Origin: Terebella lapidaria
Lineage: Eukaryota; Annelida; Polychaeta; Terebellida; Terebellidae
Direction of reading: 5' to 3'
Length of the DNA stretch: 64,000 bases
Assembly (NCBI GenBank): GCA_949152475.1
Contig: OX424555.1
Span: forward strand, 17,936,868 to 18,000,867
Under the pieces are notes generated by a model. The model saw only the letters and a list, made by a program, of their open reading frames with translations, ran no database searches and had not been told where the DNA came from. Both the position numbers and the translations under genes were made by a program. Of this stretch, positions 1-64,000 are shown piece after piece. Position 1 is the stretch's first letter; every line of letters starts with the position of its first letter.

Positions 1-1755
1 ATCCCTGTCTATTACATGGTGGCTATCGTCGAATAAATCTCATTAAAGTCAAGTGGTTTGAACGTCGTGTAACAGCTTTCAACATTTCAAGTGCTCGCCG
101 TCTGAGGCCGGAATAAAATGAACTGGGTCGAGCGAATGCTACGTGCGCACAACTTTCTTTACTGGGTCACTGGTGGGGAGATGCCAGTATGGAAACATTG
201 ACATGAATTGCAAGAATACGGTCTAACAATGGAGCACAGACAAAGCTCCTCAAACCATTTCCGCATTGTCGGCGGGACGAGAATAAGAGATAACTCGTCT
301 TCCAATAATGGTGTTGGTCAGTGCACGTTTCAAGCTCTGAGGGAATTGTACTGTCTACAATGCACAAATCATTATACACGATTACGCAATTCATGCAACA
401 GTAATACATCTGAGCGTTAACGAGAACCTGAAAACATGTGAATGCCAATCCGTGTTACATTACTAGAAAGGAAGTATCCATCCTCTGGTGAGTTTTGTGT
501 GTGTTTATTGTGTGTACATGGAAGCGCCTCTTACAGAACAGAACGACTGGATTATATTCTCAACGACCTGTAGAGAAGCAGTTGACCGACATGTTTCGTG
601 ACCTTACAAATACAAAGCAAGCAGTCATGATGTCGGTAAGATCTTCAAAGTGAGAGTGGCGTCTTGGAGTAGGCACTGCTCTGATGATCCGTGCATTGAC
701 GTCTACAGAATAAGAAGCATAGGTACAATTCACTCCAGTTTTTGACGTGTAATTGACATTCATGGGCATGACCTTGTACTGGAGTCCGTCATGTATTCAC
801 TTTGGGACATGATCAAGGTCAGGATTGGAGAAGGACATCACTCACAGAACAGCGCCACCGGCGACTAACCAATAATCCGTTGAAATGATTTCCACCTGAA
901 ACACTATCTATCAACAGTGTCACATCGAGGCAAATCTGACTCATATATGATGAACGTCCTGGGTCCTGAATGGCATACATTTGAAACAATTTCCAAACTA
1001 ATTCAAGGGCATTGAATGTGCATAGCTGCAGGTGCCGTCATGCAGATGTTACCCACAATCAACCCTACCAGTGGAGTCGTCTCAGGATCCGTCTCGTTAA
1101 AGCTGGAAACTCACTACGTTTTTTTGGTCCTTAATATACCCGCTGGTAATAGTAAAGCACTGGGGAAAAAATCATGAACAGCATTGAACAATATTCATGT
1201 GCTTAAAAATCATGAAGAGCGTTTTCTTGTTGGTCGACCATGACCTTATATGGCCAGCGCTAAATGTGAAATCTCAGAATTTCGAGCCTATAATGAATTT
1301 TGTATACATGGAACTGGTATCATGTGTTTCGCCCTGTCCTCTCCAGAGAGCTTCAAAGAGTTTCTACGAAGCCGAGTGTGAGCGAGGTGTCTGATGCCAT
1401 CTGTGTTATCGAGATGTGGAGGGTGTCACGCTTTATCCGTGGCGATGCGATGCTGTACAGACCATAGAATGGCCGGATATATGTCTTTGACGAAGCAGGA
1501 ACTAATTATCCTCGGATCTTCATATCCTCGGGATATGATTAATATGTTTGTGTATATTGTGTCAGGTTTATTGACGGTATCACCACTCTCTTGTAGATAT
1601 TTGTTCTTTAAAAATAATTTTGGAAGCACTTATTTCGTAAGGTATATTACCAGTAATCGATTGGCTCAATGGATGGGCAGACTGAATTAGAATTTTTAAT
1701 ATTCAATAAAACATCTTGGCGTTAGGTTAGAGAGAGAAAATGACATTGTCGCTCA
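1..1755 (+). repeat. Array copy 1, blocks A and B
   Basis: No gene recognised. The first 1030 bases align by eye with 48323-49375 (block A; both begin near CCCTGTCTATTAC and keep landmarks such as CAGTGCAC and GAGAATTGTACTGTCT in order). The next part, to about 1560, aligns with 50920-51182 and partly with 9765-9900 (block B; shared landmarks GAAGCAGGA, CTAATTATC and GCCGGATATA). Short frames in block A are not kept open in the second copy. I read this as the truncated left end of the first unit of the long array; the unit probably continues to the left of the window. Confidence 0.7.
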
Positions 1756-1756
1756 C

Positions 1757-2752
1757 TTGCCTACCCGCTGAGCAGCAGCCTCTAATCAAGAGGCATAGCT
1801 CGGTCAAGTTTTATCAATCAAAGTTCAGGATTCAGTTTTTTTCCTCTTTTTCCTCCTTTATCTGCATGGAAACCATTTAAGTGAACAATTCAAGGCGATA
1901 TCATTTGAGTTTCTGGGACAGTACGTTGGCTTTGAGTTGTAGACAACCACGACTCGTTCACGATGATAATGGAAGTCTGCTCCCATGGTATTTGTACAAC
2001 GATTACAGCCTTCTTCACCTAGAAGGTGTATTCTAGACTTGACGTTTAGATTTCCGCTGCGAATCCGAAACGATATCCCTCCTACTTCTACTCGTACCCT
2101 CTTAAAGTACAAGAAGATGTGCCTCTATAGATGAATGGTCCTTGTAAAACTAATTATCGATACCATTTATCTAGTAAATCAAACATTACAAGACACATTG
2201 GTTTGTTTTGATTATTAACGGGTCATCGAGGTGGGAGAGGTTCTAGCATTCAAAAGAAATCAATTGTTCAATAAGTACAGTACACGTACAAAATGAAATG
2301 CCATAATTCATAGTCAAACATCAAAGCGATTTTCGTTCACATTCAGCCAATATTGATTGAATATTGATTGATTGCGTGTAAAACAAGCTGCAAAATATGT
2401 ACTACGGATGTTTTAAATTGATGTGGGAAATCATAAACCTACAAATAATATTGTTAATGACCAGGCGTTATTGCTGTAAACACAGATGATAATGTATTTC
2501 AACTTGAAAACAAGGTGAATAATATCAATAATAAGAATGGTATTGAAAACAACGCCTTCTGTACAAAGTTTGAATACACATTCGACAACAGGATATACAC
2601 GTACAGGAAAAGCTAAACTTTGTAGACTACAAAATTAACACGATCACCTTCAATTCTTCGTAAATATAAATGACAGTTGTATATGAGTTAATTAGATGTT
2701 AAAGACGCATATTTATTGCTCCGTTTATATCTGGTAGCCGTTTGTAAAAAAA
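1757..2752 (+). repeat. Array copy 1, blocks C and D (first part)
   Basis: Block C opens with CTACCCGCTG and continues through an AATGGGCATAGCT-like landmark and then CCTCTATMGATGAATGG, followed by a stretch ending near TTGTTTTGATTATTAACGG. The same order is seen at about 20115, 24898, 52503 and 57800, so this is one of five copies of the block. Block D (from about 2300) carries TTCACATTCAGCCAATATTGAT, matching about 53070 and 58430. No frame is conserved across the five copies. The block is cut at 2752 by the LTR-like insertion. Confidence 0.65.
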
Positions 2753-2825
2753 TGTTAGTGTAACAAAACCATGCAACTGCCGCGCTGAAACGTTCGTTAG
2801 GAACGGTCACGTGATCTACAAGGTC

Positions 2826-3065
2826 CACTTGCGAAGACACCGTTCGCGGAAGAACCGTTCGCGGAAGCACGATTGCGGAAGCATCATCAGCGGAAGCATC
2901 GTTCGCGGAAGAACCGTTCGCGGAAGCACGATTGCGGAAGCATCATCAGCGGAAGCATCAGTCGCGGAAGCACCGTTCGCGGAAGAGGAGCCTTCGCGGA
3001 AGAACCGTTCGCGGATGCAGTCTTCACCACGTGGAGAAGAGTGCGGAAGATACGTTCGCGGACGA
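2826..3065 (+). repeat. GCGGAAG minisatellite inside the LTR-like element
   Basis: About 15 imperfect units built on GTTCGCGGAAGNAC, mostly 15 bp with 12-18 bp variants. The multiple-of-three spacing creates spurious open frames on the + strand rich in Arg, Ser and Glu. It lies just upstream of the TATA box at 3090, where LTR enhancers often carry tandem repeats. Confidence 0.85.
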
Positions 3066-3089
3066 AGATGCGCGCGCAGCCACCCTGGC

Positions 3090-3097
3090 TATATAAG
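3090..3097 (+). promoter_or_regulatory. TATA box of the LTR-like element
   Basis: TATATAAG sits in a GC-rich setting, about 25 bases after the minisatellite and about 30 bases before a GC-rich leader. Position and context suit the U3/R boundary of an LTR. Activity is inferred. Confidence 0.4.
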
Positions 3098-3582
3098 GGA
3101 GAGCGGACGGCCGCTCTGAGAGCACTGCAACAGCGACATCGACCGTGGGGAGATCGTCACCGCCACAGCCAAGGGACTCGACGAACTCCGTGCGGACGAC
3201 TCCTTCTTCAGGGCCTTAGAGTCAACCGGGATTAGACCGACTACCTGGAGAAACCATTCGACTAAACGGGACGGGAAACTTCAACGGGAAGGGACAGAGA
3301 GACGCCGCCGGCTAAGAACTCTTTTTAGTTGTGCCCTCGTGCACTATTTATTTTTGAAATGTGATCATACAGTGCTCCATGTCTGAACTTCATATTTGTA
3401 CGTCACGTGGGTGACCAGCCATACAACTGTAAGTTGATTTGATGTATATAAATCTTCAATTTATTTACATCTGAGTTGCTTCTTGCCTAAGTGAAGCCGG
3501 TAAGCTACGGAGTGATGATACACCAGCGTTGGGGGACACCAATTTAGTGACGGCTCTCGAATCACAACGAGCGGGAGTTACA

Positions 3583-5000
3583 TAAAGTCTATACGATCAG
3601 AGAAACCAGGTTTTTTGGGCCACACCGAAAACAAGTCATTACCAAACGTCACATTAGTATATCCCCAATGCAACAATATTTGATTATGGCAATAGAAAAA
3701 CCTCAGCCCAAACCAAACAAAATGTATATTCAGTCACACTGGCGATATCATATGTGGACAACGTGTGTAATACAGTGTGTTCTATTGTGTACTTGAACTT
3801 GCAGAATATAACACAGGAAATATGGGTTTGACAAGTACCATTCATAAGCCAAAATGCTACTGAGTCAAATTGATCAAATGCAAAACTCAAATTGACGTGT
3901 ACATATTATTTCGCGGTATCAATCCCATGGAATCATCTTCCACAAACCTAATAGAAGACACCCCATTGAATCAGATTCACCCTTGTCTGTGATGAATGCA
4001 CATTGATAGAAAAACGGCCCTGAACGACACTGCGAACTCGATGTGACCTTGGCAGAGGGAAATGGAAAGATGGGAAAAAATGATGGTGCAAAAAATGGAT
4101 GGTGACCAGTGTGACTTTGAACGTAGAGTCCAACATTCATGTTCAGTGCCGTATGGTCGACATGGCTAGTAAATAGTTACATGATCTAAGGACCTGGGCT
4201 AAGAAAACCGAACATTTATCATATACAGCATTCAAATGACGATAAAAAATTCATCCTGATCCTCACAGTGGGTACTTTGATATGACCGGAAACAGGGTTG
4301 CAACGGAAAACGTACTTGTGACTGGCATTCATCGCAGAAAGGGTGAGAAACAGAATGTAGTGGGTTTTTCTTCTTCAAACCGAGGCTTCCCTAAGGGTTA
4401 GAACTAGTGTATTGATAGCATGCGAGTTTATCAGTTTTCTGATAAAACGAATTCCTCTCGATTTTGTGCCTTGGATATCGTTTGATTTAATGCTGGGTGT
4501 CGCCGGTAAGTCTCGACCGTGAGTAGGCCGCTCTTCAAAGGGCTCCGACTCTTCGAAGATAAATTTGTGTCTTCAAAACAACACATATTATGTCTCGTCT
4601 GTCAGATAGCTGGTATACCTGGAAGACAGATTATATGATGGATCCATTGAAGTATGTCGTTTATATTTATATGTCATTTAAGCCGATTGTTCCCCTTAGG
4701 TCAATTGGTTAATAGCTCAAGGTGCATGTATGCAGTAGATAGGGTTTTGAAGCATGGAACGGTGAAAAGTAAAGTGGTCCAAATCTATATCCAACCAGGA
4801 AGTATTTAGGCATGATATATTTATAGTTTGACTCGTTACCAACTATCTGTTGGCCATCGTTGTAAAATCGATAACACTATTTCACTAGTTCCGTATTAAC
4901 CAACATACCCACTGAAACATGAACAACAGCAATACTGGGAAATCACAAAAGACACTACGCCATCATATTTTATGAACCCAACTAGATAATGTTGACAATT
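3583..5000 (+). repeat. Array copy 1, blocks D to I
   Basis: After the LTR-like insertion the array resumes. Block E (about 3917-4150) matches 11680-11900, 21000-21480, 25870-26340 and 53320-53700. Block F (about 4345-4560; landmarks TTCCTCTCGATTTTGTGCC and ATATCGTTTGATTTAA) matches 12395, 38320, 53740 and 59720. Blocks G, H and I follow, with TGATGGATCCATT, GAAGCATGGAACGGTG and a landmark near 4850. Blocks J to Z, present in copy 5, are missing from copy 1 after about 5000. Confidence 0.7.
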
Positions 5001-5289
5001 ATCATCACAATTAGGCATTCAGAGTACAAGTAAAATGGGCATGTGTTTCAAGTCACAATATAAGCAAGCCATAGGATGAACTAAAGAAACTCATTACTGA
5101 TATTGATAGCTATGTGGAATATGTGATGAACAATCATTACATTAAACACTGGAATAATACAGACCAATCTACCCAGATGAAGAAGATGATATCACGATCA
5201 CATCTCATTCCCATGTTTATTATACTAATTTCATTGAAAACATATTGCAACCGTAACGTTTGAACAAACAGTGATACAGTGATTTTTGT
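5001..5289. other. AT-rich stretch, nothing recognised
   Basis: No gene, inverted repeat or clear counterpart in the other copies was found. It spans the point where copy 1 jumps from block I to the later blocks, so it may contain the deletion junction. Confidence 0.4.
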
Positions 5290-6060
5290 AATTCTGTAGT
5301 TTGGCATGTATTATTAAAAAATATAATGGTCGACCATATACTCAATAAAGTTTTAAATATGAACTTAAATTAAAGAAAAATTTTAAATTAAAGAACGTTG
5401 TAATACAGAGATTCAAATTTATGTGCTCCAGGTATATTTGTTACGTACTTTGGTCGCTAGGGGACACATGACCAAAAGCCTCAATCACATCTTCCGCTTT
5501 CACACTGTCAGGTTCAATGGAACAAATAAGCAAATGACCCGGGAAAAAACATTTAATTTAGATGTGCGAAAACGTGTATCCTTATAACATATAATTTTAT
5601 TTGTCCCATACTGAACCTTTATTATCTTTGTTGACGCATTACCAATCAACAATCAACTAACATTTTAAAATGACACTATTGTTAGAGTGAAATATCTGCT
5701 ATAGCCATGTTGCCTCATCATATCATATCATATGCGTTCATAATGATTACTTTCACTGCAGAAGGTAGGTATATTGTGCCAAACACTCCATGCTGCATGC
5801 AATTTGTCGGTATATATTGCTTTTCTGGATATCATTGCATAAATATAAACAGACATTTACGGCTTCAGTACATAGTCCTTTTTATTGTACGCTGTGTTCT
5901 GCAGACGGCGCTGTCCAATTTTTGGATGATAAAAATTCAGAAAAGGAACTAAAACACAGCTGGGGGATTGGGCAAATCTTTGATCATGTAAAATAATTCC
6001 ACATGCACTACATGAACATGCACAGGTAACCCTACAAAGACCTCTTGTTTTACTACGAGT
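5290..6060 (+). repeat. Array copy 1, block BB (matches the 2.9-kb duplicated region)
   Basis: Aligns by eye with 29870-30530 and its duplicate at 32790-33470. Shared landmarks in order include TGTCAGGTTCARTGGAA, ACATTTAATTT, TGCGYTCATAATG and GACCTCTTGTTTT. Short frames here (for example 5707-5952) are not kept in copy 4, so I call no gene. Confidence 0.6.
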
Positions 6061-6654
6061 GTGAAGCTCTACTCATCAGTGCTATTTGGTATATACAGAT
6101 TTTATACCCATATTTTGCTCAGAATTTTATTCCAATGACAGTTGTTGAGCTTGATATATGGGAATGGAATTGCGTGTACCATCAGTCTGGCCCCCTTTAG
6201 GATTTATATGCATATCAGTTGCACCACGGTAGGAAATATGATTTTCGCAGGTGTCATTGTCAGCCCTGTTGAATTTTGAGGCTACCATCTGTCACGTGTA
6301 TCTGCAATCTGCAATAGAAGCGAGTTATAGCCCAAAACATGACTTTAGAATTGTCGATGGCGGCCATTTTGAAAAAGGCAATTTTGAGGGGGATGCATTG
6401 TTCTGACGACGTTGTTCCCATCAAATTCGGATTCAGCATACCCAGAAACCCCCAGGGACGAATTTTCATACTTTCTGCCAGCATTATCCGCTCCACTAAT
6501 TTCCAAGATTTATTATTTAAGGTCAGGCTCTAATTTCTATTTCATGGTTCTACTATTATTTTCGAATCCTGATGTTTATTTCCATGTTTTAATATTTCAC
6601 ACTGGGTTTTATATATTATTTCCGGAGTTTGAATGCGAGTAAATTCTTCTATTA
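6061..6654. other. Possible dispersed-repeat insertion in copy 1
   Basis: Between blocks BB and DD, copy 1 has sequence I cannot align to copies 4 or 5. It includes GATGGCGGCCATTTTGAAAA and a GAGGGGGATGC stretch, of a style seen in dispersed invertebrate repeats. Terminal repeats and a target duplication were not found. Frames at 6260-6642 overlap on both strands and resemble nothing. Confidence 0.3.
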
Positions 6655-7190
6655 AACAGGAGTAGTAGGCCCCATGTATAAGCGGCAGAAGTTAATGCTA
6701 TTAGTCAAGTTTTTTGAGGGAGCACTTTAATGCTTAAGGTTTCCTTGGGGCATAGTCATCTTGCGTGTGTAATTCAGTGGGAATGTTTTTTTTACTGGGT
6801 CTCACTCGTATAATTTTAAGCAGTTGTATTTTTCATGAATGAAATGAACTGGATGAAATGAAACTGTCAGGTCGAGGTATTCCAGTTCTACTTGACAGAA
6901 AAAACACACCTCTCTGAGGATGTAACTATCTGTAATGTGACATGTTTTAGAAGACTACTCCAAGGCAATGGATGAACAAAAACTGAAATTATATATGAGG
7001 TTGGTAGACAAAGAAATACTTACCGTTATTGTTTCAAATGAGCGAGATATCAAAGCAAGTACATCTGCATATATGTGTTGATGATAACACAATCCGCTAA
7101 TGTGTGAAATGTAACAACATTTTCTTAAATATATTTGTATGTCATAATTGATTTTACGAGGAGAATGGCCGGGCACATCAACGTACTAAC
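6655..7190 (+). repeat. Array copy 1, blocks DD to FF
   Basis: Landmarks GTAGTAGGCC, GCTTAAGGTTTCCTTGGGGC, TTTTTCATGAATGAA and CATTCCAG-like sequence recur in the same order at 35720-36000 and 44810-45050. No frame is shared by the three copies. Confidence 0.65.
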
Positions 7191-8099
7191 ATATCAGAGA
7201 CATCACATAGTTTGCTTATTGCTCATATTTCCTGCAGTGCGTATTTTTTTTGTCTAACTAAAAAATATTCATTGCTGATAATAGGTATATAAATATATAC
7301 TTTTTATAATCGCAATTACAGTGGAAAATTAACAACCAGCACAGCACACTGTGCGAATGTAATATATACATATACGTCACCTTTAGGACCTTATGATGTA
7401 ATTATCCACGGTGTAATTTTGAAACGGACACTTTGATAAACACCGTACAAGTTTGGGATCTCAGAGTGTACATGTATATCAGAGTTTCCTCATAGAGAGA
7501 ACCCGGTGTAGCTTTCCCATTATCATAACAAAACATGTAAATAATTCATTGTGATGAAATAGAATAATTAAATGCAGTTCATAGTTATCCAGTAACACAG
7601 TGTATGGTATTGTCTCAATTACAATATTGCCTCAATCATAGATAATGTATCCATATCTGATCGGAGGGGACATTCTGTACACAACCATACTCACATTCGG
7701 GGACATTCTGTACACACCCATACTCGAACTTCTGTCCCCTGTGTGTTGAAGAATTGTAAAAGAGTGTGTATTTGTTATACCAGGATTTATTCCTAGGTTC
7801 GCCATTGACAACTAGATCTACATTTAAAAATGACAAAGTATTAAAATATATGTACTGTACAAGTGTTCGAACTGGTATAGTTTTTGCTTGAGTGCATTGT
7901 CATGTTTAGTGCTGACTACACACAGGACACCATACCCCATGATAGTATTAGGTTGATTTACCTTATGGAAGTATTGCATTACATATCGAGTGCCATGACC
8001 GAGATAGATATAATGTTGTGAAGAACAATGCCACAGGCGGCAATGGTTAATGTTCTCAGGCTGAGGGCTTCTATTTCCGTGGCTGTCCGGCTGCACTAA
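7191..8099. other. Unassigned copy 1 sequence with a 33-bp tandem duplication
   Basis: No gene and no clear match to other copies. At 7666-7731 a 33-bp unit beginning GGGGACATTCTGTACACA occurs twice in tandem; its length, a multiple of three, gives the duplicated peptide EYGCVQNVP in the antisense frame and nothing more. Confidence 0.45.
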
Positions 8100-8235
8100 A
8101 CAGAATCCGATAATGATAACATTTCACCTACTTCTCATAAAGATCCCCATCATTCACATGTTGATGGTAAGATCTCTTATATCCTGACACCCTACCATTG
8201 TATTTTGCTTATAAGAAATGCACTTTTTTTCTTAA

Positions 8236-8643
8236 AGTGATATTGGGAGAAAAGCTATTTGTTCCAAAAATCTGTGGTCTCAGAAAAATAGGTTACAAAA
8301 CAAACTATGCTTGACCAGATGGATAAATCAAGCATGTGACAGTAATAGCAGCCGCTTTTTTGTTTTGTTTTGTTTTGTTTTGTGATTGTGACCTGACCTA
8401 GTATACGCTCGATTGGCTCGAACATATACGAGTAAGCTGGAATCGCATTGCATCAAGGGATACACAGCACCGAGAATGGCGGTAATGTCAACAAACTCCA
8501 GACTAATTATCTCCAGCGAAACTCGCAGCGAAATCAATGGGAAATGTTTTGGCAAACAAGTGCAGATATATCATTATTGCCTGTGTTTCCTTCGTTCCTT
8601 CGGTAATGTATGGCAAAATCCATAACTTTCTCCCAGTATCACT
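8236..8643. mobile_element. MITE with TTAA target duplication
   Basis: Inverted terminal repeats of about 18 bp, AGTGATAYTGGGAGAAA, lie directly inside TTAA at 8232-8235 and 8644-8647. Copy 4 holds the matching uninterrupted site: a single TTAA at 37821-37824 in the context TTTCTTAA, so the insertion is directly visible. TTAA targets are typical of the piggyBac and Kolobok superfamilies. The ends do not read as canonical piggyBac, so I leave the family open. There is no transposase, so the element is non-autonomous. Frames inside (8328-8625) lie within the element and are not genes. Confidence 0.85.
8356..8382 (+). repeat. (TTTTG)n microsatellite
   Basis: Five or so uninterrupted TTTTG units inside the TTAA MITE. 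Confidence 0.9.
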
Positions 8644-8753
8644 TTAAACATTGGAATATAAACTATGGTAAATGCAGGCTTGAAATGTTTTGTATGTGTG
8701 TGTTGTCGTTAACATAATGAATTATTATTCATTATGTTCAAACTGTGTTTCAG

Positions 8754-8812
8754 GTTGTTGAATGCTCCATGACACACTTGATCCTGTCCGGCGCGCCACG
8801 ACAGTTATAGTG
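8754..8812 (+). other. Exon-like segment with splice-site consensus (unproven)
   Basis: A 59-base segment is bounded by TGTGTTTCAG upstream and GTAAGT downstream. The paralogous segment 37928-37984 in copy 4 is likewise bounded by TGTGTTACAG and GTAAGT. The reading frames contain stops in at least one copy, so any exon would be non-coding. Flanking sequence is conserved to a similar extent, so selection on the splice sites is not shown. Confidence 0.2.
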
Positions 8813-9160
8813 GTAAGTTATTTTGTTGCTAAATGAAATAATAGCAAGATCAATCACCACAGAAAGGGTACAAGTGAAAGAAAACATGATTATACACTGT
8901 CACATGATTATACACTGTCACATCTGCTCTCAGAAGAACATAAGAGCCTGTTACACTGGTCACTGCAACCTCAACTTGCAATTATACTTTATAGTAAGAT
9001 TGCATTTTGTATTAGTAGTAAAATGGTCAACTTGTGATCGGTGTCTCGATCATATGATTCCAATACAAGTCAATATGGTCCGTGACTAGTCACAGTATTT
9101 ATCGTGAGGTCGTCGGAGATGTGGCGCAAGATGTCTTCTGGTTTTACGACCAGTAGATCA

Positions 9161-9764
9161 ACCAATCTTCCAACTGAAGTACCTTGACCATGCTCGTTTT
9201 GTGGATAAGCATTTGATCAACTCACGCATAATCACAAGATAATGAAGACGTATGATACTGATGTCTTCTAAACGCTGGTACACCGGTACTATCTTTGTGA
9301 GCCATACGCATTCACCAACACTACACATTTCGTGTATGCGTCAATATTCCTCACATTGTTCGTACCAGTGTGCTAGTGTTTAAGACATCGTACTTACCAA
9401 TCCTGTGTATATTGTCCCGAAGAGCTAGCTTGTTGTTTAGGAAATAGATATAACCAGGCTTCCAAGATATGTTTGGTATATAGCGGCAATTTGGTAGTAT
9501 TTTAGTTATGTATATGTCGTGTCTTGGTCGTATCGTCTATATATATGTGACAGGACTTTCGTTTCACCGAGAGGTGATATAATAAGATGTCACAACAGAT
9601 GTATTTGTACACTGTGACCTTCTGCGTGAACATGCCCGTTTTGTAAGTAAGCTGTGTTCAAGTTTGGTAGCAGACAATTCAATTAACTGTCAAGGCAAAT
9701 TATGTTGTGGAACAGAAAATCGTGAACGGCAACGGATCTCTATTGTCTTCTGTAATGTCGCGAC
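9161..9764. other. Unassigned stretch with an imperfect inverted repeat
   Basis: No gene recognised. From about 9256 to 9394 two arms of about 45 bases are imperfectly complementary: the left arm contains GATGTCTTCTAAACGCTGG and the right arm the inverse of GATGTCTTAAACACTAGC. It may be a small foldback element; no target duplication was identified. Confidence 0.5.
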
Positions 9765-10424
9765 GTGGAACGTCACACGTTATTAAAGGCGATGTTGTAC
9801 ATAACATATAGTGGCTCCGCCGGATACAGGTCTTCAATGAATCAGGAACTAATTATTATCGGGTCATATCGTCGTCATTTGACAACACGGGTGATATATA
9901 ATTTTGTACGAGTATGTGTGTGTGTTCTGCCAATATCATGCACGGTACCATAATTCTTTTGTACATGTTGTTCTGTTGGGGATGTTACCAGTGAGCGATT
10001 GGCATAAGTGTTGGATAGTCCGAACTCCATTATTTGAGGTTACCGAAACATATTGGTGTCCAGTTAGAGAGGAAAATTTGACTCGTTGTCAACAACAGAA
10101 CAAAATGATTTGATTAATTCCTCTATTTTGATGAACATAATAGATGGCGTGATGAGACAAACATAATTAAACAAGTAAACAACCTACGCGAAATGATTTT
10201 CTGCGGCAGTACGTTAGTTGTGCGTTGTAGAAAGCCATAAATCATACATGATGACAATATAACCCTGTCCCGAGGGTATAGATTAACATCCATCAGCAGT
10301 GACACCGGCTCAGTGTATGAATGTGAGTATTGACCTATTACCGCCATCACATAACGGGTATTGCGCAGGATTTTTAGCTTCCACAGATATTGTTACGTTT
10401 CAGCTCGAAAATAAGGCTTAAAAA
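9765..10424 (+). repeat. Array copy 2, blocks B and C
   Basis: Block B landmarks (GAATCAGGAACTAATTAT, GCCGGATA, GTGAGCGATTGGC) match 1490-1680. Block C/D sequence at 10180-10400 (AGTACGTTAGTTGTG, CACCGGCTCAGT, TATTGACCT, CACATAAC) matches both about 1910-1990 and 58830-58950. The start of block C seen in other copies is missing. Confidence 0.65.
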
Positions 10425-11240
10425 ATTATTCTCTGTTTCTCGTCCCAGCCCGCCTGTGTTCAAAAGCAGCCTCCCGGATTTTTTTATTTGCGATTCTCAA
10501 CAAAAAAAATAAAAAGTGTTCCCGCCCCTATTTTGAAGATAGTGAATGATCGAGACACCGAATCACAGCATGCAACCTAGGCATATATTTAACTTAACTC
10601 CTTGTTTTCACTCGCCGCCAAATGAGACAAAGACGCTACCTGTTTTCAAAAAGCAGTTATTCCGTGTGGTTATATGTATGTATTAATGCATATAAAATTG
10701 TGATCACGAATTGATTTACTACACTTCCTCATGTGTACTTCGATAGATGTATTAATTGATGGAATGGTTTTCCATAATTACTTATCATTGAAACAACATA
10801 TAATCAACTGAGGGTTTTTGATAACAATACTGCTAGTACACGTATAGTCATCCTGTCTGTGCTGACTGCTACATGTAGGATGATAGCACACCAGTGCTGC
10901 CAATTAAGGTGCCCGGCCAAGGACTTTCAAACTTCCAAATGAACGAAGCCTTTAGAAATGAAAGCAATAACATCATGTGTACCACATGATTTCAATTCTA
11001 AAGGCTTGATTTATTTTGGCTTGAATGCCTTTGTGCGCGAGTGTTTTTTTTTTTTATTTATTTCATACGTTTTAAATGTCGTCCCACCAAAAATAAAAAA
11101 TAAAAAGTGCCTCCCTACTCAATTTTCTCATGAGCTGAGGACGGTATTTGTTGCAAAATAAAAAACAAAAAATCCCTCCATACCCAGTTTTGAAACAATG
11201 GGAGGACGAGAAACGAGAAACAGGCAAATAAAATACTAGA
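10425..11240. mobile_element. Complex inverted-repeat insertion in copy 2
   Basis: Array sequence stops near 10420 and resumes near 11250. The two ends are imperfectly inverted: the left has CTGTTTCTCGTCCCAGCC and, further in, GGATTTTTTTATTTGC; the right has the reverse complement of CTGTTTCTCGTTTCTCGTCC followed by GGGATTTTTTGTTTTT. An AATAAAAAGTG-C-TCCC motif also recurs in direct orientation (about 10510 and 11095). I infer a non-autonomous foldback element, possibly composite. Exact ends and target duplication were not resolved. Confidence 0.45.
10946..11007. repeat. Short hairpin inside the copy 2 insertion
   Basis: Arms AAGCCTTTAGAAATGAAA and TTTCAATTCTAAAGGCTT are nearly complementary, with a second pairing of ATCATGTG and CACATGAT closer to the loop. 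It could fold as a 62-base hairpin. Confidence 0.7.
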
Positions 11241-13660
11241 AATGTTTCAAAGCAACAATAAACAATTGATTTTGTATGTTCAGATATACAGGTACACGAA
11301 AAACTAAACATCATGGACTATAAATGTACACGATCATCTTAAATGTCCATCGTATATCGTGGCTACTCATTAGTACATCATCAGGTTCACAATACTGGGC
11401 CAAGATTGTGGTAGTTGCATATGAGTTTCTGTGATGTAAAGGACAACTCTCGATTGTTCAATATCTATTCCGATTAGAAAATGATAGAAGAAATTTATCA
11501 GCTATAATCTATTTATATTAATCGACCTGTGATCCAATACAACAAGATTTTGCGTCCAAACCTCAACTTTGTAGTTTCATCGGCAATTTGAGAATGCAGA
11601 AGAAACCACATGAAATAGGTATATGACCATTCACAACCATCAAATTCTACTGATTAGATTGCATTTCATTCGTGGTTCCAATCTCTTGAAATTATCTCTT
11701 TCAAAAGCCTGAAAAGAAGTCATTCCAGTCAAGCCAATTTCACTGGTAACTGTGATACTTCATATTCAATAAAGTATGGCGTTCTTTTCAATGATGACAA
11801 GAACTTAGAAGTATTTACCACAGAGTAACTTCCAGGAGCGAACCAATAGCACCAAAAGCAAATTCATATAGCCATGGAAAATAAGAACCAAGAATCAGCT
11901 GCCAGATTTATAAGCCAGAACAATGTTGAGATACAGCATTAAAATGGCAATATGAAATGTATCCTCATTGCCACAACGGGTACTTGTGTACCACAACGGG
12001 TACTTGTCTGTCAACGCTGCGTTTAAGAAATTCTATGGACGTCATCATGATCTGGTTGATAAATACAGCAAATCCATGTCTGCCATGCAACTAGATCTGT
12101 TTTCATGTTAATTTTGGGGAATTCATGACGGGTGCCACTAGTGGGGCAGGAAATGCTCACTCTTTCCGGAACACCTGATTTCACCTCCTGATGGCCATTT
12201 ACGGGGGTTCATGAGTTTCCCTGTCATTTTTGTTTTCTCTCACTTCGTATGCCTGATATGACTTTCTGTCCCCGGACTATGAGATTGGATAACGGACCCT
12301 GTTTTGTTTGCTCGGAATACTTGATACTGGGTATTGATTCCACGTCTATTAGTATGGCCAGGAGTAATGGTTTTTTTCACCCTGGAATTAACAACAGAAA
12401 ATATGAGAAAGAGAATGTAGATTAAATTTTGAAGAGTGAATCCCCTAAGGGGTGGGACTAGTGTTTTGCCCGTGTACGAGTTCTGGTACATGTAAAAAAA
12501 ATTCCTCTCGATGATGTGCCGTGAATATCGTTGGATTCAAGAATATGTGTCACTGCGAAGTCTTTGATTTGCACCTCTCTGAACCGTGATTTGCACCTCT
12601 TGTCAAAGGATTCCGACCTTCAGAGCTTTCGATGATATAATCTATATCTGTGTCAAAACAACACAGCTCATGTCTTGTCTGTCTGGATACCCAGTAGGCA
12701 GATAATATCATGGATGATAAAGTATTATCTCGTTCATCTTTATATGTGATTTAAGCCTTTTGTTCCTACCTATATGGTCATGGTATTGTATTGCAGAATA
12801 TATGTACCGTAAGGTTAGAACCATTTACTCCTTTGAGTGTTGCTTTCACTGCGTGTGGGCAACGTTCACGCGTTTACCTTTACCTGATCTTCATGCGTTA
12901 ATGCGTTTACCTGATTTAGTTTTGCTTATTCACGCAGATCAATCGTTTGCCAGCTCAAGGAATAAAATGTATAATGTAGACAGCATGATTTTGTGCAAAG
13001 TAAAGTGGTAGTCATTTCCCGCCAATTAGTGGCATAATGCGCACGGCATTAGGTATCTCACTATAACTGCTGATTCAATGGTTTGTTCATTTTCTCACTA
13101 CCATAATCAAACTTTATATTTACCGTTGGAAGTATATTGGGCTCAAAATAATTACATGCTAAGCTGGTTCTTGAAGCAACCGGTAATGGTTAAAAGCCAA
13201 TCAGTCTCCATCCAGTGTTTTCAAGCATGGTTAACCACGACTTTGTGTGTATTATTTGTCTTAAAATATTGTACGTTTTCTTTATATTCTTGAAATGCAC
13301 TTTCAAGTTCGTGTCAATCAAGAATGCTAATAATTTCAATGATGGTGGAACTTTTATCATGATATTACGATCCCTGTCACATGCTTAATGTAAGAACTGC
13401 AAATAGAGACATCGAAAAGAATATTGGGATTCCTTGTTTATGACATATCTCGAGTGCACTGTTTTGATATTCACCGATCAGTCCATATCACGAGCAAATC
13501 AAATGCTTTTTCATGTTTTCTGTTACTAGTATCGCGAATCTAGTGATATGGTGAATTGAATAAGTTTGTTTCAGGAACCATTCCTCTTTTGTGTTCCTCA
13601 AATATTGACATCAAATTGGAATTTAAAGGCGTGACTGGCGCATACTCATTCGAATCAACA
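11241..13660 (+). repeat. Array copy 2, blocks D to J
   Basis: Blocks follow in the same order as in copies 1, 5, 6 and 7: D (about 11280-11640), E (11680-11900), F (12395-12640; TTCCTCTCGATGATGTGCC, ATATCGTTGGATTC), G (12660-12770), H (12990-13060; TTTCCCGCCAATTAGTGGCA) and J (13370-13450; TTCCTTGTTTATGACATATC). Short frames at 12760-13293 are not conserved in the other copies. A tandem ACCACAACGGGTACTTGT doublet lies at about 11973-12008. Confidence 0.7.
12060..12235. repeat. Dispersed repeat, partner at 43570-43710 on the other strand
   Basis: Read on the - strand this segment carries GGAGGTGAAATCAGGTGTT preceded by CATGAAC and followed by GAGTGAG and a GTGGCACC-like motif. The same order is seen on the + strand at 43570-43710. 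The two lie in different parts of the array, so this is an independently dispersed family rather than an array block. Terminal repeats were not identified. Confidence 0.55.
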
Positions 13661-13771
13661 CATGATGGTTTTGGATGTATTATGTTTATATCATAACATC
13701 CATTTCACACATAAACTTTGCTTCAGTATTTGCATGAACTTCCTAACTTTTCGCATGTATTATATATCAAA

Positions 13772-13900
13772 ACAAATATCAACTTTTGGTTTCAGTGAAC
13801 ATATGTATCTCTCGCAAAAGACATATTCACCTCGCAAAATATGTTTTTGCGAGAGGTATATATTTTCACGTAATCACCGAAACCAAAAGTCAATATTTGT
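13772..13900. mobile_element. Small hairpin (foldback) element
   Basis: Arms of about 55-60 bases are imperfectly complementary: the outer part pairs ACAAATATCAACTTTTGGTT with the reverse complement of AACCAAAAGTCAATATTTGT, and the inner part pairs CTCGCAAAA motifs. Copy 5 has no such sequence between blocks J and L. A target duplication is not clear. An open frame through it (13662-13904) is incidental. Confidence 0.65.
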
Positions 13901-16519
13901 ATAGTATGTCTTTTTTCGAATGGATTATTGCTGCCCGCGAACTAGTTTGTTGCATTATTTAGTTGATATTTATAATTTGTTGATAAGAATTAGGCTTCAC
14001 TTATGACATACGTAAAGAATACTTGGTATTTAAATTCGTCTTCCATGATTTCTCCAAGACAATATTTACCTAATGTTGACTAGGCACGGAACAGTAACTT
14101 TGTGGGCCGAATATTTTCACTTAGGTGATATTTCATGGGTTCATCAAATCTGCAATTATCATGTCGAAGTTTTACCAACGCATCACCCTACACGGCGAGA
14201 AGTAATTGACTGTGCTTTTATAGCGTACTGATGCCGCAGTTCTTGGCATTCGGTTCCAGACTTCTTGCCATTAACGGTTTGAGGAATAGGAAGGGTTTTG
14301 CTGTGTTTGTTGTGTGCCTGTGATTGGTGATTCTGTTTGGCTGCGAATTTGTTCATGGATTCATAAAGCTGTCAGAAGGCTGTTGCTTGCTGCCATGGAG
14401 ATTACACGGCCGGTCTCTAAAGTGGCAGTGCGTGTAACCACCGGTAATTAATGTCTTGAGAGCGTGCGGTGTAGCGCCATAACACACGCTCACTTATGGC
14501 ACTCACTCACCGGGTTCATGCCTTTGTGGATATCATGTCAATGCAAATATGCACAGAGAATGCGGTGAGCATCAAATCAACATCGCCATAATATGTGGTT
14601 GATCCCATCATGCTAAACTGCTTACAGGGATTTCCCGACAACAGCTGAGATAGGCAATATTCATTGACGCAAATACATACTAGAATATAATAATGAAAAT
14701 TAAAACTGTGAATTTATACAAATATTGCATGCGACCAAAATTGAATCATTGATATGTTCTGAAATGTATTTCACAAAGTGTGCCATATGCAACACTATTG
14801 TGAAGTCTATTCTCACGGCATGTAATGGCACATCGTAATCACGATTCAGATAATTTTGTGGTCGGTTGTTCTGGTCAAGTATAATACATGTTTAAGAAGA
14901 CCCAGCACTGGTCACAACACTGGCCCGAGTGGGGATATAAGCACAAATTACATGTGTGTCTATCAGCATTACTTATGAATCCTAGAGGAACATTGTGCAT
15001 GTTATGTCGAACATCATTCTGGTGATTGCGTGATTATTACAGATGGTTGATTTCCCGCCAGACAATACCCATCCAAACACGTTATGTCACGTTTAATGGT
15101 ATGCTCCCGCGGGAGAGTCGAGGGCTTGGCAGTGGAGGACTTACCAGGTGTGTGTGTTTGGATCAGATCCAAAGTCACGTGGGTGAGGACTACCTCCTTT
15201 GGTTGCAAGCGGCATGGTGTAAGACGTGGAAAATCGTGTCTTAATGATAGTTATTACCAACACGGAATAAACTTATTAGGCTGACGCATGTGACATTTCG
15301 CAGGAATCTAACAAGAAACTAATGTTTCTTCGTTTCTTTAAAGATGGTGAAAATAACAATCACAAGCCACACTTAACAGAAAGGCAACAGGAAAATGATG
15401 ACTTCTACCTGTGTAATACAGCCAAGGGACGAGACACATAATGTATTACTTAGTAAGACATGTATTACTTGATAAGATATGCATGTATAGATCTATATAG
15501 TTATTCCCAAAGATTATCACCTAATCATGAAAACAAGCGAAAATGAATTACAAACATGTTCAACTTCATTAAATGCATATGGTTTAGTATTTACAAGCAC
15601 ACTGTCGATTGGCAGACAACATCGTCTGGAGCAATCTGTCATATATCACCAGAAGTAACACTTTGCGGCGGAATGAACCAGACGTGTCCTGGCTTTCAGT
15701 GGCCACAAATTGACATACAGATTATTTGGTATCATCTTATCAATTCGGGATTATTGAATAGACTTTCGCTAAAAGGGTCGCTGAGTTCAAAGTCGAACCT
15801 TCCAGAATAAACCGACTTGAACTCCATTAAAGAAACCAATCGATCCCCGTGTTGAGGACTTGTTTTTCATTCAGTACCTACGCTCGCTGGTTGACTGTTG
15901 GTATGGGCTGTGTTCTCGTCAATTAGTCAAATACAGTTTCTCCATCAAAGAAAGATAGCTGCTTCTTCTGCTGAATCTTCCTTAGACTAGCACTTTGTAA
16001 GAGGACACACTGGACATTTCATTTATATTGCTATTATGAATTCCATCTCATAACATTTTCAGAACTAAAATGTGATGCCGTCATTGTAGATTGCATCATG
16101 CAAGTGATGAGAAGCAACAAAAGTATGCAATGAATGCCTCTTGTAAGCACTAGTAAGTGCCTTTTCCGGTCTAATGGTGTGTCCCTTCATGTGGATAAAC
16201 ATGTTCTTCTGCATTATGCACATTGTTAATTGCTCCCTTCGCCTTGCCCCCTGCACAGTTCTGGATACCACTCCTGTCAGTACGATTTCCCCGTTGACCT
16301 CCTCCTCATACAACTTGACAGTTCACTGTTTTATTCATGACGCCGCTTGATGTTTCCACTCACATTAAAACGCCGGTTTGTTTTTGGTATTCTTGCAGGC
16401 CACGAAGTGTTGTTCAAGCACGTGCAATTGACCCATGACGTTGCGAGATGTAGTGTAAGTGTAATGTGCAAAAAAAGAGCATACAATTTGGGTAGTGTGT
16501 TGTGGTAAAATATTATATT
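13901..16519 (+). repeat. Array copy 2, blocks L to V
   Basis: One of the two best-preserved stretches of the unit, aligning with 39330-41870 (copy 5). Landmarks in order: CTTATGACATACGTAAAGAA (L), block N at 14320-14590, TGGTCACAACA with TATAATACATGTTTA (O), GCGTGATTATTACAG and TGCTCCCGCGGGAG (P), CACGTGGGTGAG and GGTTGCAAGCG (Q), CGGAATAAACTTATTAGGCTGA (R), CAAGCACACTG and GGCAGACAACA (S), AACTTGAACTCCATTAAA-like (T), then U and V. Short frames at 15014-15284 and 15556-15810 lie over P-Q and S and are not kept in copy 5. Confidence 0.75.
14320..14590 (+). repeat. Block N, among the best-conserved array modules
   Basis: Seen at 14320-14590, 39670-39945, 55390-55610 and 61400-61675, with a truncated piece at 26480-26560. 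Invariant-looking cores include TGGAGATTACACGGCCG, GTGGCAGTGCGT, TGGCACTCACTC and GTGGATATCATGTCAATG. It is more GC-rich than its surroundings. A frame reading VDIMSMQICTEN is open in copies 2 and 7 but has a stop in copy 5, which argues against a protein. A conserved non-coding element or RNA segment is possible but not demonstrated. Confidence 0.6.
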
Positions 16520-17060
16520 TTAAAATTATGTTGGATTTTCTGTTTGAATTGTGGATATGATTGCAATCAAAATAACAGCAGTTGGTGGAGTAGTTATGGG
16601 AGTCCCGATGGTAAAACTGAATCAATTCTATGAACGTGGCGATTCACTCCGTGCCAAATGTAGGGGATCCATTGAATCAACTGACTCGTAAATCACATCG
16701 ATTTAAAAACATATACAATTTATTTCCACCGCTCTCTACTGAAGGCTGGTAGGAGTTCACTGATGCAAAGACCCCAGTCTGTGGGGATTGTGGTTCATAT
16801 CCACAGTACAATCACACTGACAAAGATCGAAGGATGTTTCTGACTTATTTTGATTACAGAAATGTCAGTGGGTTACAGAATTCCATTGACACAGTTGTTG
16901 AATGAGATCTATCAAGAGAGGTTCGCTTCAACCCCGATATCCGAGCATTATGTGTTTCTGTTATTGCCCATGAGTTCACTCAATTGAAACTAGATCATAG
17001 CACACCACTTCTAGAGACACTCTATTTGGAGAACAAAATTATATATACTTGTCTGTTCGG
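16520..17060 (+). repeat. Block W, copy 2 (broken short frame)
   Basis: Aligns with 23290-23825, 27470-28010, 41880-42345 and 63070-63475. The frame that stays open for 128 codons in copy 3 is interrupted here: a stop TAA follows ESTDS, a TAG replaces a Leu codon in GWLEF, and the frame shifts before MSVGY. If block W was ever coding, this copy is a pseudogene; more likely it is ordinary array sequence. Confidence 0.6.
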
Positions 17061-18145
17061 TCAATAAAATTAATCTAATATTAAGTTCAAAGATGTATGA
17101 TTGAATGTATGATTGAAATAGAACGATTGGTTTGAAAAAATATTTCATGAATATTATCATCAGGTATTTTGTCGATAATGCAAAATACATTAATATGTAT
17201 GTGTTGTCTTATGCGCGGTATAATCATTATTGTACAGTCATGTTTTTATTTTATTTTGGAAGCCGGTACTCCATAAAGGATAATACCAGAATAATGGGTA
17301 TATAGTTTCAGTTAGAGATGGAAACGTAATTGGTTACAGATAACGAACACTGAATTGAGTGATGGGATTATATTGCGTAGAAGATGTAGTTGAGACCAAA
17401 AAACATTTGTACGAGACTGATAGACAACTTCTATGGAACAAACATTGAAATGGCTGGTACCAAGATTTCCTCGTCAAATGCCGAAGCGGCAGTGTTATTT
17501 GGTATACACAGACCCTACATGTATATGAGATGTGTTAGTCTTTACCTGAACCACTGTTCCTTGCGTGATCGCACGTGGAATGATACCCCCTCTTTCAGTA
17601 AACCATGTGGCTAGTTGATAGAATAGATTACCATTCACCATATATTATTATCAAATAGAAAGTCCACCATGACTTAGTTGTCCAGACCCAATCCAGATAA
17701 CATGTAATTGTAATTCTCGCGTAAATATTCACAGTAGCGGTAGTGTGGTCGACTGAATGTTCCACGAATCGCTAATGATATGTTAAAGTTGAAAAATCGG
17801 TTTCTGAAATTCGTTATCAATCATTTGGCTAGCATATATTAGATGATATAGCCCCATTACAGCCGCCAAAATACGTCCGCATGACGCTGCAGTGGAGTTT
17901 GATTCTATTGGGCGATGTGAACAATTTGCTTACATCTGCGCTAACATAAATAAAGACACGAATTTCCCTATAATGTTATTTGCAACACAAAAGTATCAGA
18001 ATGCGTATTTAGGGTTACGTCAATATAATATACAATACATATACGAGTTTCAAGTGATACGGCTGTGTACTCTTCCATATTTCAAGCTATTTTTGTTAAT
18101 TCTGCATCACGGCATGGGACTATGTTCACTGCATTTTTAGGTTAC
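17061..18145 (+). repeat. Array copy 2, blocks X and W2
   Basis: Block X (to about 17270; GAACGATTGGTTTGAAAAA) is joined directly to W2 (17370-17830), as in copy 3 at 23840-24450. W2 contains an open frame (17390-17614) nearly shared with 24026-24211, including CVSLYLNH and RDRTWNDTPSFSKPC; flanking non-coding bases are equally similar, so this is not evidence of a protein. W2 also appears at 52180-52445 in copy 6. The tail to 18145 aligns with 24450-24750. Confidence 0.65.
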
Positions 18146-18169
18146 TGGACCTATGGTCCGATAACCTAT

Positions 18170-18216
18170 TGGCATGGCGTTGCGTCCGTCGTCGTCGTCC
18201 GTCGTCGTCGTCGTCC
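18170..18216 (+). repeat. (GTC)n-rich tract
   Basis: Repeated GTCGTC/GTCCGTC units directly after GGCATGGCGTTGC, a constant feature of this element family (compare 33995-34010 and 36365-36380). Confidence 0.85.
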
Positions 18217-18599
18217 ACATTTTTATCTTTTTTGTTTACAGGCGAATTTTTCTGAAATTTTGCACAAAAATACTTAAAAATAATTCAAGAAGGAGGTATT
18301 TTTTAGTTTTTTGATTTTCGCATTTTTTTCAAAATGGCGGCCGTTTTCGACGAAAAATGCCTGATTTTGGACTTTGGCGGCCATTTTCTCAAAATCTGTT
18401 CAGTAACTTTTTTTCTTTTTGATAAATAACACTCCTCATATGTACTCCTATGATGTCTATAAATTTCGTTGCGCTTGAATCGCTCGAAGTGGGCCATTTT
18501 GGCCCAAACTCGGCTCAAATGGGACTTTCCCATGTTAAATTCTCCTATGCTTTATAATGGGACACATTATGCCTAATATCTCACTTGATATTGAGATTA

Positions 18600-19160
18600 G
18601 AGACTAGGAATCAATTGTGGACCTATAGGAAATGATATATGCTGAATATTCTCGTGACCTTGAATTTGACCTCTGACCTCACTTTCAAGGTCAGAGCACA
18701 AAATGGCTTATATCTCGCTTATTATCGACTCTACAGCTTAGGAATCAATTGTGGACATATAGGAAATGATATATTCTGAATATTCTCGTGACCTTGAATT
18801 TGACCTCTGACCTCAGATTCAAGGTCAGACCACAAAATGGCTTATATCTCGCTTATTATCGACTCTACAGCTTAGGAATCAATTGTGGACATATAGGAAA
18901 TGATATATGCTGAATATTCTGATGACCTTGAATTTGACCTTCGACCTCATTTTCAAGGTCACAGGACAAAATGGCTAATATCTCACTTATTATCGATTTT
19001 ACAGCTTAGGAATCAATTGTGGACATATAGGAAATGATATATGCTGAATATTCTCGTGACCTTGAATTTGACCTCTGACCTCATTTCCAAGGTCCAAGGA
19101 CAAACTGGCTCATATCTTGCTCCTCTATTGACTGTATGGCTTGGGAATCAATTGTGGACA
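18600..19160 (+). repeat. 134-bp minisatellite with nuclear-receptor-like half sites
   Basis: The landmark CTCGTGACCTTGAATTTGAC and its variants start at 18651, 18785, 18919 and 19053, an exact 134-bp period. Each unit holds TGACCTTGA (inverse of the extended half site TCAAGGTCA), a TGACCTCTGACCT pair (perfect at 18667, 18801 and 19069), and usually a forward CAAGGTCA. These match known binding motifs for ERR/FTZ-F1-type and RXR/HNF4-type DR1 sites; binding here is inferred. Confidence 0.85.
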
Positions 19161-19166
19161 TGATAT

Positions 19167-19690
19167 ACAGTACTGATTTCGCAAAACCTCACTAGCCGTG
19201 CGAATGCTACATGCTAAATGCTAGGCCATGCGATTACGTGCGACTTGATGCTAGCATCAAATCGCATGGTGCGACCAGTGGGCGCGACGCCATCGCATCA
19301 GGCGGCCGTCTTAGTTGAACAGGCGAGCATTGTCTCGCACAGATGCGCGCATCCTTTATTTCGGATGCAAATACTGACTTTAATATGAACTGAAATGAAA
19401 CACTGCATTTTCCCATACGATCTACATGATACAGACTGTTTATAAACCACTCGACCATGTGTTTGCGAGCATATGCGAGCATATAATGGCCTTCACAAAA
19501 AATGCGAAATGCGAAATGCTTTTAGTGCACCACAGTGCCAAGAAGCAATGCTAGCATCGAGGGATACTCGCATACACAATGCTGGCATCAAATCGCATGA
19601 TACTACGTCAGGCGAAGTTGGGCGAACACGTGCTAAATGCCAGGTGTCCCATGCTGGCATTTTGGTGAGGTTTTGCGAAATCAGTACTGT
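19167..19690. mobile_element. MITE with perfect 26-bp TIRs and 9-bp target duplication
   Basis: The 26 bases at 19167-19192 (starting ACAGTACTGATTTCGC) are the exact reverse complement of 19665-19690. The 9-mer ACATGATAT lies immediately outside both ends (19158-19166 and 19691-19699). The interior has further inverted motifs (TGATGCTAGCATCA, ATGCTAGCATC, ATCAAATCGCATG) and no transposase. An 8-10-bp duplication fits Mutator-like or hAT-like superfamilies; the sequence alone does not decide. Perfect ends suggest it is younger than the minisatellite it interrupts. Confidence 0.9.
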
Positions 19691-19950
19691 ACATGATATA
19701 GAAAATGATATACACTGAATATTTTGATGACCTTGAATTTGACCTTTGCCCCTTCATTTTCAAGGCTACAGCATAAAATTGCTAATATCTCTCTGATTAT
19801 TGAACTTACAGCTTAGCAATCAACTGTGGACATGATATATGCTTAATGTTATATATGCTGAATATTCTCTTGACCTTGAATTCAACCAGTGACCTGGCTA
19901 ACACCTAAAATATTAAACATTGTCCGGTAACCTATCTTTGGCCCTTGGCC

Positions 19951-22900
19951 TAATTTTTTTAAAAATCCGATATTTAATGTCAGATAGACAAATACTTGTG
20001 CGCATTGGAAGTTTTGCATCGTACAGCTGTTCTAAGGACAGGTACTGATCACTTTCAAACAGAAAACCAAAAAACCGATTATTCCATTTTACGTTTGTAG
20101 TCCCCCCCCCCGTGCTAGGCTGCCCGTTGATCATCACGATCAATACTAGTCAATGGGCATAGCTCGGCAAATTATTTTATCGATGTCCAAGTTTCAGATT
20201 TTTCTCCCTCAAACACCTGAGACGGTTATGACTCATACACGATGACAATGAAATCCTGCCCCGAAGCTATCAGTACAGGGATTATGTCCTTTTATTGTCC
20301 AGTGTGTTCTTGGCTTGAGGTCTTTATTGCCGCTGCGAATTTCGACCGTGCTCCTTCTTCCCCTACACCCCAGAGCAAACAAAAAACGTCATTGCTTTAA
20401 AGAATCTTCAAGTATGCACAATGAGAACACTAGATGTTCCTCTATCGATGAATGGTTCTTGTAAAACTAATCAGGGATCATTTTCCTGCAAATCAAACAG
20501 TACAAGACACCTTGGTCTGTTTTTGGTTTTAACAGATCATGGGGTTTTAACATTCAAGAGAAAGTGATCGATTGTTCAATAAGTGAAATACATCGTACAA
20601 AATGAAATGCTTTAATTGGACAATGAAATGACAATTGTTCACATGCGTTCCAAGCCAAAGGCAAGGCGAAAAATATGAGAACTAGAATGGTAATGAAAAC
20701 ACCGTCGAAATACACACTTGATTGGAGGATATATACCTACATGAAAAGGTGAACATCATGTTTTGTGATCATAGAATTACAAGATCATTCAAGAGTTTCT
20801 GTGATGTACAGGACAAATTTCTATTGATCAACTGCCATCTATTCAGTTTAGTACACGATATCAGAAATGTATGCATCAATCTTCAATACTCGAAATTTTG
20901 ATGATGGTACAAACAACAAACAGTATGTGTGATAACAGTTTTCCAAGTAAATAAGTGCCATTTCACTGCACCAAACGCTACCCAGTAGACTGCAGCAGAT
21001 ACAATCCTTTCATGGTATCAATTCTTCGAAATCATCTCTTTTGAAAACCTGGATAGAAGTCATTTCATTCAACCAAATTCAATCGATAAATGTACATTGA
21101 TCAAAGCCGGCCTAGAAGACATCGTTGGGGTCAACTTAACCTTGGAACAGGGAAATCGTAAGGTGGAAAGCTGTATTAAAAAACAGTCGGTAACCAATGT
21201 ATCTAGGGTGAACCTAGGGATCCAACATTCTTATTCAATATAGTACCGCCGAATTGGACTTGCTGGTAGCATACACTGGCGCTCTTGTTAATGACGAAGA
21301 ATTTCTAAGGATTCACCACAGGGACACTTCCTGAAGTGAACCGAAAATTCCAATTCAAATAGTGAGGGAACTAAGAACCCGAAAACTAATGAGCTGTCTG
21401 GTTTAGAAGCCCTCACAATGTTCAGATACAGCATTAAAAGACGATATAGGATGGATCCACATCGTCACAGGAGGTACAGGAGGTTGATCTCATCGTGTTA
21501 AACGCATTAAAAGCATTTCCTGACAATAGCTATCACAGGCAATATTCATTCATGTGAATACATACTGGATTATAAAAATGAAAATTATAACTGAGTTTGT
21601 GCAAGATTGCATCCTATTAAAATTTATACATCGGCAATGATTTGTTGAGAAATCATCGAAAAGTAATTAAGGAGAATTCAAAGAGTGCAATATACAACAT
21701 AGAAGTTAGCTCTAAATTTGGCACATCTCAATCACGATTCAAATGACATGTATTCTGTTGTTCTGATCTTGTATAATTCACATCCATGAAGACCCAGTAC
21801 TGGTCACCACAATGACCTCAGTATGGATATGTGGGCAAATTACATGATTGTTACAGGTTGCTTGATTTCACTCCATACAATACCGTTCCAATCACGTTTA
21901 ATAGTACGAGCTGCTTTTCCGGGTGCGACTTGGCAGAGGTCAATTTGCCTATACACCCTGCAACATATCTTAAGTCAGTGACTGACCTAGTTCTTTTGTC
22001 TAGGGGTCAGTTCATGTTATTGTCACCGACTTGAGCTCAGAATTTGTGGACAGAAGATCAAGGGTGTTCCAGGGTGTATAATTAGTAGGTGGGTGTCTGG
22101 GTCAGATTTGGAGTCGAGTGGGTGGTGATTGTGATGAACTACCACGATTCTGCTTTGGCTGCAGGCTACATGGCGTGGGATTTGGAAAATCTTGCAAACT
22201 CCATGTTTCTAATTATTTAGAAATTTCTAATTATTTTGTAACATTTTCTTACATGCATCTGAAAGCACAGTTTCTAATTATTGAGAAACATGGAAAAAAA
22301 CTATTAGACTGATTCGTGTGACATTTCACAGAGAGTATACCAGGAAACTTTCAAGAATTTTCATTTTAAGATGAAAAATCTTTTGATCAAAAGACAAAAA
22401 AACATAACAGGTTCCGACTGCGAAATCACATACATACATGTATTATCGAGTATCGTCTGATCGATTGAAGGCATGTGAACAGACTTAAGGTAAAAGGGTC
22501 ATTGACTTCGAAAATTCAAACCCTCAAACCGTCAGAGAATAAACCAACTTGAACTCCATTAAACAAACCAATCGATAATCGTGTTTCCGACGTGTTCTTT
22601 GTTATGTACTTACGCTCCCTGGTGGACTGTTGCTCTGAACGGCTGGCGTGTTGTGTTGTCGTCGTCAATGCAGTATTCCTTCGCCCAAAAATATACCCAA
22701 TTGCTTGAAATGCTCCTTCTACTGATTTAGCCAATCCAAAGGAGACTTGTTTGCCTCAAAATCCCCCCTGGGAAATCCTCCTTAGACTGGTGCTCTGTTA
22801 GAAGGGCAGACCTGACATCTCAGTTCGGATAGTGCTATTATAACTTCGATTTTAATAGAATGTGATGTAACTTTCATGGACTGCATCATACAAGTGATGA

Positions 22901-23289
22901 GGATTGAAAAAAGTATTCGGCAATCGCCCCTTGTGCGCACTAGTAAGTGCATTTCTGGTTTGATATCGTGCAAATTGGTGATTACTACCTTCGCCTGACC
23001 CCCGCCCCCTGCAGTTCCAGATACTGCCCTGTCAGTATGATTTCCTCCTTGACCCTGTCCTCATGCAACTTGACAGTTCGCTGTTTTATTCATGAAGTTG
23101 TTTGATGTCTGCTCTCTCGTTAACATACTTGGTTGCTTTTGAGGTTTCTGCTGCCATGAACTATTGGCGGATGAATTTTCAAGATGTAGAAGTGTAATGT
23201 GGGAATGAAGTTTCGAGATGTAGTGTAAGTGTATGTGCAAAAAAAGTGTATACAGTTTGGGTAGTGTATTGTGGTAAATTATTCTATTT
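19951..23289 (+). repeat. Array copy 3, blocks C, E and N-tail to V
   Basis: Block C starts near 20115, after a C10 run at 20102-20111. E follows at about 21000-21480, then the array skips to the tail of N (21490-21600, TTTCCTGACAATAGCTAT), O (21750), P (21845), Q (22105), R (22310), S remnant (22440), T (22540), U (22780) and V (23090). Blocks F to M are missing, so this is a shortened unit. Close to copy 4 over C-E and T-V. Confidence 0.7.
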
Positions 23290-23825
23290 TAAAATTATGT
23301 TGGATTTTCTGTTTCAATTGTAGAAATGGTTGCAATCAAAATAACATCAGTGTGTAGAGTAGTTATGGGAGTCCCGATCGTAAAACTGAATCAATTCTAT
23401 GAACGTGGCAACTCACTCCGTGCCAAATGTAGGGGATCTATTGAATCAACTGACTCGTTAATCACATCGATTCAAAAACTTATTTCCACTGCTTTGCTCT
23501 CTACTGAAGGCTGGTTGGAGTTCACGGATGCACAGACACCAGTCTGTGGGGATTGTGGTTCATATCCGCAGAACAATCACGCTGACAGAGATCGTGGGAT
23601 ACTTCCGATTCAGAAAGTCATGTCTCCTGTTTTGAATACAGAAATGTCAGTGGGTTACAGAAATCCATTGACACAGTTGTGGCATGAGATATATCAAGAA
23701 GGATTCGTTTAACACCGGTATTCGAACCCCACGTGTTTCTGTTTTTGCCCATCAGTTCATTCACTTTAAATTAGATCATAGCACACCACTTCTAGGGGCA
23801 CTCTATTTGGAGAACAAATAGAGAA
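23290..23825 (+). repeat. Block W, copy 3, with the longest block W open frame (23326-23712)
   Basis: This copy keeps a 128-codon frame beginning MVAIKITSV, containing GWLEFTDAQTPVCGDCGSYP and ending near TEMSVGYRNPLTQLWHEIY. I recognise no domain, signal peptide or membrane segment. In copies 4 and 5 the second half is also open (TEMSVGYRIPLTQLLNETYK) with an in-frame three-base length difference; in copies 2 and 7 it is broken. Between copies 3 and 4 I count changes at codon positions 1, 2 and 3 of about 10, 6 and 12, only a weak coding-like bias. The start is preceded by a pyrimidine-rich TTTCAATTGTAG. Probably chance, possibly a decayed exon. Confidence 0.3.
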
Positions 23826-24760
23826 GAAAATTATATACATGTATTAAGATTGCCAAAATGTATGATTAAATAGAACGATTGGTTTGAAAAATATTTCAGG
23901 AATATCATCAGGTCTTTTTATCGACATTCGATAATGCACAATACATTAATATGTGTGTTGTGTCATGCACGGTAGAATCAATCGAAAAAGCCATATATTC
24001 TAGACGAGACTGATAGACAACATCTATGAAACAAACATTGAAATGGTTCGTTGGTACAAAGATTTCCTCGTCAAATGGCGAAGCGGCAGTGTTACTTGGT
24101 ATAAAGAGACCCTACTTGTATGTGAGATGTGTTAGTCTTTACCTGAATCACTATTCCTTGCGTGATCGCACGTGGAATGACACCCCCTCTTTCAGTAAAC
24201 CATGTGACTAGTTGATAAAACAGATTACCATTCACCATATATTAGTATCAAATATAAAGTTCACCATGACTTAGTTGTCCAGACCTAATTCAGAAAACAT
24301 GTATTCTCACGTAAATACATGTATTCACAGTAGCGGTAGTGTGGTCGACTGAAGGTTCCACGAATAGCTAGTAAATAGTAATATGTCAAAGTGGAATGAT
24401 CGGTTTCTGAAATTCGTTTTCAATCAATTGGCTAGCATTATATTAGGTGACATAGCACCATTACAGCCGCCAAAATACGTCTGCATGACCCTCCAGTGGA
24501 GTTTGAACATACCGTAAAAACGCAGGGTGTGAACGAATTGTTTACATCTGCGCTAACATGAACAAAGACACGAATATCCCTATAATGTCGTTATTTGCAA
24601 CACAAAAGAATCAAGCTGAATATTTGGTGTTCCATCACTATAAAACACAATACATATACGAGTTTCAAGTGACACGGCTGTGTATTTGCTATACATTCAG
24701 CTATTTTTGTTAATTTTGCATCATTGAATGGGAACTGCTCTGTCCGAAACTATTTTTAAA
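23826..24760 (+). repeat. Array copy 3, blocks X and W2
   Basis: The same X-to-W2 junction as copy 2 (17061-17830), so that deletion joint predates the separation of the two short units. The W2 frame at 24026-24211 is a near match to 17449-17614. The tail 24690-24760 contains the site equivalent to the element insertion at 18146. Confidence 0.65.
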
Positions 24761-27469
24761 ATCCGGTTTTCAATATTCGTGTGCGCATTGGAATTTTTGC
24801 ATTGTACAGCTGCTACAAGGACAGCTACTGGTCACTTTCAAATAGAAAACCAAAAAACGATTATTCCACTTCCAAGTTTTGTCGCCACCCAATACTAGGC
24901 TGCCTGCTGATCATCACGGACAATACCAGTCAATGGGCATAGCTATCTCGGCAAATTTTTTTATCGATGTCCAAGGCACAGTTTTTTCTCCCCCAAACAC
25001 CTGAGACGGTTATGACTCATACACGATGACAATGAAATCCTGCCCCGAAGCTATCAGTACAGGGATTACGTCCTCATCTTCCATCTGAACACGTCCAGTG
25101 TGTTTTTGGCTCGAAGTCTATATTCCCGCTGAGAATTTCGACCGATCTTCCTGCTCCTTTTCCCCCCACACCCCCAGAGCAAACAAAACACGTCATCGCT
25201 TTATGGAATGCACAATGAGAACACTAGATCTTCCTCTATCGATGTATGGTTCTTGTAAAACTAATCAAGGATCATTTGTCCAGGAAATCAAACAGTACAA
25301 GACACCTTGGTTTGTTTTTGGTTTTAACGGCTCATGGAGTTTTAACATTCAAGAGAAAGTGATTGATTGTTCAATAAGTGAAGTACATCGTACAAAATGA
25401 ACTGGTTTAATTGGACAATGAAATTACAAATAATATGAGAATTAGAATGATAATGAAAACATTGTCAAAATACACAATTGATTGGAGGATATACACGTAC
25501 ATGAAAAGGTGAACATCATGTTGTATGATCATAGAATTACAAGATCATTCAGAAGTTTCTGTGATGTACAGGACAAATTTCTATTGATCAACTGCCATCT
25601 ATTCAGTTTAGTACACGATATCAGAAATGTATGCATCAAGCTTCAATACACCAAAATATTGATGATAGCACAAACGGTAACATCCAACAGTATGTGTGAT
25701 AATAGTTATTCCTACTGTGTACGAAATTGATTTACACTACCAAGCACACAATTAAAACAATTTGGAAATGCAGAACAAATCACATGAAATTGGAGGTTGC
25801 CAAGAAAATAAGTGCTCATTCACAACCCAAAACGCTGCAAAGTAGACTGTAGCAGATACCGTCCTCTCATGGTATCAATCCTTTGAAATCACCTGTTTCG
25901 AAAACCTGGAAAAACGTCATTCCATTCAACCAAATTCACTCGATAAATGTACATTGATCAAAACCTGCTTAGAAGACATTGGTGGAGTCAACATAACCTT
26001 GGAACAGGGAAACCGTAAGGTGGAAAGCTGCAATACAGCAGTCGGTAACCAATGTATCTAGGGTATACCTAGGGATCCAACATTCATATTCAATATTCAT
26101 GTAGTATCGCCGAACTGGAATTGCTGGTCGCATACACTGGCGCTTTTGTTAATGACGAAGAATTTCTAAGGATTCACCACAGGGACACTTCCTGAAGTGA
26201 ACCGAAAGTATCCAATTCAAATAGTGAAGGAACTAAGAACCCGAAAACTAATGAGCTGCCTGGTTTAGAAGCCCTCACAATGTCCAGATACAGCATTAAA
26301 GGACGATATAGGATGGATCCACATCGTCACAGGAGGTACTTTGGTATGGCCAGCCTGCTACCCTGGAAGAGATTGTAGAAAATGTGAGAAATATATTGCA
26401 GGTATTTTTATATATGTTTTTAAATGTGACTCTCCTGAAGGATGAAACTAGTGTATTGAGAGGGTATGAGTTGATCAATGTGGATATCAGGTCAATATGA
26501 ATATGCACAGAATATGGTGAGTGTGAAAAGAACATCACCATAAAAGTGGTTGATCGCATCGTGCTAAACACATGAAAAGGGTTTTCTGACGATAGCTATC
26601 ATAGGCAATATTCATTCATGTGAAATCACATATATACATGTATTATCGAGTATCGTATGATCGATTGAAAGTGCGTGAATAGACTTAGGCGAAAAGGGTC
26701 ATTGACTTCAAACTTCAAACCCTCAAACCGTCAGAGAATAAACCAACTTGAACTCCATCAAACAAACCAATCGATAGTCGTGTTTCCGACATGTTCTTTG
26801 TTATGTACTTACGCTCCCTGGTGGACTGTTGCTCTGGACGGCTGGCGTGTTGTGTTGTCGTGAATGCAGTCTCCTCCGCCCAAAAAAGATACCCAATTGC
26901 TTGAAATGCTCCTTATACTGATTTAGCCAATCCACAGGAGAATTGTTTGCCTCAAAATCGCCCTGGGAAATCCTCCTTTGACTGGTGCTCTGTAGAAGGG
27001 CAGACCTGACATCTCAGTTAGGATAGTGCTATTATAGCTTCAATATTACTAGAATGTGATGTAACTTTCATGGACTGCATCATACCAGTGATGAGGATTC
27101 CGCAATCGCCCCTTGTGCGCACTAGTAAATGCATTTTCCGGTTTGATATTCGTGCAAATTGGTAATTACTACCTTCGCCTGACCCCCGCCCCCTGCAGTT
27201 CCAGATACTGCCCTGTCAGTATGATTTCCTCCTTGACCCCGTCCTCATGCAACTTGACAGTTCGCTGTTTTATTCATGAAGTTGTTTGATGTCTGCTCTC
27301 TCGTTAACATACCGGTTTGCTTGTGAAATTTCTGCTGACACGAACTATTGGCGGATTAATTTTCAAGACTTAGAAGTGTAATGTGGAAATAAAGTGTATG
27401 AATTATGAGTAAAATTGCGCAGTGAATAGTCGTTCGAATCAATTAGAACATGTGTAACGTGGGCAGTTA
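24761..27469 (+). repeat. Array copy 4, blocks C, E, truncated F and N, S remnant to V
   Basis: Block C at about 24898, then CCTCTATCGATGTATGG, E at 25870-26340, a shortened F (26385-26470), a shortened N (26480-26560), then S remnant (26640), T (26735), U (26970) and V (27270). Very close to copy 3 over long stretches, for example GATGTACAGGACAAATTTCT with the next 60 bases. Short frames at 25098-25730 are not conserved in copy 3. Confidence 0.7.
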
Positions 27470-28010
27470 TTCTACTTTGAAACTATATTGGACTTTCTAT
27501 CATCAGTTGTCGAAATGGTTGTAATGGACAAATAAGTAATACAAACATAACAGTACCCATACTCAATTGGTATAGTGACGAGAATCCAAGTGGTAAAACT
27601 GAATAAATTCTATGAACGTGGCAACTCGTGTAACGTGTAGGGGTTCCATTCAATCAACTGATTCGTAAATTAAAAAAAGAAGTCTACAATTTATTTCCAC
27701 TGCTATGCTCTTTACTGATTGCTGGTTGGAGTTCACTAATGCACAGACACCAGTCTGCGGACATTGTGGTTCATATCCGCAATACAATCACACTGACAGA
27801 GGCCGAGGGATGCTTCCGAGTGAGGAAATCACTATCTTTTTGATTACAGAAATGTCAGTGGGTTACAGGATTCCATTGACACAGTTGTTGAATGAGACCT
27901 ATAAAGAGGGATTTGCTACCAACTTGGTATCCTAGCGTCAAATGCTTCAGTTATTGCACTCGAGTTCACTCCAATAAAACTTGATCATTACACACCATTT
28001 CTATAGAGGC
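27470..28010 (+). repeat. Block W, copy 4
   Basis: Second-half frame open at 27705-27935 (CWLEFTNAQTPVCGHCGSYP through SVGYRIPLTQLLNETYK). The first half is degraded. The left breakpoint of the 2.9-kb tandem duplication lies inside this block at 27771/27772, so only its second half is repeated at 30667-30905. Confidence 0.6.
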
Positions 28011-30666
28011 GTTGTTTAGTGACACACTTGTCTGTTTGATCGATAACATTCTTTTAATATATGCTGCTATGTTTGATTGAAATAGAATTAGTGCTTTGAA
28101 AACTATTTCAGGAATATTGTGTCTGATGTGGAAAAGATTATTTATTTGCAATATCACCTACGAATTGGGACAGTTCATATGATGAACTTTGCGGAGCAAA
28201 TACTGACGACAATTTAGTAACCAACAGATTCTAGTTGTGCACGTTTGTGAGTCATCCATTTCTCTCTATAAAGATCTTTCAAATCTAGGCTAATAAGAAT
28301 CGAATTGAAAAGATGCACTCTATCATATCTGCATAAATATGTTTTTTTTTATTTCAAAAATGAAATATATGTCCAGAATGATAGCATTCGAAGCACTTTC
28401 TGTCTGAAATTATATTTCACGAGTGGTTGTACCTATTTTACTACAATAAAACAGTTATTGTTACTTTTTTATATTGTGCTCTATAGTCACTTTATTGTGA
28501 AGACGTGGCACCCTGGTACTATGGTGATGCCAAATTATTGATGAACTGGAAGGCTTAGTGGAGCTGGGTTTAGTCTTACCTGATAAACATCGTTACCTCT
28601 TGTGTTCGTCCGTCACATTTCTCACCAATCATCATATATTTATAATCTCTTATGGGTTTGCTTCGTACGGAGCCCCTGAGGTGACATACCAGATAGATCA
28701 TAATCCGTGCACACGAATTAGTAAACCGTGCGCACGAAATAGTAAACCGTGGCCACGAATTGGTGAACTGTGGCCACGGATTAGTAAACCGTGCGCACGA
28801 ATTAGTAAACCGTGGCCACGAATTGGTACTGTGGCCACGGATTAGTAAACCGTGCACACGAATTAGTAAACCGTGTGCACGAATTGGTAAACCGTGGCCA
28901 CGAATTGGTAAACCGTGCGCACGGATTACCTTAACTAATCTGTAGGCATGATTTAACAATTCGTGGGCATGATTTAATAATTCGTGGGCACGAATTTGTA
29001 TTTCGTGCCCACGAATCAGTAAATCGTGGCCACAGATTGTTAATTCGTGGCCACGAATTGTTAAATTGTGCACACGGTTTGGTAATTCATGCGCAGGGAT
29101 TGGTGAACCGTGTGCACGGATTGGTAAACCGTGCGCACGAATTAAAAAATATTTTCGGTATGTCACCTCAGGGGCTCCGTAGCGTCGTCTTTGAGATTGT
29201 CTAGGTATTTCAATTAATGCGCTCTGGGTTTATCTTGAATTGATTTCTGTCCAGAGGCAGCTTATTGGTAGCAGCATGTGAATTCCCTGGATGTTAAATG
29301 AAGCTTTGAGTGCAGCAGTCAAATTATTCTGCATTGTCATTGCTAAGCAAGCATTCGGAGGCAATAATACCAATAAATTCAATAATATGACATCAAATGA
29401 TGGTCCGTGATTACGACCATTCCCATTCATTGCCTCAGAACGCTTGATTCAATGTCGGAGCTCCGGTTCAATAGACGGCACATGAGCCATTTTCCCAGGA
29501 GTAGAGCGTGGAGTTTAGCATGGGTTAGTATGACTTCATTTTGGCGTTTGTTCCTTGTTTCATATTTTTTCCTATTAACATGTTCCCCTAGCTTCATTCC
29601 ATAATATCTATTATTCCATCCTAATTTCATGCCATATTCATCTTTTGTTTATACGCTCATTTACTTACGCCAACACGATACTACTATTTCATCACCCCTT
29701 GTCAATCTCACAGTGCAAAAAGGATCACATGAAAATGGTGCAGGAAATCATTTCAAACCGAAATGCAAGCCATTTCCAGATGGAAATAATATGAAGTTGA
29801 ACTGGACGTCTAGGGATATTATACGTACACCTCAATTATCGAAATAGTAAATGGAAATACACATCTGTCATCTGACATGCATCTGAAAGCAGAATTTAAT
29901 GTTGATCATGAAAGGAGTCTATGTAATGCGAAATTGTTCCATATTTTCTGGCAAAGCTCAGTAGTACAGGGATTCAGATTTATTAACGCCAGGTATGTTG
30001 CTCAGGTAATGTGGTCGTTACGGATACTTGGAATAAAATTGTCATTAAAATCTTCCACGATGTCAGGTTCAGTGGAATAATTAAGACCCCCAAAGAACAT
30101 TTAATTTTGACATCCACAAATGTTTATTTTTATATACCATACATATTCGTGGATGCACGAAAAAGGAATTAACATTATGAACTGAACATCATTTACTTAC
30201 GCCAACACGATACTACTACATGCGCTCATAATGGTTATATTCAGTTTAGAAAATTCCAAAACAGCCTACCGCATGCATGTGGACATATAATTCGTGTCTG
30301 GACCCAATTACGTCAATATATAGTGCATACAGCTTTTGTCATTGTGCACTGTTATATTATAAATCAGAGTACATGCACAAAATATATTTCTGATAATGGC
30401 ACTATTGTCCGAATAAACTAACTGTAGCCAGGTTGTTACGGCAACATCGTGTGTGCAGAGAGCATCTCTGTATCAATTAGAGAGCCTCTTGTGATAACAT
30501 GTTTTAACCTGGACAGTACAGGACCTCTTGTTTTGGACCATACGCAAAACGATTAACAACATTTCATTGTTTTCGTCGGATATATTTATTTATATCAGTA
30601 CAAATTGTAAGCTCTGACCTGGATGGCAGCCAATTCTAAGCATGATGTTTAACTGCCACCTTAGTT
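27772..30666 (+). repeat. 2.9-kb tandem duplication, unit 1
   Basis: Nearly identical to 30667-33600. The offset is 2895 bases up to the palindrome array, 2916 after it and 2934 at the end, because unit 2 has one extra 21-bp array unit and 18 extra bases near 33108. The junction shares GTT with both outer edges (27769-27771, 30664-30666, 33598-33600), indicating microhomology joining. Contents: half of block W, X, Y, Z, a palindrome-array element and blocks AA-BB. Blocks Y-AA align with 42770-43310 in copy 5. Confidence 0.95.
28666..29181. mobile_element. TAYGG-end element with GTGNNCAC palindrome array (IS3EU-like, non-autonomous)
   Basis: Perfect 25-bp TIRs (28666-28690 and 29157-29181; start TACGGAGCCCC) are flanked by GCTTCG and GCGTCG, a 6-bp duplication with one mismatch. 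Copy 5 has the empty site GTTTCG at 43144-43149 in matching flanks. The interior is about 20 units of a mainly 21-bp repeat, CGAATTRGTAAACCGTGNNCA, whose core is a palindrome of the GTGNNCAC type; units turn orientation in the second half. Six-bp duplications and TAY/RTA ends are what I recall for the IS3EU superfamily. The 196-codon antisense frame is a by-product of the 21-bp period. Confidence 0.8.
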
Positions 30667-33600
30667 CATATCCGCAATACAATGACACTGACAGAGGCCG
30701 AGGGATGCTTCCGAGTGAGGAAATCACTATCTTTTTGATTACAGAAATGTCAGTGGGTTACAGGATTCCATTGACACAGTTGTTGAATGAGACCTATAAA
30801 GAGGGATTTGCTACCAACTTGGTATCCTAGCGTCAAATGCTTCAGTTATTGCACTCGAGTTCACTCCAATAAAACTTGATCATTACACACCATTTCTATA
30901 GAGGCGTTGTTTAGTGACACACTTGTCTGTTTGATCGATAACATTCTTTTAATATATGCTGCTATGTTTGATTGAAATAGAATTAGTGCTTTGAAAACTG
31001 TTTCAGGAATATTGTGTCTGATGTGGAAAAGATTATTTATTTGCAATATCACCTACGAATTGGGACAGTTCATATGATGAACTTTGCGGAGCAAATACTG
31101 ACGACAATTTAGTAACCAACAGATTCTAGTTGTGCACGTTTGTGAGTCATCCATTTCTCTCTATAAAGATCTTTCAAATCTAGGCTAATAAGAATCGAAT
31201 TGAAAAGATGCACTCTATCATATCTGCATAAATATGTTTTTTTTTATTTCAAAAATGAAATATATGTCCAGAATGATAGCATTCGAAGCACTTTCTGTCT
31301 GAAATTATATTTCACGAGTGGTTGTACCTATTTTACTACAATAAAACAGTTATTGTTACTTTTTTATATTGTGCTCTATAGTCACTTTATTGTGAAGACG
31401 TGGCACCCTGGTACTATGGTGATGCCAAATTATTGATGAACTGGAAGGCTTAGTGGAGCTGGGTTTAGTCTTACCTGATAAACATCGTTACCTCTTGTGT
31501 TCGTCCGTCACATTTCTCACCAATCATCATATATTTATAATCTCTTATGGGTTTGCTTCGTACGGAGCCCCTGAGGTGACATACCAGATAGATCATAATC
31601 CGTGCACACGAATTAGTAAACCGTGCGCACGAATTAGTAAACCGTGGCCACGAATTGGTGAACTGTGGCCACGGATTAGTAAACCGTGCGCACGAATTAG
31701 TAAACCGTGGCCACGAATTGGTACTGTGGCCACGGATTAGTAAACCGTGCACACGAATTAGTAAACCGTGTGCACGAATTAGTAAACCGTGTGCACGAAT
31801 TGGTAAACCGTGGCCACGAATTGGTAAACCGTGCGCACGGATTACCTTAACTAATCTGTAGGCATGATTTAACAATTCGTGGGCATGATTTAATAATTCG
31901 TGGGCACGAATTTGTATTTCGTGCCCACGAATCAGTAAATCGTGGCCACAGATTGTTAATTCGTGGCCACGAATTGTTAAATTGTGCACACGGTTTGGTA
32001 ATTCATGCGCAGGGATTGGTGAACCGTGTGCACGGATTGGTAAACCGTGCGCACGAATTAAAAAATATTTTCGGTATGTCACCTCAGGGGCTCCGTAGCG
32101 TCGTCTTTGAGATTGTCTAGGTATTTCAATTAATGCGCTCTGGGTTTATCTTGAATTGATTTCTGTCCAGAGGCAGCTTATTGGTAGCAGCATGTGAATT
32201 CCCTGGATGTTAAATGAAGCTTTGAGTGCAGCAGTCAAATTATTCTGCATTGTCATTGCTAAGCAAGCATTCGGAGGCAATAATACCAATAAATTCAATA
32301 ATATGACATCAAATGATGGTCCGTGATTACGACCATTCCCATTCATTGCCTCAGAACGCTTGATTCAATGTCGGAGCTCCGGTTCAATAGACGGCACATG
32401 AGCCATTTTCCCAGGAGTAGAGCGTGGAGTTTAGCATGGGTTAGTATGACTTCATTTTGGCGTTTGTTCCTTGTTTCATATTTTTTCCTATTAACATGTT
32501 CCCCTAGCTTCATTCCATAATATCTATTATTCCATCCTAATTTCATGCCATATTCATCTTTTGTTTATACGCTCATTTACTTACGCCAACACGATACTAC
32601 TATTTCATCACCCCTTGTCAATCTCACAGTGCAAAAAGGATCACATGAAAATGGTGCAGGAAATCATTTCAAACCGAAATGCAAGCCATTTCCAGATGGA
32701 AATAATATGAAGTTGAACTGGACGTCTAGGGATATTATACGTACACCTCAATTATCGAAATAGTAAATGGAAATACACATCTGTCATCTGACATGCATCT
32801 GAAAGCAGAATTTAATGTTGATCATGAAAGGAGTCTATGTAATGCGAAATTGTTCCATATTTTCTGGCAAAGCTCAGTAGTACAGGGATTCAGATTTATT
32901 AACGCCAGGTATGTTGCTCAGGTAATGTGGTCGTTACGGATACTTGGAATAAAATTGTCATTAAAATCTTCCACGATGTCAGGTTCAGTGGAATAATTAA
33001 GACCCCCAAAGAACATTTAATTTTGACATCCACAAATGTTTATTTTTATATACCATACATATTCGTGGATGCACGAAAAAGGAATTAACATTATGAACTG
33101 AGCATCATTCCAGGCATGAACATCATTTACTTACGCCAACACGATACTACTACATGCGCTCATAATGGTTATATTCAGTTTAGAAAATTCCAAAACAGCC
33201 TACCGCATGCATGTGGACATATAATTCGTGTCTGGACCCAATTACGTCAATATATAGTGCATACAGCTTTTGTCATTGTGCACTGTTATAATATAAATCA
33301 GAGTACATGCACAAAATATATTTCTGATAATGGCACTATTGTCCGAATAAACTAACTGTAGCCAGGTTGTTACGGCAACATCGTGTGTGCAGAGAGCATC
33401 TCTGTATCAATTAGAGAGCCTCTTGTGATAACATGTTTTAACCTGGACAGTACAGGACCTCTTGTTTTGGACCATACGCAAAACGATTAACAACATTTCA
33501 TTGTTTTCGTCGGATATATTTATTTATATCAGTACAAATTGTAAGCTCTGACCTGGATGGCAGCCAATTCTAAGCATGATGTTTAACTGCCACCTTAGTT
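30667..33600 (+). repeat. 2.9-kb tandem duplication, unit 2
   Basis: Second copy of 27772-30666 with a handful of single-base differences (for example AAAACTATTTC versus AAAACTGTTTC), one extra 21-bp array unit and 18 extra bases where unit 1 looks deleted between short ACATCATT repeats. Right edge at 33598-33600 (GTT). The level of difference is like that between alleles, so a falsely separated haplotype cannot be excluded from sequence alone. Confidence 0.95.
31561..32097. mobile_element. Duplicate of the GTGNNCAC palindrome-array element
   Basis: Copied with the 2.9-kb unit, not an independent insertion: flanks are the same. TIRs at 31561-31585 and 32073-32097. It is 537 bases against 516 in unit 1, exactly one 21-bp unit longer (an additional GTGTGCAC unit near 31770-31800). 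Confidence 0.85.
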
Positions 33601-33965
33601 ATAGATTTTATTCCAGCATAGCTTATCAAAATAGCAGTTTTCATGTCACAAGTGTTTCGTTGCGTAATTTATCGCCTCCATATTTGTCATTGATACGTTA
33701 ATTGTGAAGCGCCATGGAACTGAATATCCTGTTCTGGTCTCCGTTGAGAATTTATATTCATTTAGTTTATTGTTTTACGGGGATTATTTGTAATGTGAAC
33801 AATAACAAGGAAAAACATCTCAAAACCTGCCCATGGACGAACCTGCTGGATATTTTTGTCTGATGTAAACTGGGCACTGTAATCTTCCAGATTTAGTGTT
33901 CGAAGCGTTTACGATTACTTGTAAATTTGGTGTTCTTACTTTGGCTTTCAAATTTGGATACTCTA
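33601..33965 (+). repeat. Array copy 4, block CC
   Basis: Landmarks ATCAAAATAGCAG, TTCATGTCA, AATTTATCGCC and TTTTTGTCTGATGTAAA occur in the same order at 44340-44640 in copy 5. No gene recognised. Confidence 0.65.
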
Positions 33966-35695
33966 TGGTCCCATAACCTATTGGCATGGCGTTGCGTCCG
34001 TCGTCGTCCTTCGCCCATCTACATTTTTATCTTTAAAGTTTACAGTCGGATTTCCCTGAAATTTTGCACAAAAACGCCTAAAAATATTTCGAGAGGAAAG
34101 TATTTTTTTAGTTTTTTGATTTCGTAATTCTTTCAAAATGGCAGCGATTTTTGACGAAAAACGGCCAATTTTGGACTTTAGCGGTCGTTTTCTCAAAAAT
34201 TGTCTGATCAGATTTGAGATTTTCATTTCAAAAGATTTCCCTCATATACATCTGTGACGTGTATGAGTTTCGTTGCCGATGAATCGCCAGTTTGCGTGTG
34301 GCAGCCATTTTGATTTTTTCAATGGGTCCCAAAGACACTTCCCCATGTTAAATTCTCCTATGCTTTATAATGGGAAACATTTTTCCTGATATATCACTCA
34401 ATATTGAGATTAGAGAATAGGAATTAGAGCCCGGACGAGTCAGAAATTTCTGACTCGGGTACCGGTGAGGTCTGACCCGACCCGCCCCGGGTAACCCGTC
34501 CAAATATTGATAAAAATTTGAATGGGAATCACTGGAGCAATTCACAACAAGTAAACGCCAGTCATCGATCTTTGACACATATTACTTGTTTCATCGGAGT
34601 TAATCTTCAAGTTTGAAAGAGATCACATGACCTCATAAGTTACTCCCAATTTTTCCCCGATGATTTTCTTGTCATTCTTGGGATTTTACTAGCAAAATGC
34701 CTAATATCTCGCTTATTATTGACTTTACAGCTTAGCAATCAATTGTGGACCTATAGGAAAGGATACATGCTGAATATTGTCATGACCTTGAATTTGACCT
34801 TTGACCTCATTTTCAAGGTCAGAGCACAATAGTATCTCGCTTATTATCGACTTTACAGATCAGGAATCAATTGTGCACATATAGGAACTGAGATATACTG
34901 AATTTTCTCATGACCTTGAGATTGACCTTGCAGCTCATCTCCAAGCTATATGCACAAAATGGGTAATATCTTGTTATCATCGACTTTACAGATTAGGAAT
35001 CATTTGTGCACATATAGGAAATGATATACACCGAATATTCTGATGACTTTGAACTTGACCTTCGACCTCATTTTCAAGGTCAGAGTACAAAATGGCTGAT
35101 ATTTCGCTTAATATCAACTTAACAGGTTAGGAATCAACAGTGGGACACATAGAACATGACATATGCTGAATATTCTCATGATTTTGAATTTTCTCTTTGA
35201 CCTCATTTTCAAGGTCACAGAACAAATTGGTTATTTTCATGCTTATCATTGACTTATATATGATATATGCTGAATATTGTTATGACCTTGAACTTGACCT
35301 TGTTTTCAAAGGCAGAGCACAAAATGACTAATATCTTGCTGATTATTGACTCTACAGTTTGTGAACCGATTGTGTGTATATGGGAATGATACAAGCTGAT
35401 TATTCTCATCAACTTGAATTTGACCTTTGACATTATTTTCAAGGTCAGAGCACAAAATGGCTCATATCTTGTTTTTTTAGCAACTTTATGGCTTAGGAAT
35501 CAATTGTGTACATATGAAATGATATATGGTGAATATTGTTATGACCTTGAATTTGACCTTTGACCTCAATGTTCCTTCGTAATGATAGCTGTATGGAGTA
35601 AACTCCTAGAACATTTCAAGATCAATATGACAATTTTGATAAAAAAGGTGGTTTTATAACTGAACATTTTTGCGGTGACCTTTCTTAGCCCTTGG
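33966..35695 (+). mobile_element. Second copy of the GTC-start/minisatellite element
   Basis: Starts TATGGTCCCATAACC and ATTGGCATGGCGTTGCGTCC, then a GTC-rich tract, a T/A-rich stretch with AAAATGGCAGCG motifs, then about seven degenerate minisatellite units (TTGAATTTGACC-type landmarks near 34788, 34913, 35045, 35181, 35284, 35411 and 35543) and an end with TTAGCCCTTGGGCTAA. Copy 5 lacks it between blocks CC and DD. More diverged and longer than the 18146 copy. TGACCTTTGACCT is intact at 34795 and 35554. A CCCGGACGAGTCAG/CTGACTCGGGTACC stretch near 34430-34500 appears unrelated to the family. Confidence 0.7.
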
Positions 35696-36164
35696 GCTAA
35701 TTTTATATATAGTATGAATTGTGATCCAGTAGTAGGCTCGGGTTTAAATTGTGCCTCAGTGTTGTCTTTCAGCAACAGAAATTGGTACAATTAGATAGTC
35801 TAATTTTTCACGTGAAAAAAATTTAATTAATCGCTTAAGGTTTCATTGGGGCATATTTATCTTGCGTGTACAATTCAGAGAATATTTTGCCTAGACCTTT
35901 GTCATTTTTAGTGGTTTTATTTTTCATGAATGAACTGAGCTGAATGAAATGAAATTACCAGGTCGACGTCGCACATTCCAGTTCTACTGGACAGAACAAT
36001 CAGAAACTATTTGTATTATGGAATCTGTAGTGTTTGTATTATGGCAGTCATGTAGTCATCGTCATTGGTCTGTGAGCTGTGGTTTTTCGCGAATATTCCG
36101 CCAAAAATTTGTATTTTTTGATGATATTTTGGCAGAACGGTCTTTAGTTTACCACACCTATAGT
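35696..36164 (+). repeat. Array copy 4, blocks DD and EE
   Basis: Aligns with 6655-6905 and 44790-45010: AGTAGTAGGCTCG, GCCTCAGTGTTGT, CGCTTAAGGTTTC, TTTTTCATGAATGAA, GGTCGACGTCGCACATTCCA. The frame at 35949-36236 is not conserved. Confidence 0.65.
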
Positions 36165-37210
36165 CCGATGACCTATTGGCATGGCGTTGAGTGTGGCGTC
36201 TGTACGGGCGAATTTACAGGGTCAAGGGGCCTATAAAAAAGCTGAAAATAGCCCCTAAACCCAATTTGTTATGATAAAAATAGTGTTGGGGGATCAAATT
36301 GGTATTAAGGGCCTAACCAAGATAGGAAATTCAACATGGGGTGAGCCCATAAGTCCATCTGGTCTGTCCGTCCGTCCGTCTAGCGTGAACAATTTTATTC
36401 TTAAAGTGTAGAGGCAAATTATTTTGAACTTTGCATAAAAATAACTAAAAATATTTCAAGAAGGAAGTATTTTTTAGTGTTTGGATTTCCGCATTTTTTC
36501 ATCTTTCTCAAAAACTAGTTTTGAGATTTTTGTTTCAAAAGATTCCCCTTATGTACCTTTGTGAAGTGTAAAAGTTTGGCTGGCCTTGAATCGCCGGCCT
36601 GCGTGTGGCGACCATTTTGATTTTTTTCAAAATGGCCTTTGAAGAATTCACCCTTTGAAGAACAAATTGAAAATTTTGCCACTTTCTTCATTCACAATGG
36701 GAGCTGCCACAACTGTACTCACAGAATGCCTGAAGATAGAGCTAAGATATTGGCATTTCCAAATGAGAAGTCATATATGGTGATTAGTGTGGTGACCTTG
36801 AATTTGACCTCCAATGACCTGGAAATGTCAACACAGCCATTTTCGAGTAGAAAAATGCCCAGATTTGCTTCCGCAGATGAGATGCTTGTAGATAGGGCTT
36901 ATGTTTGAGTTATGAATATTAGGAAGAGGTATATGTCAAAAATAATGATGATCTTGAACTTGACCTCGGATGACCTTGAGTGTCCTTGATCTGTCTGACT
37001 CGGAATGTGTAAATTGGCCTCAGCAGCCTAAACGCTTGCACCTAGAGATATATTTGTGATATGAACATATAGAGAATCGAATGCCACACACCTAATGGTG
37101 ACATTGGAGTTTACACAGATGACCTTGATTGGTAAACCTCAAAGTCATATGTTCACACAGATGCTTCGCAACCAATCTTCTTGAATATGTATTCTTGGTA
37201 AGACGGTTCT
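36165..37210 (+). mobile_element. Third GTC-start element, different subfamily
   Basis: Begins ATAGTCCGATGACC and ATTGGCATGGCGTTGAGTG, then an extra segment (about 36220-36360) absent from other copies, a GTCCGTCC tract, CAAGAAGGAAGTATTTTTTAG, a GAATCGCCGGCCTGCGTGTGG landmark (about 36590) and spaced TGACCTTGAA motifs without a clean 134-bp period. The downstream half matches the reverse complement of 50100-50460. An 89-codon frame (36639-36908) pairs with an antisense frame at 50103-50372, but differences fall on all three codon positions alike. Confidence 0.6.
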
Positions 37211-38310
37211 GAGAACATACTTGTCAAAATTCTATAAAATTATATTGTATATCAACGGAGTAATTGCCGAAAAAGCCAACTATACTATCTTTAATATGTC
37301 TTTTTTAAAATATCACTTATTGAAGGGGATGGGTAAACAAAAACTTCATACACTAGTATATATAAAGGTATAGTAGGCATATACTATTCATCACAGTTGT
37401 TACAAATAAAAAATAAGTGAAAACCATGACACATGTGTATACGTGTCAATGATAGCATGATCAGCAAAAATGTATGAAATGTAAAAACGGGACGACAGTG
37501 ATGAAGTTTTCAGCGTGAGCTAATGGATCTATTTTCCTGGCAGTCCCATTATCCACACTCACCAGACATCAATACTGGGGACGTTCCACCTACTTCTCAC
37601 GAAGATTCCCATTTTTCACGTTGTTGGTGGAATGTTAGGCCCCCCCCCCCCCCCCTATATCATGACACCTAATATTGGTAGCTGTGATATAGCTGTGATA
37701 ACCGCTATATCATATATCTATGTGATAACGGCTATATAATATGACATCTAATATTGGTAGCTGTGATAATAGCTGTGATACTTATTAGTATTGTATTTTG
37801 CTAATAATGTCTACTGTTTCTTAATCAACGGGATATATGATAATCTTCAAATCCGGACTTGAAATGTGTTTTGTATGAGTGTGATGTTAATATGGTGAAT
37901 AATTAAGCAATTAAAACTGTGTTACAGGTTGTCGAATGCTCCATGCCATAGGTGATCCTATCCAGCACGTCATTGCAGTTCTTGGTAAGTTATACTGTTC
38001 GTTTAACGAGATACTAACTAGCAAGATCGGTCACCGCAGATAGGGTGCAAGTTAAAGTGTAAGAAATCATGTCAAAGTATTGTCGCATTTACATGTACTA
38101 CCAGATGCACCCAAGAAACTGTTACACGGGTCACTGCAACCTCAATGTACGACCATAATTGAGAGTAAGATTGTCATTTGATTAGTAGTGAGCGGGTCAA
38201 TGTGCGGTATATGGTTTACTCTCATGATTCCAATACATGTCAATATGGTCCGTGACTGGTCACAGTTCTTGTTGTGAGGGTCGTCAGCGATGTGGACCCA
38301 AAGGTCGTCT
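37211..38310 (+). repeat. Array copy 4, blocks FF to HH
   Basis: GG and HH (37575-38310) align with 8100-9160 without the TTAA MITE; the intact TTAA target is at 37821-37824. A C16 run lies at 37640-37655, and an imperfect tandem doublet of about 80 bp (TAATATTGGTAGCTGTGATA) spans about 37665-37785. The copy ends at 38310, where block F starts at once, skipping A-E. Confidence 0.65.
37928..37984 (+). other. Exon-like segment, copy 4 counterpart of 8754-8812
   Basis: 57 bases bounded by TGTGTTACAG and GTAAGT. Contains a stop in the frame starting GTTGTCGAATGC, so not a coding exon in that frame. See the 8754 entry; function is speculative. Confidence 0.2.
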
Positions 38311-40024
38311 GGTTTTAAGTGAGAAAGCGTGAGAAACAGAATACGTAAGTTTTGGATTGTCTCTAAAAAGTGACCCCCATAAGGGGTGGAACTGGTGTAT
38401 TGATCGTGTACGAGGTTTATCCGATTTCTGATAAAACAAATTCCTCTCGATTTTGTGCCTTGAATATCGTTTGATTTAAGGCTGGGTGTCGCCGTGAAGT
38501 CTTGGCCGTCAGTTGCACCTCTCTTCAAAGGGTTCAGACTCTCAGAGCTTTTGAGGATATATATATATCTGTGTCATCAAAAAAGAAGGAAAGAAAGAAC
38601 ACAGCTTATGTCTTGTCTGTGAGATAGCTTGAATACTTGGGCGGCAGATCAGATGATGGATCCATTAATGTATTTTCTCGTTCTTATGTAAATATGATTT
38701 TAGTCTTTTGTTAATGAGCTATTCGGTCCTGGTGACTATACACGTCATATTACTTGCAGAATATATGTATTAGATGATCGATCCATTAATTATTATCTCG
38801 TTCATATGTATATGTGATTTAAGTCTTTTGTTCCTGAGGTATTTGGTCCTGGTGACTATAAATGTCATATTATTGTAGTGCAGAATATATGTTCCATATC
38901 GTTAGGACTATTTACTCCTTTGAGTGTTGCTTTCACATGTAGTATTCATGCGTTTACCTGTAATTAGTCTAGCTTTTCCAGAAAATCAAAGCTTCCATGT
39001 ATGAATTCGGTAGGCTGAATTACGGCATGAGTTTATTGTGTCCATATGCTGTCGAAACTAAATGCATTTAAAGATAAATAGCTGCGATTGAAGGTATTGT
39101 GTATTTTATCTTTTTAGAAGCATAATCATTTATGATGGAACCATTATCACGATATTCCGAACACTGTCACTGGCATGATGTAACAATTGCGAATGGTGAT
39201 ATACAATGGAATTCCTGGTTTATGACATATCCTGAGGAAGTTGTTCGGTAAGCTGTGTTCATGCAATCATTCCTATGACGTCCCTGTCAAGGCTGGCGGC
39301 ACGAAAAATGTTTGGTTATTGCGGCCTGCAAACTGGTTTATTGCACTCATTAGCCTCCATGCTGATAAGAACTAGAACTTCACTTATGACATACGTAAAG
39401 AATAGTTGTTATTTATGGTCGTCTTCCATGATTCCTCCAAGACGATAATTACCTAACGTTGACTAGGCAAACAGCAGTAGTTGGTATTTCATGGGCTCAT
39501 TATCTCTGCGATTTTGATGTCGACGTTTTAACAGTGTATCACCAAACAACGCGGGATTTAATTCAATGTGCTTTTATCGTACTCTAATGTCTCAGTTGGC
39601 ATTCGGTCCCAGTCTGTTTGCCAATAACGGTTTGAAGAATAGGAGGCGTTTTGATGTGTTTGTTGTGTGCCTGTGATGGGTGATTCTGTTTGGCTGTGAA
39701 TTCGGTCATGGATTCATAAAACTGTCATAAGGCTCTTGCTTGCTGCCATGGAGATTACACGGCCGTTCACCAAAGTGGCAGTGCGTGTAACCACCGGTAA
39801 CTAATGTCTTGAGAGCGTGGGATGTAGCGCCATAACACACGTCAGCTTATGGCACTCACTCACCGGGTTCATGCATTTGTGGATATCATGTCAATGTGAA
39901 TATGCACAGAAAACGTGGTGAGCATCAAATCAACATCGCCATAATATGTGGTTGATCGCATCACGCTAAACTGCTTACAGGGATTTCCTGACAATAGCTG
40001 TCATAGGCAATATCCATAGAGGGG
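38311..40024 (+). repeat. Array copy 5, blocks F to N
   Basis: F (38320-38560), G (38600-38720), a tandem duplication of part of G-H (38655-38895), J (39160-39240), L (39330-39420), M and N (39670-39945). Landmarks agree with copies 2, 6 and 7. A 128-codon antisense frame (38142-38528) crosses the HH/F junction and is not present at the equivalent F blocks of other copies, so it is not a gene. Confidence 0.75.
38655..38895 (+). repeat. Local tandem duplication of about 120 bp
   Basis: Two imperfect copies, each containing GATCCATTAAT, TCTCGTTC, GTCTTTTGTT and GGTCCTGGTGACTATA in order. Other array copies have a single version. Confidence 0.8.
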
Positions 40025-40031
40025 AACACAT

Positions 40032-40366
40032 CAATCAATCAATCAATCAAATCAGTTTATTCAATATTGAACATTCATGACAGTGAAGTACGATACCATG
40101 ATAATGCATTTGAATAATGAAAAGGAATTTGTGCTCAAAGCTTATAAAGTAACAATTTCCCAATTCCCACCCAAAAATTACATCCCACCCAGCCATTAAG
40201 ATTACTATACTAGTATATTAACAAATATAAAAAAGATAAAAAAACAAGAATAAACAATATTGCTGAAATAAATAAATTGAATAAAAAATAAATGAAATTG
40301 AATAAATTTATCTACTACTAGTACCAGTACATGGATTGGTTTGATGATTTGGCTATTTAAGAATAT
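40032..40366 (-). mobile_element. LINE-type 3' fragment with (TTGA)n tail
   Basis: Read on the - strand, an AT-rich sequence ends in AATAAACTGATT followed by a TGAT/TTGA tetranucleotide tail. The 7-mer AACACAT flanks it at 40025-40031 and 40367-40373. Copy 2 has the uninterrupted site near 14667-14680 (AAATACATACTAG). The target duplication, simple-repeat tail and lack of inverted ends indicate target-primed insertion of a 5'-truncated non-LTR element. Tetranucleotide tails are known from CR1/L2-like and RTE-like LINEs; no coding part is left to choose. Confidence 0.7.
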
Positions 40367-40373
40367 AACACAT

Positions 40374-43300
40374 ACTAGAATATAATAATGAAAATCATAA
40401 CCGTGAAGGTATACAAACTCACCGGCATTTATTTTTTTGAAATGTTCCTGAAATGAATCTAAACAGATTGTGGCGTATGTACCACCATAGTGGAGTCTCG
40501 AATATCGGCATCTAATGGCACATCGTAATCACGATTCAGGTAATTATATGGTCTTTTCTTCTCGTCTTGTATAATACATGTTTATGGAAACCCGGCACTG
40601 GCCACAACAATGATCTAAGGGGGGTATATGTGGGCAAATTGTATTCCTGCATAATAAATCAATGCATTAATTATAAATCCTGGCAGGGGCATTGTGTTTG
40701 TAATAGTGAACACGATACCCTCGTGATGCGTGATTATTACAGGTGGCCTGATTTCCCGTCAGACGATTCCCGTCCAAACAGGTTATGTCATGTTTAATAG
40801 TAGGCCTACGCTCCCGCGGGAGTGCCGAGCGACTTGACAGTGGAATACTTGCCTATAATTGGCAGGTGCGTGTCTTTGGAGCATCTATAGAATCACGTGG
40901 GTGAGAACTACCAAGATGCTTTTGTGGTTGCAAGCGACATTGTGTAAGACATGGAAAATCTTGTAAGTTTAATGTTATTTATTTAGCAACACGGAATGAA
41001 TCTATTAGGCTGATGCATGTGACATTTTGCAAGGGATCTAACAAGAAACTCAAGATTTCCTCTCGAAGATGGGGAAAGCATTAAAAAAAGTAAAAGCAAC
41101 AGTTAACAAAGAAAAACTTAATTTCCTTATGATATTGCATCCAAGACACATGAGACATAATTTCTACTTGGTACATATATATATGCATTTATATTTGTTG
41201 TTCCCTTAAGATTATCACCTTATCGTGAAAAAAAGTGAAAATGTGTTACATATATGTTCAACTTCATTTATCGTACATTGTTTAATATTCACAAGCACAC
41301 TGTTCATTGGCAGACAACACCGTCTGTAAAAATTTATCATCAGAAAAACAATGATATGAACCAGACGTGTCATGGCTTTGAGTGGCGACGAATTGACATA
41401 CAGATTATATGGTTTCATCTATTCAATTCGGGATACTTGAATAGACTTTTGCCGATGGGCCTCGGAGTTAAAACTAAATCACTCAAACGACAGTAAACCG
41501 AGCTGAACTCTATCCAGAAAAAAACCCCGATCCTCGTGTCGACGACTTGTTCCTAATTATGTAACTACGCTCTCTGATTGGCTGTTGCTATGATCTGTAG
41601 TGTTGTGTTCTCGTCATTTACTCAGATGCAGTTTTAATCCGCCTAAGAAAGGTGTCCTATGGCTTGAATTGCCCCTTCTGCTGATTTAGTCACTTGAAAG
41701 GAGAATTGTTTGTCTCAGAACAAATTGATTGAACAGACATGTGTCCCCCAGCCCCTGGGGACTTTTCCTTTGCCTATCACGCTGTAGGAGGACAATCTGG
41801 ATTATCGTGGATTGCACGACTTCAAGTTCAAGCACAAACAATTGGGGGATGAAGTGTCAAGATGTAGAACGTGTGAGGTGGGAAAATATATTGAATTTCG
41901 GTTAGAATCAGGTAGTGAATGATTTTTCAAACGATCATATGAACGCGGCAATCCACTCTGTGTCAAATGTAGGGGTTCCATGGAATGAGCAGACACTATA
42001 TTACATTGATTTAAAAACCTCTACTATTTTTGTTTGCGCTTAGCTCTACTGAAGGCAGGTTGGAGTTCACTCTTGCACACGCACCAGCAAACGGACATTG
42101 TTGCTCACATCCACATCACATTGACACTGACAGAATTCCACAGAGGCTTCCGATTCAGGAAATCACGTCTCTCACCCCGATTACAGAAATGTCAGTGGGT
42201 TACAGAATTCCATTGACACAGTTGTTGAATGAGACCTATAAAGAGGGATTCGCCTATAAAGAGGGAATATATGAATATAGGTATCCTGCTTGAGTTATTG
42301 CTCACGAGTCCACTCTTGATCATAGCATACCATTTGTAGGGCACTATATCATGTATATTTGAACGTGTCTGTTCAATTAATAAAGTTCTTTTAATGATAA
42401 GTTTCCTAAAATGTATGAATGAAATAAAATTAGTGGTTTGAAGAATATTTCATGGACATATGTTTGATGCGGCAAAAGTTGATTTATTTGCAAAATTTCC
42501 TACCACTCATTCATTCGATGAACTCTGAGAACCAGACTGGTTCATCTTGTACATTTCCATGTTTGATGCAGTGCATTTTTGTTACGAAAGGGAAAAATTG
42601 GTACAAGACCAATGATTTGGTATGGACTGTTCACAAATTTATTCAGCACTGGGTTTTTTTCCGGTGTTGAGAACTTGAATTATGTAATAATAATCATATT
42701 CTAGAAGCGCACGTTTACTGACAGTAACTGACGCTAGTTCTCCGCTATAATGATTCCTAAAATCTAGGCTAACATGAAGATAACTACATTCGATCGTATT
42801 TGCATATACAAAGGTTTTAAAATGGAATTTGTGTCTAGAATGACTTTTACTTTTCACATCTTGTTACTTTTCACAACTTGATGTGCCTACTGCAATGATT
42901 GTCAGAATGTACAACTTGTATTTTGTGTTCTATAATTTATGTGAATGGGGATTTGGGACCTACAGTATGGAGTACCATTATCACAATACATCTCAGTGAC
43001 CCGATGCCAATAATTGATAAACAGGCAGGCTTAGTGGAGCTGGGTTTAGTCTCGCCTGATAGACATTCCTACCTCTTGTGGTTGGTGAGTCACATTTCTT
43101 AATGCGGAGACCAATCCCTATATCTCTAGTCCCGTGCAGCTTTGTTTCGTCTGGGAGATTGTCAAGATATTTCAATTAATGAGCTTTGGGTTTATCTGGG
43201 ACTGCGAGAGGCAGCCTAATACGGTGCAGCACGTGAACTCAGTGGATGTTGAAAGTGCAGCAGTTAACTTAGTTTGCATTGTTATTGCCGAAGCAAGCGT

Positions 43301-43400
43301 TCAGAAGCAATAATACCAATAAATCATAATAATATTTCATTGAAGCAGTCGCCATTGTCAAAACATAATGATGGTCAGTAATATACACTCATTCTTCTTC
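40374..43400 (+). repeat. Array copy 5, blocks O to BB
   Basis: O (40550-40640), P (40732-40860), Q (40890-40970), R (40985-41060), S (41250-41500), T (41495-41720), U (41780), W (41880-42345, second-half frame open at 42030-42293), X (42360-42500), Y (42770), Z (43000-43090), AA (43140-43210) and BB (43310). This gives the best complete order for the unit. The IS3EU-like element found in copy 4 is absent; its target is GTTTCG at 43144-43149. Confidence 0.75.
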
Positions 43401-45199
43401 AAGTAGTACAGAATATTGCAATTGTAGGTGTGTGTTTTCATTCATTGACTTTGGCACCTAATCGAACAATGGACGATTTCAAACGGCGCCCGTGGATGAT
43501 ACCTTGAAACCAATACCCAAGTACAAAGTGAACATATAATAATAAGTATGCTATCCAATCTCAAAGTCCAGTGTCAGGCAAACTTAAGCAAATTTTATGG
43601 AACTTCATGAACTCTCATACATGGTCATAAGGAGGTGAAATCAGGTGTTTTGGGAGGAGTGAGATATGAAATGTGGCACCTGCCTTGAATTGAAAAAAAA
43701 TAGCGTGCAAACAATTCCTACTTTCTTGGGCTGAATGCTTAATTTCCAGTCGTTATTTCGGTTTGGTGACTCGATTTCCACTGTATGTAATGAAAACATA
43801 TATCCACAAGCGATGCCTGTTTGCTGTCCTCTTGCTTACGTTTAAGGTGAATTTTGCTGTTCCACTACTGGTATTTGTTGTTTATAGCTTGTAAATTTTG
43901 AATTCATAATTATATATATTACTGAAACGCAGTGTTCATGAAATTATTCTATCAAGTAGTTTCGTGCACTGAACACTGAAAGAAATCCACAGTAAAATGT
44001 AGCGACCATATCAACTGAAGTACAAAAATTTAATGCTGGCAACTACAAGCCTCTGCATGGGAATATATATAACTGTGTCGAGATAATCTTGTAAAACTTT
44101 GCCAAGATAATTATACCAGAAAATGTGGCGGAACGAGCATTGAGTTGATCCTCCCTTATTTATCAGACTAGTTTTCCGATTTCCCTATTAATCATACTAA
44201 TGAAGTCTCAACTTCTTCGCCAGAGATAAAGTCTCAACATAAAAGCTGGCGTGTCTCCGTACACGAGGATTGCTTTGATTCATGAGGACTGACCCTTTAT
44301 CGTACAGACAGCTGAATGATAGTTCTCCTTTCACCATTGCCAATCAAAATAGCAGCGTTCATGTCATAATACGTATTACAACACACAATTTATCGCCGCT
44401 CTTATCAATCGTATCTCAATGGTCAAGTGATATCTAGTTTACCATCCTATGCTGTCTCTTCCCAGGGTTTATGTTTATTTAGTGTCATTGCTTAAAAGGA
44501 CTCCTTTGTAGCGCACATAATAACTGCGAATAATGCCTCTATACCCCTATCAGGAGCAGCGATAACCTGCGTCCTCTAGGGGGCTGTGATCGGCAACCCA
44601 TAAATGAACCTGTCACCGACTTTTTTGTCTGATGTAAAACGTATATGTTACCTGTTATAATAAGGATTTGAGGTGTTCAGTGTCACTCAGAAATATTTGT
44701 GATTTGATGTACCGGTACTTATTTTGACTACACAATTATATTTTTCAAACAAAACTCAATGTTAACAAAACAGAACACGATGTTATAGATCTTATGCATT
44801 GTGATCGTGTAGTAGGCCTCGAATATAATCACTGCCCCAGTGTTGTTTTCAGAGGTATGAGTCAGAGGTGTCTAGTGACGCGTGAAGTATAATCGTTTCA
44901 GGTTTTCCTGTGACATATTCATCGCGTGTGGATTACTCACTAGACCTTGCCTGTCATTTTGTGTATTTTTTTCATGAATGGAGTGGATTAAATCAGATCA
45001 GATCGACATCCATGCATTCCAGCTCCAGATTACCCGACTCACTGAGGATAATACTTTCTAGAGTAGTGAGAATAGTGATTAACTGGTCATTGTCATTTCA
45101 AATGAGCAAAGCAGTGATATATTACAATAATGAAAATGTGTCGAAAATAAACCCTCCAACGTGTCAAAAATGTGTAATTGCAAATTGAGCTAATTGACC
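43401..45199 (+). repeat. Array copy 5, blocks BB to FF
   Basis: Weakly matches 29400-29500 near 43400-43500. A dispersed repeat lies at 43570-43710. Blocks CC (44330-44640), DD (44790-44850) and EE (44890-45010) match copy 4 without either GTC-start element. The interval 43710-44330 is AT-rich with nothing recognised. Confidence 0.6.
43570..43710 (+). repeat. Dispersed repeat, partner of 12060-12235
   Basis: Contains GGAGGTGAAATCAGGTGTT, then GGAGGAGTGAG and GTGGCACC; the reverse complement of 12060-12235 has the same order. Confidence 0.55.
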
Positions 45200-48100
45200 T
45201 ATACTCTAAAAGACATGACTATGGCACCTGACAATAAAGTGATGAGAGTAGCCAGTTAATTAGTTTATTGGGTGTGTCGTATACAGAATATTATGGTTTG
45301 TATTACTTAGAAAGCTTACATGGGTAGCCCGTAACCATGTACGGTGCGTTAATATACTAATTCGCTGTTGATTAGAAAATGTCGATCAAACTGTTTGTTG
45401 GTGCTATATCTTGTTTCGCTGTGATACGAAAAGTATAGGCCCTTCGGTTTTTCATAGGTGGACTAACGCAGTATTCTGGCCTATATATGCCTACCTTCTG
45501 CATGAACAGTTAATAAATTATGATTCGAGCTATTTGTTTTCGGCAAAGCAAAGTCTTTTTAATTGATTACCATATTCGGATTTCTCGAACGGTATGAGAA
45601 ATTCAATTATGTAAGTTATATCGATGTATATATCGATATAGCAAAAAACAAATTTCTACTAAGTACGGTTTTGACTATAACAGTACTTGAGAAACACAAT
45701 GCTCCTGAATATGATAGCCATGGCTACTGTTCTTCTCTGCGGCTCACGTTCTATGATCTTTGTTATTGAATAAACTCAGTTTCCATTCATTTGAGGACAC
45801 CATTTTTGTCCTGATGGTTGGACACGAATTCAATAGACATTGTCAATATATAGACATCCCAAACAAATCGTGAAGATATCACGGAACAAAAATTGCTGCA
45901 AATATTATTGGACTGAAGACTGAAATTGGTACCTGCGGTTTTAGTTTGCAAAATCAGTGGGCTTCCATGAAGTGGCATCCGGTAATTGATTTCTTTCAGC
46001 TCAGCAACAATAGATGTGTCTCTGAACACATAATAATACATACGATGAATGGTCATAAATATCTGCAAAATCACCTTTAAAACTGAAGTGAATCATGAGT
46101 GTCGTGGCAAGTGTTACATACTGGACGGAACATGCCTATCGCAAAACGTAAATTGCCCAGATTTTGTAAAACGTAAAGTGAAGCAAATCCTAGCAATTCG
46201 TAAAGTAGAATCCCAAAACGTGAAGTAAATACATCATTGAGTCATAAAGTGGGGGTGTAAAACACAAATCGGTGCGGTCCACAATTTCTTTGGTCCCACA
46301 ACATTCAATAGAATTGTATTCTTTAGTAAATGTCAGTATTTAATAATAGAACCAGATCATTTTCATCACATAGGTCAGTATGGTACTGTAGTGGCCGTTA
46401 TCTGAATGATCGTTGTCTGCAAGAGAACATTATACAGCTAGAGACACTCCAAACATGCTCAATGTCGATATAGAAGTTTTGTCCTGCAAGGGCAGTTTAC
46501 ATGGGCAATACATCACCGAGCAGGCCTTGCGGATTTTGTCTGTACACTGGAGAAACAGTGAGTGATAGATAGAATGACCTTTCTATTTATAACTTGTTAA
46601 CATTATCCTCCAGAACCCCCCTGGCTTGTCAATAACGGTACTTTTCGTCCATGTGTTCCTTGTTTCTGTGTGCTCAAACTGTAAATCCCCTGTGTTCTAT
46701 TCTGGATATTTTCCTGCCTCTAGTCGATGAAGTTCCAATATAAACATGGATAACTCGGACCTTTCGAAACCGCTGCAACATAGCACTTTGGATAAGTGAG
46801 GAAGAAGTAAGAAATTGAACTGAATTGCCTGGAACCAGTTGGTTAGGTCTCTCCGCTATGCCAATATTAGATACCAAACTGCGCTTGGTTTGCTATAACA
46901 GGTGAGAAGTTTGTCAGGAAATTGGCCCATGTGACGCAATGCTCCAGAACACACAATGTCCGTCTATAAGACGAAGCACAAGAAAAGTCGTGTGTTTTCA
47001 GGTATAACTGTTGGGATACATATTTAATATGCTCTCAGTGTGTAAAATTTCCATACCTTCTGAAATCGTATGTTTTTTACATCAAAGATCTATCTCCATT
47101 ACAATAACCAAAATGCAATAACACTCCCATTATCGACATTTTGTATTTTTTTTGGTTTTATAAACCCTCACTGAGTCCAAGCCAAGCCAGTTGTATAAGA
47201 TGGAAAGCAAATTGCATAGAAATCTGTTGATACCTGTAATTTGGAATAGAACGTGGAGTAGCCGTTAGTAGTTAGTTATTTAGTTCAGATATGTTCAATT
47301 GTGATATGTTGAACTATCGTGTAAGTCCATGTATGTACATGTGAACACAGTAAAACATCTCGCACGTGAGACTGTCTGGCACATGTTGCATAGTACGCAC
47401 GTGCCACAATAAACCTGAGTTACGCCTCACCTGCTACACACTCGCAATTATACCATGTGAATCTTGAAGCATTACTATTTTGTGATAATATTTGCAGAGT
47501 GTGAAATAACACATAGCTTCTCACGTTCATGCTGGGAAGGAGAATAAAATCAGGGAATCATTCGAGGTGATATATCATCGCGTAATCTAAACTTATGGGG
47601 CAGTTTATTGGTTTTATTATTAATGTTAATCCATAACCCAAGTCGATAATACAATGGATATTCCTGGGAAGTTTTTAACACAACAAAGTCTGACGTTTTA
47701 GACGTAGCAAATGTCAGGTGAGGTATTTGTTCAGCAGCCCAAGCTCTCTAGTAATCTATTGGACAGTAATTTCATACGTGAATATCAAACGACAAAAGTA
47801 CAAGCACATTGCTAAACATTTACACGGTTGTAAATTTAGAAAAAATGTGTTGTTGGTTGTCCATTCGGTCGATACGATGAGATATCCCCTTTGTGCACTT
47901 TCGATGAGCTTTGGGCCATTGGCATGTCCATAGCATTTTATAATGTCGTTATCTTCAGCTTTTGTATAATACATGTATATTCCCATATGTAGCCCATAAG
48001 TAGCTTATTTTCACACAGCCCGGATACATTGGGATGTCTAACATGAAAATATGTCGTTCATTTTGTCAACTACTAGTCCTACATGATGAGTATCCCACAT

Positions 48101-48320
48101 AACAGAACAATTGCCGTATTATCTATTACTTAGCAGATGGATGGTATTAGGATTGTTCACTTTGCTAAATGATTCAAAATGTTGGACTTAGGATTGAGGC
48201 CGGAGCGTGATTGTACAGAAAATAACAATAGTGCTTCTGGGCCATGTCAAATTGCATCGAAGCAATGGTGAGATATCCGCATGGCACTCAGTGAATGAAC
48301 AAGGAACAACGAAGGAAATA
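45200..48320. other. Unassigned copy 5 sequence, no gene recognised
   Basis: About 3 kb without a counterpart I could find in the other copies, perhaps because copies 1-4 and 6-7 have lost or do not show it here. AT-rich; frames are all under 100 codons and resemble nothing. It contains the CGTAAAGT-motif cluster at 46136-46256. It joins block A at about 48321, so it may be the natural end of the full unit. Confidence 0.5.
46136..46256 (+). repeat. Cluster of CGTAAA/CGTGAAGT motifs
   Basis: Five related motifs within about 120 bases: AAAACGTAAATTG, AAAACGTAAAGTG, TTCGTAAAGTAG, AAAACGTGAAGTAA and CATAAAGTGG, spaced irregularly by 18-33 bases. Could be a decayed minisatellite or a cluster of protein-binding sites. 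Confidence 0.55.
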
Positions 48321-49390
48321 ACCCCCTGTCTATTACGTGGTGGATATCGTCGAATAAATCTCATTAACATCAAGTGGTTTGAACGTCCTGTAACAGGTTT
48401 CAACAATCTGTTACAGAAAATTGACCCAAAATGAATTGGGTCGAATGACCGTTACGTGTGCATAACTTGCTTGACCGGGTCACTGATGTGGATATCCCAG
48501 TATGAAAACATTGACATCACAGAAAATTACGGACTGTCAATGGACAACACAACAGACAACGCTTCTTCAATGATTTCCACATAGTCGGCCACGGACGAGA
48601 ACACGTCTTACAAAAATGGTGCTTGGCCAGTGCACTTTTGAAGCTCCGAGAGAATTGTACTGTCTGCAAGGCAAAACTCATTACACACGATTACGCCATT
48701 CATGGAGCAGCAATACTTTTGAGCATGAACGAGGACTAGGGAATGTCTAAATGTCAATGTTGTGTACCATACTAGAAAGAAAGATATCCATCCTCTGGCG
48801 AGTTTTGCGTGTGTTTATTGCGTATACATGGAAGCGCCTTTTACAGAACAGAACGACCGGATTATATTCTCAACGACCTGTAATGAAGCAGTTGACTGAC
48901 ATGTTTCTTATCCTCCTCATCAACACAAAATAAACAGTCGTGGTGTCGGTAAGGTTTTGTTGCGTGGGAATGGCATCTTGGAATAGGCACTACTCCGACG
49001 ATCAGTGTATCGACTTCTGCTGAATGAGGTCATAGATACAATTTACTGCAATTCTCAACATATAATTGTCATTTATGGGCCTGACCTTCTGCTGGACTCA
49101 ATCGACCTGCAGATTGGTCATGTGATCGCTCATGGTTATGGTCAATGTGAGGATTGAAATGGACACCACTCACAGAACAAGACCACTGGTGATTACCCGA
49201 TATTGCAGGGAAATGATTTCGGATTAGTTCTACACCAACACCTGAAAATCGCTCTCCATCAACACCTGAAAGCACAGCTGACGCAATCATGATAAGTGTC
49301 CAGGTTCCAAAATTCCATTGAATGGAAAGAAATACTATTCAGATCTAGGATTCCATTAAATATGCATAGCTGCAGGCGACAATGGGCAAA
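48321..49390 (+). repeat. Array copy 6, block A
   Basis: Aligns with 1-1030, starting CCCTGTCTATTACGTGG, with GAATAAATCTCATTAA and AAGTGGTTTGAACGTC close behind and ending near GCATAGCTGCAGG. The frames open in copy 1 (for example 208-420) are shifted or stopped here. The block is interrupted after 49390 by an inverted GTC-start element. Confidence 0.75.
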
Positions 49391-50770
49391 GGATTCGAAC
49401 AATCAGAATGACCGCCAAGCACAGACCGGCGATTCAGGAGCAACGAAAAAAAAATTTTTTTTTGAGAAAAATAAAAAAATGCCTGCCAAAGTAAAGAATT
49501 TGGCTGTTTTTCATCGAAAATGGCCATCATTTTGAAAAAAAAAGCGTGGGAATAAAACTGAAAAATACCTCCCTCTTCAAATAATTTCAGCTACTTTGTG
49601 CAAGATTTCAGAAAAAAAATACCGTAAACTTCAAAGATAAAATAAGCCCAAGGGCTAAGATAGGGTACCAGACAATTTTGGTTTCATGCATTGTAGGTGA
49701 CATATGACTTTGAGATTTACCAATCAAGGTAATTTTTGTGAATTTCAATGTCTCCATTGAAATGCTGCATATGACTGTATGTTCATAATACAAACATATA
49801 AGCTTTTTCAACAAGCATTTCGTCTGTAGAGGCCACATGTCAGGTCAGACAAGATTTTGAGATTTGGACTTCAATGTCTTAAGGTCAAGTTCAAGGTCAC
49901 CAAAACATGTGCCATATCTACATGACTTTCTATAGGCTTATACACAATCCTAACCTGTATGAGCAAGTGTTCAAGCTTCAGAGGTCACTTTACAGATTTC
50001 ACGTCAGACATGTAATGTAGACACTCAAATTCATTCAAGGTCGAGATCAAGGTCGTCATTAGTTGTTCCATATACGAATTCCTATATGCTCATAAGGCAC
50101 ACTTAAGCTCTGTCTACATGCATTTCATCTGTAGGGGCAAATTTAGGCATTCTTTGACCCCAAGATGGCTGTTTTGACCTTTCAAGGTCATCAAAGGTCA
50201 AATTCAAGGTCACCTCACAAATTGCCATATATGACTTCCTATTTAAAAGTGTCAATGTCTTAGCTCTATCTTCAAGTGTTCTATGAGTACAGTCCCGGCA
50301 GCTCCCTCTATGAAGGAAAAAAGTGCCGAAAATTATCCAAGTCCAAATTGTTTTTGCCTGGAAATGACCCAAAATGGATAGTTATGCGATTTGGGGCAAA
50401 AAAAAGTTTCGTTGACTCATCAAAAATTCAAAATGGCCGCCACACGAAGACCGGCGATTCAAGGGCAACAAAATATATACACATCATAGAGGAATGTGAG
50501 GGGAGTTTTATGCATTAATTAGAAAAAAAAGTTACTGACCAGTTACTGAAAAATGCGAAAATAAAGAAAATAAAAAAACCTCCCTATTTTTAGGCATTTT
50601 TGTGCAAAATTTCAGAAAGATTCAACCTTAAACTTTAGAGATATAATTGTTAACGCACGGACGACGGACGCAACGCCATGCCAATAGGTTATCGGACCAA
50701 AGGTTCGGTAACCTAAAAATCTGGGCGGCGGACGATGGATTCAACTCCTTGCCGATAGGTCACCTAAAAT
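49391..50770 (-). mobile_element. GTC-start element(s) in inverted orientation, partly doubled
   Basis: From 49632 (AAGCCCAAGGGCT stem) to about 50715 (GGTTATCGGACC-AAA-GGTTCGGTAACC palindrome) lies a full-length element on the - strand, with CCAATAGG and CGCAACGCCATG at its start. A second partial copy, 49391-49630, repeats the segment found again at 50430-50645; both begin GACCGGCGATTCA. A third end fragment (GACGATGGATTCAACTCC) lies at 50725-50765. So at least two insertions or a local duplication built this region. Interior: spaced TGACCTTGAA-type motifs on the - strand (for example 50170-50215). Confidence 0.65.
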
Positions 50771-51187
50771 GATGAAATCAATGGTGTTAGTCCAGTCGAT
50801 TACTAGAGGGAAGCTTGTCTACAATTAGAAGGTTCGCCGTACTATATGGGCAGGTATGTAATTGCATCAAGATAGTTGTTCGTTAGTGGATCTCGATCCT
50901 TTGATGCCAGTGCCATTTCGATCTCTTAGAATTTCAAACGTGTTTATGAACCATATACGCATGTGTCTGTATCATGGTTTACGCCGTGTCCAACTCAAAG
51001 AGATTCAACTCGTGTCTATTGTTCAGGGAGTGTTAGCGAGGTTCCTGATTTCATCTGTAATGTTGGGATGTTGAACATGAACATGTCGCGCGGTATCCAA
51101 GGTGAAGTTGTACAGATCAAAGAGGCTCCAGGTTGGCCGGATATAGGTCTTTGGTGAAGCAGGATCTAATTATCGTCGGTGTATGTT
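50771..51187 (+). repeat. Array copy 6, block B
   Basis: Aligns with 1240-1560: AATTTC.A.CCTATAA-like, TGTATC/GTATCATG, GTTTACGCC, TCCAACTC, then GGCCGGATATAGGTCTT, GTGAAGCAGGATCTAATTAT. It stops at the left end of the CACTG element; the last five bases, ATGTT, are the target duplication. Confidence 0.65.
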
Positions 51188-52116
51188 CACTGCGTGGGAG
51201 CTTGCCCATGATTCTTGACGAGTCAACTCGGTAAAAATCTTTCCTCGCAGGGGGTTTGCTCGGCAAAAAATCTTTTGTCGCATGGGTTTTCAGATGCCCC
51301 TGTGATTAAAGATTTTTGCCGAGCAATGCCCCTGCGAGGAAAGATTTTTACCGAGTTGACTCGTCAAGAATCATGGGCAAGCTCTTGCTTGGTTCCCGCC
51401 TACAGCTTGGTACTAGTCCATGCAAAAAAACGGTCACCGAACGGCCTGAAAACCCGGGATTTTCGTGTTGGGCCAATATCTCATGAAACTCAATGTGTAT
51501 GTGCCAATAAATGTGTCAGATCCATGGGTACCCTCATAGCCATTCTATGGGAAAAACTTGAATAGTCTACATTGGATACAATTGATTCCAGTTTAATATC
51601 GAAATGGGAGAGATTTCTGGCAACCTTTACCTGGGTCAGCAAACTGCTCTCAATCATAGACGTAGAGAGACGTCTATGCTCTCAATCATGATTTTTTTTA
51701 TAGATCTAATTTTTATTTTTGCTTTGGAAAATATTATCCTTGATGGTAATAGTTAATTTGGTCATCTATCTCAGGTAAATAATATTACCTGCAGCAATTT
51801 ATACCCATTTACTGATGATGGTTATATCACCGATTTATGAAGTTGCCAGAAATCTCCCAGATTTGACTATGTAAATTCAAAATATACCAAATATAATTCA
51901 ATGTATACACCTGTAGACAATCCAAATGATTTCATTGAATAGATATGAAGGTAGTTCATGGCTCTGATACATTTATTGGCACACATACACTGTTTAAAGT
52001 GTATTTCATCAGATGGTCCAGGCCCTGGGTTTTCAGGCCCTTCGGTAGCCGTTTTTTTGCATGAGCTAGTACCAAGCTGTAAGCGGGAATCGAGCAAGGC
52101 AAGCTCCCACCCAGTG
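51188..52116. mobile_element. Long foldback DNA element with CACTG ends and 5-bp target duplication
   Basis: Ends CACTGCGTGGGAGCTTGCC and, inverted at the right, CACTGGGTGGGAGCTTGCC, are flanked by ATGTT at 51183-51187 and 52117-52121. Inverted similarity continues inward for over 200 bases per arm (TACAGCTTGGTACTAG, GCAAAAAAACGG, GCCTGAAAACCC, TGTGCCAATAAATGT), and a further inner pair, GAGATTTCTGGCAAC, lies at about 51608 and 51842. The left arm is enlarged by an 187-base hairpin. No transposase. CACTG ends recall CMC elements and the 5-bp duplication recalls Transib; neither fits fully. Confidence 0.8.
51198..51384. repeat. Near-perfect long hairpin inside the left arm of the foldback element
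   Basis: 51198-51275 and 51309-51384 are reverse complements with very few mismatches (outer bases GAGCTTGCCCATGATTCTTG), around a loop of about 33 bases. Each arm itself holds two related units of about 32 bases starting CTCGGYAAAAATCTTT. The right arm of the host element lacks the hairpin: there GAGCTTGCC runs straight into TTGCT. The hairpin ends in an inverted copy of the host sequence GAGCTTGCC, which suggests a fold-back synthesis event rather than plain insertion. Confidence 0.85.
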
Positions 52117-55100
52117 ATGTTGCTTGACTCGTTTTGAATAGCACACACTGAAATGAGTGAAAGAGGTATACTGTTTGGAAGATGTAGTGTAACTGAACAA
52201 GCCATTCTAATAAAACTTCTGCGAAACAAGCATTGAATCGGTTGGCACTTGGTATTCATTAACCCTCTATCAGGTGTGTTGGTCTTTACTACAACTCTAT
52301 ATCCCATATTTCAATACACTGTGAGGTTCATTGGATGGACAGGTTACCATTTATTATATATTATCACGTATATAATCAATAATGGCTTAGTTTCCCAGAA
52401 CCGATGGAAAAATCAATGTCCACAGTTCCCTGAAGTCGACTGAATGTTTGATAAGCCAGCAATTTTAGGTCCAGTTTGTAAAGACAATGCCTCCCTAGCT
52501 CCTTGCTACCTGCTGATCATCACAGACACCGCTCCAGTGGCAGCCGCTAATCAATGGGCATGGCTAGGTCAAGTTTTTTTCAATCAATGCCCATGAATCA
52601 GCTTTTTCTGCTCTGCTTTTGTGCATAGAAGCCCTCTAAGTAAACAACTTACCATAAGATCATTTGATTTTCTATACGTTGATGGTGAGACACCCATGCC
52701 TCGTTCGTGATGACAATGGAACCATGCCTGCGGTATCATTGGTTTGCAGTTTAGGTTTCCTCTGCGAATTCTAGCCGACCTCCTCCCTACCTTTCCCACT
52801 ACACTCCTAAGGAACAACATGTTTATTGCTCTAGAGAAAATCCTCACAATGAGAACAAAAGATTTCCCTCTATCGATGAATGGTTCCTGTAAACTGATCA
52901 GTGATATCATTTATCTAGCAGATCTAGCTTGGTTTGTTCTTGTTATTAACAGCTCGTGAAGATGGATGACAAAACATTTCACATACGAGAGAAAACGATC
53001 GATTGTTCAATAAGTAAAGTACACCTTACAAAATGAAATGACATAATTCGACAATAGAGCGAACACTTGTTCACATTTAGCCAATATGGATCGATCTCCA
53101 TCGACGTCGAAGCAAACATGTACATCCAAGCATACACTTGTGTCATCAGGTGCAGACAGTGTTCGTGATATAGTTGTTTCCATTGGGTACTTGATTAGTT
53201 TAGTACACGCCTACCATCTTGCAGAACGAATCATATGAAATAAGTGCATGACGAATACAAGTACCAGTACCCATTCACAAGCAAAAATGTTAAAAACCAA
53301 ATTCACGTGTATGCTTTTCCCACATAATCAGTCCCAGGGAATCATATCTTTCAAACCTTAAATAGAAGTTATCCCATTCCATCAGATTCACCGTTTTCTG
53401 CGATGAGTGCACATTGAACTGGCCCGATCGATACTGGCTCTGAACGACAAATGTAGGATCCAACATTCCCACTCAATGTTTTATGGCTGATCGCATACTC
53501 TGGCTTTCTTGTCAATGAAGGGAGTGAATTCTAAGGATTCACCACAGGGACACTTCCTGAAATGAACGTAAAGCATCCAATTTAAATAGTCACGAGAACT
53601 GAGTACCCGGAAACTAATGAGCTGCCGGTGTTGGAAGCCTTAACAATGTTCAGCATTCAAAAATGCGATATAAAATTTATTCTCATCGTCACAGCGGGTC
53701 CCTAGATCAACGGAAAATGTTTTTGTGACCCTGGGATTCATTGCAGAAAATGTGAGAAATAGAATGTGTGTTTTTTTTCTATTCTTCTTCAGAGAGTGAT
53801 TACCCTAAGGGGTGGAGTCACTGTACTGATAGTGTATGAGTGTATCAGGTTTCTGATAAATGAAATCCTCTCTATCTTGTGCCTTGGATATCGTTTGATT
53901 TGATGCTGGGTGTCGTCGCGAAGTCTCCATGGAATTGGACAGCTCTTCAAAGTGTTCAGACTCTCAGAGCTTTCGAAGATACATCTGTGTCATCAAAACG
54001 ACACATTTTTATGTTTTGCAACTTAAGCCTTGTACCTGACATATTTGTTCCTGATGAATATGAAGGCCGTGATTTTGTAATGCAAAATATATTAACCATA
54101 TTGTCAGGATTAGTTGGTCCTTTCCTTGGGTGATGCTTTCTTTGCGCACAGTATTCATGTGTTTACCTGTATTCAGTTCAAAAAATCGTTCTAGCTCAAT
54201 CCGCTACCAGCTGAAGACACGTCTACCCGATAGACAGGGCTTTGAAGCATGGAACGATGTAAAGTAAAGCCATTTCCCGCCAATTAATGTCACAATGCGC
54301 ATGGCATAAATATCATGTTAGCACTGTTGATTTATTGTGTGTTCATCTCCCCACTGCATGTCGGTTAACTACCGCAATTCAATCTCATATTTGATGCTGT
54401 GAGTGCACCGGGCTCAATATAGTTATATGCTAAATCGGTACTTAACAACATCATTCGAACTATTGGCGACATAAATCTCAAAATAAATATCACTATGCCA
54501 TGCGTTTGGTAGTAACCCACTTAACCAATTAATGGTGAACGATAAGAGAAACAAATAACAACAAAATCCTAGAAGAAACTGTCCATATATTGTATGAACC
54601 CCACTACCCAACTTATCTTAGCCAATACCATTGGATCTATCTTATCAGCATGTTAATAAATCTTGATTCCGAAAGCATGGGAACCGTATATTAAATGTAT
54701 TGTTGCTGAATTGTGACATGAACATACAGTATGTGGCCCATACATGCGTCTGAACGCATTCGTACATAAAAGGCTGTGATGAAAGTTTCAGATTCTCATT
54801 TTGTAGTTATCTTTTTGAAAGCATCGTCAAATATGATGACACCATTATTATCATAAAATACGAGCATCAGCCTAAACAATCAAAAACAGCAGGTGGGATA
54901 TCGAAAAGAAGAATGGAATGTCTGGTTTATGACATATCCCAAGGCACTTTTTGGTAAGCTCTTTTCAGGCAATGATTGCCTTGTAGCTTGCACAAAAATG
55001 CTTGGAATTAGGGAACTTTTGTTTACATTTAGTTATTATCGCCTACAATCCAGTTAATTGCAATCTTAAGTCTCTGTGATATGAACTAGGCATCATTTAT

Positions 55101-56179
55101 GACATAGGCAAAGAATAGTCCGTACATATATTTTCCGTCTTCCAATTCCCCCCCCCCCCCGCCTACCACAGATACCACAGATACTTACTTGATATTGATT
55201 AATCACACAACAGTAGCGTTTGGGCCTAATATCTTGACTAGAGTGATATTCTGTGGCCTCGTTAATACTGCGATACGTCACCAACATTCTAAGTTGTCGA
55301 TTGTGCTTTTTTCTGGGTATTGATGCCCCCCGTTGTTGGTATTTGGCCCCAGCCTTTTCGACAACAGACGCTGGAGCAGTAAGAGGCGAGTAATGGGTGA
55401 TTCTGTTTAGCTGCGAGTCCAGACGTAGAGTCAGGAACCTCTCGTGGAGCTCCCGCTTGCTGCCATGGACATTATTTGGCTGGTCATCCAAGGGGCAGTA
55501 CATGTACCAACTGGTAATTAATGGTCATTCGACGAGTTCATGCTTTGTGGGTAACATGTCAGTGCAAATATGCAGAGAGAGTCTGGTAAGCATCAAAGGA
55601 ACATCGCATCAGGGTAAACCGATTGAAGTGGTTTCCCGACAACAGCTGTGATAGGTAGTATCCAAACATTTCTATGCCAGATTTCATAGAATCGAACTTT
55701 ATTCATCGGCATTGATTTGTTATTCACATTGTGCTGTAGCAGCACTATTGTGAAGTCATTCTTGAATTTCAACATGTAATGACACATCCATTCAGGATTC
55801 CAATAATTTTTAGTCTGTTGTTTTCGTCTTGTGTAAATCATGCTATGAAGACCCAGTACTGATCACGATAAAGACCTCAGTGGGGATATATGGATACATT
55901 ATATATGTGTATATTAAACTAATGTATTGAATACATATCCTGACAAGGTCGTTGTGTATATAATATTGAATATGATACCATCGTGATTGCGTGATTATTA
56001 CAAGTGATTTGATTTCCAGTCAGACGATACCCATACGTTTAACAAAACGCCCCCGTGGGAGTGCCGAGCGATTTGGTTGAGAAAGACATGCCTTTAGTTA
56101 GCAGGAGCGTGGATCAGATTTGAAGTCACGTGGGTGGGGATTGTGACTCAACCACTGCTATCCTTCTTTGGTACCAAGC
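52117..56179 (+). repeat. Array copy 6, blocks W2 to Q
   Basis: W2 (52180-52445), C (52503), E (53320-53700), F (53740-53985), H (54230-54300), I (54450), J (54880-54960), L (55040-55120), N (55390-55610), O (55810-55890), P (55990-56110) and Q (56120-56180). A C-run lies at 55149-55160. Frames at 55093-55651 overlap L-N on both strands and are not conserved in copies 2, 5 and 7. Confidence 0.75.
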
Positions 56180-56640
56180 GACATCATCAAAATCTGATTG
56201 TATTGGTGGTAATAGATTGATACTTACATTCATACCACTGAGTCGGTGTCACTGCTGGCGGACGTTAAATCTGTCCCCGAGGATACCGTCAACTCACTAG
56301 CCTTCTGGCTTGTGATTGGGTACTTTTGTACTTGTCATGTATCTATTCCATTGGGTTTGTTTCGAATTTCTAAATCATTTTCATAGGTTGTTGGGCAGTT
56401 GTATACTAATTCCATCAGGTGTACAGTAGAAACAACTACACTTAACACACTGTCTGCCCCTGATGACGCCAGTGTGTCTTTGGATAAACTATTTGGTCGG
56501 GCTTTGTTTCTATTGCAAAATGTTGGTTCTTTACGTTTCTTATTGACATCATCAAAATCTGATTGTATTGGTGGTAATAGATCGATACTTACTCTCATCA
56601 GAAACCCATAACTCTCTTATGGGTTTCTGCTTTCATGGTT
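56180..56640 (-). repeat. Inverted copy of block D inserted between blocks Q and R
   Basis: Read on the - strand, 56240-56600 matches 58590-58790 (and less well 53130-53290): GTCATCAGGG, GACAGTG, GGAATTAGTATACAACTG, CAACRACCTA, GACAAGTAC and CCAATCACA in order. A direct repeat of about 53 bases (CATCAAAATCTGATTGTATT and onward) borders it at 56181-56234 and 56546-56600. Other copies go straight from Q to R. The 87-codon antisense frame here has no intact counterpart in the other D blocks. Confidence 0.7.
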
Positions 56641-57304
56641 TAGCAACATGGAATGATTCTATTAGGGTGATGTAGGTGACATTTCGCAGAGACCACACCA
56701 GATAACTTTCAAGTATTTTAATTTTAAGATGACAAAGGTATTAAAACAGAGAATAAGTTGCAGTCTACAAGAAATATGTTCATTCTCTCACTGCGTGCTT
56801 GCATCCAGCAGACTTGAATCACCACGCCCTTGGCTTTCTCGACCAGGGTTCTTATTCCTGCAACCCCGCATGTTTCGTCTTTCTAAAAAAAGGGAAAATA
56901 CTGAAAGGCATTTTTCATAGGGTTAACTACGCGGCAGTATTATGTTTAAAGGGTAAGCTTAATGTTTACAAGCTTCTGTTATACACTACATTGGAAATTA
57001 GTGTTACACTCCAGTATGATGGAAGTAAGGGCAATATATAATAAGTAAGGCAAAATTAAGAAAAACAAATTAAGAAAAATAAACAAAGCAACCACATTGG
57101 AACCTTGCTGAATTGGGAAGAAGTTTGAATCCTCTCATAGTCATGGTCGCCATGTTGTATTTGAGACAGTCAGGTAGGTTTGAGAGATTTGTAACCTGGC
57201 TGAATGAATTCCGTATGGTCGAAAACCTGGGCCTAGACACATTAATAAAGTCTCTGGGTTGCATTTCCACCATAAACATTATAATACCCGCCATTTCTAG
57301 TTTC
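56641..57304 (+). repeat. Array copy 6, block R and unassigned tail
   Basis: Block R (GGAATGATTCTATTAGGGTGA, ACATTTCGCAGAG) spans 56645-56720 and matches 15260, 22310 and 40985. From about 56735 I find no counterpart. Frames at 56729-57433 overlap on both strands and continue into the next element's TIR, so I do not call genes. Confidence 0.55.
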
Positions 57305-57310
57305 ACTATA

Positions 57311-57755
57311 TATGGCGCCCCGTTCGTGCCAAAAAACATAGAATTTATTATTTTTCTAACTCATACGTATGAGATAGTATCTCATACGTATGAGTTACTA
57401 AGTCATACGTATGAAATAAAGTCATATGTATGAGATAAAAAGTCATACGTTTGAAATACTAAGTCATACGTATGAGATAATAAGTCATATGTATGAGATA
57501 CTATCTCATATGTAGGAGATACTAAGTCATACATATGAGATACTAAGTCATACATATGAGATAATAAGTCATACGTATGAGATAGTATCCTACGTATAAC
57601 TTAGTATTTCATACGTATGTGTTAGTATCTCCTACGTATGACTTGTTATCTCATACGTATGTGTTAGTATCTCCTACGTATGACTTTTTATTTCATACGT
57701 ATGAGATAAATAAAAAAATAACTTCCCTTTTTGGTGGCACGAACGGGGCGCCATA
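57311..57755. mobile_element. TAYGG-end element with CATACGTATG palindrome array (IS3EU-like, non-autonomous)
   Basis: Perfect 21-bp TIRs (57311-57331 and 57735-57755; start TATGGCGCCCCGTT) are flanked by ACTATA at 57305-57310 and 57756-57761. The interior (about 57360-57710) is some 20 units of about 15-16 bp built on the palindrome TCATACGTATGA with GATA/AGTA spacers. End sequence TAYGGMGCCCC, 6-bp duplication and a palindrome-array interior are all shared with 28666-29181, although the interior sequences are unrelated. No transposase. Confidence 0.85.
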
Positions 57756-57779
57756 ACTATAGGACATATAGGGAAAGCC

Positions 57780-58990
57780 AGTAGACTGTAAAGCTTGGCT
57801 ACCCGCTGATCATCACGGACCCTGCTGGAGCTAACCAATGGATATAGCTAGGCTATGTTTTATCAATCTGTGTCCAAGATTCATTTTTGCCTTCCTCTCT
57901 TTACCCCTTAATGAAGCAACGTACGGATAAAAATTTGTAATTTTCTGCGTTTGTACGTTGGTTGTGATTTGTGGACAGCCATGACTCATACACGATGACA
58001 ATGACACCCTCCCCAGAGGATATCAGTAGAGGGATTACGGCCTTTTCCTCCATCACAACACTTCCTGTGAATTCTTGGCTTGATGCCTGGGTTTCCGCTG
58101 CGAATTCCACCTGATCCCCTTCCTATCCCCCCCCCCTACAATCCTATAGAAAAAAATGCTTTATTGCTTTAAAGAATTTCCAAGTCCGCACAACGAGAAC
58201 GAAAGAAGTTCCTCTATCGATGAATGGGTCTTGTAAAATTAATCAGTGATATCATTTATCAAGCAGATCAAACAGTACAAGACACCCTGATTTGTTTTTG
58301 TTATTAACGGCTCTTGGAAATGATGTAGTTTTTAACCTACTCGAGAGAGCGATCGTTGGTTCAATAAGTGAAGTACACCGTACAAAACCAAATGGCATAT
58401 TTGAACAATAAAGCGATTATAGTTCACATTCGGTGAATATTGATATATTCACGTCCGTGAAGAAAGGTGTGAAATATGTACTATGATTGGTTGGAAGAAA
58501 TACGTTTGAAATCATAAACCAATAAGTATCGATTTATTGACAAACCTAGAAGCACAACATGTCCGTGATAAAATTAAAGCCGAACCAAATATTCACAGCC
58601 AAAGCCACATCGGTGTCATCAGGGAAAGACAGTGGTGAAAGATAGGTGGATCTACTCTACAGTGTCCACTAGTTGGAATTAGTATACAACTGTCCAACGA
58701 CCTACCAGTAAAATTTAGAAATCCGAAACAGACCAAGGCAATAAGTGTATGGCAAGTACATAAGTACCTAATCACATTCCAAAAGGCTACTGAGATTGAG
58801 GTATCACCGGGGACATACATATTCCTCTAGCAGTGAAACCGGCTCAGTTGTATAAACGTAGGTATTGACCTCTATCACCAGCACATAACTGGTGATGAAC
58901 AAGCGTTTTTCTTCTTGCTTACACAGATGTGTTTCAGCGAAAAATATATTACAATTAGAATGCTTATGAAAACACGGTCACAATCAGTCA
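57780..58990 (+). repeat. Array copy 7, blocks C and D
   Basis: Block C at 57800 (CTACCCGCTGATCATCACGG), CCTCTATCGATGAATGG at 58212, ACAGTACAAGACACC at 58271, block D from 58430 to 58800, then CACCGGCTCAGTT-like sequence shared with copy 2 at 10300. Block E is missing. Confidence 0.7.
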
Positions 58991-59715
58991 ATTAGTCAAT
59001 TTACAGGTTGAGTACATTCTATCAACGTATTTGCAGACCCTTTTTTCGTTTTGCTACTGACCTAAAATAAAAATAGACAAACAGGAATCGCTTATAAGGG
59101 GCATACCAAGGTTCAATTATTTGCATGCATTTTTAACAAAGTTGTGACGTTTTATATTATGACAGATTTATGTTTATGACGTCACTGTGACGTCACTCTA
59201 CGTCATAAAGCCAAACATTAGATATTTGTAAATCTGGATCTCAGTGACTTCGTTATGGTATATTACTCGACAGGTTTCAAAAGATTTGAAAATTTGACCT
59301 TGATATCATGACATCTTGACCTCAATTATCTCAGCAACTTGAGATCGAATGGAAATTTGAAATACATGAGTGATTGAAATTCATTTTCTGCATGTTATGG
59401 TCCAGCCGCATCTCTCTACCTCGCTTTCTACCTCGAGTTAATAAAGATAATATGTTTTACAGGTTCTCAGTGACTTGACTTTGATAGGTCATCCTATTGA
59501 GTTCATGGCCAGTAGTATGCATATCAGGTTTGAAGCGATTTCATGCAGTTTTGACAAAGTTATGGCATTTTGAAACATAAGAAATTTGATGTGTATGACG
59601 TCATTGTGACGTCACAATAAGTCGTAGCGCCGAAAATAAGGTATGAGATCGAGGAATCCGCCCGTCCATGTCCTAAATGCACTTCCGTTGAAATCAGATC
59701 AGTGTAGAATAGCTG
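58991..59715 (+). repeat. Dispersed repeat doublet with paired CRE-like sites
   Basis: Two related units of about 400 bp (about 59080-59280 and 59480-59680) share GCATGC/GTATGCATATCAGG, TTTTRACAAAGTTRTG and a pair of TGACGTCA octamers. The octamers are at 59177 and 59188 in unit 1 and at 59596 and 59607 in unit 2. The doublet separates D from F in copy 7 and is not seen in other copies, so it is an insertion. Ends not resolved. Confidence 0.6.
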
Positions 59716-61782
59716 TACGTTTTTTTTCTTCTTCAAACATAGACTCCCCTAACGGGATGGGCCTTACGTAACGATAGCATATTGTTTATCATGTTTCTGA
59801 TAAGATGATTCCCTCTAGATTTTGTGCCTCGGATATGGTTTGATTTAAGACTGGATGTCGTCCCGGGATCTCGACCGTGAGTTGGACCACTCTCCAAAGG
59901 TTCCGACTATCAGAGCTTTCGAGGATAATATGTCTGTGTCATCGAAACAACACAGCTTAAGTATTGTCTGTCAGATAGCTTGTTTACCTGGGAGGCAGAT
60001 TAAATGATGGATCCATTATCTCGTTCATATATGTAATTCATATACATATTTCTTGACTTACTGGTCCTGGTAACTATAAAGGTAATAGCATTGCATCGTA
60101 GAATATATTACCATATTGTTATTGAAAGTTGTTCAATTAGGCGATGTTTTCATTTCTCGTAGTATTCATATTTTTGCCTGTATATGTTTGGTTACCCAAT
60201 CAAACGCAGCTCAATTGGTTACCAGCTCATGTACGCCGTGCACAGGGCGTTGAAGCACAGCACGGTGCAAAGTGAATTGATGGTCATTTCCCACCAATTA
60301 GTGGCACAATGCGCACTACATTAAATATCATACTAACACCGCTGTTTCTTTGAGGGGTGCATCGTCCGGCAGCATGCCAGTCCATTACCGTAATTCAGAC
60401 TTACATTTAGCGCTGGAAGTTCATTAGGCTCCACATAGTACATGTTAAACTGGTTCTTTAAAACGACGTCATTCAACAACCAACTGTTGGCGACATCATT
60501 CCCAAATCAATATCACTATGCCTCGAGTTCCGTATTAACCCACAAACTCACTCAAACATGAATAGAAACTGTGCTACATAATGTCGATGTATTGTATGAT
60601 CCCAACTAGCCAATTCGATCTACTTATCAGAGTGTTCATAAAAATCATTTTCCAAAAGCAAAGGAACAGTTTTTTTTTCAGTTGTATTCGGTAAGCATTA
60701 TGGCTTTGTGTTGTCTAACCTGACGTACTGACGCACAATGGAAAAGGCTGGGATAAATAGTTCAGATTGCCCTGTTGAAAGCATTGCCATAATATAGATG
60801 GTGGAACCATTATCCAGGTATCAGGAACACTGTCAAAAAAGTAAAAACTATAGGTGGAGATATCCAAAACGAAAGTGGAGTTCCTGGTCCATGACACATC
60901 CCAAGAAAGGTTTTTATTAAGGTATGTTCATACAATCATTCCTACGAAGTCTCTGCCAAGGTTTGGCCTGTAGCTTGCTAGTGAAATATTTTGCAGATAT
61001 TTGTTTGCACTTGAAAAGAGTTTTTGCTGCCTGCCAACTGGTTTATTGCAATCTTTAGTCACTATAATTATAAGATTTAGGCTTCATTTATGACATACGT
61101 GAAGAGTAATCAGTAATTAGATTCGTTCTCCATTCATTCTCCAAGACGATAATTCCTTATCTTAATTAGGCACAGAGTAGTAGCGTTATGGGCCAAACAT
61201 CTTAACTTTGGTGATGTTTTATGGGCTCGTTAATTCCGCGATTACTTCGCGACATTTTAATAGCGTATCGCCGATGTGGCTGGAAGTGATCGACTGTGCT
61301 TTTATCTGTTTATCGCGGAATGATGCCGCAGTGGTTGGCATTCGGCCCAAACTTCTCGTCAATGACCGTTTTAGCAGTAGGAGGAGATTTGATGCGTTTG
61401 CTGTGTGTGAGTGATGGGTGATTTGTTTAGCTGCGAGTCCCGTTATAGAGTCACGAAGCTGTCATGGAGCCCCGCTTGCTTTCATGTAGATTACGCGGCC
61501 GGTCACCCCAGTGGCAGTGCGTTTAACCACTGGTGATCAATGCTCTTAGGGCGTGTGGTGGAGCGCCATAACTCACGCTCGCTTATGGCACTCACTTGCC
61601 GGGTTCATGCATGTGTGGATATCATGTCAATGCAAATATGCACAGAGAATGCGATGAGCATCAAATCAACATCGCCTGCTTACAGGGTTTTTCGGACTAC
61701 AGCTGTCACAGGCAATATTCATACATGTAAATATATAGTTTTAAAATTCATAACTGCAGAGTTATACAAACATTTCTGTGCC
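59716..61782 (+). repeat. Array copy 7, blocks F to N
   Basis: F (59720-59935), G (59940-60060), H (60240-60330), I (60480-60560), J (60830-60910), L (61040-61120), N (61400-61675). Order and landmarks as in copies 2, 5 and 6. The frame at 61540-61809 covers block N and is not kept in copy 5. Confidence 0.75.
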
Positions 61783-62429
61783 AGACTAAACTTTATTCAC
61801 TGGCATTGATTTGTTGGGCCCTTGTACCGCATTCTACTTAAGGAGTAACCTAAAACTGATGTGCCAGAGTGTATGGGACTAAACTTTATTCACTGGCATT
61901 GATTTGTTGGGCCCATGTACCGCATTATACTCTAGTGGTACTACTCACCCACGGAATGAATGCCTTAACAATTCGTCTGTCACATTTTTAATCTTCGTGA
62001 AATTTAGAACAAGGAGTAACCTGCAACTGATGTGTTTTTGGAATGCATTTAAACAAATTCACCGTGTCTCGTATCTCGTCATGTAATACACCCATTGCAC
62101 TATTGGAAATTCGGTATTATCGCCTTATTGTTTTCCCCTCTGACATGGTCTTGACATTGCTCAAGTTGCGCATGGTCCTGACGACTCAAATATGGTCTTT
62201 AGCTCCTTATACTACTCATCTAACGAGACTCTTAATTGAATTTGTGTTCTCGCATTTAAAAATGTGGACGCCGACCCAGACGCCGGCGGACGCAATGCCA
62301 TGCCAATAGGTGCAGCTCACACATTTATTCAGTACTGTTTTTTGTGGTGTGTGAAGTACTTTGATGACTTTCGACGAGCACGTACTGATCACGATATAGT
62401 AATCAACAGATTGCTGTTGAATGGTCATT
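61783..62429. repeat. Local duplications and end fragment of a GTC-start element
   Basis: ACTAAACTTTATTCACTGGC and the next 34 bases occur at 61783-61836 and again at 61877-61930. AAGGAGTAACCT with AACTGATGTG occurs at about 61840 and 62012. At 62255-62310 a fragment reading GACGCAATGCCATGCCAATAGG matches the start of the GTC-start family on the - strand. The array's blocks O-T are missing here. Confidence 0.6.
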
Positions 62430-63626
62430 AGGCCACTACAAGGGAGAATTGTTCGTCTCACCCCCCCCCCCCCCCACCGCACCCCGGTAATCTTTCTTAG
62501 ACTGGCACTCTGAGGAAAGGCAATCCAGACATCTCAGTCAGTATTGTGTTGTTATAACTTTCGTTTCACAAAACTCTCAAGACCAAAGTGAGATGACTGG
62601 GATTATCGGGGATCGCATCCTGCAAGTGATAGTGAACAGACACAAGTATTCAGAGGTCACCTCTTGTTCGCACCAGTAAGTGCCTTTTCCGGGCTGATGT
62701 TGCGTCCCCTTACGTGGATAAACATGTTCTATTGCATTATGCACATTGCTTATTGCTCTTATCCCCCCACCTTCCCCCTCACACACACACGATTTCGTCC
62801 TCATACAACTTGATAGTTCTCTGTTTTATTCATGAACCTACTTGCTGTCTGCGTTGTCGTCAAAACGCCGATTTGTTGGTGGGATTTCTGCATAGAAAGT
62901 TCATGCACATACAGTTGGCGAATGAAGTTTCGTCTTGTATTGAGTGTTATGTGGCAGCGAATACATTGGACGGAATACATACAATGAATTATCATTTGAA
63001 AAATAGGACACATGAATTGCGGTTTCCTACATTGAAGAATGAGATTGTCCATTTCGTTAATTTGTAGGAACGGTTGCAATAGTTAAACATAACACTATTA
63101 AAGTCTGGTCGAGCGTCTACATCCATTTAAAAACTTGTACATTCTAGTACCACTGAGTCGGTCTCCAATGATTACTGGTTGGAGTTCACTGATGCACAAA
63201 CATCAGCCTGTAGACATTGTGGTTCACATCCGCAATGCAATGACGCTCACAGAATTCGACAGATGCTTCCGATTCAGGAAATGGTGTGTCTCCAGACATG
63301 TCAGTGGGTCACAGAATTCCATTGACATAGTTATTAAACGAGACCTATAAAGTCTGATTCGCTGAAACAGCGGTTCCCTAGCATCATGTGCTTCAGTTTC
63401 GCCCATGCATGAGTTCACTCAATTGAAACTTCATCCTAGCACACCAATCGTAGAGGTGCTCTATTCGGAAAAGACTGTATACAGTTACCTCTTCGATCGA
63501 CAACAGTCTTTTAATATCCAGTGTGCTGGAATGCATGATTGAAATTAAACCAGTGGCTTGAATATATGAATATTGTGTCTGATCGAAAAGGTGATTTATT
63601 TGTAAAATTTCCTACCACTTAGAACA
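62430..63626 (+). repeat. Array copy 7, blocks U to X
   Basis: A C15 run (62461-62475) replaces the CCCCCC of copy 3 at 22764. Then U (62490-62560), V (62815-62840, TTCTCTGTTTTATTCATGAA), W (63070-63475, frame broken before MSVGY) and X (63490-63615). The frames at 62714-63079 overlap on both strands and are not conserved. Confidence 0.7.
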
Positions 63627-64000
63627 GTCCATACGGTTGATTGATTGATTGATTGAATTTATTTAGGAACTATACATACATACTTGTTCATCATATCATG
63701 TAAATAACAGTCATAAAATTTTGTATAGCCCTGAGCTATGGGGTTGGAGTCTGTCAGACTGTACACCTCAATCGTTCTTTGAACAGTTTATGTGTGATAG
63801 GTATGATATTATGTATGATGAATGAGGCACCCCACAGCTCGTCATAAACAGTTAGACTTCACGAACATAACATACATCTCAATGTAGGAATGACATTATT
63901 ATTGTACATACTGGTGCCTAAAAATATGAGTACAGATGAAAAAAAAAAAAGAAAAAAAAAAGGAAAAAGAAAAGAAGAAGAAAACATAGCACCAAGGGTG
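63627..64000 (-). mobile_element. Probable LINE-type 3' end with (TCAA)n tail, cut by window edge
   Basis: Block X is interrupted at 63627 by (TTGA)n then ATTTATTTAGG; on the - strand this reads AATAAATTCAATCAATCAATCAA, like the 3' tail at 40032. The rest is AT-rich with an A/G-rich run at 63939-63984. No coding part or target duplication is visible because the far end may lie outside the window. Confidence 0.4.

What the first reader, a model, noticed from the sequence alone, without database searches (positions are those of the whole stretch)
1..63626. Ancient head-to-tail array of a complex non-coding unit up to about 15 kb long
More than 25 distinct blocks recur in the same order and orientation in at least seven partial copies. 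Spacing ranges from about 4 kb (T at 22540 to T at 26735) to about 15 kb (F at 38320 to F at 53740). No copy holds a long open frame. Such length, order and divergence is unlike a classical satellite or a dispersed transposon, and could be a macrosatellite, a duplicated non-coding RNA locus or the decayed remains of a gene cluster.
Basis: partly seen in the sequence, partly recalled or inferred. Interest (0 to 1): 0.75.

Follow-up and report, generated by a model that had tools for sequence, protein, structure and literature searches.

The report
Old single-locus noncoding tandem duplication array
A stretch of about 15 thousand bases with no recognisable protein gene has been copied head to tail many times at one place on one chromosome of an unnamed eukaryote, probably over a very long time; it looks mostly like ordinary local duplication and decay, with weak hints that parts of it are conserved for a reason.

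Summary
The window is C1:17,936,868-18,000,867 of a 761.6-Mb genome and holds the right half of a same-strand, ordered array of about 130 kb. A complete unit is window 38.8-54.0 kb; after 15.2 kb the order returns to its start. Shorter copies of 4-7 kb lack most of unit positions 3.7-13.6 kb. Local identities run from 63% to 98.5%.

Genome searches with five unit pieces found the unit only at this locus; matches elsewhere fall in short inserted dispersed repeats, except one 47-base match. No Pfam domain in the parts scanned, no Rfam match at gathering score, no tRNA, and no codon-type substitution pattern.

Best explanation: non-protein-coding DNA multiplied by repeated local tandem duplication, then decaying by birth and death without homogenisation. 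Against pure decay, mismatch density is shared between independent copy lineages in five of five blocks tested (combined p about 0.001) but not in a dispersed-repeat control: mild constraint, or uneven mutation. Transcription, related species and how common such arrays are in this genome could not be tested. A new member of a known kind, of modest interest.

The parts
1..4774 (+). right end of a full-length copy that begins left of the window (about -9.5 kb); collinear with about 48.0-54.3 kb
   Evidence: chain -9525..4774 with 38825..54269, 18 blocks, mean identity 70%; local matches
9739..11990 (+). remnant copy, unit positions about 12.3-14.9 kb
   Evidence: 9772-9862 -> u 12285-12379, 11777-11981 -> u 14701-14899; matches to 1390-1991 and to 20.8-21.5 kb
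12370..17155 (+). copy holding unit positions about -0.4 to 3.5 kb (blocks A and B)
   Evidence: chain 12432-16926 with 38366-42253, mean identity 75%
17411..18119 (+). block shared with 24004-24733 at 84%, between two copies
19992..23980 (+). short derivative copy lacking most of unit positions 3.7-13.6 kb
   Evidence: chain 19992-23905 with 24775-28117, mean identity 83.5%
24775..28190 (+). next short derivative copy
27769..33600 (+). most recent duplication in the window: 27769-30666 and 30664-33600 abut, 98.5% identical over 2937 columns, 3-base overlap (GTT) at the junction
   Evidence: junction sequences read
38322..54020 (+). reference complete unit, about 15.2 kb (u 0 = 38800)
   Evidence: closure u 15230-15293 with u near 0
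54030..56787 (+). truncated copy, unit positions 0 to about 2.2 kb and beyond
   Evidence: matches to 38828-41031
57831..64000 (+). copy with unit positions about 13.8 kb to 15.2/0 to 3.7 kb; continues past the window to about +73 kb
39360..40031 (+). block A (u 560-1231), found at 10 places in the array after merging one split copy
42049..42254 (+). block B core (u about 3250-3455); other window copies at 16739-16927, 23504-23709, 27715-27917, 30655-30811, 63168-63363
   Evidence: profile search of the 264-kb neighbourhood finds 10 copies, all on +
52739..53091 (+). block D (u 13.9-14.3 kb); other window copies near 2030-2330, 20417-20644, 25106-25419, 58075-58444
45787..45895 (-). best candidate for a relic coding exon (35-aa frame ending in TGA); coding not supported
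36130..37150 (.). inserted dispersed repeat, not part of the unit
   Evidence: 40 of 8935 candidates scored, hits on many contigs
28666..29182 (.). inserted dispersed repeat box with 21-bp tandem repeats; second copy at 31561-32097
43505..43711 (.). inserted short dispersed repeat
46139..46271 (.). inserted short dispersed repeat
52000..52103 (.). inserted short dispersed repeat

Best explanation
A non-protein-coding segment of about 15 kb was duplicated head to tail at one chromosomal place. Further tandem duplications of whole and part units, some starting and ending inside a unit, together with deletions and transposon insertions, have built and eroded the array ever since. The newest step is joined at a 3-base microhomology, as expected when a broken end or stalled fork rejoins a sister chromatid at a non-homologous site. 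Copies then diverge singly (birth and death) and are not homogenised. Shown: order, strand, single locus, range of ages, newest junction. Inferred: the rejoining mechanism, the great age (about 0.25-0.4 substitutions per site between old copies, roughly tens of millions of years at an assumed invertebrate-like neutral rate), and the lack of a function that drives it.
For: Ordered same-strand diagonals, none in shuffles. Unit confined to C1:17.880-18.010 Mb: 21 of 21 and 15 of 15 matches; 25 of 53, 13 of 45 and 16 of 45. The remaining matches in 19-21 (28, 32 and 29) lie in short query stretches typical of dispersed repeats, except one 47-base match. Graded identities 98.5, 96.9, 90, 85, 83.5, 78, 70% between chains and trees with young adjacent pairs and old deep splits. 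Junction with 3-base overlap. No Pfam match in 24 of 24 translated frames, no Rfam match at gathering score, no tRNA, no codon periodicity: 0.8% of 2384 windows at p<0.01 against 1.0% in permuted data. The neighbourhood has other tandem duplications: a distinct array at -82 to -60 kb and several at 93-157 kb.
Against: Pure neutral decay predicts no shared mismatch pattern between independent lineages, yet r is positive in 5 of 5 blocks tested (0.10-0.25; combined p 0.00095). In one search windows at p<0.001 are 0.17% observed against 0.08% permuted. Alifold z below -3 in 13 of 202 tests. Only one young junction was read at base level.
Confidence: 0.68

Rival explanations
1. A duplicated noncoding locus that still works: each unit holds a long or structured RNA gene, or regulatory/insulator elements, and copies are kept because of conserved islands (blocks A, B, D, F).
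For: Shared mismatch profile between tree-disjoint pairs in blocks A, B, D, E, F with simulations reaching the observed value in 11, 16, 8, 13 and 1 of 170; dispersed-repeat control shows none (r 0.028, reached by 30 of 80). Block B hairpins: alifold z down to -5.7; paired cells 91.7% against 89.2% shuffled (1 of 500 reach it), covariation score reached by 13 of 500. Block B also has a splice-acceptor-like pyrimidine tract plus CAG in most copies (by eye).
Against: No single block but F is strong by itself. Control repeats are less diverged (median identity 88%), so have less power. Covariation is thin: 4 of 28 pairs with two-sided changes, reached by 42 of 500 shuffles, covariation energy term +0.41, in windows picked as best of many. 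The block A hairpin fails in single copies: + strand z of 0.22, 0.84, -0.21, 1.96, -2.52, -1.72, -0.02, 1.08. No Rfam match at gathering score. CTCF-like motif not enriched: 17 matches, 7 of 100 shuffles reach that.
Confidence: 0.2
2. The decayed remains of a protein-coding gene cluster: units were genes with small exons that became pseudogenes.
For: Reverse-strand frame at 45787-45895 found at four array places by protein search, E 1.7e-17 (self), 1.2e-6, 1.6e-6 and 0.0067; local three-base pattern 21:9:5 in one comparison of that block.
Against: No excess of codon periodicity over 2384 windows, while simulated exons at omega 0.1 and 0.3 reach p<0.01 in 93% and 34%. Local-permutation coding score above 4 in 0 of 810, 1 of 615 and 2 of 3258 windows. 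In the best candidate, 6 of 6 changed codons between the window copy and the -14.6 kb copy are nonsynonymous by my reading, and one copy has a 2-base deletion. No Pfam match. Power is low for omega 0.6 (3%).
Confidence: 0.09
3. Assembly artefact (false duplication or haplotype stacking).
For: The 98.5% pair at 27.8-33.6 kb and the 97% pair left of the window could in principle be allelic or collapsed sequence.
Against: Most copies differ by 15-35%, carry their own inserted repeats and indels, too diverged for alleles; C1 is a 100.8-Mb contig.
Confidence: 0.03

Closest known systems
Macrosatellites, in particular mouse Dxz4 and the lemur DXZ4 array
   Same: Units over 2 kb, head to tail, one chromosomal place, not obviously protein coding; mouse Dxz4 has about seven units of 3.8-5.7 kb with more than 5% divergence (PMC3491370, passages seen); the lemur array is imperfect (PMC3218863, passages seen).
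   Different: Here the full unit is 15 kb, old copies are only about 65-75% alike, AT-rich, and many copies have internal deletions; primate DXZ4 monomers differ by less than 1% and are GC-rich. No CTCF-type motif excess.
Tandem arrays made by unequal nonhomologous recombination, e.g. CUP1 in yeast
   Same: Duplication between non-homologous end points, proposed for CUP1 (PMC4232551, abstract and introduction seen); the newest junction here has a 3-base overlap.
   Different: CUP1 repeats carry a gene under selection; no gene found here.
Classical satellite DNA
   Same: Tandem, noncoding.
   Different: Unit length, irregular spacing, lack of homogenisation, single locus with about ten copies.

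Membership tests
Macrosatellite | repeat unit over 2 kb, head to tail | tested here: met
Macrosatellite | confined to one or two chromosomal places | tested here: met
   first-look candidates fully scored (10 of 10), capped at 40 in the others
Macrosatellite | large homogeneous array (as in primate DXZ4; mouse Dxz4 departs from this) | tested here: not met
   identities mostly 65-85%, unit lengths 4-15 kb
Macrosatellite | copy number polymorphic between individuals | not testable with these tools
   one assembly only
Tandem segmental duplication cluster (birth and death) | copies of graded age, ordered, with internal duplications and deletions at one locus | tested here: met
Tandem segmental duplication cluster (birth and death) | non-homologous, microhomology end points of founding events | tested here: inconclusive
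   one young junction read, 3-base overlap; older junctions not resolved
Dispersed transposable element | unit copies at many loci with target duplications | tested here: not met
Protein gene or pseudogene cluster | recognisable domains or codon-type substitution pattern | tested here: not met
   Pfam not run on window 1-38799 and 53702-64000
Noncoding RNA gene cluster | known family or covarying structure shared by copies | tested here: inconclusive
Noncoding RNA gene cluster | transcripts | not testable with these tools
   no RNA data

The most novel reading that the evidence does not exclude
The array is a working noncoding module multiplied about ten times: islands within each 15-kb unit (blocks A, B, D, F) are under mild purifying selection in several copies, as RNA exons with short hairpins or as regulatory/boundary elements, while the DNA between them decays. 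It would be a very old, unhomogenised, single-locus noncoding gene family.
Probability: 0.2. Interest if true: 0.6.

Novelty: new member of a known kind. Interest (0 to 1): 0.33.

Why it matters
If only duplication and decay, it is a clear record of how a chromosome region keeps duplicating noncoding DNA for a very long time without homogenising it, and a useful counter-example to reading every ordered array as functional. If the shared islands are under selection, it would be a noncoding gene family with many diverged members at one locus, for which paralogue comparison alone could map functional elements.

Tried and rejected
Coding: pairwise best-frame translations showed in-frame stops shared between copies. 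A first coding score with global column permutation was discarded because its null was biased (mean z 3.57 over 366 windows); local permutation replaced it. The best candidate frame was searched as protein in the genome and found only array copies.

RNA: Rfam at E<=0.5 gave 16 matches, none reaching its gathering score; 15 of 16 lie in short tandem repeats at 28.8-32.1 and 57.4-57.7 kb and one at 51255-51327. A block A hairpin was rejected after folding single copies.

Rate heterogeneity: pairwise window spread exceeds binomial in the ten homologous comparisons made, but also in young pairs, so it may reflect misalignment or conversion and was not used. The tree-disjoint test was first run with simple permutation and no gap filter: A 0.161, B 0.163, D 0.362 well above, E 0.057 and F 0.057 not, G with only one pair of pairs and dropped. 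With a gap filter and neutral simulation F rose to 0.251 and D fell to 0.171. The first 40 simulations per block reached the observed value in 1, 4, 5, 8 and 1 cases (A, B, D, E, F).

Organism: a mollusc haemocyanin family search found nothing, and its control rang nowhere, so it says nothing. CTCF-like motif scan not significant. Paper searches listed no description of this locus; the species being unknown, that is weak.
Full report
Place and extent. I took 100 kb on either side and compared the 264-kb stretch with itself. Same-strand ordered matches fill about -57 kb to +73 kb in window coordinates, that is C1:17.880-18.010 Mb (right edge). The window is the right half.

Unit. With u = position minus 38800, the stretch 38.8-54.0 kb is a complete unit: the other copies map to it in order and u 15,230 coincides with u 0. 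A second full-length copy runs from -9.5 to 4.7 kb (18 blocks, 70% mean identity). Most others are shortened: those at 12.4-18, 20-24, 24.8-28 and 57.8-64 kb hold u 13.7-15.2 and u 0-3.7 but little of u 3.7-13.6. Ten anchor blocks occur at 11, 10, 7, 8, 6, 5, 8, 4, 5 and 6 places. A sequence profile of block B finds 10 copies in the 264 kb, all on the + strand.

One locus. Pieces 22419-23905 and 13925-15100 give 21 of 21 and 15 of 15 matches at this locus on the + strand, all first-look candidates scored. Pieces 45230-49230, 52000-54100 and 41900-45230 give 25 of 53, 13 of 45 and 16 of 45 matches here by my count of the lists; the 28, 32 and 29 others fall in query stretches 910-1042, 1-114 (31 of 32; the other is 47 bases at 1135-1181) and 1593-1829, each hitting many contigs, that is inserted dispersed repeats (only 40 candidates scored). 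Unit stretch 49.2-52.0 kb was not searched.

Ages and mechanism. Chains range from 98.5% (27769-30666 with 30664-33600) through 96.9, 90, 85, 83.5 and 78 to about 70%. Trees of six blocks show young pairs and deep old splits, that is birth and death without homogenisation. The youngest duplication abuts with a 3-base overlap GTT; the sequences left of its start and right of its end look unrelated by eye over some 30 bases, which fits microhomology-mediated tandem duplication better than crossing-over between repeats. CUP1 arrays in yeast are a described precedent for nonhomologous origin (PMC4232551, abstract and introduction). Dating is inference: about 0.25-0.4 substitutions per site between old copies, tens of millions of years at an assumed rate near 3e-9 per site and year.

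Not protein coding as far as tested. Six frames of the full unit, of -60 to -50 kb and of -80 to -60 kb gave 0 Pfam families at E<=0.1 in 24 of 24 frames; window 1-38799 and 53702-64000 were not scanned. Mismatches show no three-base rhythm: 3.8, 0.8 and 0.17% of 2384 windows at p<0.05, 0.01 and 0.001 against 4.2, 1.0 and 0.08% permuted; simulated exons give p<0.01 in 93, 34, 3 and 1% at omega 0.1, 0.3, 0.6 and 1. Local-permutation coding scores exceed 4 in 0 of 810, 1 of 615 and 2 of 3258 windows. The best candidate (45787-45895, minus) recurs only in the array and its differences from the -14.6 kb copy are nonsynonymous (by eye).

RNA. No Rfam match at gathering score, no tRNA, both for the window only. 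Consensus folding of 101 multi-copy windows on both strands gives z below -3 in 13 of 202 (mean -0.58; windows overlap). Block B has three short hairpins, 91.7% of cells paired, 4 of 28 pairs with two-sided changes (42 of 500 shuffles reach that), covariation score reached by 13 of 500, covariation energy term +0.41. I count this as weak.

Hint of constraint. If copies decay neutrally, mismatch density along the block in one pair of copies should not predict that in a pair whose tree path is disjoint. Mean correlations are 0.147 (A), 0.156 (B), 0.171 (D), 0.102 (E) and 0.251 (F); neutral simulations with indels, realigned and with trees rebuilt, reach these in 11, 16, 8, 13 and 1 of 170; Fisher's combined p is 0.00095. 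Ten dispersed copies plus the window copy of the repeat at 36.1-37.2 kb show 0.028, reached by 30 of 80 simulations, but at 88% median identity, so with less power. Block G was dropped (one pair of pairs), and before the gap filter E and F were not above chance. Uneven mutation and alignment effects remain possible.

Surroundings. A second, mostly unrelated tandem array with periods of several kb lies at -82 to -60 kb; it shares one 173-base block with the main array (77%) and shows no codon rhythm (1.2% of 86 windows at p<0.01). Further tandem duplications lie at 93-120, 125-132 and 150-157 kb. CpG observed/expected in the array (0.71-0.93) is like the flanks (0.65-1.07). The whole neighbourhood looks duplication-prone, which favours a plain mutational account.

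Known relatives. Macrosatellites share size, order and single location; mouse Dxz4, with about seven units of 3.8-5.7 kb and more than 5% divergence, is the nearest described case seen (PMC3491370, passages; PMC3218863, passages). Homogeneity is not met here, so I describe it as macrosatellite-like and file it as a tandem segmental duplication cluster. The organism, transcription and relatives remain unknown; five paper searches listed nothing on this locus.

Noticed in passing
window -82000 to -60000 (L010-L012): A second ordered noncoding tandem array with its own unit, next to the main one; it shares one 173-base block with the main array.
   Followed up: partly
window +93 to +120 kb and +125 to +157 kb (about L021-L028): Several younger tandem duplications of about 1-4 kb at 88-94% and a 23-kb-spaced third copy.
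   Followed up: no
L022-L024, C1:18.0465-18.0511 Mb (window about +109.6 to +114.2 kb): Tandem repeat open in several frames on both strands for hundreds of residues, about 91-94% between copies; long open frames here are a composition effect of the repeat.
   Followed up: no
window 18605-19161, 34693-35568, 19696-19895: 134-bp tandem repeat family with AAGGTCA-like words, at three places in the window.
   Followed up: no
C1:17.8406-17.8515 Mb (L009, L010) and C1:18.0948-18.0988 Mb (L028): Long frames that look like retroelement proteins flank the region; described only, from the frames printed.
   Followed up: no
window 57356-57708: 21-bp tandem repeat (CTAAGTCATACGTATGAGATA), palindromic in part, giving spurious microRNA-family matches.
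   Followed up: no
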